From Bolinopsis microptera (Eukaryota; Ctenophora; Tentaculata; Lobata; Bolinopsidae), in NCBI RefSeq assembly GCF_026151205.1, contig NC_087077.1, positions 10,221,983 through 10,285,982 on the forward strand: a DNA stretch of 64,000 nt, written 5' to 3'. Below the pieces are notes generated by a model. That model was not told the origin of the DNA. It worked only from the letters and a program-made list of their open reading frames with translations, and ran no database searches. Every line of letters starts with the position of its first letter. Positions within the stretch are counted from its first letter, which is position 1. Position numbers and translations under genes: made by a program. Below are positions 1-64,000 of this stretch, one piece after another.

Positions 1-3000
1 TTTCAGTAATTTTGGGATGGGCGTGGCCCCTGGGAGTGGCCTGAGTGGGTTGGGAGGTCGAAACTCGGTTTTTCTGATGGTTTGGGACAAGTACTAACTA
101 TTTAACCACCAAAACATGTTCCACCTACCCCGGAACATAAATGCACTACGGGGGTAAAGATTTTCGGTCTTGATTTTACCTAATTTTCAGTAATTTTGGG
201 ATGGGCGTGGCCCCTGGGAGTGGCCTGAGTGGGTTGGGAGGTCGAAACTCGGTTTTTCTGATGGTTTGGGACAAGTACTAACTATTTAACCACCAAAACA
301 TGTTCCACCTACCCCGGAACATAAATGCACTACGGGGGTAAAGATTTTCGGTCTTGATTTTACCTAATTCAGTATTTCAGTGATTTCAGTAATTTTGGGA
401 TGGGCGTGGCCCCTGGGAGTGGCCTGAGTGGGTTGGGAGGTCGAAACTCGGTTTTTCTGATGGTTTGGGACAAGTACTAACTATTTAACCACCAAAACAT
501 GTTCCACCTACCCCGGAACATAAATGCACTACGGGGGTAAAGATTTTCGGTCTTGATTTTACCTAATTTTCAGTAATTTTGGGATGGGCGTGGCCCCTGG
601 GAGTGGCCTGAGTGGGTTGGGAGGTCGAAACTCGGTTTTTCTGATGGTTTGGGACAAGTACTAACTATTTAACCACCAAAACATGTTCCACCTACCCCGG
701 AACATAAATGCACTACGGGGGTAAAGATTTTCGGTCTTGATTTTACCTAATTTTCAGTAATTTTGGGATGGGCGTGGCCTGAGTGGGTTGGGAGGTCGAA
801 ACTCGGTTTTTCTGATGGTTTGGGACAAGTACTAACTATTTAACCACCAAAACATGTTCCACCTACCTCGGAACATAAATGCACTACGGGGGTAAAGATT
901 TTCGGTCTTGATTTTACCTAATTTTCAGTAATTTCAGTGATTTCAGTAATTATGGGATGGGCGTGGCCCCTGGAAGTGGCCTGAGTGGGTTGGGAGGTCG
1001 AAACTTGGTTTTTCTGATGGTTTGGGACAAGTACTAACTATTTAACCACCAAAACATGTTCCACCTACCCCGGAACATAAATGCACTACGGGGGTAAAGA
1101 TTTTCGGTCTTGATTTTACCTAATTTTCAGTAATTTCAGTGATTTCAGTAATTATGGGATGGGCGTGGCCCCTGGGAGTGGCCTGAGTGGGTTGGGAGGT
1201 CGAAACTCGGTTTTTCTGATGGTTTGGGACAAGTACTAACTATTTAACCACCAAAACATGTTCCACCTACCCCGGAACATAAATGCACTACGGGGGTAAA
1301 GATTTTCGGTCTTGATTTTACCTAATTTTCAGTAATTTTGGGATGGGCGTGGCCCCTGGGAGTGGCCTGAGTGGGTTGGGAGGTCGAAACTCGGTTTTTC
1401 TGATGGTTTGGGACAAGTACTAACTATTTAACCACCAAAACATGTTCCACCTACCCCGGAACATAAATGCACTACGGGGGTAAAGATTTTCGGTCTTGAT
1501 TTTACCTAATTTTCAGTAATTTTGGGATGGGCGTGGCCCCTGGGAGTGGCCTGAGTGGGTTGGGAGGTCGAAACTCGGTTTTTCTGATGGTTTGGGACAA
1601 GTACTAACTATTTAACCACCAAAACATGTTCCACCTACCCCGGAACATAAATGCACTACGGGGGTAAAGATTTTCGGTCTTGATTTTACCTAATTTTCAG
1701 TAATTTCAGTGATTTCAGTAATTATTGGATGGGCGTGGCCCCTGGGAGTGGCCTGAGTGGGTTGGGAGGTCGAAACTCGGTTTTTCTGATGGTTTGGGAC
1801 AAGTACTAACTATTTAACCACCAAAACATGTTCCACCTACCCCGGAACATAAATGCACTACGGGGGTAAAGATTTTCGGTCTTGATTTTACCTGGATTTC
1901 AGTAATTTTGGGATGGGCGTGGCCCCTGGGAGTGGCCTGAGTGGGTTGGGAGGTCGAAACTCGGTTTTTCTGATGGTTTGGGACAAGTACTAACTATTTA
2001 ACCACCAAAACATGTTCCACCTACCCCGGAACATAAATGCACTACGGGGGTAAAGATTTTCGGTCTTGATTTTACCTAATTTTCAGTAATTTTGGGATGG
2101 GCGTGGCCCCTGGGAGTGGCCTGAGTGGGTTGGGAGGTCGAAACTCGGTTTTTCTGATGGTTTGGGACAAGTACTAACTATTTAACCACCAAAACATGTT
2201 CCACCTACCCCGGAACATAAATGCACTACGGGGGTAAAGATTTTCGGTCTTGATTTTACCTAATTTTCAGTAATTTTGGGATGGGCGTGGCCCCTGGGAG
2301 TGGCCTGAGTGGGTTGGGAGGTCGAAACTCGGTTTTTCTGATGGTTTGGGACAAGTACTAACTATTTAACCACCAAAACATGTTCCACCTACCCCGGAAC
2401 ATAAATGCACTACGGGGGTAAAGATTTTCGGTCTTGATTTTACCTAATTTTCAGTAATTTTGGGATGGGCGTGGCCCCTGGGAGTGGCCTGAGTGGGTTG
2501 GGAGGTCGAAACTCGGTTTTTCTGATGGTTTGGGACAAGTACTAACTATTTAACCACCAAAACATGTTCCACCTACCCCGGAACATAAATGCACTACGGG
2601 GGTAAAGATTTTCGGTCTTGATTTTACCTAATTTTCAGTAATTTTGGGATGGGCGTGGCCCCTGGGAGTGGCCTGAGTGGGTTGGGAGGTCGAAACTCGG
2701 TTTTTCTGATGGTTTGGGTCAAGTACTAACTATTTAACCACCAAAACATGTTCCACCTACCCCGGAACATAAATGCACTACGGGGGTAAAGATTTTCGGT
2801 CTTGATTTTACCTGGATTTCAGTAATTTTGGGATGGGCGTGGCCCCTGGGAGTGGCCTGAGTGGGTCAAGAGGACGAAAATTGGTTTTTCTAATGACTTG
2901 GGACAGGTACTTCCTATTTAACCACCGAAAATGTTCCATAAACCCAGAAACACAAATCCCCTACAGGAGTAAAGATTCTCAGTTTGTATTTTAGGGGACT

Positions 3001-3015
3001 TCAGCTATTTTGGGA
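1..3015. repeat. 184-bp satellite DNA array
   Basis: Sixteen head-to-tail copies of a roughly 184-bp unit are visible. The repeated motif ttcagtaattttgggatggg recurs near 2, 186, 385, 569, 753, 942, 1144, 1328, 1512, 1714, 1898, 2082, 2266, 2450, 2634 and 2818. Most steps are exactly 184 bp. Steps of about 199-202 bp come from an extra atttcagtgattt segment at the junction, and the unit near 755 lacks about 13 bp. Copies are nearly identical except the last (about 2855-3015), which is strongly diverged, as expected at an array edge. The array begins before base 1. No coding potential is seen. Confidence 0.97.
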
Positions 3016-3590
3016 TGGACGGCCTGATCCATTCAGCTGAATGGGGTTGGATGTGTTATTACGTTATTCATATCTTATTGTCTAAAAATACGAGCAGTTT
3101 ATTGAGAACTCTGACGGCTACCGTCGTAGATTCTACAATAATAAATATTGTCACGTACGTGCGGCGCGCAAAATCCACTACAAAATCCACTACACATTTC
3201 AGGGAAACGTCTTCTGAACAGAAGAACTCGATGCGCGCCGGAACTTCTCTTTTGAACGTAAGGCGCGGCAAATTTTAGTGTGATGAAATTTCGATTTTTC
3301 TGCAGTCGCACGTACACCCTTGCTGTAATTAGTGTTGATTTAAGGAAAATGACTGATGTTGTTTATTTGGACTCCACCCACATATTTGCTAACGTGGCAT
3401 GCAGTAAATGAAGCGCTTGAAAACCATGGATCGGTCGAAACCTCTTTTTGTACGTCGAAATTAAGTATTTCAAAAGTCGAAGTTGTGTGTTATGAGTAAG
3501 CTTCAAAATACAGTGTACACACAACCCACAAGGATCTACGTATGTGACTTCCAATACATAAACTTTTATATCTTCTTTATAGGATTAAAT
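3016..3590. promoter_or_regulatory. Upstream region of PSMD12, with splice acceptor before the start codon
   Basis: This interval between the satellite and the PSMD12 start codon should hold its promoter and 5' UTR. Short open frames here overlap on both strands and look like noise. Just before the ATG the sequence reads cttctttatag then GATTAAAT then ATG. This is a good 3' splice site about 8 nt upstream of the start, so either a 5' UTR intron or a spliced-leader acceptor is likely. No TATA box was assigned. Confidence 0.4.
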
Positions 3591-6500
3591 ATGGGTGACG
3601 AAGACAGAATGGTGAAGATGGAGGTGGACTACAGTGATACTGTGGATAAAGTCATACCGGAGTGCGAGACATTGGCGGCGGATAAGAAACTCAATGAAGC
3701 TATTGACAAGCTTCTTGTAGTAGAAAAACAAACTCGTGGGGTAATTTACTGATAACTTTGATGGTAGCTTCCATTTTATCTAAATGAATACTTGTCTATT
3801 TATTTCTCGATGAATATCTTATTTAAGTACTGTATTTTCAGGCAGGAGACGCAATATCAAGTAGCAAAGTGTTGGTTTGCATCGTAGCGCTGTGTTACAA
3901 AGTACAGGACTGGACACTGCTCAAAGAACATATAACATCTCTGTGCAAGAAACGAGGGCATTTCAAGCTGGCTGTCACGAAGATGGTCCAGAGATGCTGC
4001 GAGATGGTACCTGAAATTGAGGTACTGGAATGAGACATTATGACTATATTTGGTAGTACACGTGGAAATCTCAAAGCAGATGCAGCAAAAGCTGCTTTTA
4101 ACCATTGAATATCAGTGTTACTAGTACATGTTCATACTAACGTGTGCCCACTCACCATTTTGGGAGTTTTTCTCCCGACGAGTTAGCTTAGGCCATCAGC
4201 TTTTCCTGTGAAAACATCAGACGGCTTTAAATAAAGATATCGTGTTTTTATTTTTACCCAAGTGATCTTAGATCTTCGGGTTTTCAGGATAAAGAAAGAA
4301 AGATGGACCTAATAGAAGTGCTGAGGACAGTGACAGAAGGAAAGATATACGTTGAGAACGAGAGAGCACGTGTAACTCGTACTCTTGCTGCCATCTACGA
4401 GAAGGACGACGAGCCGGAAAAAGCTGCCAAAGTCTTACAGGAATTGCAGGTTGGAATCAAATTTCTTTCATTGATTTGGTTGATTTTTACGACTGCTCAT
4501 GATGTATTGTTTGTATTCGATATATTTCTCGATGCATTTGACATCACATCAACAGTCTACACGTATTTAGACTTCACTACAGCTACAGGTAGGGAGGTGA
4601 TGTTAATTCCTTGAAAAAATCAAGTCTGGAAGGACTTATAGATGGATAAAGTATAAACAGGAGTTGTGAAATATGTTCGTAATCATTTTCCTGCTACTCA
4701 TGAACAATCATTTGCTATTTTGAGAGTAATTTTGGGTTTTCTTGCATAAATGCACCCCCACTAGATAGTAGATACGTTTGTTATATTTCGTAATCTAGTG
4801 GAATAATTTTTGTTAAGTTATTTTTCCTAAACCTAGCGTCCCAGGTCGAAACATTCGGAACAATGGAGAAGAAAGAAAAGGTAGAGTTCATTCTCGAGCA
4901 AATGAGACTTTGTTTCGAGACCAAGGACTACATCAGGACCCAGATAATCAGCAAGAAGATCAGCATAAAGTATTTTGAGGGAGCTGACACGGAGGAGCTA
5001 AAGTTGCGGTACTATCGTCAGATGATCGACCTAAACCTCCATCACAAGGAGTATCTGGCAGTCAGCAAGAACTACCACGAGATCTACAACACCACCTCTG
5101 TTAAGGAAGAGGAGCAGAAATGGAAACAGGTTAGTTTTCATTCCTATCTCTTAACTGTGCCATTTTTCATAAATGATCGGGTTGTGTGACTCGATCACAT
5201 TATGTTTACGTCACGACACAGTTGTATAAATAATTAGATATGTGGCCAGATTAATAATGATGTATCCCTCCCGATAAATTTTCAAAAATAATGAAAAATA
5301 CATTAGAGATCAGAAAACTAAAAACAAAATTGCAAATAATACTTCACAAATAGATACAACTAATTCAGAATATTTACACAATGTGAATCTCAGTTAAAAC
5401 TTCAAGACTAAAGCTTAAGAATGTTCATTTGGTCATTGTTTCCTAAGATCAAGTCACTATAATAGGCCATTTATGAGTCCAAGCTCGCATCACATAATCT
5501 TCGAATGTCCTCTTCAGCTGCGCTAACATTCGCCGACCCTATTTGAAGTGCCACATAAACATAGCGTTGCAAATTTCGCAATCAAATTCAGGAATTTCTA
5601 GATCGCTGTGGCCAATTCGATATTTAAGTCCATCGATTTTGAATCGTCTGCTGAAATCGGGAGGTTCAATATACTATCTGATTTGTACCCATAATTTCTT
5701 TACCCTTCAAAATTAGGAAAATCTTCTCTTATCTTTACCCCAAAGCAATAAATAGCCTTGCAACAAGACTTATCCTTTTGTTCGCTACTACAACGCCTAC
5801 TCCAGGCCGCACAAGTACTACTTGCTATATTCATAACTCCATCCCTGCCGGCACATTCTTTCTTTTCCCATTCCTCAAGCAAGCATTTCCTACTCTTTTT
5901 CTTATAAGGTTCATCCGGGCATCGTTTCTTGTTCGGCTTTATCTCCTCTTCAGGTGCGATCACTACTTCAGGTGCAGTCTCTTCTTCAGGTGCGGTCTCT
6001 TCAGGTGCAGTCTCCTCTTCAGGTGCGATCTCCTCTTCAGGTGCGGTCTCTTCTTCAGGTGCGATCACTACGTCAGGTGCAGTCTCTTCTTCAGGTGCGA
6101 TCACTACGTCAGGTGCAGTCTCTTCTTCAGGTGCGGTCTCTTCTTCAGGTGTGATTACTACTTCGGGTGCAGTCTCTTCTTCAGGTGCGGTCTCTTCTTC
6201 AGTGGCGGACTCTTCTTCAGGTGCGGTCTCTTCTTCAGGTGCGATCACTACGTCGGGTGCAGTCTCTTCTTCAGGTGCGATCACTACGTCAGGTGCAGAC
6301 TCTTCTTCAGGTGCAGTCTCTTCTTCAGGTGCGATCACTACGTCAGGTGCAGTCTCTTCTTCAGGTACAGTCTCTTCTTCAGCTGCGGTCTCTTCTTCAG
6401 GTGCGGTCTCTTCTTCAGGTGCGATCACTACTTCAGGTGCGATCACTACGTCAGGCGCAGTCTCTCCTTCAGGTGCGGTCTCTTCTTCAGGTGCGGTCTC

Positions 6501-9500
6501 TTCTTCAGGTGCGATCACTACGTCAGGTACAGTCTCATCTTCAGGTGCGGTCTCTTCTTCAGTTGCGATCACTAATTCAGGTGCGGTCTCTTCTTCAGGT
6601 GCGGTCTCTTCTTCAGGTGCGATCACTACTTCAGGTGCGGTCTCTTCTTCAGGTGCGATCACTACGTCAGGTACAGTCTCTTCTTCAGGTGCGGTCTCAT
6701 CTTCAGTTGCGATCACTACTTCAGGTGCGGTCTCTTCTTCAGGTGCAGTCTCTTCTTCGGATGCGATCACTACTTCAGGTGCAGTCTCTTCTTCGGGTGC
6801 GGTCTCTTCTTCAGATGCGGTCTCTTCTTCAGGTGCGGTCTCTTTTTCAGGTGCGGTTTCTACTTCAGGTGTGGTCTCTTCTTCAGGTGTGGTCTCTTCT
6901 TCAGGTACGGTTTCTACTTCAGGTGCGGTCTCTTCTTCAGGTGCGGTCTCTTCTTCAGGTACGGTTTCTACTTCAGGTGCGGTCGCTACTTCAGGTGTGA
7001 TCTCTTCTTCAGGTACGATTTCTACTTCAGGTGCAGTCTCTTCTTCAGGCTCGGTCACTACTTCAGGTACGGTTTCTACTTCAGGGGTGGTCTCTTCTTC
7101 AGGTGCGATCACTACTTCAGGTGCGGTCTCTGGTAAAGGCTCTTCTTCAGCTGGTTTTTCTGTTGTTTCTTCAGGTTCCATGGCTTCTTCGTCTTCTGTG
7201 AGAACTGGTACAACTGTAGATGTCTCATTAGTTGGGAACGAAAAATCTTCTATAACTATATCTGTTACATCTTGGTCTGAGTCTTCAGTTGCAGTAGGAG
7301 CCTCATTAACAACTTTGGTTACTACTGGACCTGAAATGATTTCTTCTTCGGGCTCGGTCACTACTTCAGGTACGATTTCTACTTCAGGTGCAGTCTCTTC
7401 TTCAGGCTCGGTTACTACTTCAGGTGCGGTCTCTTCTTCAAGTGTGGTCTCTTCTTCAGGTGCGGTCTCTTCTTCAAGTGTGGTCTCTTCTTCAGGTGCG
7501 GTCTCTTCTTCAGTCGCGGTCTCTTCTTCAGGTGCGGTCTCTTTTTCAGGTGCGGTCTCTTTGTCTGGTAAAGGTTCTTTTGTTGTTTCTTCAGGTTCCA
7601 TGGCTTCTTCGTCTTCTGGGACTGATGCAACTTCTGTAGATATCTCATTAATTGGGAACACGTTCAGTTCGTCCAATCCTGATTCTTCAGTTGCAGTAGG
7701 AGCCTCATTAACCTCAGTAGGAGCCTCATTAACCTCAGTAGGAGCCTCAGGAGCCTCAGTAGGAGCCTCAGGAGCCTCGGTAGGAGCCTCAGGAGCCTCA
7801 GGAGCCTCGGTTACTACTGGACCTGTAGTGGTTTCTTTTTCGGGCACTTCTTTTGCATCGTCTTCACCGCCTCCCCCACCATCAGTCAGCTCTGTTTTCG
7901 GTTCTGCAGTTCCGTTCTCCACTGCAACACTATCCTTTGCTTTAGTGGTAGGTACCATTTCTACGTCAGATGTGGTATTTTCTTCAGGTGTGGTCTCTTC
8001 TTCAGTCTCTGTCACTACTGTGGTCGGTTGTGCACCTCCGTTCTCCGCTGCAACGCTATCCTCTGCTTTAGTGTGTGTCTTGGACAGGGACAGGGTCAGA
8101 ATAACGGCTATTGCTATGATTGTGATGAGAAGGAGTAGGGTCAGACCTATAACGATCTTGCTGCGACGGCTGTTCATCTCCGGCATCTAGAAACATTAAT
8201 AACATTAGAACAGTAATAAAACATAAGAACAATCAGAATATACGAACACGCGACCAAACCTTCTCCAAGCGATGAGAGGTTAGATGTGCATATTAGCACG
8301 CCCTAATTGGAAAATTGGGCGCCTCTACAAATAACCCGACTGCCATGCATGCAGCGGTACACTATGCCTGCGTTTTATGAGTGCCGATAATTTCAATAAA
8401 CGGAATCGGATACACATGGAAATTATTTGCATATTAAGAAGATATCTGATCAAACTCAATTGATTGTGACTCTCCTTGGTAAACATGGGTTGGAGCTCAA
8501 ATATAATTATTGAAATGCAAATTATTATGCGTAAGTTTATAGAGTTATTATCTGTCTAACACAGAAATAGAACAAACTAGCTGGAAACCAAGAAAGACTA
8601 ATTAAACCCTATAAATGTTACGTAATATTCTGACAAGCTTAAACTCGATAGTAAATAAACCCTCAAACACATAATGGCACCCGACCTACCAGACACAACA
8701 GTATAAAAGAAGAAAAGATAAACTAAGATCGGTCAAGTTGCCTCCCACACTCTAGGGAACCACGTGCCACCAAAATCGGCCGGGTCACGTGCACAGAAAA
8801 AGAAAGAGTACCTTTGTCCGGAGATAGAGCTAAAAACGCTCGTTGTTAATTGGGAGACAAAGACAGGCGAAGGGAGGTGCGTGTTCTGTTAAAGTGAGCG
8901 CTGTGATATACCACCCTCCTTAGTACAGCCTCCTTTCTCTGATTTATCATAATTATCCTATTTTAGCGAATACTTTAAATTTTTACCCGTCTCCATTCAG
9001 GTGTAATTACAGCCTGTCTTTTTCTTACAATGCCTTCATTAAACTTGGATTAGACTCATAATAGGGAGTTGGAAACAGTGTACATTTTCTCAAGCTAAAA
9101 TAAGTGATATTTTAACTGATAAAATAGGTGATATTTTAACTGATAAAATACGTGATATTTTAACTGATAAAATACGTGATATTTTAACTGATAAAATACG
9201 TGATATTTTAACTGATAAAATACGTGATATTTTAACTGATAAAATACGTGATATTTTAACTGATAAAATGCGTGATATTTTAACTGATAAAAAGGCAGAT
9301 TCGGTAATCTGTCGATGGTCAGTATTGGTCACCGCACACTTAACGCACACTTAAGACCATCGCCAGATTAACGAATTGCCAAACAGAATAGTGGTAGATG
9401 GGCACTGTCGGGATAGTTTACGAATATTCATTATAATTACATTATTATAATTACTCAAATTTGTGGGAAGCTGCCTGCAAATTAGTAAATGTCGTAAATT

Positions 9501-12500
9501 CATAATCGCTATAATTATGTTTACCTCCATTTTCACTCAACTTACGCACTTCCAGTTATTACTCGATTATGAGTTTAATTTGCAGGATTATTCTCCTAAG
9601 TGATCTCTAACATTGTCTCTAATTTCAACTTCTAATTTCAATCTTTATCTTATTCACTACAACCTCTAATTTCAATCTCTATCTCATTCGGTACAACTTC
9701 CAATTTCAATTCATCTATCTCATTCACTACGACCTCTAATTTCAATCTCTACCTCATTCGTTTCAACTTACAACCTCTAATTTTATAATCTAATTTAACT
9801 CTAAAACCTAAATCCGACCTCTATCTCAGGCATTGCAACGAGTTGTTCTGTATCTAATCCTGGCTGAGTACAACAACGAACAAAGCGACATGTTGGCAAG
9901 AATTAAAACTGACACCAACTTAGCCAAACTTCCTTACTATCAGTGAGTGTTTAACTTTAAATCTTTACAACAATTGTTTCAGAAAACAATCAAAAGAAGT
10001 CGCTTCTTAAATGCTCCAAGATCGAGTTGTTTGATAAACGGTGACTAATCTAAAAATCAAAACACCTGTAATACTGTAAATTAATTCACAGCATGACTAG
10101 AAAATGCACGTGGTTTACGCGGGTAGACTAAAATCACGGACAGGAATGCTTTTGATTTTATTGTTCGGAGGTCTGTGGTCGTCTCCTTCACACGCCTTTA
10201 GTCCTTATATTGTTGGCACATGATAATTCACCATTCACAAATAGTTGTGGATTATAGATGGTTTGTATTGTTCAGTCTCCAGAGAGTCACATACAACCAA
10301 GGTTATTGTCATGTGATAGGGTGATCTCATAGTCCATGGAGAACGATCGCATTTTAGAATCAAATCATAAAACAAAGTGAGCAAGCATGAAATAGAGTGG
10401 ACTACCATAGAAACCAGGAAAATGGTTATCCGGCATATATAACATAAAAAACATATTTAAACCTTTGCATTAGAATAGTTTACGATCCTAAAACTAAAAA
10501 CGGAGCTAACAACATTGGATACACTGGCTTTATGAGTCATGACACACACATGACAAGAGATTGCCCCATCTCACCGAGTTTATATTGCGGGATTAATGAT
10601 CACTTGATTTAATTTCCTCATAGTTTAAAAAGGTGAGTTAGAGAAAAATGCATATTATTTGATATATAGAAGACTAAATGAAAGGAATGACATTTCAATT
10701 TGAAATCATCAAAAAATATTCAAGAAGCAAATCAGAGAAATATGCCAAATGTTTATTGTAGATAATATGTATTGCTGAATACCATTAAGTAATTGGCAAA
10801 AGTTTACCGCTGCAACGGGGAAAAATTAGATGCACGATATCAAGCACCAACATCTATTGAAGACAGATTCGTTATTTTCGAAATTCCCTTGAACTAGTTT
10901 GAAAATATACAAATTTCGATTAATGGAATGAAGATGAACTGAAACCGAATATTAGTTATTCCTGATCTGTTAGTTTGTGAGTTAGTTAAACATTAGTACT
11001 CAACTAATTGAAATCCGTCTCAGACTAAAGCAAACTGTTTGGCCGTTTGCCCAATTTTTACAAGAGGTTTGATTGACCAGATCACACAGTCAGAGCACAG
11101 AGAAAAGCTTACTAGAATTTATTATGATCATGACATTTAGATGATCCCAGACCACACCTTAAACTATGAAGTCTACAATCAGCAAGACGAAAATGTAATT
11201 CAGACAATAACCACACAAAAATCACAATTAAATAAATTAACCACATTCCTCAAAATTTACCCCTTTTGTTTCCCTGAACCTGGGGTAAAATCTACTTTAC
11301 CTATAACCTCACTCTCCTTTACAGAAACGTGCTAATGTGCTTTGACACAGCCGAGTTGCTAAACTGGAGTATTCTGAAGAAGGTATACTCACAACACTTA
11401 AAATCAGAGACCGGTGAACCGGCCAGTCCACTGGACAAGGTGAGTCGTGGGTTTGCGGAGGGATTAGTTTGCTTGATTAGATTGTTTTAGTTTTAGATAA
11501 CCAAACTTATTAAATAATTACTTTGGTTATTCCTTACACTATTGTTGACGAAATAAAATCAGTTAGAGAAACATTGGAATGATGGTTGTACTTTACGTCA
11601 GTTATATTTTCACCTAACAAGTTAACTATCCTTGATTGTATGTATACATTCATTATGCTATTTATGTTATTTATTTTATTTATGCACGGATATTACACGA
11701 TCTTATTTCTGAAGTCCAAGTATAACAGCAGTAATTATCACCTTACTTTCACAAAAATACTGTATTGAGCAATGATAGAGACTAGAAACGAGGAATCTAG
11801 AAGGAGAACAATTGTGCAAGCAACTGACAAAAATTAAATCAAAACAGAAATAAATGAGTTTAAACGTTGGTACAAAAATAAAATTGGGCAAGACTGAAGA
11901 CAATATAATCAGATTAGCTTTAAGTTTAATACTTTAATAGAAAACAAACATTATCTTCTCTAACCACGAAATAAAAGCCTAGATTTAATTCTTGCGTATC
12001 GAATTCCAATGGCCTGATCATATCTACTTTTTCTGTGTATCGTGTAAGTGTGAATTCTAGCACAGTTAATCTGTCGTTACCCTGCTATGTATGTATTTTG
12101 AATGAGTATCAAATGAATTCGACGCAAACAATACAAAGTAAGATTTACAAGTACAAAAGAAGAATGTGGTTTGACAATTTAGGACATGATCTGTCAACTG
12201 AAGCGTGAAGACACTAACTAACTTATAACTGCGATGCTGGGAGGGTTAAATTTCCAACGAGATAAAAGATATGATTATGACATACAAAGATGAACAGGAG
12301 CTCTGATCTGTCTGTAGAAGATAAGAAATGAGATACAAGTATTTCAAGTATTTCATCAGCTTATCTAAAACCCGCCTCAAATTACCACTCTAAAAATGTT
12401 ATAGCATCACATTACCGTCTGTTTTACAGAAAATAGCAGCAGTGTATTTTAGTATTTCTCTGGTATGGCCCTACTGTCACTACGTATCCACACTTTGCAT

Positions 12501-15500
12501 GCCATATTGTTATAAAATACCGCAAATAGAGGGTGAGTAGATTAAAATACATAACGTACACAGTTACACTCACAAAAAGTATAAGTTCACTTTAACGAAC
12601 TCTAACTCCCACTATGGCGAAGAAATGGCGCGGCGGGATAGTAACCCCAACTGTACAGGACAACTGTAGACAACTATTTGGTGCAAATGTGAACCCAAGC
12701 AAGTGCTCCTTAATTAGTGACGAGTAACTTGTTGTTATGGTAACAACGAGTTCTTACTGCGCGCTTATTGCACAGCGAATCTGTTACCCAGTAACTATGA
12801 CAAAAGGGGGCTGCTGGAGCCCCTACAACACACTCGGTGGGGTTGTAAAGTGACAAGTCTGATAAAATGATAAGATAAGCTCTGTTTCTCTGTTATGCAT
12901 GGTGCATGCTGGAACAGTACATCTCTTTAACGTACATATGCTGGATGTATAATATAAAGACGTCCTATTTTAGCTATGTTTATCTTGAGAGGGAAGAAAA
13001 ATATATAGATTTGCTAAAGGAAAATAAAGAGTAAATAGAGAATAATTCTGTGCAGTTTCGGAACATAGCACCCAGACTGATTGATTGGACACTCGAAATA
13101 TTTAGAAAACTGACAGCTGGTACCAACTGTTGAAACAAGAAAACTATTCTTGACACAATCGTGGAATGTAGGACCTTTAGGTTAATTACAGTTACAGCAA
13201 CTACGGGAACGGTTTATCAGCAATCGACAGCCACGATCGACAGCCAAGATCATAAACCACAACATAGAATCAAAACAACATAGCATCAAAAAATCTTCCA
13301 AAATAACGATGACGCTCATTTTTGACACCGTCGTTCAGTTTACATACTATGTATCTTGTATAATGTTTTTATGATGAAAGCTCGGGTTCAGATATTCAAA
13401 AGTTATGTAAGCTTGGAATCCAATTAGCTGGCGTTGATGCGTGTAAAGTGTACTTTTGTAAGGGAGATTGCTGTCATGGTAACATACCTTTTTTGGTGAA
13501 GAATGTGTAGGATTATGGCCCTGCTTAATTTTGTCTATCGGAAGGAATGCTGCTAAGCAACTCGTCGCGGTCGTGTCTTAAATTGTTGGCTAATTCCTAT
13601 TGTCAAGATGCTGACCATTAATTAGAAGCTTTTATCAATTTTTGACGTAGATTCAACGTAACAGTTGCAGAGTGAAACAGTAAGCTTAGAAACAGCTAGC
13701 TAGACCTTTGCACAGTAGAACACTAGTCAACACTGTGTATCACGTATGTTGATTTACTGGTGTTAATGAGACATGTTCTGGAGCCATTGTTTTCTAAATT
13801 GATCTCAGAAATTGTTCAGTATTCCTGGTAAAACTATTGACGTCCAGTAATGAACTTTACAGCCGCACAAACACACTGGGAATTCAGTTCACAACATATT
13901 ACCAGATATCTGTATATTATATTAATATTATATAGTGGAAGCGGAAGGGTGTCGATAAATTAGCAATTTAGGGCAAATGCTGTTTTATAAATTGTACGTA
14001 GATATGGCCATTGCGAAAGTAGATTTACCGCATATAATACCCGGTCGTGGTCTATCGCGGCTACTTCCTTTCCCCCAAATTGCGCTGTTAATAGGAGTTT
14101 TCATGTAAATGGAAGCAATGGTTCACAAATCGGAATAGGGTAAAGATATGATATAGACTTCATGATCCGTCGAATTTATGAAACCGAAGTAAAATAAGGA
14201 AAAATTATATTTTATAATATAAGGTAATAAATTAGATTAATTTAAAATAATACTAGTAATATTTAGAGCAGGAAGGATAACTATAAAATATCTCAGGAAG
14301 AGAACTGGGACGTTCTACAAATGAGGGTAGTTGAACACAACATCAGAGTCCTGGCCAAGTACTACACTCGTATTTCCATGCAACACTTCGCTGACCTTCT
14401 CCACCTCGATTCTAAGGTAATTATATTTTCTCATGTGTTTGGGTTTTATCCCAGTTTTGAGTTTTCCCGCGACACAACTTACTCCATGTTATGTAGATCA
14501 CACGATTAGGGCGCTTGGGTTTTGCAACGTGATTGGTAGCAGGGTGGTATTGCAAGGGGCAGGCACTGTTCGTGGAAAACAGTAAAAATATGATTTTTAC
14601 GCTGGAAAATTAACACAGCGCTGAAAATACGTCCTGAAAACATATAAGAGTAGCGTTTAATGTGTTGGGGTGTGTTTTTCGATTAATACACTTTTAATTT
14701 TACACCTATTTTTATTTGATTTCAACTGTACTCGACACTATTAATTCACTAATAATAGTAGACGTCAGTATATTCAGTTTCATCAAGAAGAGATAAGAGA
14801 AATTTAGGGATCTGGAATCTGTACGAATTCACCAAACACTTTCATTCGAGGGGTTAAGATGAGGGGTTTAGAGGGGTTTAGAGGGGTTTAGATGATCACA
14901 GAAGTGGTCTAATATGTATAATACAGAATATGTCTGTAATAATATGCAGAAGTTACTGCTTCAAAAACTACTTTTTCGCTCACTCCCTTATAATAGCTAT
15001 AATCGAATATCATGGGTCTCCAATGACGGATCCTCTCACCATACACTTCACAACAAAACAGCAGAAAAATTGACAAAAGTACTGAACGAAACATTGTAAA
15101 AACTAGTATTAATATCCCTTTAAGTTGTCCTCTGCGATGAATTCGCAGAAACATAGCAATGAAATAAAATGCACATAAAAACAGGAGAGATGCTGTCATA
15201 TTCCGTGACCACAGGGGCTACTAATCAAAGCTGACAACACCATATCAGAACAATAAATCAGAGCTGAGTAACACCAAGTTACTCCGTTACACGAGTAATA
15301 TACGTTTCAGAAAAAAACTATTCGTAGTCAGAGTGGGAGTCTTGTAGCGTGGTGATAATAGAGCTCTGTCCGTTATTATCTCACCCGGCCACCACGCTAA
15401 ACTACCACCAGCTCCCACTTATAGATTTGCTAACTTGTAATTCTAGAGCCAGGTCGGGGGAGGGGAAGCCGTACTGAGTAGTGTATGAGAAAGTTTAGTT

Positions 15501-16729
15501 ACTTGTTGTCGTAGTTATCACATCTTTTATACTCCGCTCTGGATTTGAAAGCAGATAAGGGAGGGTCTTGTGACGCGGAACTGGATTTATTAGATTTACT
15601 GATAAGATCACTCTGAGATAATATTTCTTTAATTTCACGTCATCACACTCTAATTATGTGAATTATTTTAGTACAATTAACCAATTAGTAATGAATTACT
15701 TGATCCCAGGAGGCAGAGAAGAGACTGTGTGAACAAGTTGTGAAAGATACGGTCACTGCAAAGATAGACAGACTTGACGGTATGTAACGACGTCACTTGA
15801 CATTAAGTAAAAGTAAAAGTAAAGTTAGAAATATCTCGTGATAACCAGTACAAATGAAGCTCTAATTGGTTTTACAACTTAGCCATACGACTAAACGAAA
15901 TGGAGCCATTTTAGATGAAGATTTACCATTTGTAAAGGTATTGCAACGCAACTTTCAACTGCTACGTAAAGCAATGAGAAACACAATGGTGGCTAAAAGC
16001 CTGCGAAGTGTATTATCAATCGGGCACTTTGTCAATGTCCGGATAGAAAGCAACTACAGATACACAGTTAACATGATATGTACCTAGTTTGAAGTGGTGC
16101 TGATTGGAAACACTTGAGTCTACATGTTGTTCACACCAGTGCAGTGTCCAGATTGTATTTTTAAAAGCTAATTAGCTATGCTGGGTATGTGTGGATTGTG
16201 GAGTTACGATATTAATGCTTTTCAAACATAGTTACAACGAATTCTTCATGTAGTGCATCCTGGGTTTGGACAGGATATACCCGTTTAAAATATTCTTTTT
16301 TTAAATATGTTATTTTTAAATTCATGAAAACGCAATTATATCTTGAAAAAATGGAGAAAAGTATTCTTAACCGGTCTCCACCCAAAAACGCCGTTTTACG
16401 AACTCATAACTATAAACTATACAATTTCACCTAAATTGAGGATTTCAATTCGAATATAATTGCTTGCAAATAATAATGACATGTGATCACATAATTAGTT
16501 TTAATGACAATTAGTAACAATAATAATTAGTTTTAATCATACCCGTTTTATTATCTAAATTATATTAATTCTGACATATTCAGGTATCATCAGTTTCACT
16601 AAACAGAAGGATACTGAACAGATCCTGAACGCCTGGTCCGGTAACTTGAACTCTGTCATGGATTTGATCGGGAATGTGAACCATCTTATCACCAAGGAAC
16701 GCATGGTAAATCACTTTCAGTTTCTCTAA
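3591..16729 (+). CDS. PSMD12: 26S proteasome non-ATPase regulatory subunit 12 (Rpn5), nine exons
   Basis: A lid subunit of the 19S proteasome regulatory particle, acting in ubiquitin-dependent proteolysis in cytosol and nucleus. Exons, all bounded by AG/GT: 3591-3740, 3842-4021, 4288-4449, 4845-5129, 9830-9942, 11325-11439, 14297-14416, 15710-15779, 16584-16729. They join in frame to about 446 residues, against about 456 in the human protein. Recognisable blocks are VKMEVDYS near the N-terminus, [44 protein letters not shown], and the PCI-domain segment [17 protein letters not shown] in exon 7. The last exon probably reads through a GT to the TAA at 16727-16729: the resulting MVNHFQFL end matches the family's C-terminus better than a further splice. 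An ATTAAA possible poly(A) signal lies near 16917. Intron 4 hosts an antisense gene. Confidence 0.96.
5130..5699. other. PSMD12 intron 4, 5' part
   Basis: AT-rich intron sequence between exon 4 and the 3' end of the antisense gene. It presumably contains that gene's 3' UTR and poly(A) site. I see no other gene or repeat. Confidence 0.6.
5700..8186 (-). CDS. Repeat-rich type II membrane protein with Cys-rich C-terminus, unknown function
   Basis: A single 828-codon open frame on the strand opposite PSMD12, wholly inside its intron 4. The N-terminus is short and basic (NSRRSK), followed by one hydrophobic segment at residues about 11-34. With no clear signal cleavage site this suggests a type II anchor and an extracellular body. 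About 700 residues are low-complexity Glu/Pro/Thr/Val, built on a roughly six-residue theme ([12 protein letters not shown]). The last 80 or so residues are different: basic, with eight cysteines including a CC pair, suggesting a small disulfide-bonded domain. I do not recognise this domain. The ATG at 8184-8186 is used; a second Met lies three codons on. A long open frame on the plus strand here is only the complement of the repeats. The repeat may vary in length between alleles. Preservation of the TM segment and Cys domain argues for a real gene. Confidence 0.7.
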   Translation of the reverse strand: MPEMNSRRSKIVIGLTLLLLITIIAIAVILTLSLSKTHTKAEDSVAAENGGAQPTTVVTETEEETTPEENTTSDVEMVPTTKAKDSVAVENGTAEPKTELTDGGGGGEDDAKEVPEKETTTGPVVTEAPEAPEAPTEAPEAPTEAPEAPTEVNEAPTEVNEAPTATEESGLDELNVFPINEISTEVASVPEDEEAMEPEETTKEPLPDKETAPEKETAPEEETATEEETAPEEETTLEEETAPEEETTLEEETAPEVVTEPEEETAPEVEIVPEVVTEPEEEIISGPVVTKVVNEAPTATEDSDQDVTDIVIEDFSFPTNETSTVVPVLTEDEEAMEPEETTEKPAEEEPLPETAPEVVIAPEEETTPEVETVPEVVTEPEEETAPEVEIVPEEEITPEVATAPEVETVPEEETAPEEETAPEVETVPEEETTPEEETTPEVETAPEKETAPEEETASEEETAPEEETAPEVVIASEEETAPEEETAPEVVIATEDETAPEEETVPDVVIAPEEETAPEVVIAPEEETAPEEETAPELVIATEEETAPEDETVPDVVIAPEEETAPEEETAPEGETAPDVVIAPEVVIAPEEETAPEEETAAEEETVPEEETAPDVVIAPEEETAPEEESAPDVVIAPEEETAPDVVIAPEEETAPEEESATEEETAPEEETAPEVVITPEEETAPEEETAPDVVIAPEEETAPDVVIAPEEETAPEEEIAPEEETAPEETAPEEETAPEVVIAPEEEIKPNKKRCPDEPYKKKSRKCLLEEWEKKECAGRDGVMNIASSTCAAWSRRCSSEQKDKSCCKAIYCFGVKIREDFPNFEG
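8187..9089. promoter_or_regulatory. PSMD12 intron 4: upstream region of the antisense gene
   Basis: This interval should contain the promoter and 5' UTR of the antisense gene, whose start is at 8186. A CACGTG-type E-box-like site lies near 8761 and another CACGTG near 8787. No coding sequence or clear transposon was seen. Confidence 0.35.
9096..9295. repeat. 24-bp minisatellite
   Basis: About eight tandem copies of a 24-bp unit, approximately gatattttaactgataaaa plus tacg or a variant. The middle copies are nearly identical and the outer ones diverge. It lies in PSMD12 intron 4. The open frame through it on the minus strand (repeated SVKISRIL) is a by-product of the 24-nt period. Confidence 0.93.
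9296..9829. other. PSMD12 intron 4, 3' part
   Basis: AT-rich sequence with a degenerate repeat of the theme cctctaatttcaatctctatctcattc (about 9600-9830), which supplies the pyrimidine-rich tract before exon 5. No gene seen. Confidence 0.5.
9943..11324. other. PSMD12 intron 5
   Basis: AT-rich intron with clear gtgagtg donor and tttacag acceptor. I see no gene or recognisable mobile element. Confidence 0.6.
11440..14296. other. PSMD12 intron 6
   Basis: Long intron between a gtgagtc donor and a tctcag acceptor. It contains no convincing coding sequence. A small GC-richer patch at about 12600-12850 stands out but has no recognisable identity. Confidence 0.6.
14417..15709. other. PSMD12 intron 7, with an imperfect hairpin
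   Basis: Intron sequence. At about 15331-15419 gtgggag...tagcgtggt is followed by accacgcta...ctcccac, forming an imperfect stem around a short centre; this may be a small foldback element. A triple run of gaggggttta lies at about 14850-14890. No gene seen. Confidence 0.5.
15780..16583. other. PSMD12 intron 8
   Basis: AT-rich intron between a gtatgt donor and a ttcag acceptor. The short open frame around 15866-16087 has no family resemblance and is not supported as coding. Confidence 0.55.
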
Positions 16730-17139
16730 ATCACTTGCAGCTATATCTAAATCACTTTCGGTTTACTGTAAACCACTTTAGGTTTGTTTTTTTAAATCAC
16801 TATCGGTTTAAATTGAATAACTTTTGATTTCTTCTTATTATAATAGTGATTTAGTTAGTTTTGATTTTCGATTAATACAATTTTCTTTCCGTGTTTTTTT
16901 CATCGCCTAAAAGCAATTAAAATGAAATATGACGTAAAGCAGATTCGATATATTTATAGCATCTATTTCATAATTTTCAATTTAGATTTAAAGGTGTAAA
17001 TTGAAAAGAGTACTTTTCTATATTATGTCCATCCGACAAGGCGGCTTTATGTAAACATGTATACACCTGTTAGAGCAGCGTGTTGTACTTTGATAGAATA
17101 CCTGGCAGCCTAACTGAACGGGCAGCCTAGCTAGGCGGG

Positions 17140-17470
17140 TATAGGACACTAGGGCGAAGGACACAAGGGCGGTAGACACGAGGGCGGAGAACACGAGGGC
17201 GTAGGACACAAGAGCGTTACTTTCCCAAAAGGGTGGACACAAGGATGAATCATATGATTCACTTTAATATGGACGCGAGGGCGGAACCAATCACCGTCCT
17301 AAATAATGAACTATAATAATGAACTAACATCTTAACATCGCACAATTAATCCATGTTAAAGTGAGTCATTTGATTCGCCCTTATGTCCACCATTTTATGA
17401 AAGTATCGCCCTTGTGGCTTCCGCCCTCATGTTCTCCGCCCTCGTGTCCTTCGTTCTTGTGTCCGGTTCC
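17140..17470. repeat. Foldback element built from a 15-bp minisatellite
   Basis: The left arm (about 17150-17235) has tandem 15-bp units of the type agggcggagaacacg. The right arm (about 17375-17465) carries the same units in reverse complement (cgccctcgtgtccttcg and variants). A further inverted pair, near gaatcatatgattcactttaa and ttaaagtgagtcatttgattc, sits inside the arms. About 100 bp of AT-rich sequence separates them. The structure predicts a long hairpin; it lies between two convergent genes. Confidence 0.75.
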
Positions 17471-17686
17471 CAGCTGAACATTAAGCAAAACTTGTAATTC
17501 AATAACATATCAAACAAAATGAAACACAATTTTCATAGCACTGATTTCTGATGATAAATCCTCATAACAAAGCCTGTCATATAATAAGACCGATGATCAT
17601 TAAAAGGTACTGAAAACTCCAAATCGAACCAAAATATCTCTTAAATTGAGACAATATATTCCAAATATGTGTCTGCAATGTATCCT

Positions 17687-18898
17687 CTAGAAGAGTGTCA
17701 TACCGCACTTGTCCCCGCTCCCTCCCACCAGGTCCAGCACCACACCACCCTGCCTCACAATCACTCTGTTCTGTACCCCCACTACTCTCATATCCACAAA
17801 CCTCCCATCTTCCTCCAGCACCTCCCCCAGCCCACAGCACTCGTTAACAACCAGTGCGTCACACTTGTTGTCACGTGCTGTTGTTACCATGGTGTCCAGT
17901 AGAACTCGTGGTAGCGAGGGTAGAGTTCTGTCCCAGGCTATGATGCTTAGCAGGGCTGTTGTTCTAACTTCAGCCGCAGTTCTGATAGCTAGAAAACGGA
18001 GAGACAGTACACCCACAACTTCTCTGTTAGCCTCAGTCCCAATGCCAGCGTGTTTCTTCTTGATTACGATAACTCTGGAGATGTCTCTATATTTTGGGTT
18101 TAAAAGGAGCTTAAAGTTTTTGAAAGACAGCTTTTTAGCGAACTTCCACTGACTCTGAAACTTGGTTATGAACTGGTGAACTATAACAGAATCGTCCCTG
18201 CTTGCTCTACTCACAATGAAGCTGTCAAAGGAATCCTCCAACGACGTGATGACGCTATCACACCTCACTGATGACGTCACAACCTCATTATCTACCTCAC
18301 TGAGCTGTCTTGGTATTTCCCCCCTTCTCGCACGTTTCTGTTGAGATGCGAGAGTCTTGGTAGTTTCCGTGGTGGTCTCTGAGATTGTAGTTTTTGTGCT
18401 GACATTAGAGAACATGCCAGCTGTTTTAGGAGCATCTCCAGCACCAATACTCAGCCTCACTGCGAATCTAGAAGTTGTTACAGTGGGAGTAAGTAAAGTG
18501 GATCCTACCGACCAACACATGACTGTAAGAGTAGGATGACTGGATATGAAATGAGTTGCGATAAGTCTGGCTAAACCCCGTCCTCTGTACCCGGGTAGAA
18601 CACAGAACTGTGTAAGGTAGAGAGTATCAGAGGTCACCTCGCAGAACCCTACACCTTGGAACGGCTCACACCCACACTTGCTGGTAACCGCACCTGTAGT
18701 TCCCGGGTTCTGGAATGTTCCCACCTTTACCAGAGGGCCACTTTGTCTGACTACCCCAGCTGTGGTCACCTCTAAACACCACTCTACCCACAGTATGAAC
18801 TGGAGTGGGGGCGGCTGTTCACTCTGGTAGTATACGTTATGTAGGAAGACAGCGATACAGTTTGCACATGTACACCTCTCCACCACGTACTGGTCCAT
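17687..18898 (-). CDS. GNAT-fold N-acetyltransferase, possibly a diverged HAT1-like enzyme
   Basis: A 403-codon single-exon gene. Residues about 95-122 carry the acetyl-CoA binding motif A of GNAT enzymes: a beta strand, then VLPGYRGRGLARLI, matching the Q/R-x-x-G-x-G/A pattern. The preceding LQFILWVEWCLEV and the N-terminal CTCANCIAVFLHN weakly recall type B histone acetyltransferase HAT1, but the long N-terminal domain of HAT1 is missing, so this is tentative. Residues about 160-230 are Ser/Thr-rich and look disordered. The C-terminal 150 residues (about VVGVLSLRFLAI onward) look like another alpha/beta unit, perhaps a degenerate second GNAT domain. The start is the ATG at 18896-18898. It is convergent with PSMD12, about 960 bp apart. 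The substrate cannot be told from sequence. Confidence 0.7.
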   Translation of the reverse strand: MDQYVVERCTCANCIAVFLHNVYYQSEQPPPLQFILWVEWCLEVTTAGVVRQSGPLVKVGTFQNPGTTGAVTSKCGCEPFQGVGFCEVTSDTLYLTQFCVLPGYRGRGLARLIATHFISSHPTLTVMCWSVGSTLLTPTVTTSRFAVRLSIGAGDAPKTAGMFSNVSTKTTISETTTETTKTLASQQKRARRGEIPRQLSEVDNEVVTSSVRCDSVITSLEDSFDSFIVSRASRDDSVIVHQFITKFQSQWKFAKKLSFKNFKLLLNPKYRDISRVIVIKKKHAGIGTEANREVVGVLSLRFLAIRTAAEVRTTALLSIIAWDRTLPSLPRVLLDTMVTTARDNKCDALVVNECCGLGEVLEEDGRFVDMRVVGVQNRVIVRQGGVVLDLVGGSGDKCGMTLF

Positions 18899-20214
18899 CT
18901 TGCTCTTTAGCGTGATTAACAGGGATTAACAGGGAACTTGGCACAAAATTGATAATATCAGTTTCAGTGCCAAATTAGAAATGAGACCCATTTGCCGGAT
19001 TCAGTGACCAATATGTCAGATTTTATAACCACCAAGTTGTTTCCTCTATTCGTATACAATTGTCGTGTAGGCCGAGGAGTTAGTAAGTGCTATCATCATT
19101 GCTTTCAAGTGAGACGTGGTGAGTTTAATTGTAGCATTATCCTCTACATTCTACAATAAAGTAGTCGTATCATTGTTCACTCAATACAATAGCCGCTATA
19201 ATTGATGAGCATAGACTTGCTGTTCGTGATATGGCCGCTTTGTACTTTGGTAGCGTGTCCCGCCATGAATTGTACAGGTAGTTCAAGTTAATGCAATATC
19301 TCTCACTAAGTGCTGGTATACCATGTTGCAGCATCAATTACCCATTATTACGCTGCAGCGATGCTTCACAATATGAAATGGCCTGGCCTGTCGCAGAATG
19401 ATTTATCGGAGCACTCGAACAATAGATAAAATTACAGGTACACCAAGTGAGCTAAAGACGATATCGCTGACAACTGAGACGGAGAAATGCTGGACATTTC
19501 AAATGAGATCCCCGGTTTCCTGATGCTACCAGAACTGAAGATTATATTTGCTTCCTAGTCTGCCTTCTTTAATAGCTATTAGTGATGGTGTTTAGAGCAG
19601 ATATAATGTGCGCACATTTTGTGCACGATTTAAAGGGATTTTCCGTTTTAAATTAACTATTTGTATTTGTATTATATGTACTTCATTTCCACAAAAGTGT
19701 GTTTGACTTTAATTTATCTTAATTGTGTAGCAAAGCTCGGTTGGGTGGGACCCTCTCTTCCCTACCTGCCCCTCTGATCTAGCGTTTTATCATTATGTGT
19801 GGCAAATCAATAGGCCCAACCAAAATAACCGTCTTTAAAGACCATGACGTCGAATTAAACCTTTGGGCAGACGGAACTAGATTGAAAACTGAAATTATAC
19901 TACATACTAGGAATAAGCAACCGGCGAGCGTACTGAATCACTCTTTTATAATAGTTCTAATAGTTCTACACCCGAACTTTGAAGGTTCCTGTCTGTTAAA
20001 ACCAACTTGGATCGATGTATTTTTACCGGTGATTCCGAATTACCCCGGGGGCATGGCATAAGATGGAGAATTACCCGAGGGATTTTTCCATTTATCATGA
20101 CGTCAAATTAAACCTTTGGGCAGACGGAACTAGATTGAAACTGAAATTGGTTCTTAACTCGTCAAGAAATGATTTTCATGCTATGTAATATAATAGGTCT
20201 TATTCGAAATCAGC
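18899..20214. other. Intergenic region with a short direct repeat
   Basis: This includes the upstream region of the acetyltransferase gene. A block of about 55 bp (catgacgtcgaattaaacct, then gggcagacggaactagattg) at about 19843-19895 is repeated at about 20096-20150. The short open frame at 19795-20061 spans the first copy and has no family features, so I do not call it a gene. Confidence 0.5.
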
Positions 20215-21385
20215 GTAATTAGATTTCGAACGTTCTGTGTACATGCTTGTACGTTGTATCACGTGGTGACCCCCACTGTCGCTTCACTATAGTGGAGTTT
20301 CGACGATACAGGGGGAGCCGCGCACTCGTGCGCGGCGGGTCATACAACGTATGACAACTTATACGCTAACCCTTTAATCTGATCCCAACCCTATAACCCT
20401 AACCCAATCCTTAACAAAAGCATATGCTGAAACCCTAACCCTTAATTGACGATGTCAATTCATCTCAGCTCGGCGCGGCACAGTAGCGCATCTCGCCGAT
20501 CTAGAGAAAAGCCTCATTGAGTGCGCGGCGCGGCACAGTAACGCATCTGGCATCGCGCTACAACATACAACCCTAACCCTAACGAGAAATTAGACTAACT
20601 TCCTGATACCGTCATATCACGTGATCGAGGCAGTTTTTCGCCAATATCTCGTCAGAGGAGCATTTTAACTCTATGACATGGGGGTGATTTGGAATCAGCG
20701 TTCGAAAATACTGAATACATCGATTGACGCGGAATAAGCGTTCGACGCGCGCTGAGTTAGACTTTGCTCTAACCAGAGCCCTTTCGCTTGCCGCTCCTAC
20801 TAAATCGCTCGCCCAAATTTTAAGAAAATTCTTGTGAAAAGGCCCTTTGGGCATGAAAGTGGTCTAGATCGATGTATTTTTGGACGCTGATTCCAAATCA
20901 CCCCCCATGACGTAGGGTTAAAATGCTTCCCTGGAGAGTTATGGGCAAAAAACCGTTTTGGTCACGTGACAGGCTAGTAAAATACGAATTCGATTGTTTA
21001 AGGCCCGGGTTAGGGTTAGGGTTGTGGTAAGGGTTATGGTTAGCTTCGGGGTTATGGTTAGGGGTAGGGTTGGGATTAGGGTTTATGTAAAACCGTTTTG
21101 TACGGCTGCAAAACCATAAAAACCAAAGTCACGTGAAATTTTTGGGCGAGCGAATTAGTAAAAGCCTTCGCTTGCAGTAGCGCGCGACCGCCGAAGTGAA
21201 ACAAGCGCGTCACGCAGTACGCGTAGACACATGGCTATGTGAAAGTTAGACTCGTCGACGGTCCTATATGGAATTGATTCACGATGTCAATCCTTCGCAT
21301 CTCGCCGATCTGCATACGATCTGTGGTTGCGAGAAGCATTATCGGATGCGCGCGCGCGACCCAGTAGTGCATCGCGCTACAACGC
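20215..21385. repeat. Palindromic repeat element with TTAGGG-like runs
   Basis: An imperfect inverted repeat about 1.2 kb long. The left arm has CCCTAA-type runs (about 20370-20590) and a segment with gatttggaatcagcgttc (about 20690). The right arm has the same in reverse: gctgattccaaatcacc (about 20890) and gggttagggttaggg (about 21005-21090). Both arms contain gtcacgtga and gcgcgctaca-type motifs. A block at 20441-20550 (gacgatgtcaattcatctca onward) is nearly identical to 51181-51305, and related pieces lie at 49735-50040 and 52490-53560. So this is a dispersed element, not a former telomere. Confidence 0.7.
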
Positions 21386-22243
21386 GCTACAACGCTTTTA
21401 GTTTTGTGTTTTGAGCATGCTGAGTTTTATTTTTTAAAATTTTGTTATAGAAAAGAGCAAGTTGAAGCATTTTGTACTAAAAACAAATTTAAACAAGGAT
21501 ATCGTTATTAATTCATTTACAATTAATTGATTGATAAACGTACTAAACAAGTAGCAATAGCATTAGCAATTAGCAATAATGTGTATAGTACATAATCGAT
21601 AATGTATAACATTAACACTATAACAGCTATATAATATAATAAATACCTAAATCATTGATATTGATAATAACATTATTACTGGGCCGTGCTCAGCCTGTCA
21701 TTCCACCAAATTTCTATTAATATTATGAACATGATAGCCTGAGGTCACCTCATATGTTGTATATATGTAAATATAATTGAAGGTTTATATTCATAATCAT
21801 AACTTACAAACCCGTGGGCTGGCAACGTCTCATTGCCAAATGCCGGGTCTAATACTTATAGTAATACCAAATACTTGAAACAAATTTCACGGGTATCATC
21901 CATTCATCCGTAAAATATCTAGCCATATTTAAATACATGTAATCAGTAATACATATTACATATTCGTATCAATAGTCAAAGATTGAGTTATGCACTTATA
22001 GCCTATCAATCAAACAATTTTTTCCGGAAAATGATTCCAAACCAGGAATCGCAAAATGAAGATGGTCACTGAACAATTTCTGTATGAAGTCATTTGAGCT
22101 GGCAATTTTGGTAAATGGGCCCTTAGTTTTCCAGCACTTTGATATTTTGGCAATGAATTGTTTATTAGAGACTGTCCTGTTGAAATAACTGAGTTATCAT
22201 GGTACAGCAACATTTAGAAATTGGATTGTTTCAACAAGAAGCA
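21386..22243. other. Region downstream of the GPCR gene, with a repeat fragment
   Basis: AT-rich sequence. A fragment at about 21680-21760 (gctcagcctgtcattccacc ... atgatagcctgaggtcacct) matches, in either orientation, segments at about 50575-50655 and 51360-51440, so it belongs to a dispersed repeat family. The GPCR 3' UTR and poly(A) site should be here. Confidence 0.5.
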
Positions 22244-25200
22244 TTATACTGATGAGTCCTCGTGAGAATGGAATTCAATAGTTACGACTTGATCAGTTTT
22301 TGGTGCTGCTTTTTCATCCAGGGCAATGTCTGACGCTCTACCAGAAGGTCCTTCTGAAGGTACGTCTCTATATTCATTTTTAGATGTTTTCACAGATTCA
22401 GCTGATTTTTCATCACATTCTGCTGACCTGAGAGTATGATCTACATCAGCTTCAACCCTGAGAGTATGATCTACATCAGGTACAACACTGAGAGTAAGAT
22501 CTACATCAGGTACAACACTGAGAGTATGATCTACATCAGGTTCAACCCTGAGAGTATGATCTACATCAGGTACAACACTGAGAGTATGATCTACATCAGA
22601 TCCAACACTGAGAGTATGATCTAGATCAGGTACAACACTGAGAGTATGATCTACATCAGGTTCAACACTGAGAGTATGATCTAGATCAGGTACAACACTG
22701 AGAGTAAGATCTACATCAGGTACAACCTTGAGAGTATGATCTACATCAGGTTCAACCCTGAGAGTATGATCTACATCAGGTTCAACACTGAGAGTAAGAT
22801 CTACATCAGGTACAACACTGAGAGTATGATCTACATCAGGTACAACACTGAGAGTATGATCTACATCAGGTTCACCACTGAGAGTAAGATCTACTTCAGG
22901 TTCAACACTGAGAGTATGATCTACATCAGGTTCAACACTGAGAGTAAGATATACTTCAGGTACAACCTTGAGAGTATGATCTACATCAGGTTCAACACTG
23001 AGAGTATGATCTACATCAGGTTCAACCCTGAGAGTATGATCTACATCAGGTTCAACCCTGAGAGTATGATCTACTTCAGGTACAACACTGAGAATATGAT
23101 CTACATCAGGTACAACACTGAGAGTATGATCTACATCAGGTTCAACCCTGAGAGTATGATCTACATCAGGTTCAACACTGAGAGTATGATCTACATCAGA
23201 TTCACCACTGAGAGTAAGATCTACTTCAGGTTCAACCTTGAGAGTATGATCTACATCAGGTACAACACTGAGAATATGATCTAGATCAGGTACAACACTG
23301 AGAGTATGATCTAGATCAGGTTCAACCCTGAGAGTATGATCTACATCAGGTCCTGTGCCACTTCCTTGAGCTGCCATTTCGATTACTTCTATTTCTGGTC
23401 GTGTAGGACGTCTAATATTTGCTGTTATTTCTTCAATCGATGTACGAATGCGTTCTCTTGCATTTTGATAAAAGGTTGAGTTGGTGATTCTAGTAGAAAT
23501 GAAATGAAACGGTGTTCTTAGTATGCTTGTCACGATATCGTCATAAAGCAGAGGGTTTATGACAGAATTAATTGGAAGAATTAGCATCGAAAATAGACTG
23601 TACCAGGGAGTGGCGTCGAATAGTTCCAAGAAGTGCAGTGCGCATGTAACTATGAAGGGCACCCAGCAGAAAAAGTCAGTGGTTATTATTATGGTAATCC
23701 TCCTGTTCATTTTTCTGTTTCGTTGAGCAATTCGGTTATCACCTTGTGGATTAGCCACACTATTTGCAGAATTTCTGGAGACCACGGCTATTAAAATGTA
23801 TGATACGGTTATGAAGATGAAGCAGATGAAGTTTAACATGAGTATACTCCAAACAAACAGTTTTTGCGGATCGTCTTTAGTTACGAAGTACTTGAAGAGG
23901 CATACTCCGTCATTTCCGTAGAAATCACGCTTATTGACGGTCTTACTGTGATCTTCATATTCAAAATCATGGGAGTACATGTTTCTGACCATTTCAAGAA
24001 TCTTTTCCCAGCTTAAGTTTGTTGCTTTCATTCGTCCGTAATAAGCCTCAAGGACTGGGATGATTTTTTGTTTGTCTGCAGTTCCGATGAAAAATCGCAG
24101 TTCGTCAGCAAAATTAACTCCATTTACAAAGAAGTCCTCAAAGACACTAATTATGGGTGTTACAGCTACAGCAATAGACACAATAACAATGAAGGACATT
24201 CCGATCATTACTTTTAGATACTTCGCAAGGTTGATTTCTCCTGGGACTCTCAAAGGGCCTCTTATCCCATTCAACCTCACCATGCTCAAACCAGCCATAG
24301 CGAACAAGGATACCTGTGAACCTATAGTGCTAAGAACACCTAACATAGAACATTCAAAGCTTGTTAACCATTTGATTTGCTCACGGCAATAGTCCTTTTT
24401 GAATATTACCATGTCGTATATAATTATAATCAGTAAGTAGCATCCTACCAAGAAGTCTCCAAATGATATAAGAATGATGAATGACTTGTTCACCAACGCA
24501 ACTGAGGTAGAACATCGCTTCAATGTCCCAATGTTCTTTGCCATGATGATAAGGTTTGCTAGTACTGCTAGACCTCCTATAACTAACGTAACCCCTTTGA
24601 TGAACGATGTTTCCAGAATACTTCTTGAACATTGCTCATTGCATTCATCGCTGAGATCCAAACAATCAAATTGTTGGTCACATTTCTTAGTTATAGGGAT
24701 GAGATTGCCAGAGGCATTGCACTGAAAATGATTGGTACATCCTGCCTCATCTGAACCATCCTCACAATTTTTGACTAAATCACACACTTGTGAGTAGTCC
24801 AAGCATGTGATTTTGTCGTCACACACGAAGTAACTATTACTATAAATATTTCCGTGAGACTTGGTTAAGAACACGAGATATTTATTGTTGGCAATAGTTC
24901 CTATCCTTTTGGGAAATTGATCTGGACACACTTCATACCTTGGTAGGTTCCTTAGTGGGCAAGTAGAGTTTTCACATCGATTTGTGCAACTGGTATAGAT
25001 ATAATGTTCTCCGAATAGATAATCACAATCTTTTGTGCCGTTCGGGAGTTGCAATTCTGTTTTTGTTTCAACTCCAAACATATCATGATCGGGAAAAATG
25101 AAATCTTCCACTGTGCAGTTTTCGTTTCTAAGGTTTCTTATGCTTTCGACTCCTTTGACGCAGAATGATAACTGCTTGACAAGGCCATTTTTCGTGCCTA

Positions 25201-26523
25201 ATGAAGAGGTTGAAATTGTCTGAGAACGTCGGGAAAGTGAACAGATCCTGTTCTCATTTCCACACGTCTCTAGTCCGTCACAAAGATTTTCATATTCCAC
25301 ATAACCTGGATCTCCCCAAGGGCAAACAAAAACATTGCTACAGGTTTCGTTACTTGTCACAAACCGCAGCGTTTTTTCCTTCCCGCACGTGGGCCAGATC
25401 AAGTGATTTTCATCACCCCCATCTTTACAGTCCTTTATACCGTCACCTAGCCAGGTTAAAGGTATTGTTATATTACCTGCATTTCCATAACGTCTCTCAC
25501 AGGTCGCTTTTGTTTGATTGCGACAAATTCGATGCAATTCGTCAACTCCGCTAGCACAATCCGAGAAGTTGCTGCACAAAAGATGCTTATGAACAGTGCA
25601 ATTTTTGGATATCGCTTGGCATTGATTTTCTATACTGTCATCGCAAATCGCGATCTTTTTATCTGAGCAGATCATGAATTTAGAGATTGTGGATTTATAT
25701 CCATTTACATCGCAAGTTAGTCCCACTCTTGATGGATCGCTACAATTTACTTGAGACTCCTTGGTATCAATACAATAGTCATTCGAAAAATGTGAATCCT
25801 CAGTCTCACTGTCGGACGTAAAGTATGGGAATGCTGAACATCTGGTGAAGTTATGGATGGCCAAAAAATACAGGTCACGATTGAACAGACTCCTCGTCAG
25901 ACATGTGTGCTTTGTTGTCTCCGTAACTCCACAACTGGTCGTGTCTTCACGATCTTCACATTGTGATCGATGCATACCAAAAGAATCAGATACACATATC
26001 AAACTAGGAGGTACATATATAATCTTACCGGCCTCTCTAGATGATTTACAATATATACCGTAAGTAAATCCGTTGCAGACTGCCTCGTCCTCACAGTTGA
26101 GACTGTCACATTTATCATTACAGATTTTGGTAGAGTCAACTTGGGCTCCACTTCGCATTGTTGTTATATCAACAAACCTATTACATGCAGTTTTATCAAG
26201 GTCTTCATTCGAGCAATCTGAATTACCATTGCATAGATCCATGGATAATAGAATACGATTATTACTTTGATTCAGGCACAAGTAATTCTCACACAATATT
26301 TCATTGTTTGTTATTCTAAATCCGGGTAACCTTACATCACACGCTTGATAATAGTGGGGATCGTCGGAGCAGACTTGTCCCTTAATATTGAACTGATACT
26401 GGTAGGATGTGCTGTAATAATGGTAATAAATCTCTTCAGAATTGTGGCAGAGATACATGTCAAACATGCATTTGTACTTTAGGAACCCTCCACGTTCTTC
26501 AATATTTCTATCATGACAGTAAT
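22244..26523 (-). CDS. LDLa-domain class A GPCR, large 3' exon
   Basis: A 1,426-residue coding exon. The first about 660 residues are a Cys-rich ectodomain with several diverged LDL-receptor class A units and one canonical one (CLDYSQVCDLVKNCEDGSDE). A seven-helix rhodopsin-type domain follows, with GDFLVGC in TM2, a Cys in extracellular loop 2, WVPFIVTCALHF in TM6 and NPLLY in TM7. Architecture resembles LDLa-containing relaxin/LGR-like receptors, but I see no leucine-rich repeats. The cytoplasmic tail has about 31 decapeptide repeats and ends in DSSV, a class I PDZ-ligand pattern. The open frame extends to 26563 but starts with TTG, not ATG. At 26524 the minus strand reads ttttaatttcag then ATTACTGT, a phase-1 acceptor. 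The true N-terminus therefore comes from upstream exons, most likely the LDLa array at 40850-47210. The ligand is unknown. Confidence 0.92.
22427..23353 (-). repeat. 30-bp coding minisatellite in the GPCR tail
   Basis: About 31 tandem 30-bp units encoding decapeptides of the form DVDHTLSVEP, DVDHTLRVEP or DLDHTLSVVP. The reading frame is kept throughout and variants differ mostly at a few fixed positions. Every unit carries a Thr and most a Ser, so the tail could be a phosphorylation or scaffold platform; that is inference. Confidence 0.95.
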
Positions 26524-27500
26524 CTGAAATTAAAAGTATTGAAAATAGAAGAAAATAGTACAAAGCTTATAAGAAATTTGGAGGCATGAATTATAAAGCT
26601 AAACCGAATTATCGATAGTGAAGCGGTAAATTTTGTGAAAAGTCAGGTTAATATATCCCGAGAACGGAAACTAAGCCCACAACCTCTTGATATTCTCTAG
26701 TTAACTATTATCCTATTACTTATTACCGCTTAGCTATCTCAGTCCACTCCATCCCGACAATTATTTAAAGATTTTTACTACAGATACCATGCCGTTAGTG
26801 ACCCTGGTCATTAGGAAAGTTCGCATGAGATGGACCACGTTTTTTCCAATTTAACTTTAGATTCTAAAGTTTAGAAGATTGTCACAGGAAAAACTTTTAA
26901 GATAGGCATATGATATTTCACATGTATAGTTCAACTTATTATTACCATATTATTGAGTTTCGATTAATAAAATTTTTGAAAGCTAACGAGTCATTTTACA
27001 TTTTGTTTTCTAATGACAGCTTCCAAGCATGCAATAAAAGTTTAAACGTGTTTAAATTTAATCGATTCATCAAATCTCACTTTTTCAGAATCCGAAGAGA
27101 AGAGGGACATTTTTCGCTAATTGAGTTCAAAATGAGGCTAACTTGCTGACATTCTATGAAACATGCTTTTTAGATTGGTATCTGGTCAACCATATTTTAA
27201 CACTACATTTACTCGATGGTTTGATCTGTTAGCCCCAATTTCGCCTCCCGTAGAAAGGGTAGCCTCGATCAAACCACACATAAATTATGATAAATTCTCA
27301 ATAACCTTCGGGCTGCAATAACAAGTTTTTTAGTGGGTTTATAAACTGTTTCCGTACATTAAAGTTATGACAATGCAGTCGAATTCTTTATTAGCCTCAT
27401 TTTGGCCTCCTATAACAAGTACTAGTAGTCTCGGCGATTTCTGAAATGTTGAGCTTGAAGAGGATGAATCAATCTTTATTGTTGACACATTACCTATATA
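26524..27500. other. GPCR intron, part next to the 3' exon
   Basis: AT-rich intron sequence (minus-strand gene) between the acceptor at 26524 and the inverted-repeat-bounded segment starting at 27501. A segment at about 27340-27500 (gtcgaattctttattagcct ... gatgaatcaatc) is repeated directly at about 28015-28170. No gene seen. Confidence 0.5.
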
Positions 27501-28014
27501 CCTTATCGGACCTCATTTGGACGGACATTAAATGAACGGACATTATTATGAACGGACATTAATATGAACGTTAGAAGGCATTCAAAACCATCAAAAATCC
27601 GAATTTTTAAAGTTTTTTTAACGTTGTTTTATTTCAGCAAATGATTTTTTAATCCATTTTTTATACAATAAGTAAGAAAATTAGTCGTTTAGCAGTAAAA
27701 ATGTTAAAATTTGTGTACATGATCAGTGTCTAATATCGCATCTCATCTTCATGATCATCAAATGTGTTTTCATGCATGAAATAGTGTATGCTTAAAGTTA
27801 AAGCATCAGTGATTTCTAGCTTTATGGAAACCTTTTTTTATCAAACTACCCCGGTCCTGCATTTCAGTTTTAACTTTTACAAGCCATTCATTTTACCCTC
27901 TCAAAAGGTGGCTACCCTCTTTTTCACCTCGAATATTTGAAGCTTAGATATCGTTTAAGTATAATCCAAAGGAATTTCATGTGCAACATGGATATCAAGT
28001 AACTTGTGAGTTGT

Positions 28015-28330
28015 TGACCTATTTTCGTACATTAAAGTTAAAATGTGGTCGAATTCTTTATTAGCCTTATTTTGGCCTTCTTCAATATAGACTCGACGAT
28101 TTCTGAAATAATGAGCTTGAAGAGGATGAATCAATCTTCATTGTTGATACATTCGATAGTCACAATACCGAACCTGCTCGAAAATATACCTTAGGGGACC
28201 TTATTTGGACGGACATTACTTGAACGCTGGAGGCCCTAGCGTTCACGTTAATGTCCGTTCAAATAAAGTCCGTTCAATTAATGTCCGTCCAAGTTAAAGT
28301 CCGTTGAATTTTGTTTCAAAAATTTTTCCA
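28015..28330. repeat. Second partial copy of the TA-type inverted-repeat family
   Basis: After a direct copy of the 27340-27500 flank, the sequence near 28193 reads ggaccttatttggacggaca, then runs of gttcaaataaagtccgttca and similar to about 28315. This is a variant or truncated copy of the family that bounds the 13-kb segment. Confidence 0.6.
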
Positions 28331-28489
28331 TTTCGAACTTTTTGTCCAGAATATGACAACTTTTTAATTTTAGTCAATTTCAATTGCTATCATTAGACTA
28401 AACTAAATTAGGTAGAATGTAGGAGTGACGAACCACATACAGCTATGGCTGGAGAGTCTACGCCCAAAATCAAGATGGGATCAACACTG

Positions 28490-31400
28490 TGTGCTGTGCT
28501 ATTTGTTTTCGCTGTTTGTTCTTGGAATGTTAGGGGCTTGGGTAGTCCAGACACTGCAGTTAATGATAAAATTCAGTCTGGACGACTTTTGAAGAGGGAG
28601 TGACTGGGTAATGACTGCAAAAGGTACGGTATGGACATTGTGGGACTACAAGAAACTAAGTGCACTAATCAGGTGGATAACATACTTCACAACAACTACA
28701 GACTGTTAATTTTTGATCAGAAAGAACAATGTCATGGGGGTATTGGATTTGTTATTAGCCCTAAACTGCAACCTTTCATCACAACTTTCAAACAGATCTC
28801 TGATAGAGTTGGGTATATTTATTTTTGTTTTCCTCTCAAGTGTGGTAGCAATAAGAATTTCAGAATCATCAACAGTTATGGTCTCACATCTCTTCGTGCT
28901 CAACAACACCCTGACAAACTGTCTCAGTTTTATAGAGAGTTACACAATGTATCCTCTACTCCATCAAAATGGAAAATGTTCCACTGCGGCGATTTCAACT
29001 CAAAGCTGGGTAAACGAACTAGGGTTGATGAACAATTAGGTCTGGAAGGTTTGATAGGTAGACATGGTATTGGGACTAGAAATGAAAATGGGGGGCATTT
29101 GCTTGAATTCATGGTTAAAGAAGACCTAACAGCATGCAATGCTTTGTTTGATCATCCAAGTAGGCACAAACTAACTTGGACTGGTGAACACAGGACTAAG
29201 AGAAATACTCCTATATACGCTCAACTTGACTATGTGCTTTGTAGGAGGAGGTCTACGGTTTTAATAAAGGACAGCAGATCATACGGAGGCGCTGAGTTAC
29301 GATCTGATCACAAACCTGTTGTAACTCGATTAACGCTGAAAAATCATGTTCTCATTCACAAAACCAAAAAATCAGATAGCACTCAGTTTGACTGTTCAAC
29401 TCTCTACAGGAATAAAGAACTCAGAGGGAAATATCAAAGTGTGATTGCTGAAAGGTTATCGGGTAAAACTTATCCAGATGACCCAAATGAGAAAATGAAT
29501 GAACTTTTTAGTGACATACGTGCGTGTGCTGAAGAAACTATACCACTGAAAGGAAAATCCTCAAAAAAAATTTTTTCAGTGATCTAACAGTAGCCTCATT
29601 AGTTGCTAAAAAGCGTGATCGGACTCTGAATATAAAATCAGCCCCAAGTGGTAGTGATGTTAGTGGAGATAGGAGAGAAGTTAGAAAGATTCAGAATAGC
29701 ATTTCTAAGAGACTTGTGCAAATAAATAACATGAAGGCTGACGGTCTAGCAGAAGAAATAAATAACACTGAAGATGCTAGAAAGATGTTTGAAGCTTCAA
29801 GATCTTTAGCTGGAATGAAAAATTCGGGTAACATAGTGGTCAATGATATCAACAACAACCCTATTGGTACTGATTTAGGGAAAGCAAACACAGCGAAATC
29901 TTTCTTTGAAAAGCAACTAACAGAAGGAGTTGAAGCTGGCCTGCAACCTTTTACCTGCGATCCAAAACCACTTGATAACCCCATTACACCAGTTGAAGTT
30001 AAACTTGCTGCAAGTAAACTCAAATCAAACCGTGCCAGTGGTCCCGATAATCTCCAGAATGAGTTGATAAAGTACGCCCATCCAATCACTTTTGAGAAGT
30101 ATGCTGAGGCAATTAACGATTCATTTAGTGAGAACAAATACATAAGTTCGATAGGACAAGGTATTGTGACTCCTCTACAGAAGCCCGGTAAACCTGAAGG
30201 TCCCCTCACAAGCCTTAGACCACTTACATTGTTAAACGGATCGAGGAAGATGCTCACTCAAATTGCCTTAAAACGGGTTGAGAGTAGAATTGACAACTAC
30301 ACCATGCCATGGCAGAGTGCTTCCTACCTCTTAAGAGAGGTAGGAGCTGCTCTGACATTGTGTGGGCTCAGAGAATGCTCATATCTGTTGTGATGAGGAA
30401 GAAATGGACATTTAGCAAAATGGGTATTGATATGAGAAGAGCTTTTGATACCGTGAAACGGGACACTATTATCAATGTTTTGAAAGATGCTGGTTGTTCG
30501 GAGGACGACATTCGCTTAGTTCAATACCTTCTATCGAATACTCTCCTTAGTTCGTGTTAACTCCTCACTGTCGGAAGAGTTTGAAAGTTTACTCGGAGCA
30601 TTTCAAGGTGACAGTTTATCTGGAAAGCTATTCACACCTATTCTTGCAGCAGCCTTACACCACCTCAGAGCTGTATCTGGGAGACCAAACCCACCAGTAT
30701 CAGAACTAGGTTTTCCAACTGAGTGGGAATATTCAGACGATTGTGACTTTGCTGACGAGGACATCAAGAAACTGAGAATTTTCCTTCCTGCAGTGAAGGA
30801 GATTCTCAAAGACTGGAACCTCCAAGTAAATGAAAGTAAAACTGAATTCAGTACCTTCTACCTGGCGAAAAATCAGATAAAGACACAAACGGTCAGCCAT
30901 TAGCTAATAACGAACCATGGCGAAGTAACAAGTCACTAGGTTCCTTACTGTGTACTGAGAAGGACATTCAAAGAAGGAGAATCCTAGCTGAGATTGCTTT
31001 TAAGAACTTTGAAAAAGTATGGTTGTCCGGTAAGAAAATCTCCCTTGAAAGAAAGCTGAGGTTATATGATGCTCAAGTTGTATCTGTATTGATTTACAAC
31101 TCAAATAGTTGGAGTCCTAAGAAAGCAACCATGGAGAAAATGGACACACTCAATCGTAGACACCTCAGGTCCATTTTAAACATCAAATGGCCTAAAGGTA
31201 TGATAAGCAACAAAGCATTGTATGAAAGGTGCAAAGTTGAAAAGTTATCCAAGCGTATCGAACACCAGCGGTGGAAGATGTTTGGACACATTCTCAGGAG
31301 TATGGAGAACACCCCAGCCCAAACGGCTCTCTCTTTTGCTATTGAATCAGATAATTTATTCATTGGAAGATTGGGGAGACCTAGAATGAACTTGTTATCC

Positions 31401-31591
31401 GGTTTAAGAAGTGATTTAAGTTGTAGAAATTTGCAAATGGACAACTTGCATGAATTGAACGAAATTAGAGATATAGCTGCATGCAACAGATGTTGGGAAA
31501 ATCTTTTTCAAGGGTACAGTTTACCGCATTAAGGTATTTTGAAGAATAATTTTTGTCGGTAAGATCCTGTTTTATAATAATAATAATAAGG
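28490..31591 (+). pseudogene. Degenerate non-LTR retrotransposon (APE-type LINE)
   Basis: An inactive LINE. Its N-terminal apurinic-like endonuclease begins near 28500 (CSWNVRGLG), is broken by a stop near 28600, and is open from 28631 to 29587. Endonuclease motifs seen are LQETK, GDFNSKLG, RNENGG, LDYVLCRRR and SDHKPV. The reverse transcriptase is split over several frames: 29716-30393 (ASGPDNLQNEL, ITPLQKPGKPEG-like), 30309-30560 (DMRRAFDTVKRD), about 30545-30903 (GAFQGDSLSGKLFTP, then YSDDCDF in place of the usual YADD), and 31023-31532, a typical LINE C-terminus (ERCKVEKLSKRIEHQRWKMF). The 3' end is a (TAA)n tail at about 31570-31591. Frameshifts and stops show it is dead. Confidence 0.88.
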
Positions 31592-34521
31592 CCCCCGCTC
31601 AGAACACCAGAGCTAGTGAGTAGTGGGTCCGAGGCTGATACTCGTGGTCAGCACCCCCGGGGTCGGTAACGGCAGCAGTCCATTGGATGGCTGCCGGCTA
31701 GAGCTACTCACTCCCTGGCATTGCCAGATGTCTTCTTCCTGAGGTTCAGTTATAGCACAAAGTTTAAACTATTAACACTGTTAGTTCCCCCGTTACTAGT
31801 CCAAGTAACGGGCTAGAACTTGACCAAACAGCTGGTGAAACACCTGTAGACCACCAGAACCTCAGGCTCTATTGTCCTTCTCAACATCATTTAATGTTAT
31901 CGTGAGATTTTGTAATTGCTTAAAATTCATGTTTAGGAAGGAACAAAAAAAAAGAAAGAAAATTACAAAAAAAAGTTAAAAACAAAAAAGACAAAAAAAA
32001 GACAAAAAAAAGCACAAAATGGAAAAACCAAGAAAAGTATCTGTGACTGAAACAGCAGTATTTTAAAATTTATCCCCTTATTATATATTTATTCGTTATC
32101 ATAGCAGCATAGACTGTCAGTACTGAAAGATTCTCCATCCTTAGTAAATAATTACTATTTATAGTGTTACCATTTACCATACCCATTGTAATACTGATAT
32201 CTGGATATTATCCGGTTGGAAGAGACAAGGACAAGTGAAACAAGGAAGTTAGGAGTAAGGGCAAATTTTCGGCGTCAACGCCATCTTCAGGCTAAAATTG
32301 TTATAAATGTTAGTATATAATAAATGCTTCTATACTAGTTAAAATGCTAAATTAAAATTACACACACTGAATACAGGTTACATCAAATGGTATTGTACAT
32401 TACATTGAAAATAGTGATGTACACACGTTTTACACTCTGTCCAAGTACATAATATCTACTGAACAGCAGGGTCGTGTGCTATTTGTTTAAATTTGTCTTT
32501 GAATATGTTGTAAAAGAAATCCCTTAAGCTTCTCGCACTCTTCTTTGTTATTGATACTAGGTTTAAATAAATTAATGTAGTAAGCTTCTGTCACTTTACG
32601 TTTAATGGTGCTATATAAGTTAATTTCTAAAATATCGAAGGAAATATCTGGTTCTATGTTATCGTGAAACTCTGAATAATGAGCAGCCAACGCATTATCA
32701 GGATAGGTTAAAGGCCTGTTGACTGCTCTTCGATGCTCTGAAAATCTATCGTGTGCTGTTCTACTCGTTTCCCCGGCCCTATATATAGCTCTTGACATAA
32801 TTTACACGTAACTTTGTATATGACACATTTTGGTTTGCAGTCGTGATTTGTTGTGATGAGTGGACATATGATACAGTTTGGTATGGTGCAGTGTGGTTTG
32901 TCGTGTGGTCGTGATGAACATAAGATCTCTGAGAGTTTCTTACCTGGTGTGAATATGAATTTGACCGGTAAGTTGTGTGAGAGGGCAAATTGAGTGACTT
33001 CTTTGGAAAATGGCTCGTTGATGAATGGTAGAGTGCATGTTACGTGGTCGGTATCTTGTATGTTTGATGATGAAGGGTTATGACGTGCTGTAGGTGAGAG
33101 AGGGTGAAGTCGTCCTGTTTTGTTTATACGTCGTGGGTCTTGGTAACCGTTGTTGACCAACAAGTTGTCTACTATCTTCATGGACTCTTCTTTATACTCT
33201 GGTGTTGATGAGCAAAAAGCAGCCGTTTTGTAGAAGTTCTTGATGGTTGCTACTTTAGTTCCCTCATTGTGGTGGCTGTTGGCGTGCAGTGTGATATTCT
33301 TTTTCTGCTTCTTTCTGTAGAATTTGTGGTGTAGTGTTCCCTGTTCGTCGATCTTTATCTGGGTGTCGAGGAATGGGGTGAAATCCTGACGGCTTTCCGG
33401 ATATATGTCCACTCATCACAACAAATCACGACTGCAAACCAAAATGTGTCATATACAAAGTTACGTGTAAATTATGTCAAGAGCTATATATAGGGGAAAC
33501 GAGTAGAACAGCACACGATAGATTTTCAGAGCATCGAAGAGCAGTCAACAGGCCTTTAACCTATCCTGATAATGCGTTGGCTGCTCATTATTCAGAGTTT
33601 CACGATAACATAGAACCAGATATTTCCTTCGATATTTTAGAAATTAACTTATATAGCACCATTAAACGTAAAGTGACAGAAGCTTACTACATTAATTTAT
33701 TTAAACCTAGTATCAATAACAAAGAAGAGTGCGAGAAGCTTAAGGGATTTCTTTTACAACATATTCAAAGACAAATTTAAACAAATAGCACACGACCCTG
33801 CTGTTCAGTAGATATTATGTACTTGGACAGAGTGTAAAACGTGTGTACATCACTATTTTCAATGTAATGTACAATACCATTTGATGTAACCTGTATTCAG
33901 TGTGTGTAATTTTAATTTAGCATTTTAACTAGTATAGAAGCATTTATTATATACTAACATTTATAACAATTTTAGCCTGAAGATGGCGTTGACGCCGAAA
34001 ATTTGCCCTTACTCCTAACTTCCTTGTTTCACTTGTCCTTGTCTCTTCCAACCGGATAATATCCAGATATCAGTATTTCAATCATGAGACTAATAAACAG
34101 CGAACTACTCCGTTATTTGATATTACATACCCATTGTATTAGTAATTACATTGTAATTGAAATTATGTTATATATAATATATATCCTTGTATTTGCTGTT
34201 ACTTGTCCCCCGGTTAATTCCCTTTCTTGCCTCTCGTTGGTGAAAATCTTTTATCCTTCTGCTCTAGCTCTTGGTTTCTTGACTAGGTGCAACTGACACC
34301 TAGTGGTTTTCTTTCCGGGCATGGACTGACCCGCAGATGTCCCCCAATCTTAAGTTGTGGACTCGTGACAAAAGGATGTGTGGCCATGGGTTAAATGGTT
34401 ACTAACGGGTCTACTACCCAGGAGGTAGCTACCTGGGGAGCTGGGCGACGCGGGGCAACGCTCAGTGCTCTGTTTTCCCTGCCAACTCTCTAGGGGGTAT
34501 ATCAAGTCCCCCAGTTATGAT
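31592..34521 (+). mobile_element. Probable 5' region of the R4/Dong-like LINE, interrupted by a Penelope-like insertion
   Basis: The sequence right after the (TAA)n tail of the older LINE is GC-rich (gcccccgctcagaacaccag onward) and then AT-rich to 32190. After the Penelope-like insertion (32191-34125) it continues to the LINE start codon at 34522. Insertion of an R4/Dong-type element into TAA repeats would put its 5' end at about 31592. I infer this from the junctions; the 5' end is not proven. Confidence 0.5.
32191..34125 (-). mobile_element. Penelope-like element fragment with a head-to-head inverted copy
   Basis: The minus-strand copy (33412 down to 32191) is 5'-truncated. It holds the end of the reverse transcriptase (FLDTQIKI), a Cys/His linker and a GIY-YIG endonuclease (VIYKVTCKLCQELYIG, then TSRTAHDRFSEHRRA). 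A 4-bp insertion near 32778 shifts the frame inside the GIY-YIG domain, so the open frames 32708-33412 and 32487-32798 overlap. A plus-strand copy of the last about 660 bp (33415-about 34078) is joined head-to-head, with the unshifted GIY-YIG frame open through 33577-33780. Flanks carry a 13-bp direct repeat, catacccattgta, at 32178-32190 and 34126-34138, a likely target-site duplication. Confidence 0.88.
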
Positions 34522-37500
34522 ATGAATTCTCTCTCAAATTTTTCAAACTCTCCTACTCTCCCTACTAATGGGTCAGAGCAGGATCAACAACCTAACATCG
34601 CCCCTCCAGCACGCCGTGAGAGGAAGGCTCGCACTGAGACTTCCACTCGTCACACGTGGAGCAAGGAGGACAACATACAGCTCATGACGCTGTATTACCA
34701 GAGCCAACCATCCCGCTCTGGTTATAGAAGGAGACTCCGGTCACTGTGGGATGATGCCGGACTCTTCACTTGTACAGAACAAAGATTGGCAGACCAAGCA
34801 AGGTCAATCAGAAATAATAATCTCCTCTCAGACATAGAACTATTGGAGATTCGAGGTACTCTTCCACCTAGCGTAGTGGAAGAGGCTCCAACAACGACAA
34901 CTCAAGCTCTACCCACAGTCTCCCAAGCAATCAGGACGTTGAGGGATGCAACTATCCCAACTGTTGCCGCCGAAGAACTCACCCCCACCGCAACGGTACC
35001 TGATTTTGACAAGGAGGCAATCATTGAGCGGCTAAAAACCCTCTTAGAAGACCCTTCAGTGATAGAAACCAAGCCCCTGAGACATGTGAACAGAAAGAAG
35101 CTTATGGAGGAAACATCTCTCATTAACTCATGTATAGCAGAGATCCCTACTTCTTCAATCACTGAAACCAACACTCTATTGCTTGCAGGAGCACATTTAG
35201 TCAGCGAAAGACTTGGTGAAAAACCTGCAAATAAGAATGCAGAGAAGCGGAAAACTCCGCTATGGAAAAGAAGAATCGAAGATAAGATTACCCAGGTGAG
35301 GAAAGACATCTCTTATCTTGAGGAGAAGAAGAAAGGTATTACCCTTAAACAAAAAATACTAGAAGGGCTCAACAGACGTCACCCCCTGTTGAAGAAAAAG
35401 GGTATATCATGCATCATTGAGGAGCTCAAGCAACGTCTACGTGCAAAAGCAGCTAAGATAAAGAGATTTAATAAAAGATGCGAACGATACCACCAGAACA
35501 AGTTGTTTGGAAACAACCAGAGGCAGTTCTACAGAAACCTTCAAACAAACCCTGAAGAACAGGATATCTCCCACCCTGAGGCTGACAAGGATTCTTGTTT
35601 GAAGTTCTGGAAGAACATATGGGAGCAGCCGGTTGAACATAACAGTGATGCTGAATGGTTACCGGATGTCAGAACAGCACTAGCCTCAGCAGATGAACAG
35701 CGACAGTTTGTTATAACTAACACCCTGGTTGCAGATAGAGTGAAGAAAATGACCAATTGGTCCTCTCCTGGTACAGACGGACTGCATGCTTATTGGATAA
35801 AGCACTTTAAAGAACTCCACAATAGGATTGCAGATCAACTTATGAATTGCCTAACCAACGCTGATATCCCTGACTGGATGACATTGGGACGCACGTACCT
35901 GCTCATAAAGGACCACTCCAAAGGACCCATCCCAGGCAATTTCAGACCTATTACATGCTTATCAGCTATGTGGAAACTGTTCACTGGTCTAATCTCAGAT
36001 TCCATATACAACCATTTAGACCAGCAAAAACTCCTCCCCCCTGAGCAGAAAGGGTGCAAGAAGAAGAGCAGAGGATGTAAAGAACAGTTAATGATAGACA
36101 AACTCATTCTGAAGAACTGTAAACGAAGGAAGCGGAACCTGAACATGACGTTTATAGACTACAAGAAGGCGTATGATAGCGTCCCACACTCTTGGATTCT
36201 GTCTTGTTTGACCATGTGTGGTATCTCTTCATCCATCATAGATCTGTTTGAAGCCTCCTTCAAGCAATCGTATGTTAACCTGATGCTTGGTAAAGTTTCC
36301 CTTGGGAGAATTAAAATTAATAGAGGTCTATTCCAAGGAGACTCAGTATCACCTATTCACTTTATCATGAGTCTTATACCCCTGTCCATTCTTTTGAATA
36401 AGCATGACATAGGATACTCTCTGGAGAAGGGAGGTCGACCGAAAGTGTCACATAGGCTATACATGGACGACCTCAAGTTGTATGCCGAGAGTGAAGACGA
36501 AATGCAAACACTGGTTAATACCACAGCAGAGTTCAGCAGTGACATAAAAATGGAATTCGGGCTAGAGAAATGTGCCGTGGTGAAGGTGAAGAAGGGAGCA
36601 AGAGCCGTTTTCGAAGGCATCTCCCTACCCACAGGTGAACATATCCATGAGTTGGAGGACGAGGGCTATAAGTATCTGGGAATACTAGAAGCCAATGATA
36701 TACTGCACAAAGATATGAAAGCACTGGTTACAAAAGAGTATATCAGAAGAGTTAAAAAGGTTTTAAAATCCCAGCTTCATGGCAGGAATAGTATACAAGC
36801 AATTAACACCTGGGCTGTACCTGTGATAAGATATGGAGCTGGAATTCTCTCATGGAATGCTGGAGAGACCAAAGCCTTAGATGTCAAGACCCGGAAACTG
36901 ATGAGGATAAATGGAGCTCACCACCCCCAAGGAGATGTTGATCGGTTATACGTAAGCCGTCAACTGGGTGGCCGTGGGCTACATAGTATAGAGGAAGTCG
37001 TAAAGAGAGAGGAGAATGCACTCACCACTTATGTGGTGAGAAGTAGAGGCCCAGAACTGATTGCTCTGAAGGACTACTTTGTCAAAGACAAGATACTCTT
37101 GGGTGAAGAGATAGAGAAAGATATCGACCGAACACAACGCGAGGAAATCCGCAAGGAGAAGTGGACTGCTAAAGTGATGCACGGACAGTTCCCAAGGCAG
37201 ATGATGGGTATAGCGGACCCGTTAACCTCTTGGAACTGGCTCACTCAACAAGACTTGAAGAAGGAGACAGAAGGATTGTTGATAGCAGCCCAAGATCAAG
37301 CACTTAGGACGAATTATGTGAAGCACAGGATTGACAAAACACCTGGCTCTTCTCCCCTCTGCAGACTCTGCAGAAATCATTACGAGACAATAGACCACAT
37401 ACTGAATGGGTGCCCAAAACTTTCACAGACAGAATATAAGTGTCGGCATGACAAAGTAGCTGCCGCATTGCACTGGAGTCTGTGCAAGGAATACGGCTTC

Positions 37501-37929
37501 CCACGCAGTAAAAGGTGGTACGAACACCGGGCAGAGAAGGTGCTGGAGAACGAAAAAGTCAAGATATTGTGGGACTTCCATGTCCAGTCGGACCACGTTA
37601 TCGAACACTGCAGACCGGATCTCCTCCTGGTAGACAAGGTAACCAACGCAGCAACTATCATTGACGTTGCAGTCCCAGGAGATACCCGGATCCTGGATAG
37701 AGAACAAGAAAAGATACTGAAATATCAAGACCTAAAAAGAGAAATTAAGAAGAACTGGAATTTACGAAAGGTCACAATCGTCCCTGTGGTGATAGGCGCA
37801 TTAGGAACTATCACCATTAACTTTCGTAAACACCTCGACGCAGTCCACTGCAATCTGAGCATCTCTAATCTCCAGAAGACAGCTCTGCTTGGATCAGCCA
37901 GAATTCTCAGGATGGTCTTAAACATATGA
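34522..37929 (+). CDS. R4/Dong-like non-LTR retrotransposon protein (RT plus restriction-like endonuclease), intact
   Basis: One intact open frame of about 1,135 residues from the ATG at 34522; the frame is open upstream to 34465 but only with a GTG. In order: a Myb/SANT-like segment (RHTWSKEDNIQLM, residues about 40-100); a basic linker; reverse transcriptase with SSPGTDGLHAYW, NFRPITCLSAMWKL, FIDYKKAYDSVPH, GLFQGDSVSP and catalytic YMDD at 36460-36471; a zinc knuckle CRLCRNHYETIDHILNGC (about 37360-37414); and a C-terminal restriction-like endonuclease with RPDLLLVD then IDVAVPGD (about 37612-37680), fitting PD-(D/E)XK. This order and YMDDLKLYA point to the R4/Dong/Rex6 group. No internal stops, so it may have moved recently. 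Confidence 0.93.
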   Translation: MNSLSNFSNSPTLPTNGSEQDQQPNIAPPARRERKARTETSTRHTWSKEDNIQLMTLYYQSQPSRSGYRRRLRSLWDDAGLFTCTEQRLADQARSIRNNNLLSDIELLEIRGTLPPSVVEEAPTTTTQALPTVSQAIRTLRDATIPTVAAEELTPTATVPDFDKEAIIERLKTLLEDPSVIETKPLRHVNRKKLMEETSLINSCIAEIPTSSITETNTLLLAGAHLVSERLGEKPANKNAEKRKTPLWKRRIEDKITQVRKDISYLEEKKKGITLKQKILEGLNRRHPLLKKKGISCIIEELKQRLRAKAAKIKRFNKRCERYHQNKLFGNNQRQFYRNLQTNPEEQDISHPEADKDSCLKFWKNIWEQPVEHNSDAEWLPDVRTALASADEQRQFVITNTLVADRVKKMTNWSSPGTDGLHAYWIKHFKELHNRIADQLMNCLTNADIPDWMTLGRTYLLIKDHSKGPIPGNFRPITCLSAMWKLFTGLISDSIYNHLDQQKLLPPEQKGCKKKSRGCKEQLMIDKLILKNCKRRKRNLNMTFIDYKKAYDSVPHSWILSCLTMCGISSSIIDLFEASFKQSYVNLMLGKVSLGRIKINRGLFQGDSVSPIHFIMSLIPLSILLNKHDIGYSLEKGGRPKVSHRLYMDDLKLYAESEDEMQTLVNTTAEFSSDIKMEFGLEKCAVVKVKKGARAVFEGISLPTGEHIHELEDEGYKYLGILEANDILHKDMKALVTKEYIRRVKKVLKSQLHGRNSIQAINTWAVPVIRYGAGILSWNAGETKALDVKTRKLMRINGAHHPQGDVDRLYVSRQLGGRGLHSIEEVVKREENALTTYVVRSRGPELIALKDYFVKDKILLGEEIEKDIDRTQREEIRKEKWTAKVMHGQFPRQMMGIADPLTSWNWLTQQDLKKETEGLLIAAQDQALRTNYVKHRIDKTPGSSPLCRLCRNHYETIDHILNGCPKLSQTEYKCRHDKVAAALHWSLCKEYGFPRSKRWYEHRAEKVLENEKVKILWDFHVQSDHVIEHCRPDLLLVDKVTNAATIIDVAVPGDTRILDREQEKILKYQDLKREIKKNWNLRKVTIVPVVIGALGTITINFRKHLDAVHCNLSISNLQKTALLGSARILRMVLNI

Positions 37930-38728
37930 TATTATTGAGAGTATAATACACTGTAGATATTCTATATTTAGTTTATTCTTCACTGGATACTGTAATAAAC
38001 ACTTTTTACCTGGTCCTCTTATATCTCTTCCCTTGCTATGCAAGCCCTGTCTCTTGTTTATACAATTTTTAACCCGTATATTGGGTAGACTGTGTATTTG
38101 TTATGTATTTTATATTAAATACAGTTTTGTGTACAAGTAATTATTGTTATTTACTGGACTAAGGGGTATACATGTGTTGGAGTTTTTCTCTTATTCTTCT
38201 TCTCTTGCTCTGCATGCCCTGATTCTTGTATAAACATGATGTTTGTTTAAATATTGTATATTCTTGTATTGATTGTGGTATTTTGTGGGTCAGATTCAGC
38301 AATACCCAATGGGTACTTGCTGAATCACTGTTTTATACACTCTGTAGCCAGTCCCTGTGTTCCGTCCCTTGCCCTGCAAGCCCTGTTTCTTGATAATACA
38401 GCATTTATTTATCGTGTATTACATTGTAGTATGTAATAAACATTTGTAGTAGCGTAGGATTGTTTTAATTTCTTTTTGCTAGGTTTTAGAATATTTATTT
38501 GTATAATTTGTGATTGTTTCTCCCGGTTTTCTTCCCTTGCGTAGCAAGCCCTGTCTCTTGTAAAAACAACCTCGAAAGATTTGTAGATACACATAGTCTC
38601 TACACCTTTACCCTCTGGTCCCTAGGGTCAGCTGATCCCGGGCCAGAGGAAAACTACCGACTGCCAAGGTTTGACGCCTAGGCAGTCGAGACCTCTTATT
38701 GAGACCCTTTATAATAATAATAATGATA
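37930..38728 (+). mobile_element. 3' UTR and TAA tail of the R4/Dong-like LINE
   Basis: Noncoding tail with repeated cttgc(t/g)(a/c)tgcaagccctg(t/a)(c/t)tctt-like motifs. It ends ccctttataataataataa at about 38708-38728. A small inverted repeat (ggtccctagggtcagctgatcccgggcc region, about 38625-38645, and gactgcc...ggcagtc, about 38658-38687) could fold near the 3' end and might serve target-primed reverse transcription; that role is inference. Confidence 0.85.
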
Positions 38729-39648
38729 GGCGCATTAGGAATTATCACCATTAACTTTCGTAAACACCTCGACGCAGTCCACTGCAATCTGAGCATCTCT
38801 AATTTCCAGAAGACAGCTCTGCTTGGATCAGCCAGAATTCTCAGGATGGTCTTAGACATATAATATAATTGAGAGTATAATACACTGTAGATACTCTATA
38901 TTTAGTTTATTCTTCACTGGATACTGTATTAAACACTTTTTACCTGGTCCTCTTATATCTCTTCCCTTGCTATGCAAGCTCTGTCTCTTGTTTATACAAT
39001 TTTTAACTCGTTTATTGGGTAGACTGTGTATTTGTTATGTATTTTATATTATACAATTTTGTGTACAAGTAATTATTGTTATTTGCTGGACTAAGGGGTA
39101 TACATGTGCTGGAGTTTTTCTCTTATTTTTCTTCTCTTGCTCTGCATGCCCTGATTCTTGTATAAACATGATGTTTTTCTTATATTGTATATTCTTGTAT
39201 TGATTGTGGTATTTTGTGGGTCAGATTCAGCAAAACCCAATGGGTACTTGCTGAATCACTGTTTTATACACTCTGTAGCCAGTTCCTGTGTTCCGTCCAT
39301 TGCCCTGCAAGCCCTGTTTCTTGATTATACAGCATTTATTTATCGTGTATTACATTGTAGTATGTAATAAACATTTGTAGTAGTGTAGGATTGTATGAAT
39401 TTCTTTTTGCTAGGTTTTATAATATTTAATTGTATAATTTGTGATTGTTTCTTCCGGTTTTCTTCCCTTGCGTAGCAAGCCCTGTCTCTTGTAAAAACAA
39501 CCTCGAAAGATTTGTAGATACACATAGTCTCTACACCTTTACCCTCTGGTCCCTAGGGTCAGCTGATCCCGGGCCAGAGGAAAACCACCGACTGCCAAGG
39601 TTTGACGCCTAGGCAGTCGAGACCTCTTATTGAGACCCTTTATAATAA
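38724..39648 (+). mobile_element. 5'-truncated second copy of the same LINE
   Basis: From tgataggcgcattaggaatt the sequence repeats 37788-38711 at high identity: the last about 45 codons of the ORF and the whole 3' UTR, again ending gaccctttataataa. It abuts the TAA tail of the first copy, so a 5'-truncated insertion landed in the TAA repeat. Small differences (for example an indel near 39050) show that it is separate from the first copy. Confidence 0.92.
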
Positions 39649-40089
39649 CTAGCAGGAAACCGTCTTACCCTAAAGTGGTGTCAAGACTCAAGAGACTAAA
39701 ATAATTATTACCTATTTAATTCGCGTTTTTGACACCACTTGGGGGTCCAAATTTTGGGCTCTAAAACTCCTATTTCTTGGCGAATTTTTTATTTTTTCAT
39801 GCTGATTTGAAGGCCATTAAAGCATTTGACCCAGTCAAAAAAGTTTCAGTTGTATATCTTTTACGGTTTTTGCGGAAAGTCGTGTTAAAGTTGATGCCGT
39901 GGTGTCAGTAAAATGGCACGGATAAATAAATATATATATATCGTCTCGCTTTATATATAGTAAGATAATAAGACTAAACTATATCGTTGAATCAATAAAA
40001 ACAAGGTATCATAAAATTTTAACAATCTGAATTGTAAATATCACATTATTGCATGATCACTATCTTGAAGTTGATCTTCGGCTTCTTCT
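39649..40089. other. Segment after the LINE tails, with a short inverted repeat
   Basis: aagtggtgtcaa at about 39676 and ttgacaccactt at about 39732 form a short inverted pair. The rest is AT-rich with a TATATA run near 39930. No gene seen. Confidence 0.45.
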
Positions 40090-40092
40090 ACC

Positions 40093-40332
40093 TCATTTTG
40101 TCTTACAAGTTACAACTGGTTGTCTGTCCAACTCGTAGTCGTACCGGGCAATGAACGATCCCAACTGCTCTACTAGAGAGATACTTGAATGCCTAAAGTA
40201 CAGATTAAGCTTTATCTCTAGCTCCCCACTTGGTATAGGCGACCTTCGGTGGCTTATGTCAGCTACGATACCTTCTACTATACCACCCATCTCGATAAAG
40301 TAGAAGACAAACCGGGATATCTCCCTGCACGA
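40093..40332 (-). pseudogene. Unidentified coding fragment next to the right inverted repeat
   Basis: The minus strand is open from about 40350 to a stop at 40093. It encodes roughly SSSNGFSCREISRFVFYF, then IEMGGIVEGIVADISHRRSP and LVEQLGSFIARYDYELD. Composition looks like real protein, not noise, but I recognise no family. It abuts the right terminal repeat of the 13-kb segment, so it may be a remnant of that element's own gene or a captured host exon. No splice sites were assigned. Confidence 0.35.
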
Positions 40333-40849
40333 AAACCCATTTGATGAAGATGATATGTGATATTAGATAATGATCATGTACACATATTTTAACATTTTTA
40401 CTTATTATAGACTGCTTTTCTTGCTTAGTGTATGAAAAATGGATTTAAAAATCATTTGCTAAAATTAAAAAAACGTAAATAAAAAGTTGAAAAAAATTCG
40501 GATTTTTTATTGCCTTCTAGCGTTCATATTAATGTCCGTTCATAATTATGTCCGTTCAAGTAATGTCCGTCCAAATAAGGTCCGATAAGGTATACAAAAG
40601 TATACTTGTTAGCCTCATTTCACCCTCTCAAAAGGTAGTTAGCCTCATTTTCACCTCGAATATTTAAAGCTTAGATCTCGATGATAGATATTTAAAGCTT
40701 AGATCAAATTTATAGAGCTAATAAAAGGGCTCGAAGCATGAATAATGTTTCAAAACCCATTATGTGTGTTTTTTATGGCTTCACGGAAAATAAAATCGTA
40801 ACGATTATTCTTATTAATTTCAGCAATTCAAGCAAATCTGAAGACGTAC

Positions 40850-43800
40850 CTTTACTGTCACAGATGGTTGTATTCTTGTCTGAACTATCTCTACAGTAGG
40901 CATGGTAGGCACATAATTTATTCCTGCCGATACATTGTAGACCGGTCGGACATTTTACTCTGTCTTCTCTACAGGTGTAATCTGTTTGGGCAATAGTTAC
41001 CTGAATAGTGTATAGTGGTACTAATTTAACACTACAAAGGAATAATTGTTCGTGTATCGGCGCTTTATTTGTTAACAGCTGATACTGTTAATAGCAACTG
41101 CCAAACCTTTACAGAAAGCTCCGTTCTCATCTGAACCATCTGAACAGTCTTCTTCACCGTTACACATGTTATACTCGTCGATACATTGTAGACCGCCCGG
41201 ACATTTTACTGTTCCTACTACACAGGTGTAATCTGTTTGGGTAATAGTTATCTGTGTTAAAGTGATACTAATTTAACACTATGAAGGAATTTGTTCGTGT
41301 ATTGGCGCTTTATTTGTTAACAGCTGATACTGTTATTTAATAGCAACTGACAAACCTTTACAGAAAGCTGCGTTCTCATCTGAACCATCTGAACAGTCTT
41401 TTTTACCGTCACACATGTTATACTCGTCGATACATTTTAGACCGCCCGGACATTTTACTTTTCCTCCTCCACATGTGTAATCTGTTTGGGTAATAGTTAT
41501 CTGTAAAGTGTATAGTGGTACTAATTTAACACTATGAAGGAATTTGTTCGTGTATTGGCGCTTAAATTGTTAACAGCTGATACTGTTATTTAATAGCAAC
41601 TGAAAAACCTTTACAGAAAGCTCCGTTCTCATCTGAACCATCTGAACAGTCTTCTTCACCGTCACACATGTAACTCTCCCAGATACATTGTAGACCAGTC
41701 GGACATTTTTCTTTTCTTCCTCCACAGGTGTAATCTGTTTGGGTAATAGTTATCTGTATAGTGATACTAATTTAACACTATGAAGGAATTTGTTCGTGTA
41801 TTGGCGCTTAAATTGTTAACAGCTGATACTGTTATTTAATAGCAACTGCCAAACCTTTACAGAAAGCTCCGTTCTCATCTGAACCATCTGAACAGTCTTT
41901 TCTACCGTCACATATGTTATACTCCCGGATACATTGCAGACCGGTCGGACATTTTACTCTTCCTACTACACAGGTGTAATCTGTTTGGGTAATAGTTATC
42001 TGTATAGTGGTACTAATTTAATGTTCCGAAAGAATTTGTTCGTGTATTGGCGCTTAAATTGTTAGCAGCTGATACTGTTAATAGCAACTGCCAAACCTTT
42101 ACAGAAAGCTCCGTTCTCATCTGAACCATCTGAACAGTCTTCTTCACCGTCACACATGTTATACTCCAAGATACATTGTAGACCGCCCGTACATTTTACT
42201 CTTCCTCCTCCACAGGTGTAATCTGTTTGGGCAATAGTTACCTGAATAGTGTATAGTGGTACTAATTTAACACTACAAAGGAATAATTGTTCGTGTATCG
42301 GCGCTTTATTTGTTAACAGCTGATACTGTTAATAGCAACTGCCAAACCTTTACAGAAAGCTCCGTTCTCATCTGAACCATCTGAACAGTCTTTTATACCG
42401 TCACACATGTTATACTCGTCGATACATTGTAGACCGCCCGGACATTTTACTGTTCCTCCTACACAGGTGTAATCTGTTTGGGTAATAGTTATCTGTATAA
42501 TAGTTATCTATATACTTATATAGTGGTACTAATTTAACACTATGAAGGAATTTTTTCGTGTATTGGTGCTTAAATTGTTAACAGCTGATACTGTTATTTA
42601 ATAGCAACTGCCAAACCTTTACAGAAAGCTCCGTTCTCATCTGAACCATCTGAACAGTGGTTTCTACCGTCACACATGTAATACTCGCCGATACATTGTA
42701 GACCGGTCGGACATTTTACTTTAACTCCTCTACAGGTGTAATCTGTTTGGGTAATAGTTATCTGTATAGTGGTACTAATTTAACACTATGAAGGAATTTG
42801 TTCGTGTATTGGTGCTTAAATTGTTAGCAGCTGATACTGTTATTTAATAGCAACTGACACACCTTTACAGAAAGCTCCGTTCTCCTCTGAACCATCTGAA
42901 CAGTCTTCTTCACCGTCACACATGTAACTCTCCCAGATACATTGTAGACCAGTCGGACATTTTACTTGTCCTCTTCTACAGGTGTAATCTGTTTGGGTAA
43001 TAGTTGTCTGTATAGTGGTACTAATTTAACACTATGAAGAAAGTTGTTCGTGTATTGGCGCAGCTAATACTGTTAATAACAACTGACAAACCTTTACAGA
43101 AAGCTCTGTTCTCATCTGAACCATCTGAACATTCTTCGTCACCGTCACACATGTTAAACTCGCTGATACATTGTAGACCGCCCGGACATTTCAGTCTTTC
43201 TTCTCCACAGGTGTAATCTGTTTGGGTAATAATTATCTGTATAGTGTATAGTGGAAATAATTTAATACTATGAAGAAAGTTGTTCGTGTAATGGGGCTTA
43301 AATTGTTAACAGCTGATACTGTTATTTAATAACAACTGACAAACCTTTACAGAAAGCTCTGTTCTCATCTGAACCATCTGAACATTCTTCGTCACCGTCA
43401 CACATGTTAAACTCGCTGATACATTGTAGACCGCCCGGACATTTCAGTCTTTCTTCTCCACAGGTGTAATCTGTTTGGGTAATACTTATCTGAATAGTGT
43501 ATAGTAGTACTAATTTGATACTATGAAGAAAGTTGTTCGTGTAATGGGGCTTAAATTGTTAACAGCTGATACTGTCAATAACAACTGATAAAGTTAAACC
43601 TTTACAGAAAGCTCTGTTCTCATCCGAACCATCTGAACAGTGGTTTGTACCGTCACACATGTAATGCTGATCGCTGATACATTGTAATCCACCCGGACAT
43701 TTTGCTTTTCCTCTCATACAGGTGTAGTCTGTTTGGGTTATAGTTATCTGTTTACCCCCAGTTCCATAGCCGGATATTATGCCAAATTATTAGACGGAGG

Positions 43801-46800
43801 TCCATTTCCCGTAGATCATCTCCGGAGATGATTATCCGGCTCCGTCTACTGTATTAGACGGAGATGAAGCTCTCCGGGAATTTCTCGGAGATTAATTCCC
43901 GGAGACCAACGCGCGCGGGCGAATTAGCTGTCTTTCCGAAAAGGTATAACAAATTTGGTACTGTGAAATTCTCACAGTCTCTAGAAATCAATGGTACAAA
44001 AAATTTTAAACTCCGAGCAAGTTTATTTTTATCGTGCACCCACTAGTAGATGGTCTCCGGATAAGGTTATGGAACTGCAAACCGGAGAAATATCCGGAGA
44101 AAAATCAGGAGACGATCTCCGTCTAATAATTTGGCATAATATCCGGCTATTGAACTGGGGGGTTATAGTTATCTATATACTTATTACTTATATAGTGCAG
44201 TGGTACTAATTTAACACTATGACCATGAAGGAATTTGTTCGTGTATTGGTGCTTAAATTGTTAACAGCTGATACTGTTAATAGCAACTGACAAACCTTTA
44301 CAGAAAGCTCCGTTCTCATCTGAACCATCTGAACAGTCTCCGTCACCGTTACACATAAAATCCTCCCAGATACATTGTAGACCAGTCGGACATTTTACTT
44401 GTCCTCTTCTACAGGTGTAATCTGTTTGGGTAATAGTTATCTGTATAGTGGTACTAATTTAACATTACGAAGGAATTTGTTCGTGTATTGGTGCTTAAAT
44501 TGTTAACAGCTGATACTGTTAATAGCAACTGACAAACCTTTACAGAAAGCTCCGTTCTCATCTGAACCATCTGAACAGTCTCCGTCACCGTTACACATAA
44601 AATCCTCCCAGATACATTGTAGACCAGTCGGACATTTTACTTGTCCTCTTCTACAGGTGTAATCTGTTTGGGTAATAGTTATCTGTATAGTGGTACTAAT
44701 TTAACATTACGAAGGAATTTGTTCGTGTATTGGTGCTTAAATTGTTAACAGCTGATGCTGTTACCTTATCAGACTTTATTTGTACGGACATTAATCGGAC
44801 GCTGAATGTCCTAGTGTTTATTTTAATGTCCTTCTAAAATTTTGTCCGTTCACGCGATGTCCGGTCAAATAATTTCCGATAAGGTAACAACAATTAACAA
44901 ATGACAAACCTTTACAGAAAGTTCTGTTCTCATCTGAACCATCTGAACAGTCGTTTCTACCGTCACATATTGAATTATGTTGCTCATCGATACATTGTAG
45001 ACCGCCCGGACATTTTACTCTTCCTGCTCTACAGCCGTAGTCTGTTTGGGTAATAGTTATCTGTTTATAGTTATCTATATACTTATATAGTGGTACTAAT
45101 TTAACACTATGACCATGAAGGAATTTGTTCGTGTATTGGTGCTTAAATTGTTAACAGCTGATACTGTTATTTAACAGCAACTGACAAACCTTTACAGAAA
45201 GCTATGTTCTCATCTGAACCATCTGAACATGAGTCTTCTTCACCGTTACACAAGTTATACCCGTCGATACATTGTAGACCGGTCGGACATTTTACTCTTC
45301 CTCCTCCACAGGTATAATCTGTTTAGGTAATAGTTATCTGTATAATGGTACTAATTTAACACCCATGCTGTTAAATTCGCCAAATTTTTGTCAAAAAGTA
45401 CGGCGCGTATTTAGAGTTTTCAAAAAGTACACGAATAATTCGCCAATTTACAACGTACATTTTTAATTTTTAGGGCTGTTAAATTCGCCAAAAAATGCGC
45501 GAAAAATTCGATAAAAATGCGGCTGTGGGAATAGAACGTGCAGCATTCTTGAGTCTATAATCTAGTTGGATATGTGAATTGTGACGTGTTACTTCAAACA
45601 TGCAGATCTCAAACTTACAAATCTCGGCAAGTAGACTAGACTGTGGAGGAAATTAAGTGATTTCAAGTTTATCGAGAAAAGCTAGTTTACTCCATAACGT
45701 CTTCGGTATATGAGCTAAATTAAACCCCTTAGCGATCTTGGTCAGTACCTACGCTAGTGATCACTAACCAGTAACCACGCACGTGTTGCGGGAAGCACAT
45801 GTTTTGGCAACATTGCACCATACAAAGCCAACTATCATGAACATATTGATGCGGACACGTGATTTCCTCTTCTCGTATTTTTTATATTTTTTTAAATGCG
45901 GCAATTTTCAGAGAAAAATTCGTATGCGAATTAAATTCGAATAATACGTTTAGTGCGAATTTAACAGCATTGTTTAACACTATGACCATGAAAGAATTTG
46001 TTCGTGTATTGGTGCTTAAATTGTTAACAGCTGATACTGTTACTTAATAGCAACTGACAAACCTTTACAGAAAGCTCCGTTCTCATCTGAACCATCTGAA
46101 CAGTCTTTTCTACCGTCACACATGTAATACTCGCTGATACATTGTGGACCACCCAGACATTTTACTGTTCCTCTCATACATGTGTAATCTGTTTGGGTAA
46201 TAGTTATCTGTATAGTGGTACTAATTTAACACTATGAAGGAATTTTTTCGTGTATTGGTGCTTAAATTGTTCACAGCTGATGCTGTTACCTTATCAGACT
46301 TTCTGACTTTATCTGAACGGACATTAATCGGACGCTGAATGTCCAAGCGTTCAATTCCACTTTAATGTCCGTCTAAAATTATGTCCGTTCACGCGATGTC
46401 CGGTCAAATAATTTCCGATAAGGTAACAACAATTATTATTAACAACTGACAAACCTTTACAGAAAGCTCCGTTCTCATCTGAACCATCTGAACAGTCTTT
46501 TATACCGTCACACATGTTAAGGTAATACTCGCTGATACATTGTAGACCACCCGGACATTTTACTCTTCCTACTACACAGGTGTAATCTGATTGGGTAATA
46601 GTTATCTGTATAGTGGTACTAATTTAACACTATGAAGAAATTTGTTCGTGTATTGGTGCTTCAATTATTAACAGCTGATGCTGTTACCTTATCAGACTTT
46701 ATTTGAACGGACATTGATCGGACGCTGAATGTTTTAGCGTTCATTTTAATGTCCGTCTAAAATTATGTCCGTTCACGCAATGTCCGGTCAAATAATTTCC

Positions 46801-47210
46801 GATAAGGTACCAACAATTAACAAATGACAAACCTTTACAGAAAGCTCCGTTCTCATCTGAACCATCTGAACAGTCGTTTCTACCGTCACACATGTTAAGG
46901 TAATACTCGCTGATACATTGTAGACCACCCGGACATTTTACGACTCCTACTACACAGGTGTAATCTGTTTGGGTAATAGTTATCTGTATAGTGGTACTAA
47001 TTTAACACTACGAAGGAATTTGTTCGTGTATTGGTGCTTAAATTGTTAACAGCTGATACTGTTATTTAATAGCAACTGCCAAACCTTTACAGAAAGCTCC
47101 GTTCTCATCTGAACCATCTGAACAGTCTTCGTCACCATCACACATGTAACTCTCCCGGATACATTGTAGACTGCCCGGACATTTCACTTTTCCTCTTCTA
47201 CAGGTGTGAT
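40850..47210 (-). CDS. Array of 20 tandem LDL-receptor class A exons (5' part of the GPCR gene)
   Basis: Exons (low-high): 40850-40981, 41107-41232, 41356-41481, 41609-41734, 41855-41980, 42097-42222, 42348-42473, 42617-42742, 42863-42988, 43092-43217, 43345-43470, 43600-43728, 44296-44421, 44538-44663, 44910-45041, 45190-45318, 46063-46188, 46455-46586, 46833-46964, 47085-47210. Each is 126, 129 or 132 nt and encodes one LDLa domain with six Cys and usually the Ca-binding end CSDGSDEN. Each starts AT-TAC after a conserved acccaaacag acceptor and ends AAA-G before a gtttgt-like donor, so all are phase 1-1. The 3'-most exon (40850) is diverged (CRDSSDKN) and has a gtacgt donor. Its terminal G joins the AT-TAC start of the GPCR exon at 26523 to give Asp. 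Signal peptide and start exon were not found. Confidence 0.92.
43753..44161. mobile_element. PIF/Harbinger-like MITE in an LDLa intron
   Basis: Terminal inverted repeats of about 45 bp: the left end is cccccagttccatagccgga, and the right end, reversed, is ccccagttcaatagccggat. Flanks carry TTA on both sides, matching the 3-bp TWA target of PIF/Harbinger elements. It has no transposase. An internal segment (about 43920-44048) recurs inverted at about 47460-47590. Confidence 0.75.
44764..44884. mobile_element. TA-target MITE, copy 1
   Basis: A 121-bp element starting CCTTATCAGACTTTATTTG and ending tcaaataatttccgataagg, flanked by TA. Inverted tips of about 20 bp match the ends of the 13-kb segment at 27501-40590. 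It sits in the intron of the LDLa unit at 44910. Confidence 0.88.
45363..45972. mobile_element. hAT-like nonautonomous element
   Basis: A 610-bp insertion with inverted ends ccatgctgttaaattcgc and gcgaatttaacagcattg, flanked by a perfect 8-bp duplication, tttaacac (45355-45362 and 45973-45980). The 8-bp duplication fits hAT. No transposase coding; it lies in an LDLa intron. Confidence 0.88.
46289..46423. mobile_element. TA-target MITE, copy 2
   Basis: A 135-bp copy of the CCTTATC...GATAAGG family, flanked by TA, at the same intron position as the copies at 44764 and 46687. Confidence 0.88.
46687..46807. mobile_element. TA-target MITE, copy 3
   Basis: A 121-bp copy of the same family, flanked by TA, next to the LDLa exon at 46833. 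The upstream context gctgatgctgtta is the same as in the other two copies. Confidence 0.88.
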
Positions 47211-49700
47211 CTGTTAAGAATAGTTATCAATGACAATATATAAAAATAAGCTTTATTACAATTCGTAAGCCGCGAATGAATGGGAAAAGCGAGCGACCGA
47301 TTTCATTCTCGGTATCAATTTGCATTTGCGGACGGTTCCTCAAATTAATATCATTTCCTTTTGTTTGGAAAAGAGAGACACTGGCAGCGGTTCACTCTAC
47401 CGATGATTATGGGTTTTGGTCAAATATCATCTCTTTTTGATTATAATGTCAGGATAATTTACACTAGGGGGTGCACGATAAAAATAAACTTGCTCGGATT
47501 TTTAAAATTTTTGTACCATTGTTTTCTAGAGACTGTGAGAATTTTCACAATACCAAATTTGTCATACCTTTTTGGAAAGATCAGTGAGTTTTGCCTAGGT
47601 GCCATATTTGATGATGCGCGGCTTTTGGAGCAAAAGTAGCTGTAAAAGTCGCGTAATTTGACCAAATTTGACCAAATTCGTTGATTTTTGTCGTATTATT
47701 TGGATATATCTTCAGTTCCTTGAATGGGATCATTCTAAAAATTGGCGACGACCTTCCAATAAGGCGTTTACAACTGTCCGAAAAATTTGGTGGATATCGG
47801 AGTTGATTTAGTGATCAAAATGGGGCAAAATACGCTGCTTTTAGCTGTAACATAATGTTTGATGGTTGGATATGCTTTAAATTTTTCGGACACTTTTCTT
47901 GTAAGTCTATGAGTAAGCTTACCAATTTTTGTTGCAATCAGAGGTCGGGAAGTATACTGAATATCTATTTGTTTGAAGAAAATTGTGCTGGCCGAAATTA
48001 GCGCTAAAAAACCATCCTACAGTCGGCACGCGCGGCTCACTGTCGATGGCGCACTACCTATTTACACAGTCGAAACTTTATTAATAAGGAGGTTATTTCA
48101 AAGATTTCGAAATTTTACCTTTGAAAACATTTCCTTGTGTTTAGGTAGGTATATCTGTCGATAACAGACTCGATACGGCACTTTTTACTCATTCAAGTTG
48201 GCATTTAATTCATATTGAAATAAATTTTCGTGCACATACAGAATGAATGGTTGATAATTTAATATATATGTAGACCAAGCTCTGTGCACGGGATGCTTCC
48301 TGGAAGAATCCAGTTCTTTTAGCGGGGCACCCTACCTAAAGCCAAATTGAGATATAATAATCATATTCCTAGAGAAATAATCAGAAATCGAATACCAATC
48401 AAATAATATGATATATATGAGTAGTAACCATATTTACTATGCAAAATGCCCCAACCACATAGTGTAAATTTATATAGAATTCAAATTCCATATCATCATT
48501 AAACCTCAATACCTAGTCAATATAATAGCCCAAGCAAAATTAAATAACTTCTTATATACCTTACTGTCATACTACAAATTAATTAAACATTTGAAATCTG
48601 TTGACCAGAGAATAAATTTCTAAGCCTAATGCAAGTGAAATATATATAATGCCATTTAAATATTGTGGGAAAGCAGAATATATTCGAAATCACGAATGAG
48701 CAAAATTCTCACCTTTCGCACGTGCAAACTTTGAGCGGACGTTGCGTGCGCATACAATATTGAATCACACTAAATTTGTGCATAGTGGTATTTAATATAT
48801 AGTTTAATAAGCAAGCAAAGTTTCAGAAGATTTCAAAAAGAACTTGAATCACAACGGGACTCCAAAGTTGATAAAAATCGTGAAAATAACAATTTTCAGT
48901 GATATAAGCTATTTTAAATCAATTTGGGCGTGTCCCACGTGTGCAACTTTTCGATTTTAAACTTAAAAACCAGCCTATAACACAATTTAGACCTTTAAGA
49001 AGCAAAATTGAGCTCCACAACCCAAGAGATGGTCCAACACCAGAGAATACTAATTCACAACTTTTGTGTTTTTATAAAATTATTCTTCAAAAAAGCACTA
49101 ACTTCAATAGCGAATATCTTTATGAAGGAGTAAGGTAGGAAACTTTTCCGGTAGATTTTCAGAATGCTTGAACAATTATCTAAGGTCAAAATCTCCTCGG
49201 ATTTTGAATAAAATTACTTTTTAATGGTGGAAAAATCGATTTGAAAAGTTGTTATTTTGTCAAAAATCAAGTTTTAAAAACACTTAAATTGATGACGTCA
49301 TCAAGGGATGATGATGACGTTAAATTATTTTTCGATATAATTTAAACTAAAGTATAAACAATTATCTTTAAAACCTGTGGTTCGAAATGACTATATCTTT
49401 CATACTTTTGAATCTACGGACACTTAAATGTAGGCTACAGTTGACTGCCAAAAGCGTCTATACATATTATTATTATACTTCACGACAATCTGTTGTAAAA
49501 CAGGGGTTCCAGAAAACCCATTTCCCGATATAATACTCCTGAAACTTGAAAATTTTTTTACAGTCGATTTGGACAAGTACATGCCTAGGTGATCTCCCGG
49601 GCGCTCTTTTAGAACAGGCTGCCCCCTGTCTTTTCTAGTGAGCAGACAGGAACCTACCGGGCAAACCTGAGCATCTAGTATCTCTTGCCCAAATCTATGA
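47211..49700. other. Region upstream of the LDLa array
   Basis: AT-rich. About 47460-47590 is an inverted relative of the interior of the 43753-44161 MITE. A first exon of the GPCR gene could lie here or beyond, but I could not identify one. Short open frames on both strands have no family features. Confidence 0.4.
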
Positions 49701-52632
49701 TTTCTTTATTTTCGCGCGTCTTTGCGTCTTTGGGGTTTTTTGTACGGCTGCAAAACAATAAAAACAAAAGTCATGTGTTGTAGCGCGCCGCGCATCAAAT
49801 AATTCTTCTCGCAACCACGAGATCTTTGGTAGATGAGTATCAGCGAAATGCATCACTGGGCCTCACTGAGCTGCGAAGGATTGACATGATCGTGAATCAA
49901 AGTCACGTGAAATTTTTGGGCGAGCGAATTATAGTAAAAGCCCAAAGTGTGTGCGGGTGGTGTTCGCATACAATTACAATAGCTCGGCTCAGTAACCAGT
50001 AACGCATCTGGCATCGCGCTACAAAAGTGAAAGCGAAAGCGAAAGTTCTTAAAATGAAAGTTTTTTAAATGCACCTAGGTTATACTTATACCCAGCTAGG
50101 AACGGGTGATACTCGTAAAATATCTGTTCCATATATTGGACCGTCGACGAGTCCAACTCGGCGCGCGTCCTGGTCAGTGGTCACTGGTAGGTTGTAAACC
50201 TACAACTAGGACATAAGAAATCTTTACCTGGGGACCGTACCTCAGGTTGACGGATGTTACTCGTCTAAATTTCTTCGAAGTAGCGCGCGCCGCTTTCTTC
50301 TCGAAATGGCAAGTGCTACGAAGTAGCGCGCGCCGGGCCAGATCATTAACAATGGTCAATACCTCAGGCTATTATATTTATGTTAAATATTTATAATCAT
50401 AGAAAAGAGATTAGGCGGAATAACTTATGACATGCTGAGCACCACCGCGCCCCGTTTTCAAAAAGCAGGTATTACTGATATGATGCTTTAATGTTTAAGC
50501 ATGGAATATTTAATGCACGATAACCCATTTGAGGAAGATGACCTGTGCACAATATGATCATCAAATCTGTTACCTGGGGACCTCAGCACTCAGGCTATCA
50601 TGTTCATAAACAATAGAAATTAGGCGGAATGACAGGCTGAGCGCGGCCCAGTAACAAATCTGCAGTCATATTTCGTATTTGTTGTTTTTACACAACTTTC
50701 ATAATCATTGACACTTAATGCTTAATACTGATTTACAAATATTTACAAATTTTTTACTGCTTAACGACTGTTGTTTTTGCTCATTGTATAAAACTTAATT
50801 TACAAATTATCTGTTAAAATTTTAAAAACGTCAAAGTTTTTTAATGAAACAATTTGGATTGTTGATAGTTTTGAATGCCTTCGAGCCTTTATTTTAAAGT
50901 CCGTTCATAATTATGTCCGTTCATTTATTGATTGACAATGTCAAATGTCAACCCACCGAGATTGTTGCTCTGCGAAGCAAGAATGCTAGTTTGTGCGGCG
51001 CGTCGAAGCGGCGAAGTCCTCCACTTCATTTAATGTCCGGTCAAATATGGTTCGATAAAGTACAACTCCCGTTGTTCAAGCTCCGGTGTTTGAGGACGTG
51101 GTTAACGGTTAAAAAAATACCTGGGGCATGGGGACGCTCAGGCTATTATATTTATGTTCATATGTCATAATCATAAAGCTTAATTGACGATGTCAATTCA
51201 TCTCAGCTCGGCGCGGCACAGTAGCGCATTTCGCCGATCTAGAGATCGTCGCTGTGAGAAGCCTCATTGAGTGCGCGGCGCGGCACAGTAACGCATCGCG
51301 CTACAATCATAAAGCCGAATAGAGATTCGGCGTTGTAGGTTTACAACCTACCAGGACTTACTGGGCGGCGCTCAGCCTGTCATTCCGCCGAATCTTTATT
51401 GTTTAATGTTTATAAACATAATAGCCTGGGGTCCCCAGGTAAACCAGGACGCGCGCCGAGTTGGAACAAATATTTTACGAGTATCACCCGTAAAATTCGG
51501 CGGAATGACAGGCTAGCTGAGCGCGGCCCAGTTAAGTAAGGTTAACGGGTGATACTCGTAAAATATTTGTCCAACTCGTCGCGCGTCCTGGTACTGGTAA
51601 GTTATAAACAGCTACAAGGACGTGGTGTCAAAACCGCAGGCTATGATCTTGTCTGCATTTGCAACCCTTCAGCTGTCGAGGTAATCCTGGCAAAAACCTT
51701 TTAAAAATCCTTCTATGTTAAAATTACTTTGTTGTTTGTAAATTGTAAATGAAATTACTTCACCTAACCATGTGCTTTCTTACCTGGGGACCCCAGGCTA
51801 TTATGTATTATGTTTATAAACATAATAAAGATTCGGCGGAATGACAGCAGACAGGCTGAGCGCCGCCCAGTAATTAGTGCTTTCGCGCTACTGCAAGCGC
51901 AAGGGCTCTGGTACGTTAGACTTAAAGTTAAATGAAATTACCTGAAGCTGAAGTTGCGTCCGTAAATAAGGCTATTGGTTCAATCGATGTAATGGCCGAG
52001 AAAAGTAGCGATATCAAAATTATGATTTCACTCGGCAATGGCATAACGTAATCGAAGAATTTGTAATCGAAATGAAACCGCTGTAGAAACACAGTAGCGT
52101 TGGCCCTCTAAAAAGTGAGAATGTGCCTAAAACGGTTTATACTTGTGTGTTGTGGTTGTATTGTTTTAATCCCAAAGCTTGTGGAGTGGAGACCGAATGA
52201 CTTGCCGAAGTTGCTGCCTCAAAGAGAAGCAGCTTTCTGCTCATGTTTAAACATGTATATTTAATCGATTATATTGTTTCCAGGGGCCTCAGATCGTTAA
52301 TATTCCGGGCTGCTTGGGGCCAGTTATACTGCATTATTTACACGACCTATCTAAATTAGCATGCGAATATGGTATGATTGGAGAGTCAGAGTCAAAAGAC
52401 AGTTGATTTTGGCGATGTGCACTTCTTGAAATTGGGGGTCGGTTACACTTACATTTTATGAAGACATGATAATGAAGGTTACTTTATACTCGATGTATTT
52501 TGAATACTGATTCCGATACCCGATGACGTAAGTGGTAAGGTAAACTAAACATGCTTCCCTGAATTCGATTGTTAAGGCATAACTATAACTATAAGGGTTG
52601 GGGTAGTTTCCAGGTTATGGTATTGGTAATAG
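49700..52632. repeat. Cluster of CG-rich dispersed repeat elements
   Basis: Pieces of several families are interleaved. 49735-50040 and 51181-51305 match parts of the palindromic element at 20215-21385. 50575-50655, 51360-51440, 51480-51530 and 51780-51870 share the theme attcggcggaatgacaggct / agcctggggtccccaggtaa in both orientations. 50690-51065 resembles a right terminal repeat of the 13-kb segment (ttcataattatgtccgttca). 52490-52632 is another diverged copy of the right arm near 20870-21060. No supported gene. Confidence 0.65.
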
Positions 52633-53441
52633 CAGGGGTGTAGGAAGCGGGGGGGGGGGGGGGGGGGGGGGGGCATCGCCCCCCCATGAAATCTGGGCAA
52701 GGGGCCAAAAAGGGCCAACTTTTTAATTTAGGTTTCTAAAAAAATTTTTCCCGAACAATTTTGTAAGTCAAAAATTTCTAAGTCAAAATTTTTCAAAGTT
52801 ATTCTGGAAATTACTTTTGTTCATGTTTCATGCTACCCTGATCATTCTGAGCCGAAAATATTTTTTTCGGTTTTCGAAGTTCGATATAAGATTTTGGACT
52901 CGAGGGTTCCCCTTTGTGATGCGATCTCGGAAGGCAGGCCTCCCCTTCGCAATATGAGCTCGGAAGCGGGAGCTCTGCTTTCAGAGGTACGTATCGAGAA
53001 TGACTCGGACCGAAAATTTTCTAAGTCAAAATTTTTCTGGAAACTACTTTTGTTCATGTTTCATGCTACCCTGATCATTATGAGCCAAAAATATTTTTTT
53101 CGGTTTTCGAATTTCGATATACGATTTTGGACTCGAGGGTTCCCCTTGTAATGCGATCTCGGAAGGCAGGCCTCACCTTCGCAGTATGACTATGAGCTCG
53201 GAAGCGGGAACTCTGCTTTCAGAGGCCAGGTACGTATCGAGAATGACTCGGACCGAAAATTTGTTAAGTCAAAATTGTTCAAAGTTTTTCCGGAAACTAC
53301 TTTTGTTCATGTTTCATGATCCGACCTTACCCTCGAAATTCAGGCTTTGGCGCGAAGCGCCAAAAAATTTAGGCTGTGGCGCGAAGCGCCAAAAAAAATT
53401 AGAATTTGGCCCCCCATGAAGAAAATCATTCCTACACCCTG
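52633..53441. mobile_element. hAT-like nonautonomous element with internal tandem repeats
   Basis: An 809-bp element with ends caggggtgtaggaa and ttcctacaccctg, flanked by a perfect 8-bp duplication, ggtaatag (52625-52632 and 53442-53449). Inside are a run of 25 G (52649-52673), two full and one partial copy of a roughly 241-bp repeat (starting about 52779, 53021 and 53262) and two copies of the palindrome ggcgcgaagcgcc (about 53350-53390). It interrupts a copy of the TTAGGG-like palindromic element. Confidence 0.85.
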
Positions 53442-53815
53442 GGTAATAGGGTTAATAATCAAGGTTTTTGTAAAATAGTTTTTTCGACTGCAAAACATAA
53501 AAACCTAAGTCATGTTTAGCGAGCAAAAATATTAGAGCCTACAAGTACTCTGACTGCAGTAGAGAGTCAGAGTACTAAAAAGGGTAGAGTAGGCAGACAC
53601 CAGTCGAACCCCCCATGAAGAAAATCATTCCTACACCCCTGGGTAATTGGGTTAATAATCAAGGTTTTTGTAAAATAGTTTTTTCGACTGCAGAACATAA
53701 AAACCTAAGTCATGTTTAGCGAGCAAAAATATTAGAGCCTACAAGTACAAGTACTCTGACTGCAGTAGAGAGTCAGAGTACTAAAAAGGGTAGAGTAGGC
53801 AGACACCAGTCGAAC
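53408..53815. repeat. Tandem duplication of about 200 bp
   Basis: From ccccatgaagaaaatcattc to cagacaccagtcgaa the sequence occurs twice in a row (about 53410-53608 and 53609-53815), with small differences. It includes the hAT element's right end, its flank and the start of a LINE C-terminus. Each copy contains an inverted pair, tactctgactgcag and agagagtcagagta. Confidence 0.85.
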
Positions 53816-53936
53816 TTGCTTAGGACTATTAAATTTGATTTAGGTAGTAGGAACATTCCATTTGTAAATACAGACGATTTGTACAATTTAAGACTTTTAG
53901 CCTCTGATAGAGCGGGATGGAAGAAGTTGTTATAGT
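53785..53936 (+). pseudogene. C-terminal remnant of a LINE ORF
   Basis: In frame the sequence reads GRVGRHQSNLLRTIKFDL, then NTDDLYNLRLLASDRAGW and KKLL, then a TAG stop at 53934-53936. The GR-x-GR and LASDRAGW patterns are typical of the end of non-LTR retrotransposon ORF2 proteins. The start of this reading lies in the duplicated 200-bp unit. The rest of the element is missing. Confidence 0.6.
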
Positions 53937-55632
53937 TTGTGTATCAGTATTTCTTTTTTTCTGGCTACTTATCAGATCTTTAAGATGTTCATTTATGTTC
54001 TATTTTTGATTTGAATAAAGTTATATAATAAACAAGTACATGCTTCATGTGATCGATTTAGATTCAAATCATAACGCTGGCTGCTTATTCTAACATGTCT
54101 GTTTACGGGTTGCATATACAACTTACAAATCGTACTATTATATAATTCCATATTACTTTCCCCAAACAATTCTCGAGAAAAGTAAAACACTTCTTCAAAA
54201 CTGGGTATGTTAAATCAGATTTAAATCACACAATAACAAAGCAATTTAATCAACTTAGAGAAAATCAATTCAGTCATATTTAAAGGTTAAAGATGATTAA
54301 TGGCATAACCAAAGTCGAACCTGCAGCACAGTCAAAGACGGTCGATTCCGATCGCACATTGGCAAAAAAGGTCATATTATAAACCCATCCAAAATTAAGT
54401 GGTTCGTAGGACCTCAACATGTCTCCAGATTGTATTTTAATAGGCAATTCCGAAATAACACTATGTATAGAACAAGACTGGTTCACAATACTTCGGAATC
54501 AGCTTTTGACAAAAAAAATCATGCTAGCCAGAATTTCACGGTATGAAATCATTGTCCTACAACAGGGTCTGCCAGGTGAAATTGTTTTTAGTGTTCATAG
54601 GGATCTTTAGATAATATTATTTAAATTCAAAAATTATGGAAAATCGTTATACCAGTAACCCGTCAAGACTAAAAACGTTGATCTTTAAACTTTTACAGAT
54701 AAAAGAAGTAGACAATGATTATGAAGGTGAAGTTCTAAAAATTGAAATTGCGGCATTTAAAAATCAGTGGTCAGGAACTTAAAATATAAAATTCTATAAA
54801 ACAGGGTGGACACATCAAGCGAACAAGTTTACAAAAATAAATCCGGCTAGTAACTTTCATCTACCTTGTAACCGTGGTCATCTTACATATAAATTCGCGC
54901 GCCACCACTTAATTAGTGGCCAGCGAATTCTTTGAATATTGGTAATAGATTCGTAGTATTTGAAAGCATTTTTCATGTAGCTTAATGTGATCGCAGGTTT
55001 AAAATCGTGGTTGCAACTTCACAAGCAAACCCAGAACAATATCAACTGCATATAAAATGCATTCAGATTCTACCCGATCACATATTGTCAACATTTCAAG
55101 AATTCGCGCAACACTAATGAAGTTGTGGCGCACAAATTTCGATGAGAAATTCCACGGTAACTTCTCAGTTCTCTGGTATGGGCAGGGAGCAAACTGTCAA
55201 GATGTAATCTTCAAGAAAATCAACCCACAAATCTTACATAACATCGCTTATAAAAACGCCAGTAGCCACGATAATATGTCTCTGTGGGCTGTAACTCAAG
55301 TTAACACTTTGAATTTAAACTAGTTTGCTTTTAAATATAACCCTGCTCCATAACAAACACTACCGTAGTGCGGTAGTGGGATCAATCAACAAAATAAATA
55401 GCAGATCTACAACTAAACTTAACATTTTGAACGCTCATCACAGATAACAAATCACAAAATTCATGTAGAAAATAACAACCATAATCTGAACGTGCTGTTA
55501 CACACGCTACACTCTACATATATAACACAGGATTCCTCCTGCCGGTATTATTCAAATCCACACTAAGAACTTCTAATTAGTGTACTTATTAGAGTCCTAA
55601 TTAGCGTATAATTTAACTCTAATTGCGGCTAA
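53937..55632. other. Intergenic region with unidentified coding debris
   Basis: AT-rich. Plus-strand stretches at about 54285-54610 (KWFVGPQHV, then CILIGNSEITLCIEQDW after a frame change) and about 54995-55323 (KIVVATSQANPEQYQLHIKC in one frame, FSVLWYGQGANCQDVIF in another) look protein-like but are broken by stops and frame changes. They suggest a decayed gene or element I cannot name. About 55340-55632 is also the downstream region of the PI3K gene. Confidence 0.35.
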
Positions 55633-58600
55633 TTATCTGTAGTTGTTGAACCTGGGATCGAAGGCCGGGTAGAGCAGCTGAGTGTCAAGTTGACGATTGT
55701 GTTCCCTCAGAGACCTGGTTCGGTAGTGTTCCACCAACTGGAATATAATTCATATTAATTAGTACAATTAACAATTAATATAATTAATATAAAATTTTAT
55801 ATGATGTGGTAAATAACTACTACAATGATAAATTGATAATATCATTTTAAGTACATAATTATTTAAAACCTTTTATAAAATGTTATAATCATTGTTGTGT
55901 TTCTTGCGGAGCAGAATAATTTGAATTTTCAGACTGCTCATTAAAAATTGCAATTCAGGGACAGAATGTGGCTAACAAATTCTTACTCCACTACCTACTG
56001 ACTTGGTTAATACCTGGGTGATCGTGGAGAAAGTAGTTGGAGAGACCAAACCATATTTACTATGTTCGTGTAATATCGATACTTTCTTTATTTCGTCTTG
56101 AACGCTGAAATCAGAGATTATTTTAGTTTTGTTACACTAGTTCAGATCTTTTAAAGATTTTGTTTTTGGGAGCATTTACCTCTTGAGAAAAGAAGAGGAA
56201 GAAAAAGAAGAAGAAGAAGAAGAAGAAGAAGAAGAAGAAGAAGAAGAAGAAGAAAAAGAAGAAAAAGAAGAAGAAGAAGAAGAAGTCAACTCACACAATA
56301 TCCAGAGTAAACTGGCCGGGTTTATGAATAGAGGGTCGGATGAGGAATGTGCCATCGGGTTTATTGAGCAGGATTTGTCGGTATTGTTCTCTTGACAGAC
56401 CCTGCTTCAGGTATGTCTCCATCTGGAACTCCTGGTCTGACATCCTGGAAATGGTATTGTAAATTTATTTTGTATGTTTGATTACAAAGTCGACTATGCA
56501 TGATTACAATGATATCGATGATTGATTATAAAGCCGCCCATGAACATGAACTTAACAATAACAGCGCCATCAAAAAATATTAGCTGAAGTGAAACAGCTA
56601 CACTCGATGTCTAAAAGGAAACACTATTATCATCAGACATATATTGGAAATAATAAGCATGGCAATACACGTTAGTTGCACTTGTCAATGGTTCTGTTGA
56701 GAAATGGATGAGAAAGATATGTATAACTATCTCGACGTATTTTTTGTGTTCTAAAATTCTTACATTCTAAGTTTTCGCGGCACTGAAGCGCAATCAAATT
56801 TAAATAGGGCTATAAAGGCTAAGTTACAATATCTGATGACTGTAAACCCAGCACTTCGCAGTTCGCTGTGAACCTGCTGTAAACCAGAAAGAGATCATGC
56901 CCCCACAGCACAGGGTAGAACTACCCACTACCCACTACCCAGCACCATTCACAATATGAAAACTCAGAGATCACGTGACCTTGATAAACCAACCACGTCC
57001 TACTATATACTACGTCCTACTATATACTACGTCCTACTATATACTACGTCCTACTATATACTACGTCCTACTATATACTACGTCCTACTATATACTACGT
57101 CCTACTATATACTACGTCCGACTATATACTACGTCCTACTATATACTACGTCCTACTATATACTACGTCCTACTATATACCACGTCCTACTATATACTAC
57201 GTCCTACTATATACTACGTCCTACTATATACTACGTCCTACTATATACTACGTCCTACTATATATACTACGTCCTACTATATACTACGTCCTACTATATA
57301 CTACTATATACTACTTGGACCGTCACGGGACATTACAGTGATATAACCTGGGATATACCACTCCACGTGTAGGTAAAACAACCGGCACAGAAGAAAGAAA
57401 CTCAGTATTATGGTCTGGTAGAGCACCACGCCCACAAATAGCGACCAAGTACATAATCAATAATGCGACACAGTAATATCCAGAACAAAGCCGAGCTCAC
57501 AAAGGCAAACCAGGCTAGACAATGGTAGTTACATTTCCAGGATTATTCAGCCAAACTGCAGTCACACAGATTGATTTAGATTTCAACGTGTAACGCGTAG
57601 GCAAGGAATGTTAGGAAAATTCCCGAAAAAGGGGTAAATAATTACATAGGGGTGTACTGTACTGTACAACTTCTTATTTAAGGAGCTTAATCGGGACTAA
57701 TAAAATTGGCCTGATGGTTTTAACCGCTGGTAAAATCATCATTTAATTCATTGATACCTTCATGTCTTTACTCTTAATTTGGATGTGGAATAGTAAAATC
57801 GGTGGCACAGTAAGGAATCAAGTTTCACTCGGAAGTCAGAAGATTCAGTAACAGGAATTTAAGAAACGTCCTATTCTGTAGGTTGTAATTTGAGTGTTCA
57901 GTTGCGTTGTTGTAATAGTCCCAGTAACTACATATTGCAACAAAATATGCCCACTGCACCTGGTAGAATCTGAATATGTAAATATCTCTTGCTAGATACA
58001 CTGATAGAGCAGGGTTATTAGAGCAGGGTTATTAGAACACCAGCAGAGTATGGCTAGTTGCTCAGCCTCATAATCACATAATGGGAGGCTAGAAGGGGGG
58101 CACTTCCACCTGGGCCTGGTAGAATCTGAATATGTAAATATCTCTTGCTAGATACACTGATAGAGCAGGGTTATTAGAACACCAGCAGAGTATGGCTAGT
58201 TGCTCAGCCTCATAATGGGAGGCTAGAAGGGGGGCACTTTATCCTTTCTGACCGATCTTGGGGTAGCAGTTTAAAAAAAAGGGAGTGACAGTTTAGTGAT
58301 GCTGTTATAGAGGACTTGGTATTGGCAAAAAAAATAATCTCATGACCCAGTGGACAAAACGTAAAATAGAAAAAGAAGTGAAATGAATGTAGACTGGGGA
58401 GGACTAATTGTTTGTAAGAATTTATTTTTAAAACAAAGACTGTTAAACATCATTGAACTGTCCAGGTATTTACAGGCTAAGCTAAGTTGTAGAGTGTAAT
58501 TTTATTGACCGTGTCAAGTAAACTGAAGAATAATATACGCTTCTTAAACTAGTCGTTTCAACTTTTAACTGGTATCCTACACAGTTTGTATAATGTACAA

Positions 58601-61600
58601 GAATACTATTGACGATTTCTACAATTATACACCGTGACCGGAGGACAACTCTTTCGACAAAGCAGGGAAAATGGACGCTGACCCTCCTTAATTATCTAAT
58701 TTAATAATCAATCAATCAATGAATTAATTAATTAATTAATTAATTAATTAATTAATTAGTATAATATAGAGCTCTTACACCGGGGGAGGCGGCGGCTGCA
58801 GGTTCTGTGGCTCCTCGTACCCAGGGTAGTTGTCCACATCAGCATAATCCTTCTTGTCCAAGTAGGACGCTCTCATTGCGTCCGGATCTATATTCCTGAT
58901 TCGTAGCTGTCTGGTGTAGGGGATATGTCTGGTTTTTCATTAAAGTCATGGTTTTAAAATTAAACAGAAATCATTTCACGAAATCATTTTCGACTGTTCA
59001 CTATTCGAGTATATTGACCATGATAATCACCAAGAAAATTTACCTGTCCAACTCATGTAATTTTCTAGAGTTTTCTTTTATTTCCAATTTTATAGCTTTT
59101 AATGCGTTATCAATTTTTCGCAAGCAACTCTGAGTCTGAAAATATCAAAAGATTAACATGATGAACTATGCAGTAACTAATCAAGATCGTATTAGATAAA
59201 AGAATATCTCAATGATTAACAATAAAGTAATGAATAAATGCATAAATGAATAAGAAACGAACGAATAAAGATGGAAATATAACTTCAAAAGATATGATCT
59301 GATTTACCAGAGTACCGGTATCTAAAAAATATCTGTTTTCAATACCAACAAACCGCACTTACCATACTGTGCTTTAACTCTAAATCACAACTTACCATAC
59401 TGTGCTTTAACTCTAAATCACACTTACCATACTGTGCTTTAACTCTAAATCGTCGAGCACACGCTCTTCTGTCCTCCGTTGACTTTTTAACGCATTTGAT
59501 TGTTCGTTCATAAGAGTCAATGCACTTTGCGACCTGGAATTTAGGCATTACCTTACTTTTCAAGCATTTAGATAGATATAAATTTATAAAATCTAAATCA
59601 AACTAAGTTGTCCAAAAGACAAATATCATAGTAAATCTTGCGGACTTTGACCAATATTGACGGTTTACTCACGACATCTTGTATCGTTCCTCGAAAAGCA
59701 CGGATTGAGCTGACAACCAGTTGATAATATCTTGCTGGGCGGTTTGTATTCTGTTTATTGTCTCGATCTTTTCTACATATTCCTGCTTCTTATTTGCCTG
59801 CCCCTGCAAAAAGATTGGTGTGACATACCTGGCTCTTATTAAGTAAGATCACCAGCCAAGCACCAGCCACACATATTACCGAATACTCAAGATGCCAGGG
59901 GAGGTTCCAAAATATTTTAAAAAATCGATGTTCAAACGCTTCAACTCGTAACAGAGCAAAACCCCCGAATTTCTCATCGTTGAGAAAACTTGAAAATCTT
60001 ACCTCGAAATTTTTGGTGAGCTCCTCAAGCATGTCGCTTATGGTGTTGTACTGATTCTCTAGATCCCCTGCTTCATCACGACCTCGAGCCTGCAAAGGAG
60101 AAAAAATATTTGTTTATTGTAGTGAGAGTTATCAAAATTTACTTTCATCAAAAAATACCTTTATATTCCGTTAATAATTTTCTTTGAAATTATTTTAGCA
60201 AGCCTGTTATTTATGGGTAACCTAGTTTGTAGTCGCTAAAGACAATAAGTGTATCTGTGGTGTTACCTACTGTCATATTGATAAGAGTGTGCTCTGCATG
60301 GTGCACGTGTGCTCTTGGCACACTTGTAAAACAACTACGTTCAATTTTGGTTTATCGATAAACGTCAACTTAATGCACAATCAAGCAAGCTGAAGAACTA
60401 TTTCATACGTATCAAATTGGATGTGCTTTCTCTGGAGATAATATAGTGCGTGCTTAAGGGGGCCGGGGGGGGTCTTCATCAAAATTCTCTCGAAATTGAC
60501 TTTGTAGTTGTTTCTGATGGAGGGGAGTGATATCTATCAGCTGTTTTTGGTCCCATGGAAAAATATTTTTCCTAACCGAAAATATTGCCGGTCAAAGGTC
60601 AGCGCTTATGTGTAATTGTATTGCGTGAGCGATTTTCAATCGCGCGCCCTGAAAATCGAGTCTAAAAATCTATCTCCTCCTACATTTTTTGAGCAATCAC
60701 CCTGAAACTTTCAGGATATGTTCTAAGGACCATTTAGAAGAGATTGTCGGGCCAGAATTTTGAGATAGGCCTTAGAAAATTTTTTATTCGATTTTGAAAA
60801 TCTTGGACCTGAAAAAATCGTCAAAATACGAGGTCCAAGATTTTCAAAATCGAATAAAAAATTTTCTAAGGCCTATCTCAAAATTCTGGCCCGACAATCT
60901 CTTCTAAATGGTCCTTAGAACATATCCTGAAAGTTTCAGGGTGATTGCTCAAAAAATGTAGGAGAAGATAGATTTTTAGACTCGATTTTCAGGGCGCGCG
61001 ATTGAAAATCGCTCGCGCAATACAATTACACATAAGCGCTGACCTTTGACCGGCAATATTTTCGGTTAGGAAAAATATTTTTCCATGGGACCAAAAACAG
61101 CTGATAGATATCACTCCCCTCCATCAGAAACAACTACAAAGTCAATTTCGAGAGAATTTTGATGAAGACCCCCCCCGGCCCCCTTAACTGTAACTATGAA
61201 GCATATAACGACAATATTGGTGTACAAACCTTATCATTGAGGTTGTAAAAAGAGAAGCTACAGGACGGAGCCTCATCCAGGACAAAGGAAAATGTAACCA
61301 TTTAAGCGACACACGATTGACTACAGACTCGTTAACAAACAAAAAACAGGTAATCTTAGACAGATTTTAAATTATGCCGACAAATACAGATTATACGATT
61401 TCAGTTCTACAGTTGTCTGAAGATGCTATTTTGAGTAGCAACCAAATCACATGTTCCTCCCCAATGTAGGATACAGATCTGTGGCTAATATCATGCTGCT
61501 CAAAGGACTGTTTCAGGTTTTGTTTCTGTTAATTATAGTGACGTGGACATGAGCCACATAATTTATCCTCGTGATCTGGATATAATTTAACAGTCGCGTT

Positions 61601-63662
61601 AAATATTCCAGATCATAGTGCGATAATATTTTTTAGACATATGTGATGATGACATGATAGTCCAGTCATTTATGGACATTTTTGGTTTGGTACCTGCAAA
61701 TTTCTTGATACTCACGAAACTTTGCCTCCCAAAAGGTATGAATGAACGATTTCCGAGGGAAGACATTTTTTACCGTGGGGAAACCCCAGGAGGGCCACGC
61801 CCATATTGGCCCAATGATGCAACTGACCGTTTGCTCCTGATGGTCGTAGAGACTTCAAAATTGGCTTAAACGAAGCCAAGTTGTCGAGGGAAAAACCGGA
61901 GAAAATTCGCACAAAATATATCAAAATTGGTTAAATTAGTCATTTTTGCCTCCCTTTATATGTTGATAACTCGAAAAATAAGCATTTTAAGGTACCTAAT
62001 GTTTCATAAGTTGTATATAAACATGGCCATTCTGCGCTGTTTGCACTAGTTTTAAAATCTCTAGGACCTTCATAGCCCAATTTACCAGATACTCATATTT
62101 TTCCATAATTTCTGGAACCGAAAATCAGTTTTCGGCAATAATTGAAAAAGTTAGCACTTAAAGGCATATTTGACTTCGTAAGTCAAAAATAAATGTGCCA
62201 ATTGCGGTTCTTTTGCATTGCATCCGAAGACCTCCTTACAGGAATAAATAAGTAAATACGGCATATCTCATGTTTTAAGTCTGCCACCGTAGAACCTAAT
62301 AGATTCAGACTGGCGAACAATTGTTGTGGAATAAAAAAAGGCCCAATATCGCCGTATCGGTTATGGCTGGGTGGCTCAGTTGTTAAATCTTCCTGCTTGT
62401 TAATCGCGAGGTACCAGGTTCGATTCCCAGCTGAGCTACCAGGCACCAGCCATGTGGTGAGCGCCAAGTGGCGTTATGATCTAGATACACACTTTTTAGA
62501 ACAACAGGCAACGTTAGGCCACTGTGAGCGCCCCTACCTAAAATTTATGCCCTACTCAGGAAAAGAAAGTATGGTACACACTGCCTTAACCGTCACTGGC
62601 CTAATGTATAATTGAATCCTTCGGCTTCCTGTGATTGGCCGGTTAAACTTCTGTAACAATGTGGTTGTTGAAATTTCCGAAGTAAAATAAGTGTTAGATA
62701 AAATAAAACTGACAGACAGAAGGACATGTGGTCTTACCAGTGGTCGTGGTAGAGGCTGCGTTAAACAAATGTCAAGACCACTGTTGTAATGGCTAAGTGA
62801 GCTAGATTTGAAGTGCTGGATCAGCAGGGTGACCGAACTGTACTCTAAGGGGTGACTGAAACCATACTTTCCATCGTGGTGTAAAACTCTTATCAGTTTG
62901 TTGACACCGGCTTTCCTGAAAAGGTGAGGATTAAGGTTTTTGTTTAACATTCTAGGAGGTTCAAGGAAATTCTGGGAAATTCTACCAATTCCTATATCAG
63001 TATAAAAGGAACACAATGTTAGACCGTGTCTATAATTGCCATCAATGGATGAACACAAACTCCCTGTAAACTTTAAATTACAGTATTAGACAAGGAATGT
63101 TTGGTCGAGGGTTCCTGTGTTATGCAGAGCTTTGCACGCATGCGCGCGCTGCAATCGTGTAATCTACACAATGGATGTGAGGTAACTTACGTGCGCTAAT
63201 TTCTTTTTTGGATAGAACAAACACTCCTAAACTAGCAATAGCAAATTATTATTCGTCCGGTTCAGCCTGCTCGTGGGTGGTCAGAAGATTTTACAGTTTT
63301 TAAACCCGGATACATTATATTGTGCTTGAAGCTTCCCACAAGGAATTTTTAAACAGAAAGACATTGTTATATGGCGCTGGCTGATGAGGCACGTCACTTA
63401 ACAAAATTTAAAGTGTGATGCAACCCTGCCACTTAAATTCATACTAACTTTTAATCATACGAAGAATAGAAATCTAACAACTCATGGTATGATTCAAGAA
63501 AGGAAACATAGGAATTCAGACAACAACAAAAAAACAATTAGTAAAATGGTAGCATTGATAAGTTACCTTAAAGTGAGCGTATAGTGTCCTTTAGCGTTCA
63601 TGGCATCTCTTACTAAAAACGTACCGTCTTCCTTATCTCTCATGGTTTCATTTACTTCCTCT
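55633..63662 (-). CDS. PIK3R: PI3-kinase regulatory subunit, p85/p55 type, 5' end outside the window
   Basis: An adaptor that binds phosphotyrosine proteins through SH2 domains and holds class IA PI3K catalytic subunits through its inter-SH2 coiled coil. Exons, 5' to 3': 63567-63662, 62738-62915, 60003-60089, 59673-59803, 59428-59533, 59044-59135, about 58821-58910, 56295-56444, 56014-56104, 55633-55737. N-SH2: DGTFLVRDA with the pTyr-binding Arg, then [16 protein letters not shown]. Inter-SH2: charged helices ([22 protein letters not shown]-like). C-SH2: [26 protein letters not shown], then [14 protein letters not shown] and [12 protein letters not shown] to the stop. Phases agree if the exon at 58910 ends at 58821 (gtacga donor); an alternative end at 58781 adds a proline-rich stretch but breaks the frame into the next exon. 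Two acceptors, 58910 and 58928, are both in frame. Exons before 63662 (SH3/BH or a short N-terminus) lie off the right edge. Confidence 0.93.
56189..56286. repeat. GAA/TTC microsatellite filling a PI3K intron
   Basis: About 98 bp of near-pure GAA (TTC on the coding strand) in the 190-bp intron between exons 56295-56444 and 56014-56104. It starts about 8 nt after the splice donor. The open frame of Glu residues here on the plus strand is an artefact. Confidence 0.95.
56994..57311. repeat. 17-bp minisatellite
   Basis: About 18 tandem copies of tactatatactacgtcc. Most are identical, with a few single-base variants and one 2-bp shift near 57262. The long open frames through it ([14 protein letters not shown]) come from the 17-nt period. 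Confidence 0.95.
57957..58240. repeat. Direct duplication in a PI3K intron
   Basis: The block starting cctggtagaatctgaatatg and ending ggaggctagaaggggggcac occurs at about 57959-58105 and again at about 58115-58239. The first copy has an extra repeat of agagcagggttatt and of cataat. Confidence 0.9.
59363..59434 (-). other. Triplicated splice donor of a PI3K exon
   Basis: The end of the exon at 59428-59533 plus its donor (agcacagtatg then gtaagt) is repeated three times, with donor positions after 59428, 59396 and 59363 (32 and 33 nt apart). Only the first keeps frame given the preceding exon. Use of the second or third would insert 32 or 65 nt, beginning GTA-AGT-GTG-ATT-TAG, a premature stop. 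Confidence 0.85.
60454..61187. mobile_element. 726-bp near-perfect palindrome flanked by TTAA
   Basis: Arms of about 355 bp (60458-about 60812 and about 60829-61183) are inverted copies with only about two mismatches seen, around a centre of about 20 bp (gaaaaaatcgtcaaaatacg). The tips read ttaagggggccggggg, so TTAA stands at both ends, compatible with a piggyBac-like target site. No coding capacity. It lies in a PI3K intron. Confidence 0.92.
61190..62355. other. PI3K intron sequence
   Basis: AT-rich intron sequence between the palindrome and the SINE-like element. No gene or further clear repeat was recognised. Confidence 0.45.
62363..62580 (+). mobile_element. tRNA-derived SINE-like sequence (possibly a decayed tRNA)
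   Basis: An internal polymerase III promoter pattern is visible: an A-box-like tggctcagttgttaa near 62371 and a B box ggttcgattcc near 62418, at tRNA spacing. Between them an anticodon-loop-like ttgttaa (GTT, Asn) is seen. Stem pairing is poor in the anticodon and T arms, so a functional tRNA is unlikely. A tail unrelated to tRNA follows. It lies in a PI3K intron, antisense to that gene. Confidence 0.5.
62916..63566. other. PI3K intron within the N-SH2 domain
   Basis: Intron between exons 63567-63662 and 62738-62915. Splice sites: gtaact donor and ttttcag acceptor on the minus strand. No other feature seen. Confidence 0.6.
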
Positions 63663-64000
63663 CTGAAATTATTTGAGTATAAATGCTAACAAAAAGCTAC
63701 ATATTTTGCGTAGAGAACAATACGTTTATACTTTAAAGGGTGCTTAAATGCTTATAAAGGTATAATGCTGAGCGTTCTTTTGATGTATGCCACTTGTTAA
63801 GGAAGTACACATAAGCAGAATATATTTATTATAGGTGAACGATCAATGATAATAAGATAACAGAGGTAAGTTTCGTTTTAAAGATTAAATGCTGCTTTAC
63901 ATAATAAACATATATTTGCCGCCAGTGCGATAAAACTATTGGTCCGGTGAAGAATATAAAAAGTGAAATGAGCGAGTGTTTTGTTATTTAGGGGATGTAA
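63663..64000. other. PI3K intron running off the right edge
   Basis: Sequence upstream of the first visible PI3K exon. The exon starts with a single base completing a codon, so another coding exon must lie beyond 64000. No exon was recognised here. Confidence 0.5.

Follow-up and report, generated by a model that had tools for sequence, protein, structure and literature searches.

Ctenophores may be the sister phylum to all other animals. Their GPCR clades radiated independently, as described in PMC13231562, and a search of the literature by title and by the start of the abstract showed, among the papers listed, no dedicated study of the ctenophore receptors that combine LDLa domains with a 7TM region. 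In the window studied here (a stretch of 64,000 nucleotides from Bolinopsis microptera, contig NC_087077.1), a tandem array of 20 LDLa exons and a large 7TM receptor exon follow each other on the minus strand, and the question is whether the two are parts of one gene, as an earlier note had proposed, with an intron of about 14.3 kb, which is indeed the size of the gap between them. A single minus-strand gene consisting of a leader, the 20 LDLa exons and the receptor exon is probably the right reading, with the join itself being a prediction.

Results

The receptor exon and its relatives

22244..26523, minus strand: receptor exon, with an LDLa-bearing cysteine-rich ectodomain, a class A 7TM region and a repetitive tail (Pfam LDLa and 7tm_1, family alignments)
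24629..24733, minus strand: best-scoring LDLa in the receptor exon (ORF residues 612-646)
23480..24607, minus strand: approximate 7TM region (ORF residues about 654-1029; AlphaFold helices; Pfam 7tm_1 at 880-1008)
22428..23351, minus strand: 30-bp minisatellite of 30.8 copies, encoding a 10-residue tail repeat (PDVDHTLSVE and variants)

The receptor frame extends from stop to stop over 22244-26566 on the minus strand (1440 codons) and opens with GCT-TTG, without an initial ATG, as had been noted; the phase-1 AG acceptor is also in the sequence as claimed, with ...CTTTTAATTTCAG/AT-TAC-TGT ending at 26524 and the exon running from 26523. The hydrophobic stretch that opens this frame, LYYFLLFSILLIS, was rejected as a signal peptide because it is the polypyrimidine tract and lacks an ATG. 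Pfam places three LDLa stretches N-terminal to the 7TM region. The AlphaFold model of the exon had a mean pLDDT of only 53, and its ectodomain was unusable.

By its sequence, the exon is that of a class A 7TM receptor from a large ctenophore family without leucine-rich repeats. The family search gave 1001 matches, of which 120 were listed, and the five named ones among these are from Mnemiopsis and Bolinopsis; no relatives were found among viral contigs. Homology to this family (Mnemiopsis ACHWQZ_G002129 and ACHWQZ_G002581, Bolinopsis LOC134821010) goes through the ectodomain and the 7TM region, with 49-60% identity in the 42 relatives aligned among the 120 listed, and repetitive tails, though with a different sequence, also occur in P0089 and P0078 of the list. 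The combination of an LDLa array with a 7TM region, which the earlier note suggested looking for in related species, was not recovered among the 120 listed relatives, none of which has such an array.

Among proteins of solved structure (phmmer; FSHR, TSHR, LHR, RXFP1), glycoprotein hormone receptors match the exon best, with relaxin receptor 1 ninth. Type C LGRs (RXFP1/2, GRL101) likewise have one or more LDLa modules ahead of a class A 7TM region; the N-terminal LDLa of RXFP1 is described as tethered to leucine-rich repeats (PMC4837482), and GRL101 is termed an LGR with multiple LDLa domains (PMC4079206). The likeness to relaxin-type and GRL101-like receptors drawn earlier stands for the LDLa modules ahead of the 7TM region but not for the leucine-rich repeats, which type C LGRs carry between the two and of which Pfam found no family in the receptor exon (E up to 1) or in the LDLa array (E up to 0.1), in line with what the note had inferred.

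The LDLa exon array

47085..47210, minus strand: LDLa exon 1, starts AT-CAC
46833..46964, minus strand: LDLa exon 2
46455..46586, minus strand: LDLa exon 3
46063..46188, minus strand: LDLa exon 4
45190..45318, minus strand: LDLa exon 5
44910..45041, minus strand: LDLa exon 6
44538..44663, minus strand: LDLa exon 7
44296..44421, minus strand: LDLa exon 8, protein identical to exon 7
43600..43728, minus strand: LDLa exon 9
43345..43470, minus strand: LDLa exon 10
43092..43217, minus strand: LDLa exon 11, protein identical to exon 10
42863..42988, minus strand: LDLa exon 12
42617..42742, minus strand: LDLa exon 13
42348..42473, minus strand: LDLa exon 14
42097..42222, minus strand: LDLa exon 15
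41855..41980, minus strand: LDLa exon 16
41609..41734, minus strand: LDLa exon 17
41356..41481, minus strand: LDLa exon 18
41107..41232, minus strand: LDLa exon 19
40850..40981, minus strand: LDLa exon 20, diverged terminal repeat, donor AAG/GTACGT

Every exon of the array (47210-40850, minus strand) is open, runs from phase 1 to phase 1 and is flanked by AG and GT; the lengths are 126, 129 or 132 nt with no stops, and all 19 introns begin with GT and finish with AG. The count of 20 given earlier agrees with Pfam, by which the spliced product of 850 aa has 20 LDLa stretches, and 20 consecutive open LDLa exons are beyond chance. All of them had been said to start AT-TAC-ACC-TGT in phase 1; the phase is right for the whole set, whereas the start occurs in only 14, the other six being ATCACACC, ATTACACA (two exons), ATTATACC, ACTACGGC and ACTACACC. 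The donor of exon 20 scores 8, the joint highest with exon 12, and the phase-1 end of this exon rebuilds GAT when read on into the receptor exon, as proposed; if its donor were skipped, the reading frame would stop after 25 further codons.

Long LDLa strings are also found in the LRP/LDLR family (LRP2, LRP1B, lrp13b), to which many of the array's best listed matches belong. That family has EGF and YWTD modules, of which there are none here on the minus strand at 47211-62209 or 26560-40849 (E up to 0.1), and, unlike in that family, array exons 1-19 are mutually 86% identical in DNA (exon 20 is 70% identical to them). The only ctenophore-named match to the array among the 120 listed is Bolinopsis microptera P0298 (named LRP4-like, 622 aa; 45% identity over 30% of the query), which consists of a leader, six LDLa domains and an end part without a Pfam match, with no 7TM region.

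The array exons vary more than the introns (pN 0.138 versus 0.080, bootstrap P 0.033) in a comparison of 14 of the 19 introns and their 14 exons, leaving out the five introns longer than 160 nt together with exons 2, 3, 4, 6, 8 and 20; this excess hints at diversifying binding surfaces, perhaps recognising a changing ligand. The pN/pS of the array is 1.32, and the codon models give omega values of 1.56 (GY) and 1.49 (MG), with a GY lnL of -810.3 versus -812.5 at omega fixed to 1 (kappa 2). Gene-wide positive selection is not established by these values, since the codon bootstrap of pN/pS (0.85-2.25, with 11% of replicates not exceeding 1) spans 1. Dividing the columns into variable ones and others was a post hoc choice, made with the data in view, and is no test.

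The gap and the candidate leader exon

28185..40594, no strand assigned: putative TIR transposon with nested retroelement domains and a palindrome; the right end may instead be 27497
51942..52044, minus strand: candidate first coding exon, signal-peptide-like MPLPSEIIILISLLFSAITSIEPIALFTDATSAS, donor CAG/GTAATT, ending in phase 1

Most of the gap resembles a TIR transposon in which retroelements are nested. Inverted repeats at 28185-28226 and 40553-40594 (42 nt, 95% identity) have TATA on both flanks, a second pair lies at 27497-27752 and 40344-40594 (85% identity), and endonuclease and reverse transcriptase domains (PF03372, PF00078) are nested on the plus strand. Further direct repeats cross the boundaries of the putative element.

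In the gap outside this element (1661 + 255 bp), none of the 48 ATGs opens a hydrophobic leader that also has a phase-1 GT donor scoring at least 5. Under relaxed settings, the whole gap yields candidates at 29034-38751, in four rows on three donors, which is the level of the controls (mean 2.8). These candidates at 29-39 kb were rejected, as all are inside the transposon and several are antisense to its reverse transcriptase frame. The leader-like MGFETLFMLRALLLAL at 40760, just past exon 20, was also discarded, because its stop comes before any GT donor scoring 5 or higher. No recognisable 3' exon for the array was found in the gap: the minus strand at 26560-40849 has no Pfam domain (E up to 0.1), and the seven hydrophobic stretches there that are fit as a membrane anchor are all at 29217-38766, inside the element. 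The 28 poly(A)-like hexamers of the gap are uninformative.

The best signal-peptide-like exon of the window, at 52044-51942, lies upstream of the array and has a phase-1 donor. It is the sole candidate in the window with a donor score of 8 of 9 (9-residue hydropathy 3.49), while the scan at donor score 7 or more returned 12 rows on the minus and 4 on the plus strand, and self-comparison places it within no repeat. Markov controls reached its own level in 0 of 12 cases, a level that was set after seeing the candidate; at score 7 and hydropathy 2.2 they gave a mean of 0.67 leader candidates per upstream region. The scan uses a home-made donor consensus and hydropathy, which is crude and can miss split or weak exons.

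Discussion

Leader, 20 exons and receptor exon read together as 2310 aa in frame, with only the final stop. The one-gene model is the better supported because a candidate leader lies upstream of the array, no usable receptor leader was found outside the putative transposon, and inverted repeats bound most of the gap; in addition, exon 20 has retained its score-8 donor despite its diverged coding part. The agreement in phase between array and receptor has by itself about a one-in-three chance. The shared AT-TAC and phase 1 were not accepted as proof that the two are joined, since a phase-1 CAG/AT start of the receptor part seems to be a feature of the family, present without an array, and named relatives have a short leader at that place.

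These relatives also give substance to the rather unlikely alternative of two neighbouring genes, in which the array and the leader at 52044 would make up an LDLa protein, secreted or anchored and somewhat like P0298, next to an ordinary receptor of the family whose own short leader exon was missed or displaced by the transposon. In three of the five named relatives (P0051 and P0101 of Mnemiopsis, P0089 of Bolinopsis), the conserved receptor start is immediately preceded by a signal-peptide-like leader of 22-23 residues, with leader plus receptor only, and a phase-1 start in the family predicts a separate leader exon. In the 120 relatives listed, the stretch ahead of the aligned region is never longer than 69 residues; when the joined protein was the query and matches were scored on the array, the best 120 of 1549 included no 7TM protein; P0298 is itself a ctenophore LDLa array without 7TM; and read-through of exon 20 yields a hydrophobic end followed by a stop. 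Against two genes, the crude scan of the 1.9 kb outside the transposon found no usable leader exon, while the candidates inside it are at control level. A short leader, seen in three of the five named relatives, may not be universal in the family. The array also lacks a recognisable 3' exon, and the C-terminal part of P0298, when sought in the window, gave a best E of 0.6, which is chance. That the receptor is a transposon-damaged pseudogene minus its first exon, with the array as an unrelated relic, would suit the position of the transposon and nested retroelements between the two and a frame beginning without ATG, but we regard it as highly improbable: 1440 receptor codons are still open and retain their identity to 42 relatives, frame and splice-site letters are intact in all 20 array exons, and exon lengths vary in threes only while introns range from 103 to 744 nt.

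In the one-gene model, the gene would span about 52.0 to 22.2 kb on the minus strand and encode a product of 2310 aa. A phase-1 splice would link the signal-peptide exon at 52044-51942 to the array of 20 phase-symmetric LDLa exons, which would in turn be joined, across an intron enlarged by the putative TIR transposon and nested retroelements, to the large receptor exon, with its LDLa-bearing ectodomain rich in cysteine, a class A 7TM bundle probably most like LGR-type receptors, and the repetitive tail. The gene may have arisen by insertion of a symmetric LDLa exon into the phase-1 intron that apparently separates leader and receptor exon in members of the family, with tandem duplication of the inserted exon afterwards. 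The array may act as a multivalent calcium-dependent binding arm with diversifying surface residues, while the 7TM part would signal via G proteins.

If the two parts are joined, the product would be a GPCR that carries over 20 LDLa modules but lacks leucine-rich repeats, adding 20 LDLa in tandem exons to what type C LGRs have, and it would show how a symmetric LDLa exon can enter a receptor's leader intron and multiply there. The locus also draws attention to a ctenophore receptor family of very large size. It is very unlikely, in our view, that the LDLa exons form a combinatorially or exclusively spliced cassette through which one receptor gene gives many binding variants, a Dscam-like recognition on a GPCR. 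The phase symmetry of the 20 exons does permit mutually exclusive or combinatorial use, as in a Dscam-like exon array, and the leader spliced directly to the receptor, with no LDLa exon, reads 1460 aa in frame.

The LDLa exon array

The features under discussion are:
52044-51942, minus strand, candidate signal-peptide-like first exon (leader)
47210-40850, minus strand, array of 20 tandem LDLa exons
28185-40594, putative transposon filling most of the gap between array and receptor
26523-22244, minus strand, receptor exon with LDLa-bearing ectodomain, class A 7TM and repetitive tail

The 20 array exons are stop-free, 126, 129 or 132 nt long and of phase 1-1, each preceded by AG and followed by GT; spliced together they encode 850 aa, in which Pfam recognises 20 LDLa stretches (E 3e-134). 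The earlier note had every exon start with AT-TAC-ACC-TGT, which holds for 14 of them and fails for the other six. Between 47211 and about 62.2 kb, upstream of the array, the three frames of the minus strand contain no further LDLa by Pfam at E up to 0.1. The sole domain match there, a partial SH2 domain at 56294-56398 (E 4e-6), probably marks an exon of a different gene, an upstream neighbour. The array introns contain short inverted-repeat elements (44811-44890, 46362-46436 and 46685-46809) akin to the termini of the putative transposon.

Exons 1-19 are 86.4% similar and the 14 short introns 92.0%, while exon 20, the diverged terminal unit, reaches only 70% against the rest. For 14 matched units, pN was 0.138, pS 0.105 and intron divergence 0.080, with pN above the introns (bootstrap P 0.033) and pS not (P 0.199), figures which gene conversion between units could distort. 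Codon models put omega near 1.5, with a loss of 2.2 log units when it is held at 1, and the codon bootstrap of pN/pS (0.85-2.25) spans 1. Across exons 1-19 none of the six cysteines is replaced, nor the Gly that follows CD/CN, and the SDGSDEN block is altered once; the variable columns (4, 5, 7, 18, 20, 28 and 29) presumably adjoin the ligand- and calcium-binding site of LDLa structures. Taken together, these patterns suggest that the binding surfaces of the array are likely to be diversifying; selection is not proven.

Receptor exon and its relatives

In the frame 26566-22244 Pfam recognises 7tm_1 and three LDLa stretches; it gives no LRR match at E up to 1. Its best matches among solved structures are the FSH, TSH and LH receptors, followed by relaxin receptor 1. 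With residues 560-1030 as query, 1001 proteins were matched at E up to 1e-3; the protein searches cover the best 120 of 1001, 1549 and 2173 matches. Among the best 120 of the 1001, the named proteins are four from Mnemiopsis leidyi and one from Bolinopsis microptera, which points to a ctenophore as the source of the window; 42 aligned relatives drawn from the same 120 share 49-60% identity with the window. The receptor's tail is encoded by a 30-bp minisatellite (22428-23351, 30.8 copies). Repetitive tails occur in two relatives as well, P0089 and P0078, but their sequences are unrelated; tails thus seem to acquire new repeats again and again.

A conserved GFLKY start is present in 26 of the 120 listed relatives by a simple motif, the other 94 beginning further in or differing there. 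In three of the five named models (P0051, P0101 and P0089) it directly follows a leader of 22-23 residues, called signal-peptide-like by hydropathy (2.6-2.9); P0044 has other sequence before the receptor start, and P0094 begins further in. Ten of the 120, and nine of the 26 with the motif, carry Phe/Ile-Ser-Asp-Cys in frame at this point, as expected, from their proteins alone, if the ORF caller had read through a phase-1 CAG|AT acceptor. The acceptor at 26523 is well supported, because the N-terminus matches of five of six relatives start within about 20 nt of it; that of the sixth, P0101, reaches into the polypyrimidine tract by nine residues, with a weak E of 0.09. The phase of this acceptor is probably a family trait and not a sign of the array.

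The putative transposon in the gap

Most of the gap looks like one element with terminal inverted repeats (28185-28226 and 40553-40594, 95% alike, both flanked by TATA), leaving 1661 and 255 bp outside it. Since the left end also pairs with 27497-27752, a longer and less similar partner (85% over 260 nt), the right end may be 27497. Direct repeats spanning the presumed boundaries (27346-27491 with 28019-28153, and 27888-27953 with 40615-40680) are at odds with a simple single insertion. Inside are endonuclease and RT domains on the plus strand, a head-to-tail direct repeat of 928 nt (37790-39648, 96.7% identity) and a nearly perfect palindrome (32185-34082) with a 533-nt centre. The arms of the palindrome match at 100% over 590 and 93 nt, or at 99% over 685 nt if gaps are allowed; it is either an assembly artefact or the product of an inversion-duplication of very recent date.

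One gene or separate genes

The array is without a recognisable 3' exon of its own, as Pfam recognises no domain on the minus strand of the gap at E up to 0.1 and the seven hydrophobic stretches there all lie within the putative transposon. Leaders were scanned for as ATG, hydrophobic stretch and GT donor, on both strands and in all phases, a search blind to a split leader exon. Candidates for the receptor in the gap (26530-40850) all fall within 29034-38751; at another setting the gap gave four rows with three donors, versus a control mean of 2.8, and of the 48 ATGs of the gap outside 28185-40594 none pairs a hydrophobic leader with a phase-1 donor scoring at least 5. The window as a whole gave 12 minus-strand and four plus-strand rows, among which only 52044-51942 (phase 1, 5' of the array) reaches donor score 8; its hydropathy is also the top one (3.49), the runner-up being 11246-11158 (3.44, donor 7, phase 2). 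Twelve Markov controls gave no candidate at the level of 52044-51942, a level set post hoc, and a mean of 0.67 at donor 7 and hydropathy 2.2. Leader, array and receptor would join in frame into 2310 aa.

The relatives speak against a single gene, leading one to expect no array. The ctenophore entries of the collection seem, from their starts, to be mostly single-frame predictions, which cannot show 42-residue exons; the absence of an array is therefore informative mainly for the five named models. On this circumstantial evidence, one gene comprising leader, array and receptor is favoured over separate genes.

Judged by titles and abstract starts, an LDLa array joined to 7TM is not described in the open papers listed by the literature searches. 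A figure legend compares sea anemone, comb jelly and sponge receptors with LRR, hinge and 7TM, and the same source, as excerpted, gives cnidarian LGRs multiple LDLa, like GRL101 (PMC4079206). Elsewhere, in excerpts, a table gives choanoflagellate rhodopsin-type GPCRs LRR and LDLa as extra domains (PMC12716839), ctenophores are credited with an independent radiation of GPCR clades (PMC13231562), and a Beroe comb-plate and aboral-organ set includes a gene with relaxin receptor 1 as top match (PMC11184263); the excerpt of PMC11797021 has nothing on the receptor family discussed here.

The receptor probably works along the lines of RXFP1, whose LDLa module is described, in the part of the source available, as essential for activation (PMC4837482); of this scheme only the sequence parts are observed. 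The signal peptide would export the N-terminus, the calcium-bound LDLa string would form an arm for multivalent binding, which the cysteine-rich ectodomain would relay to the 7TM bundle, and the tail repeat may scaffold signalling.

Other features of the window

5700-8186, minus strand, 828-codon frame with a membrane-anchor-like start, a long repeat (11 protein letters, not shown) and a cysteine-bearing end
17687-18925, minus strand, 412-codon frame weakly similar to acetyltransferases (GNAT), under Pfam cut-offs
1-2993, 184-bp satellite, 16 copies, 94% matches

Nothing in Pfam matches the 828-codon frame at E up to 0.01, and the repeat in this frame comes from an 18-bp minisatellite.
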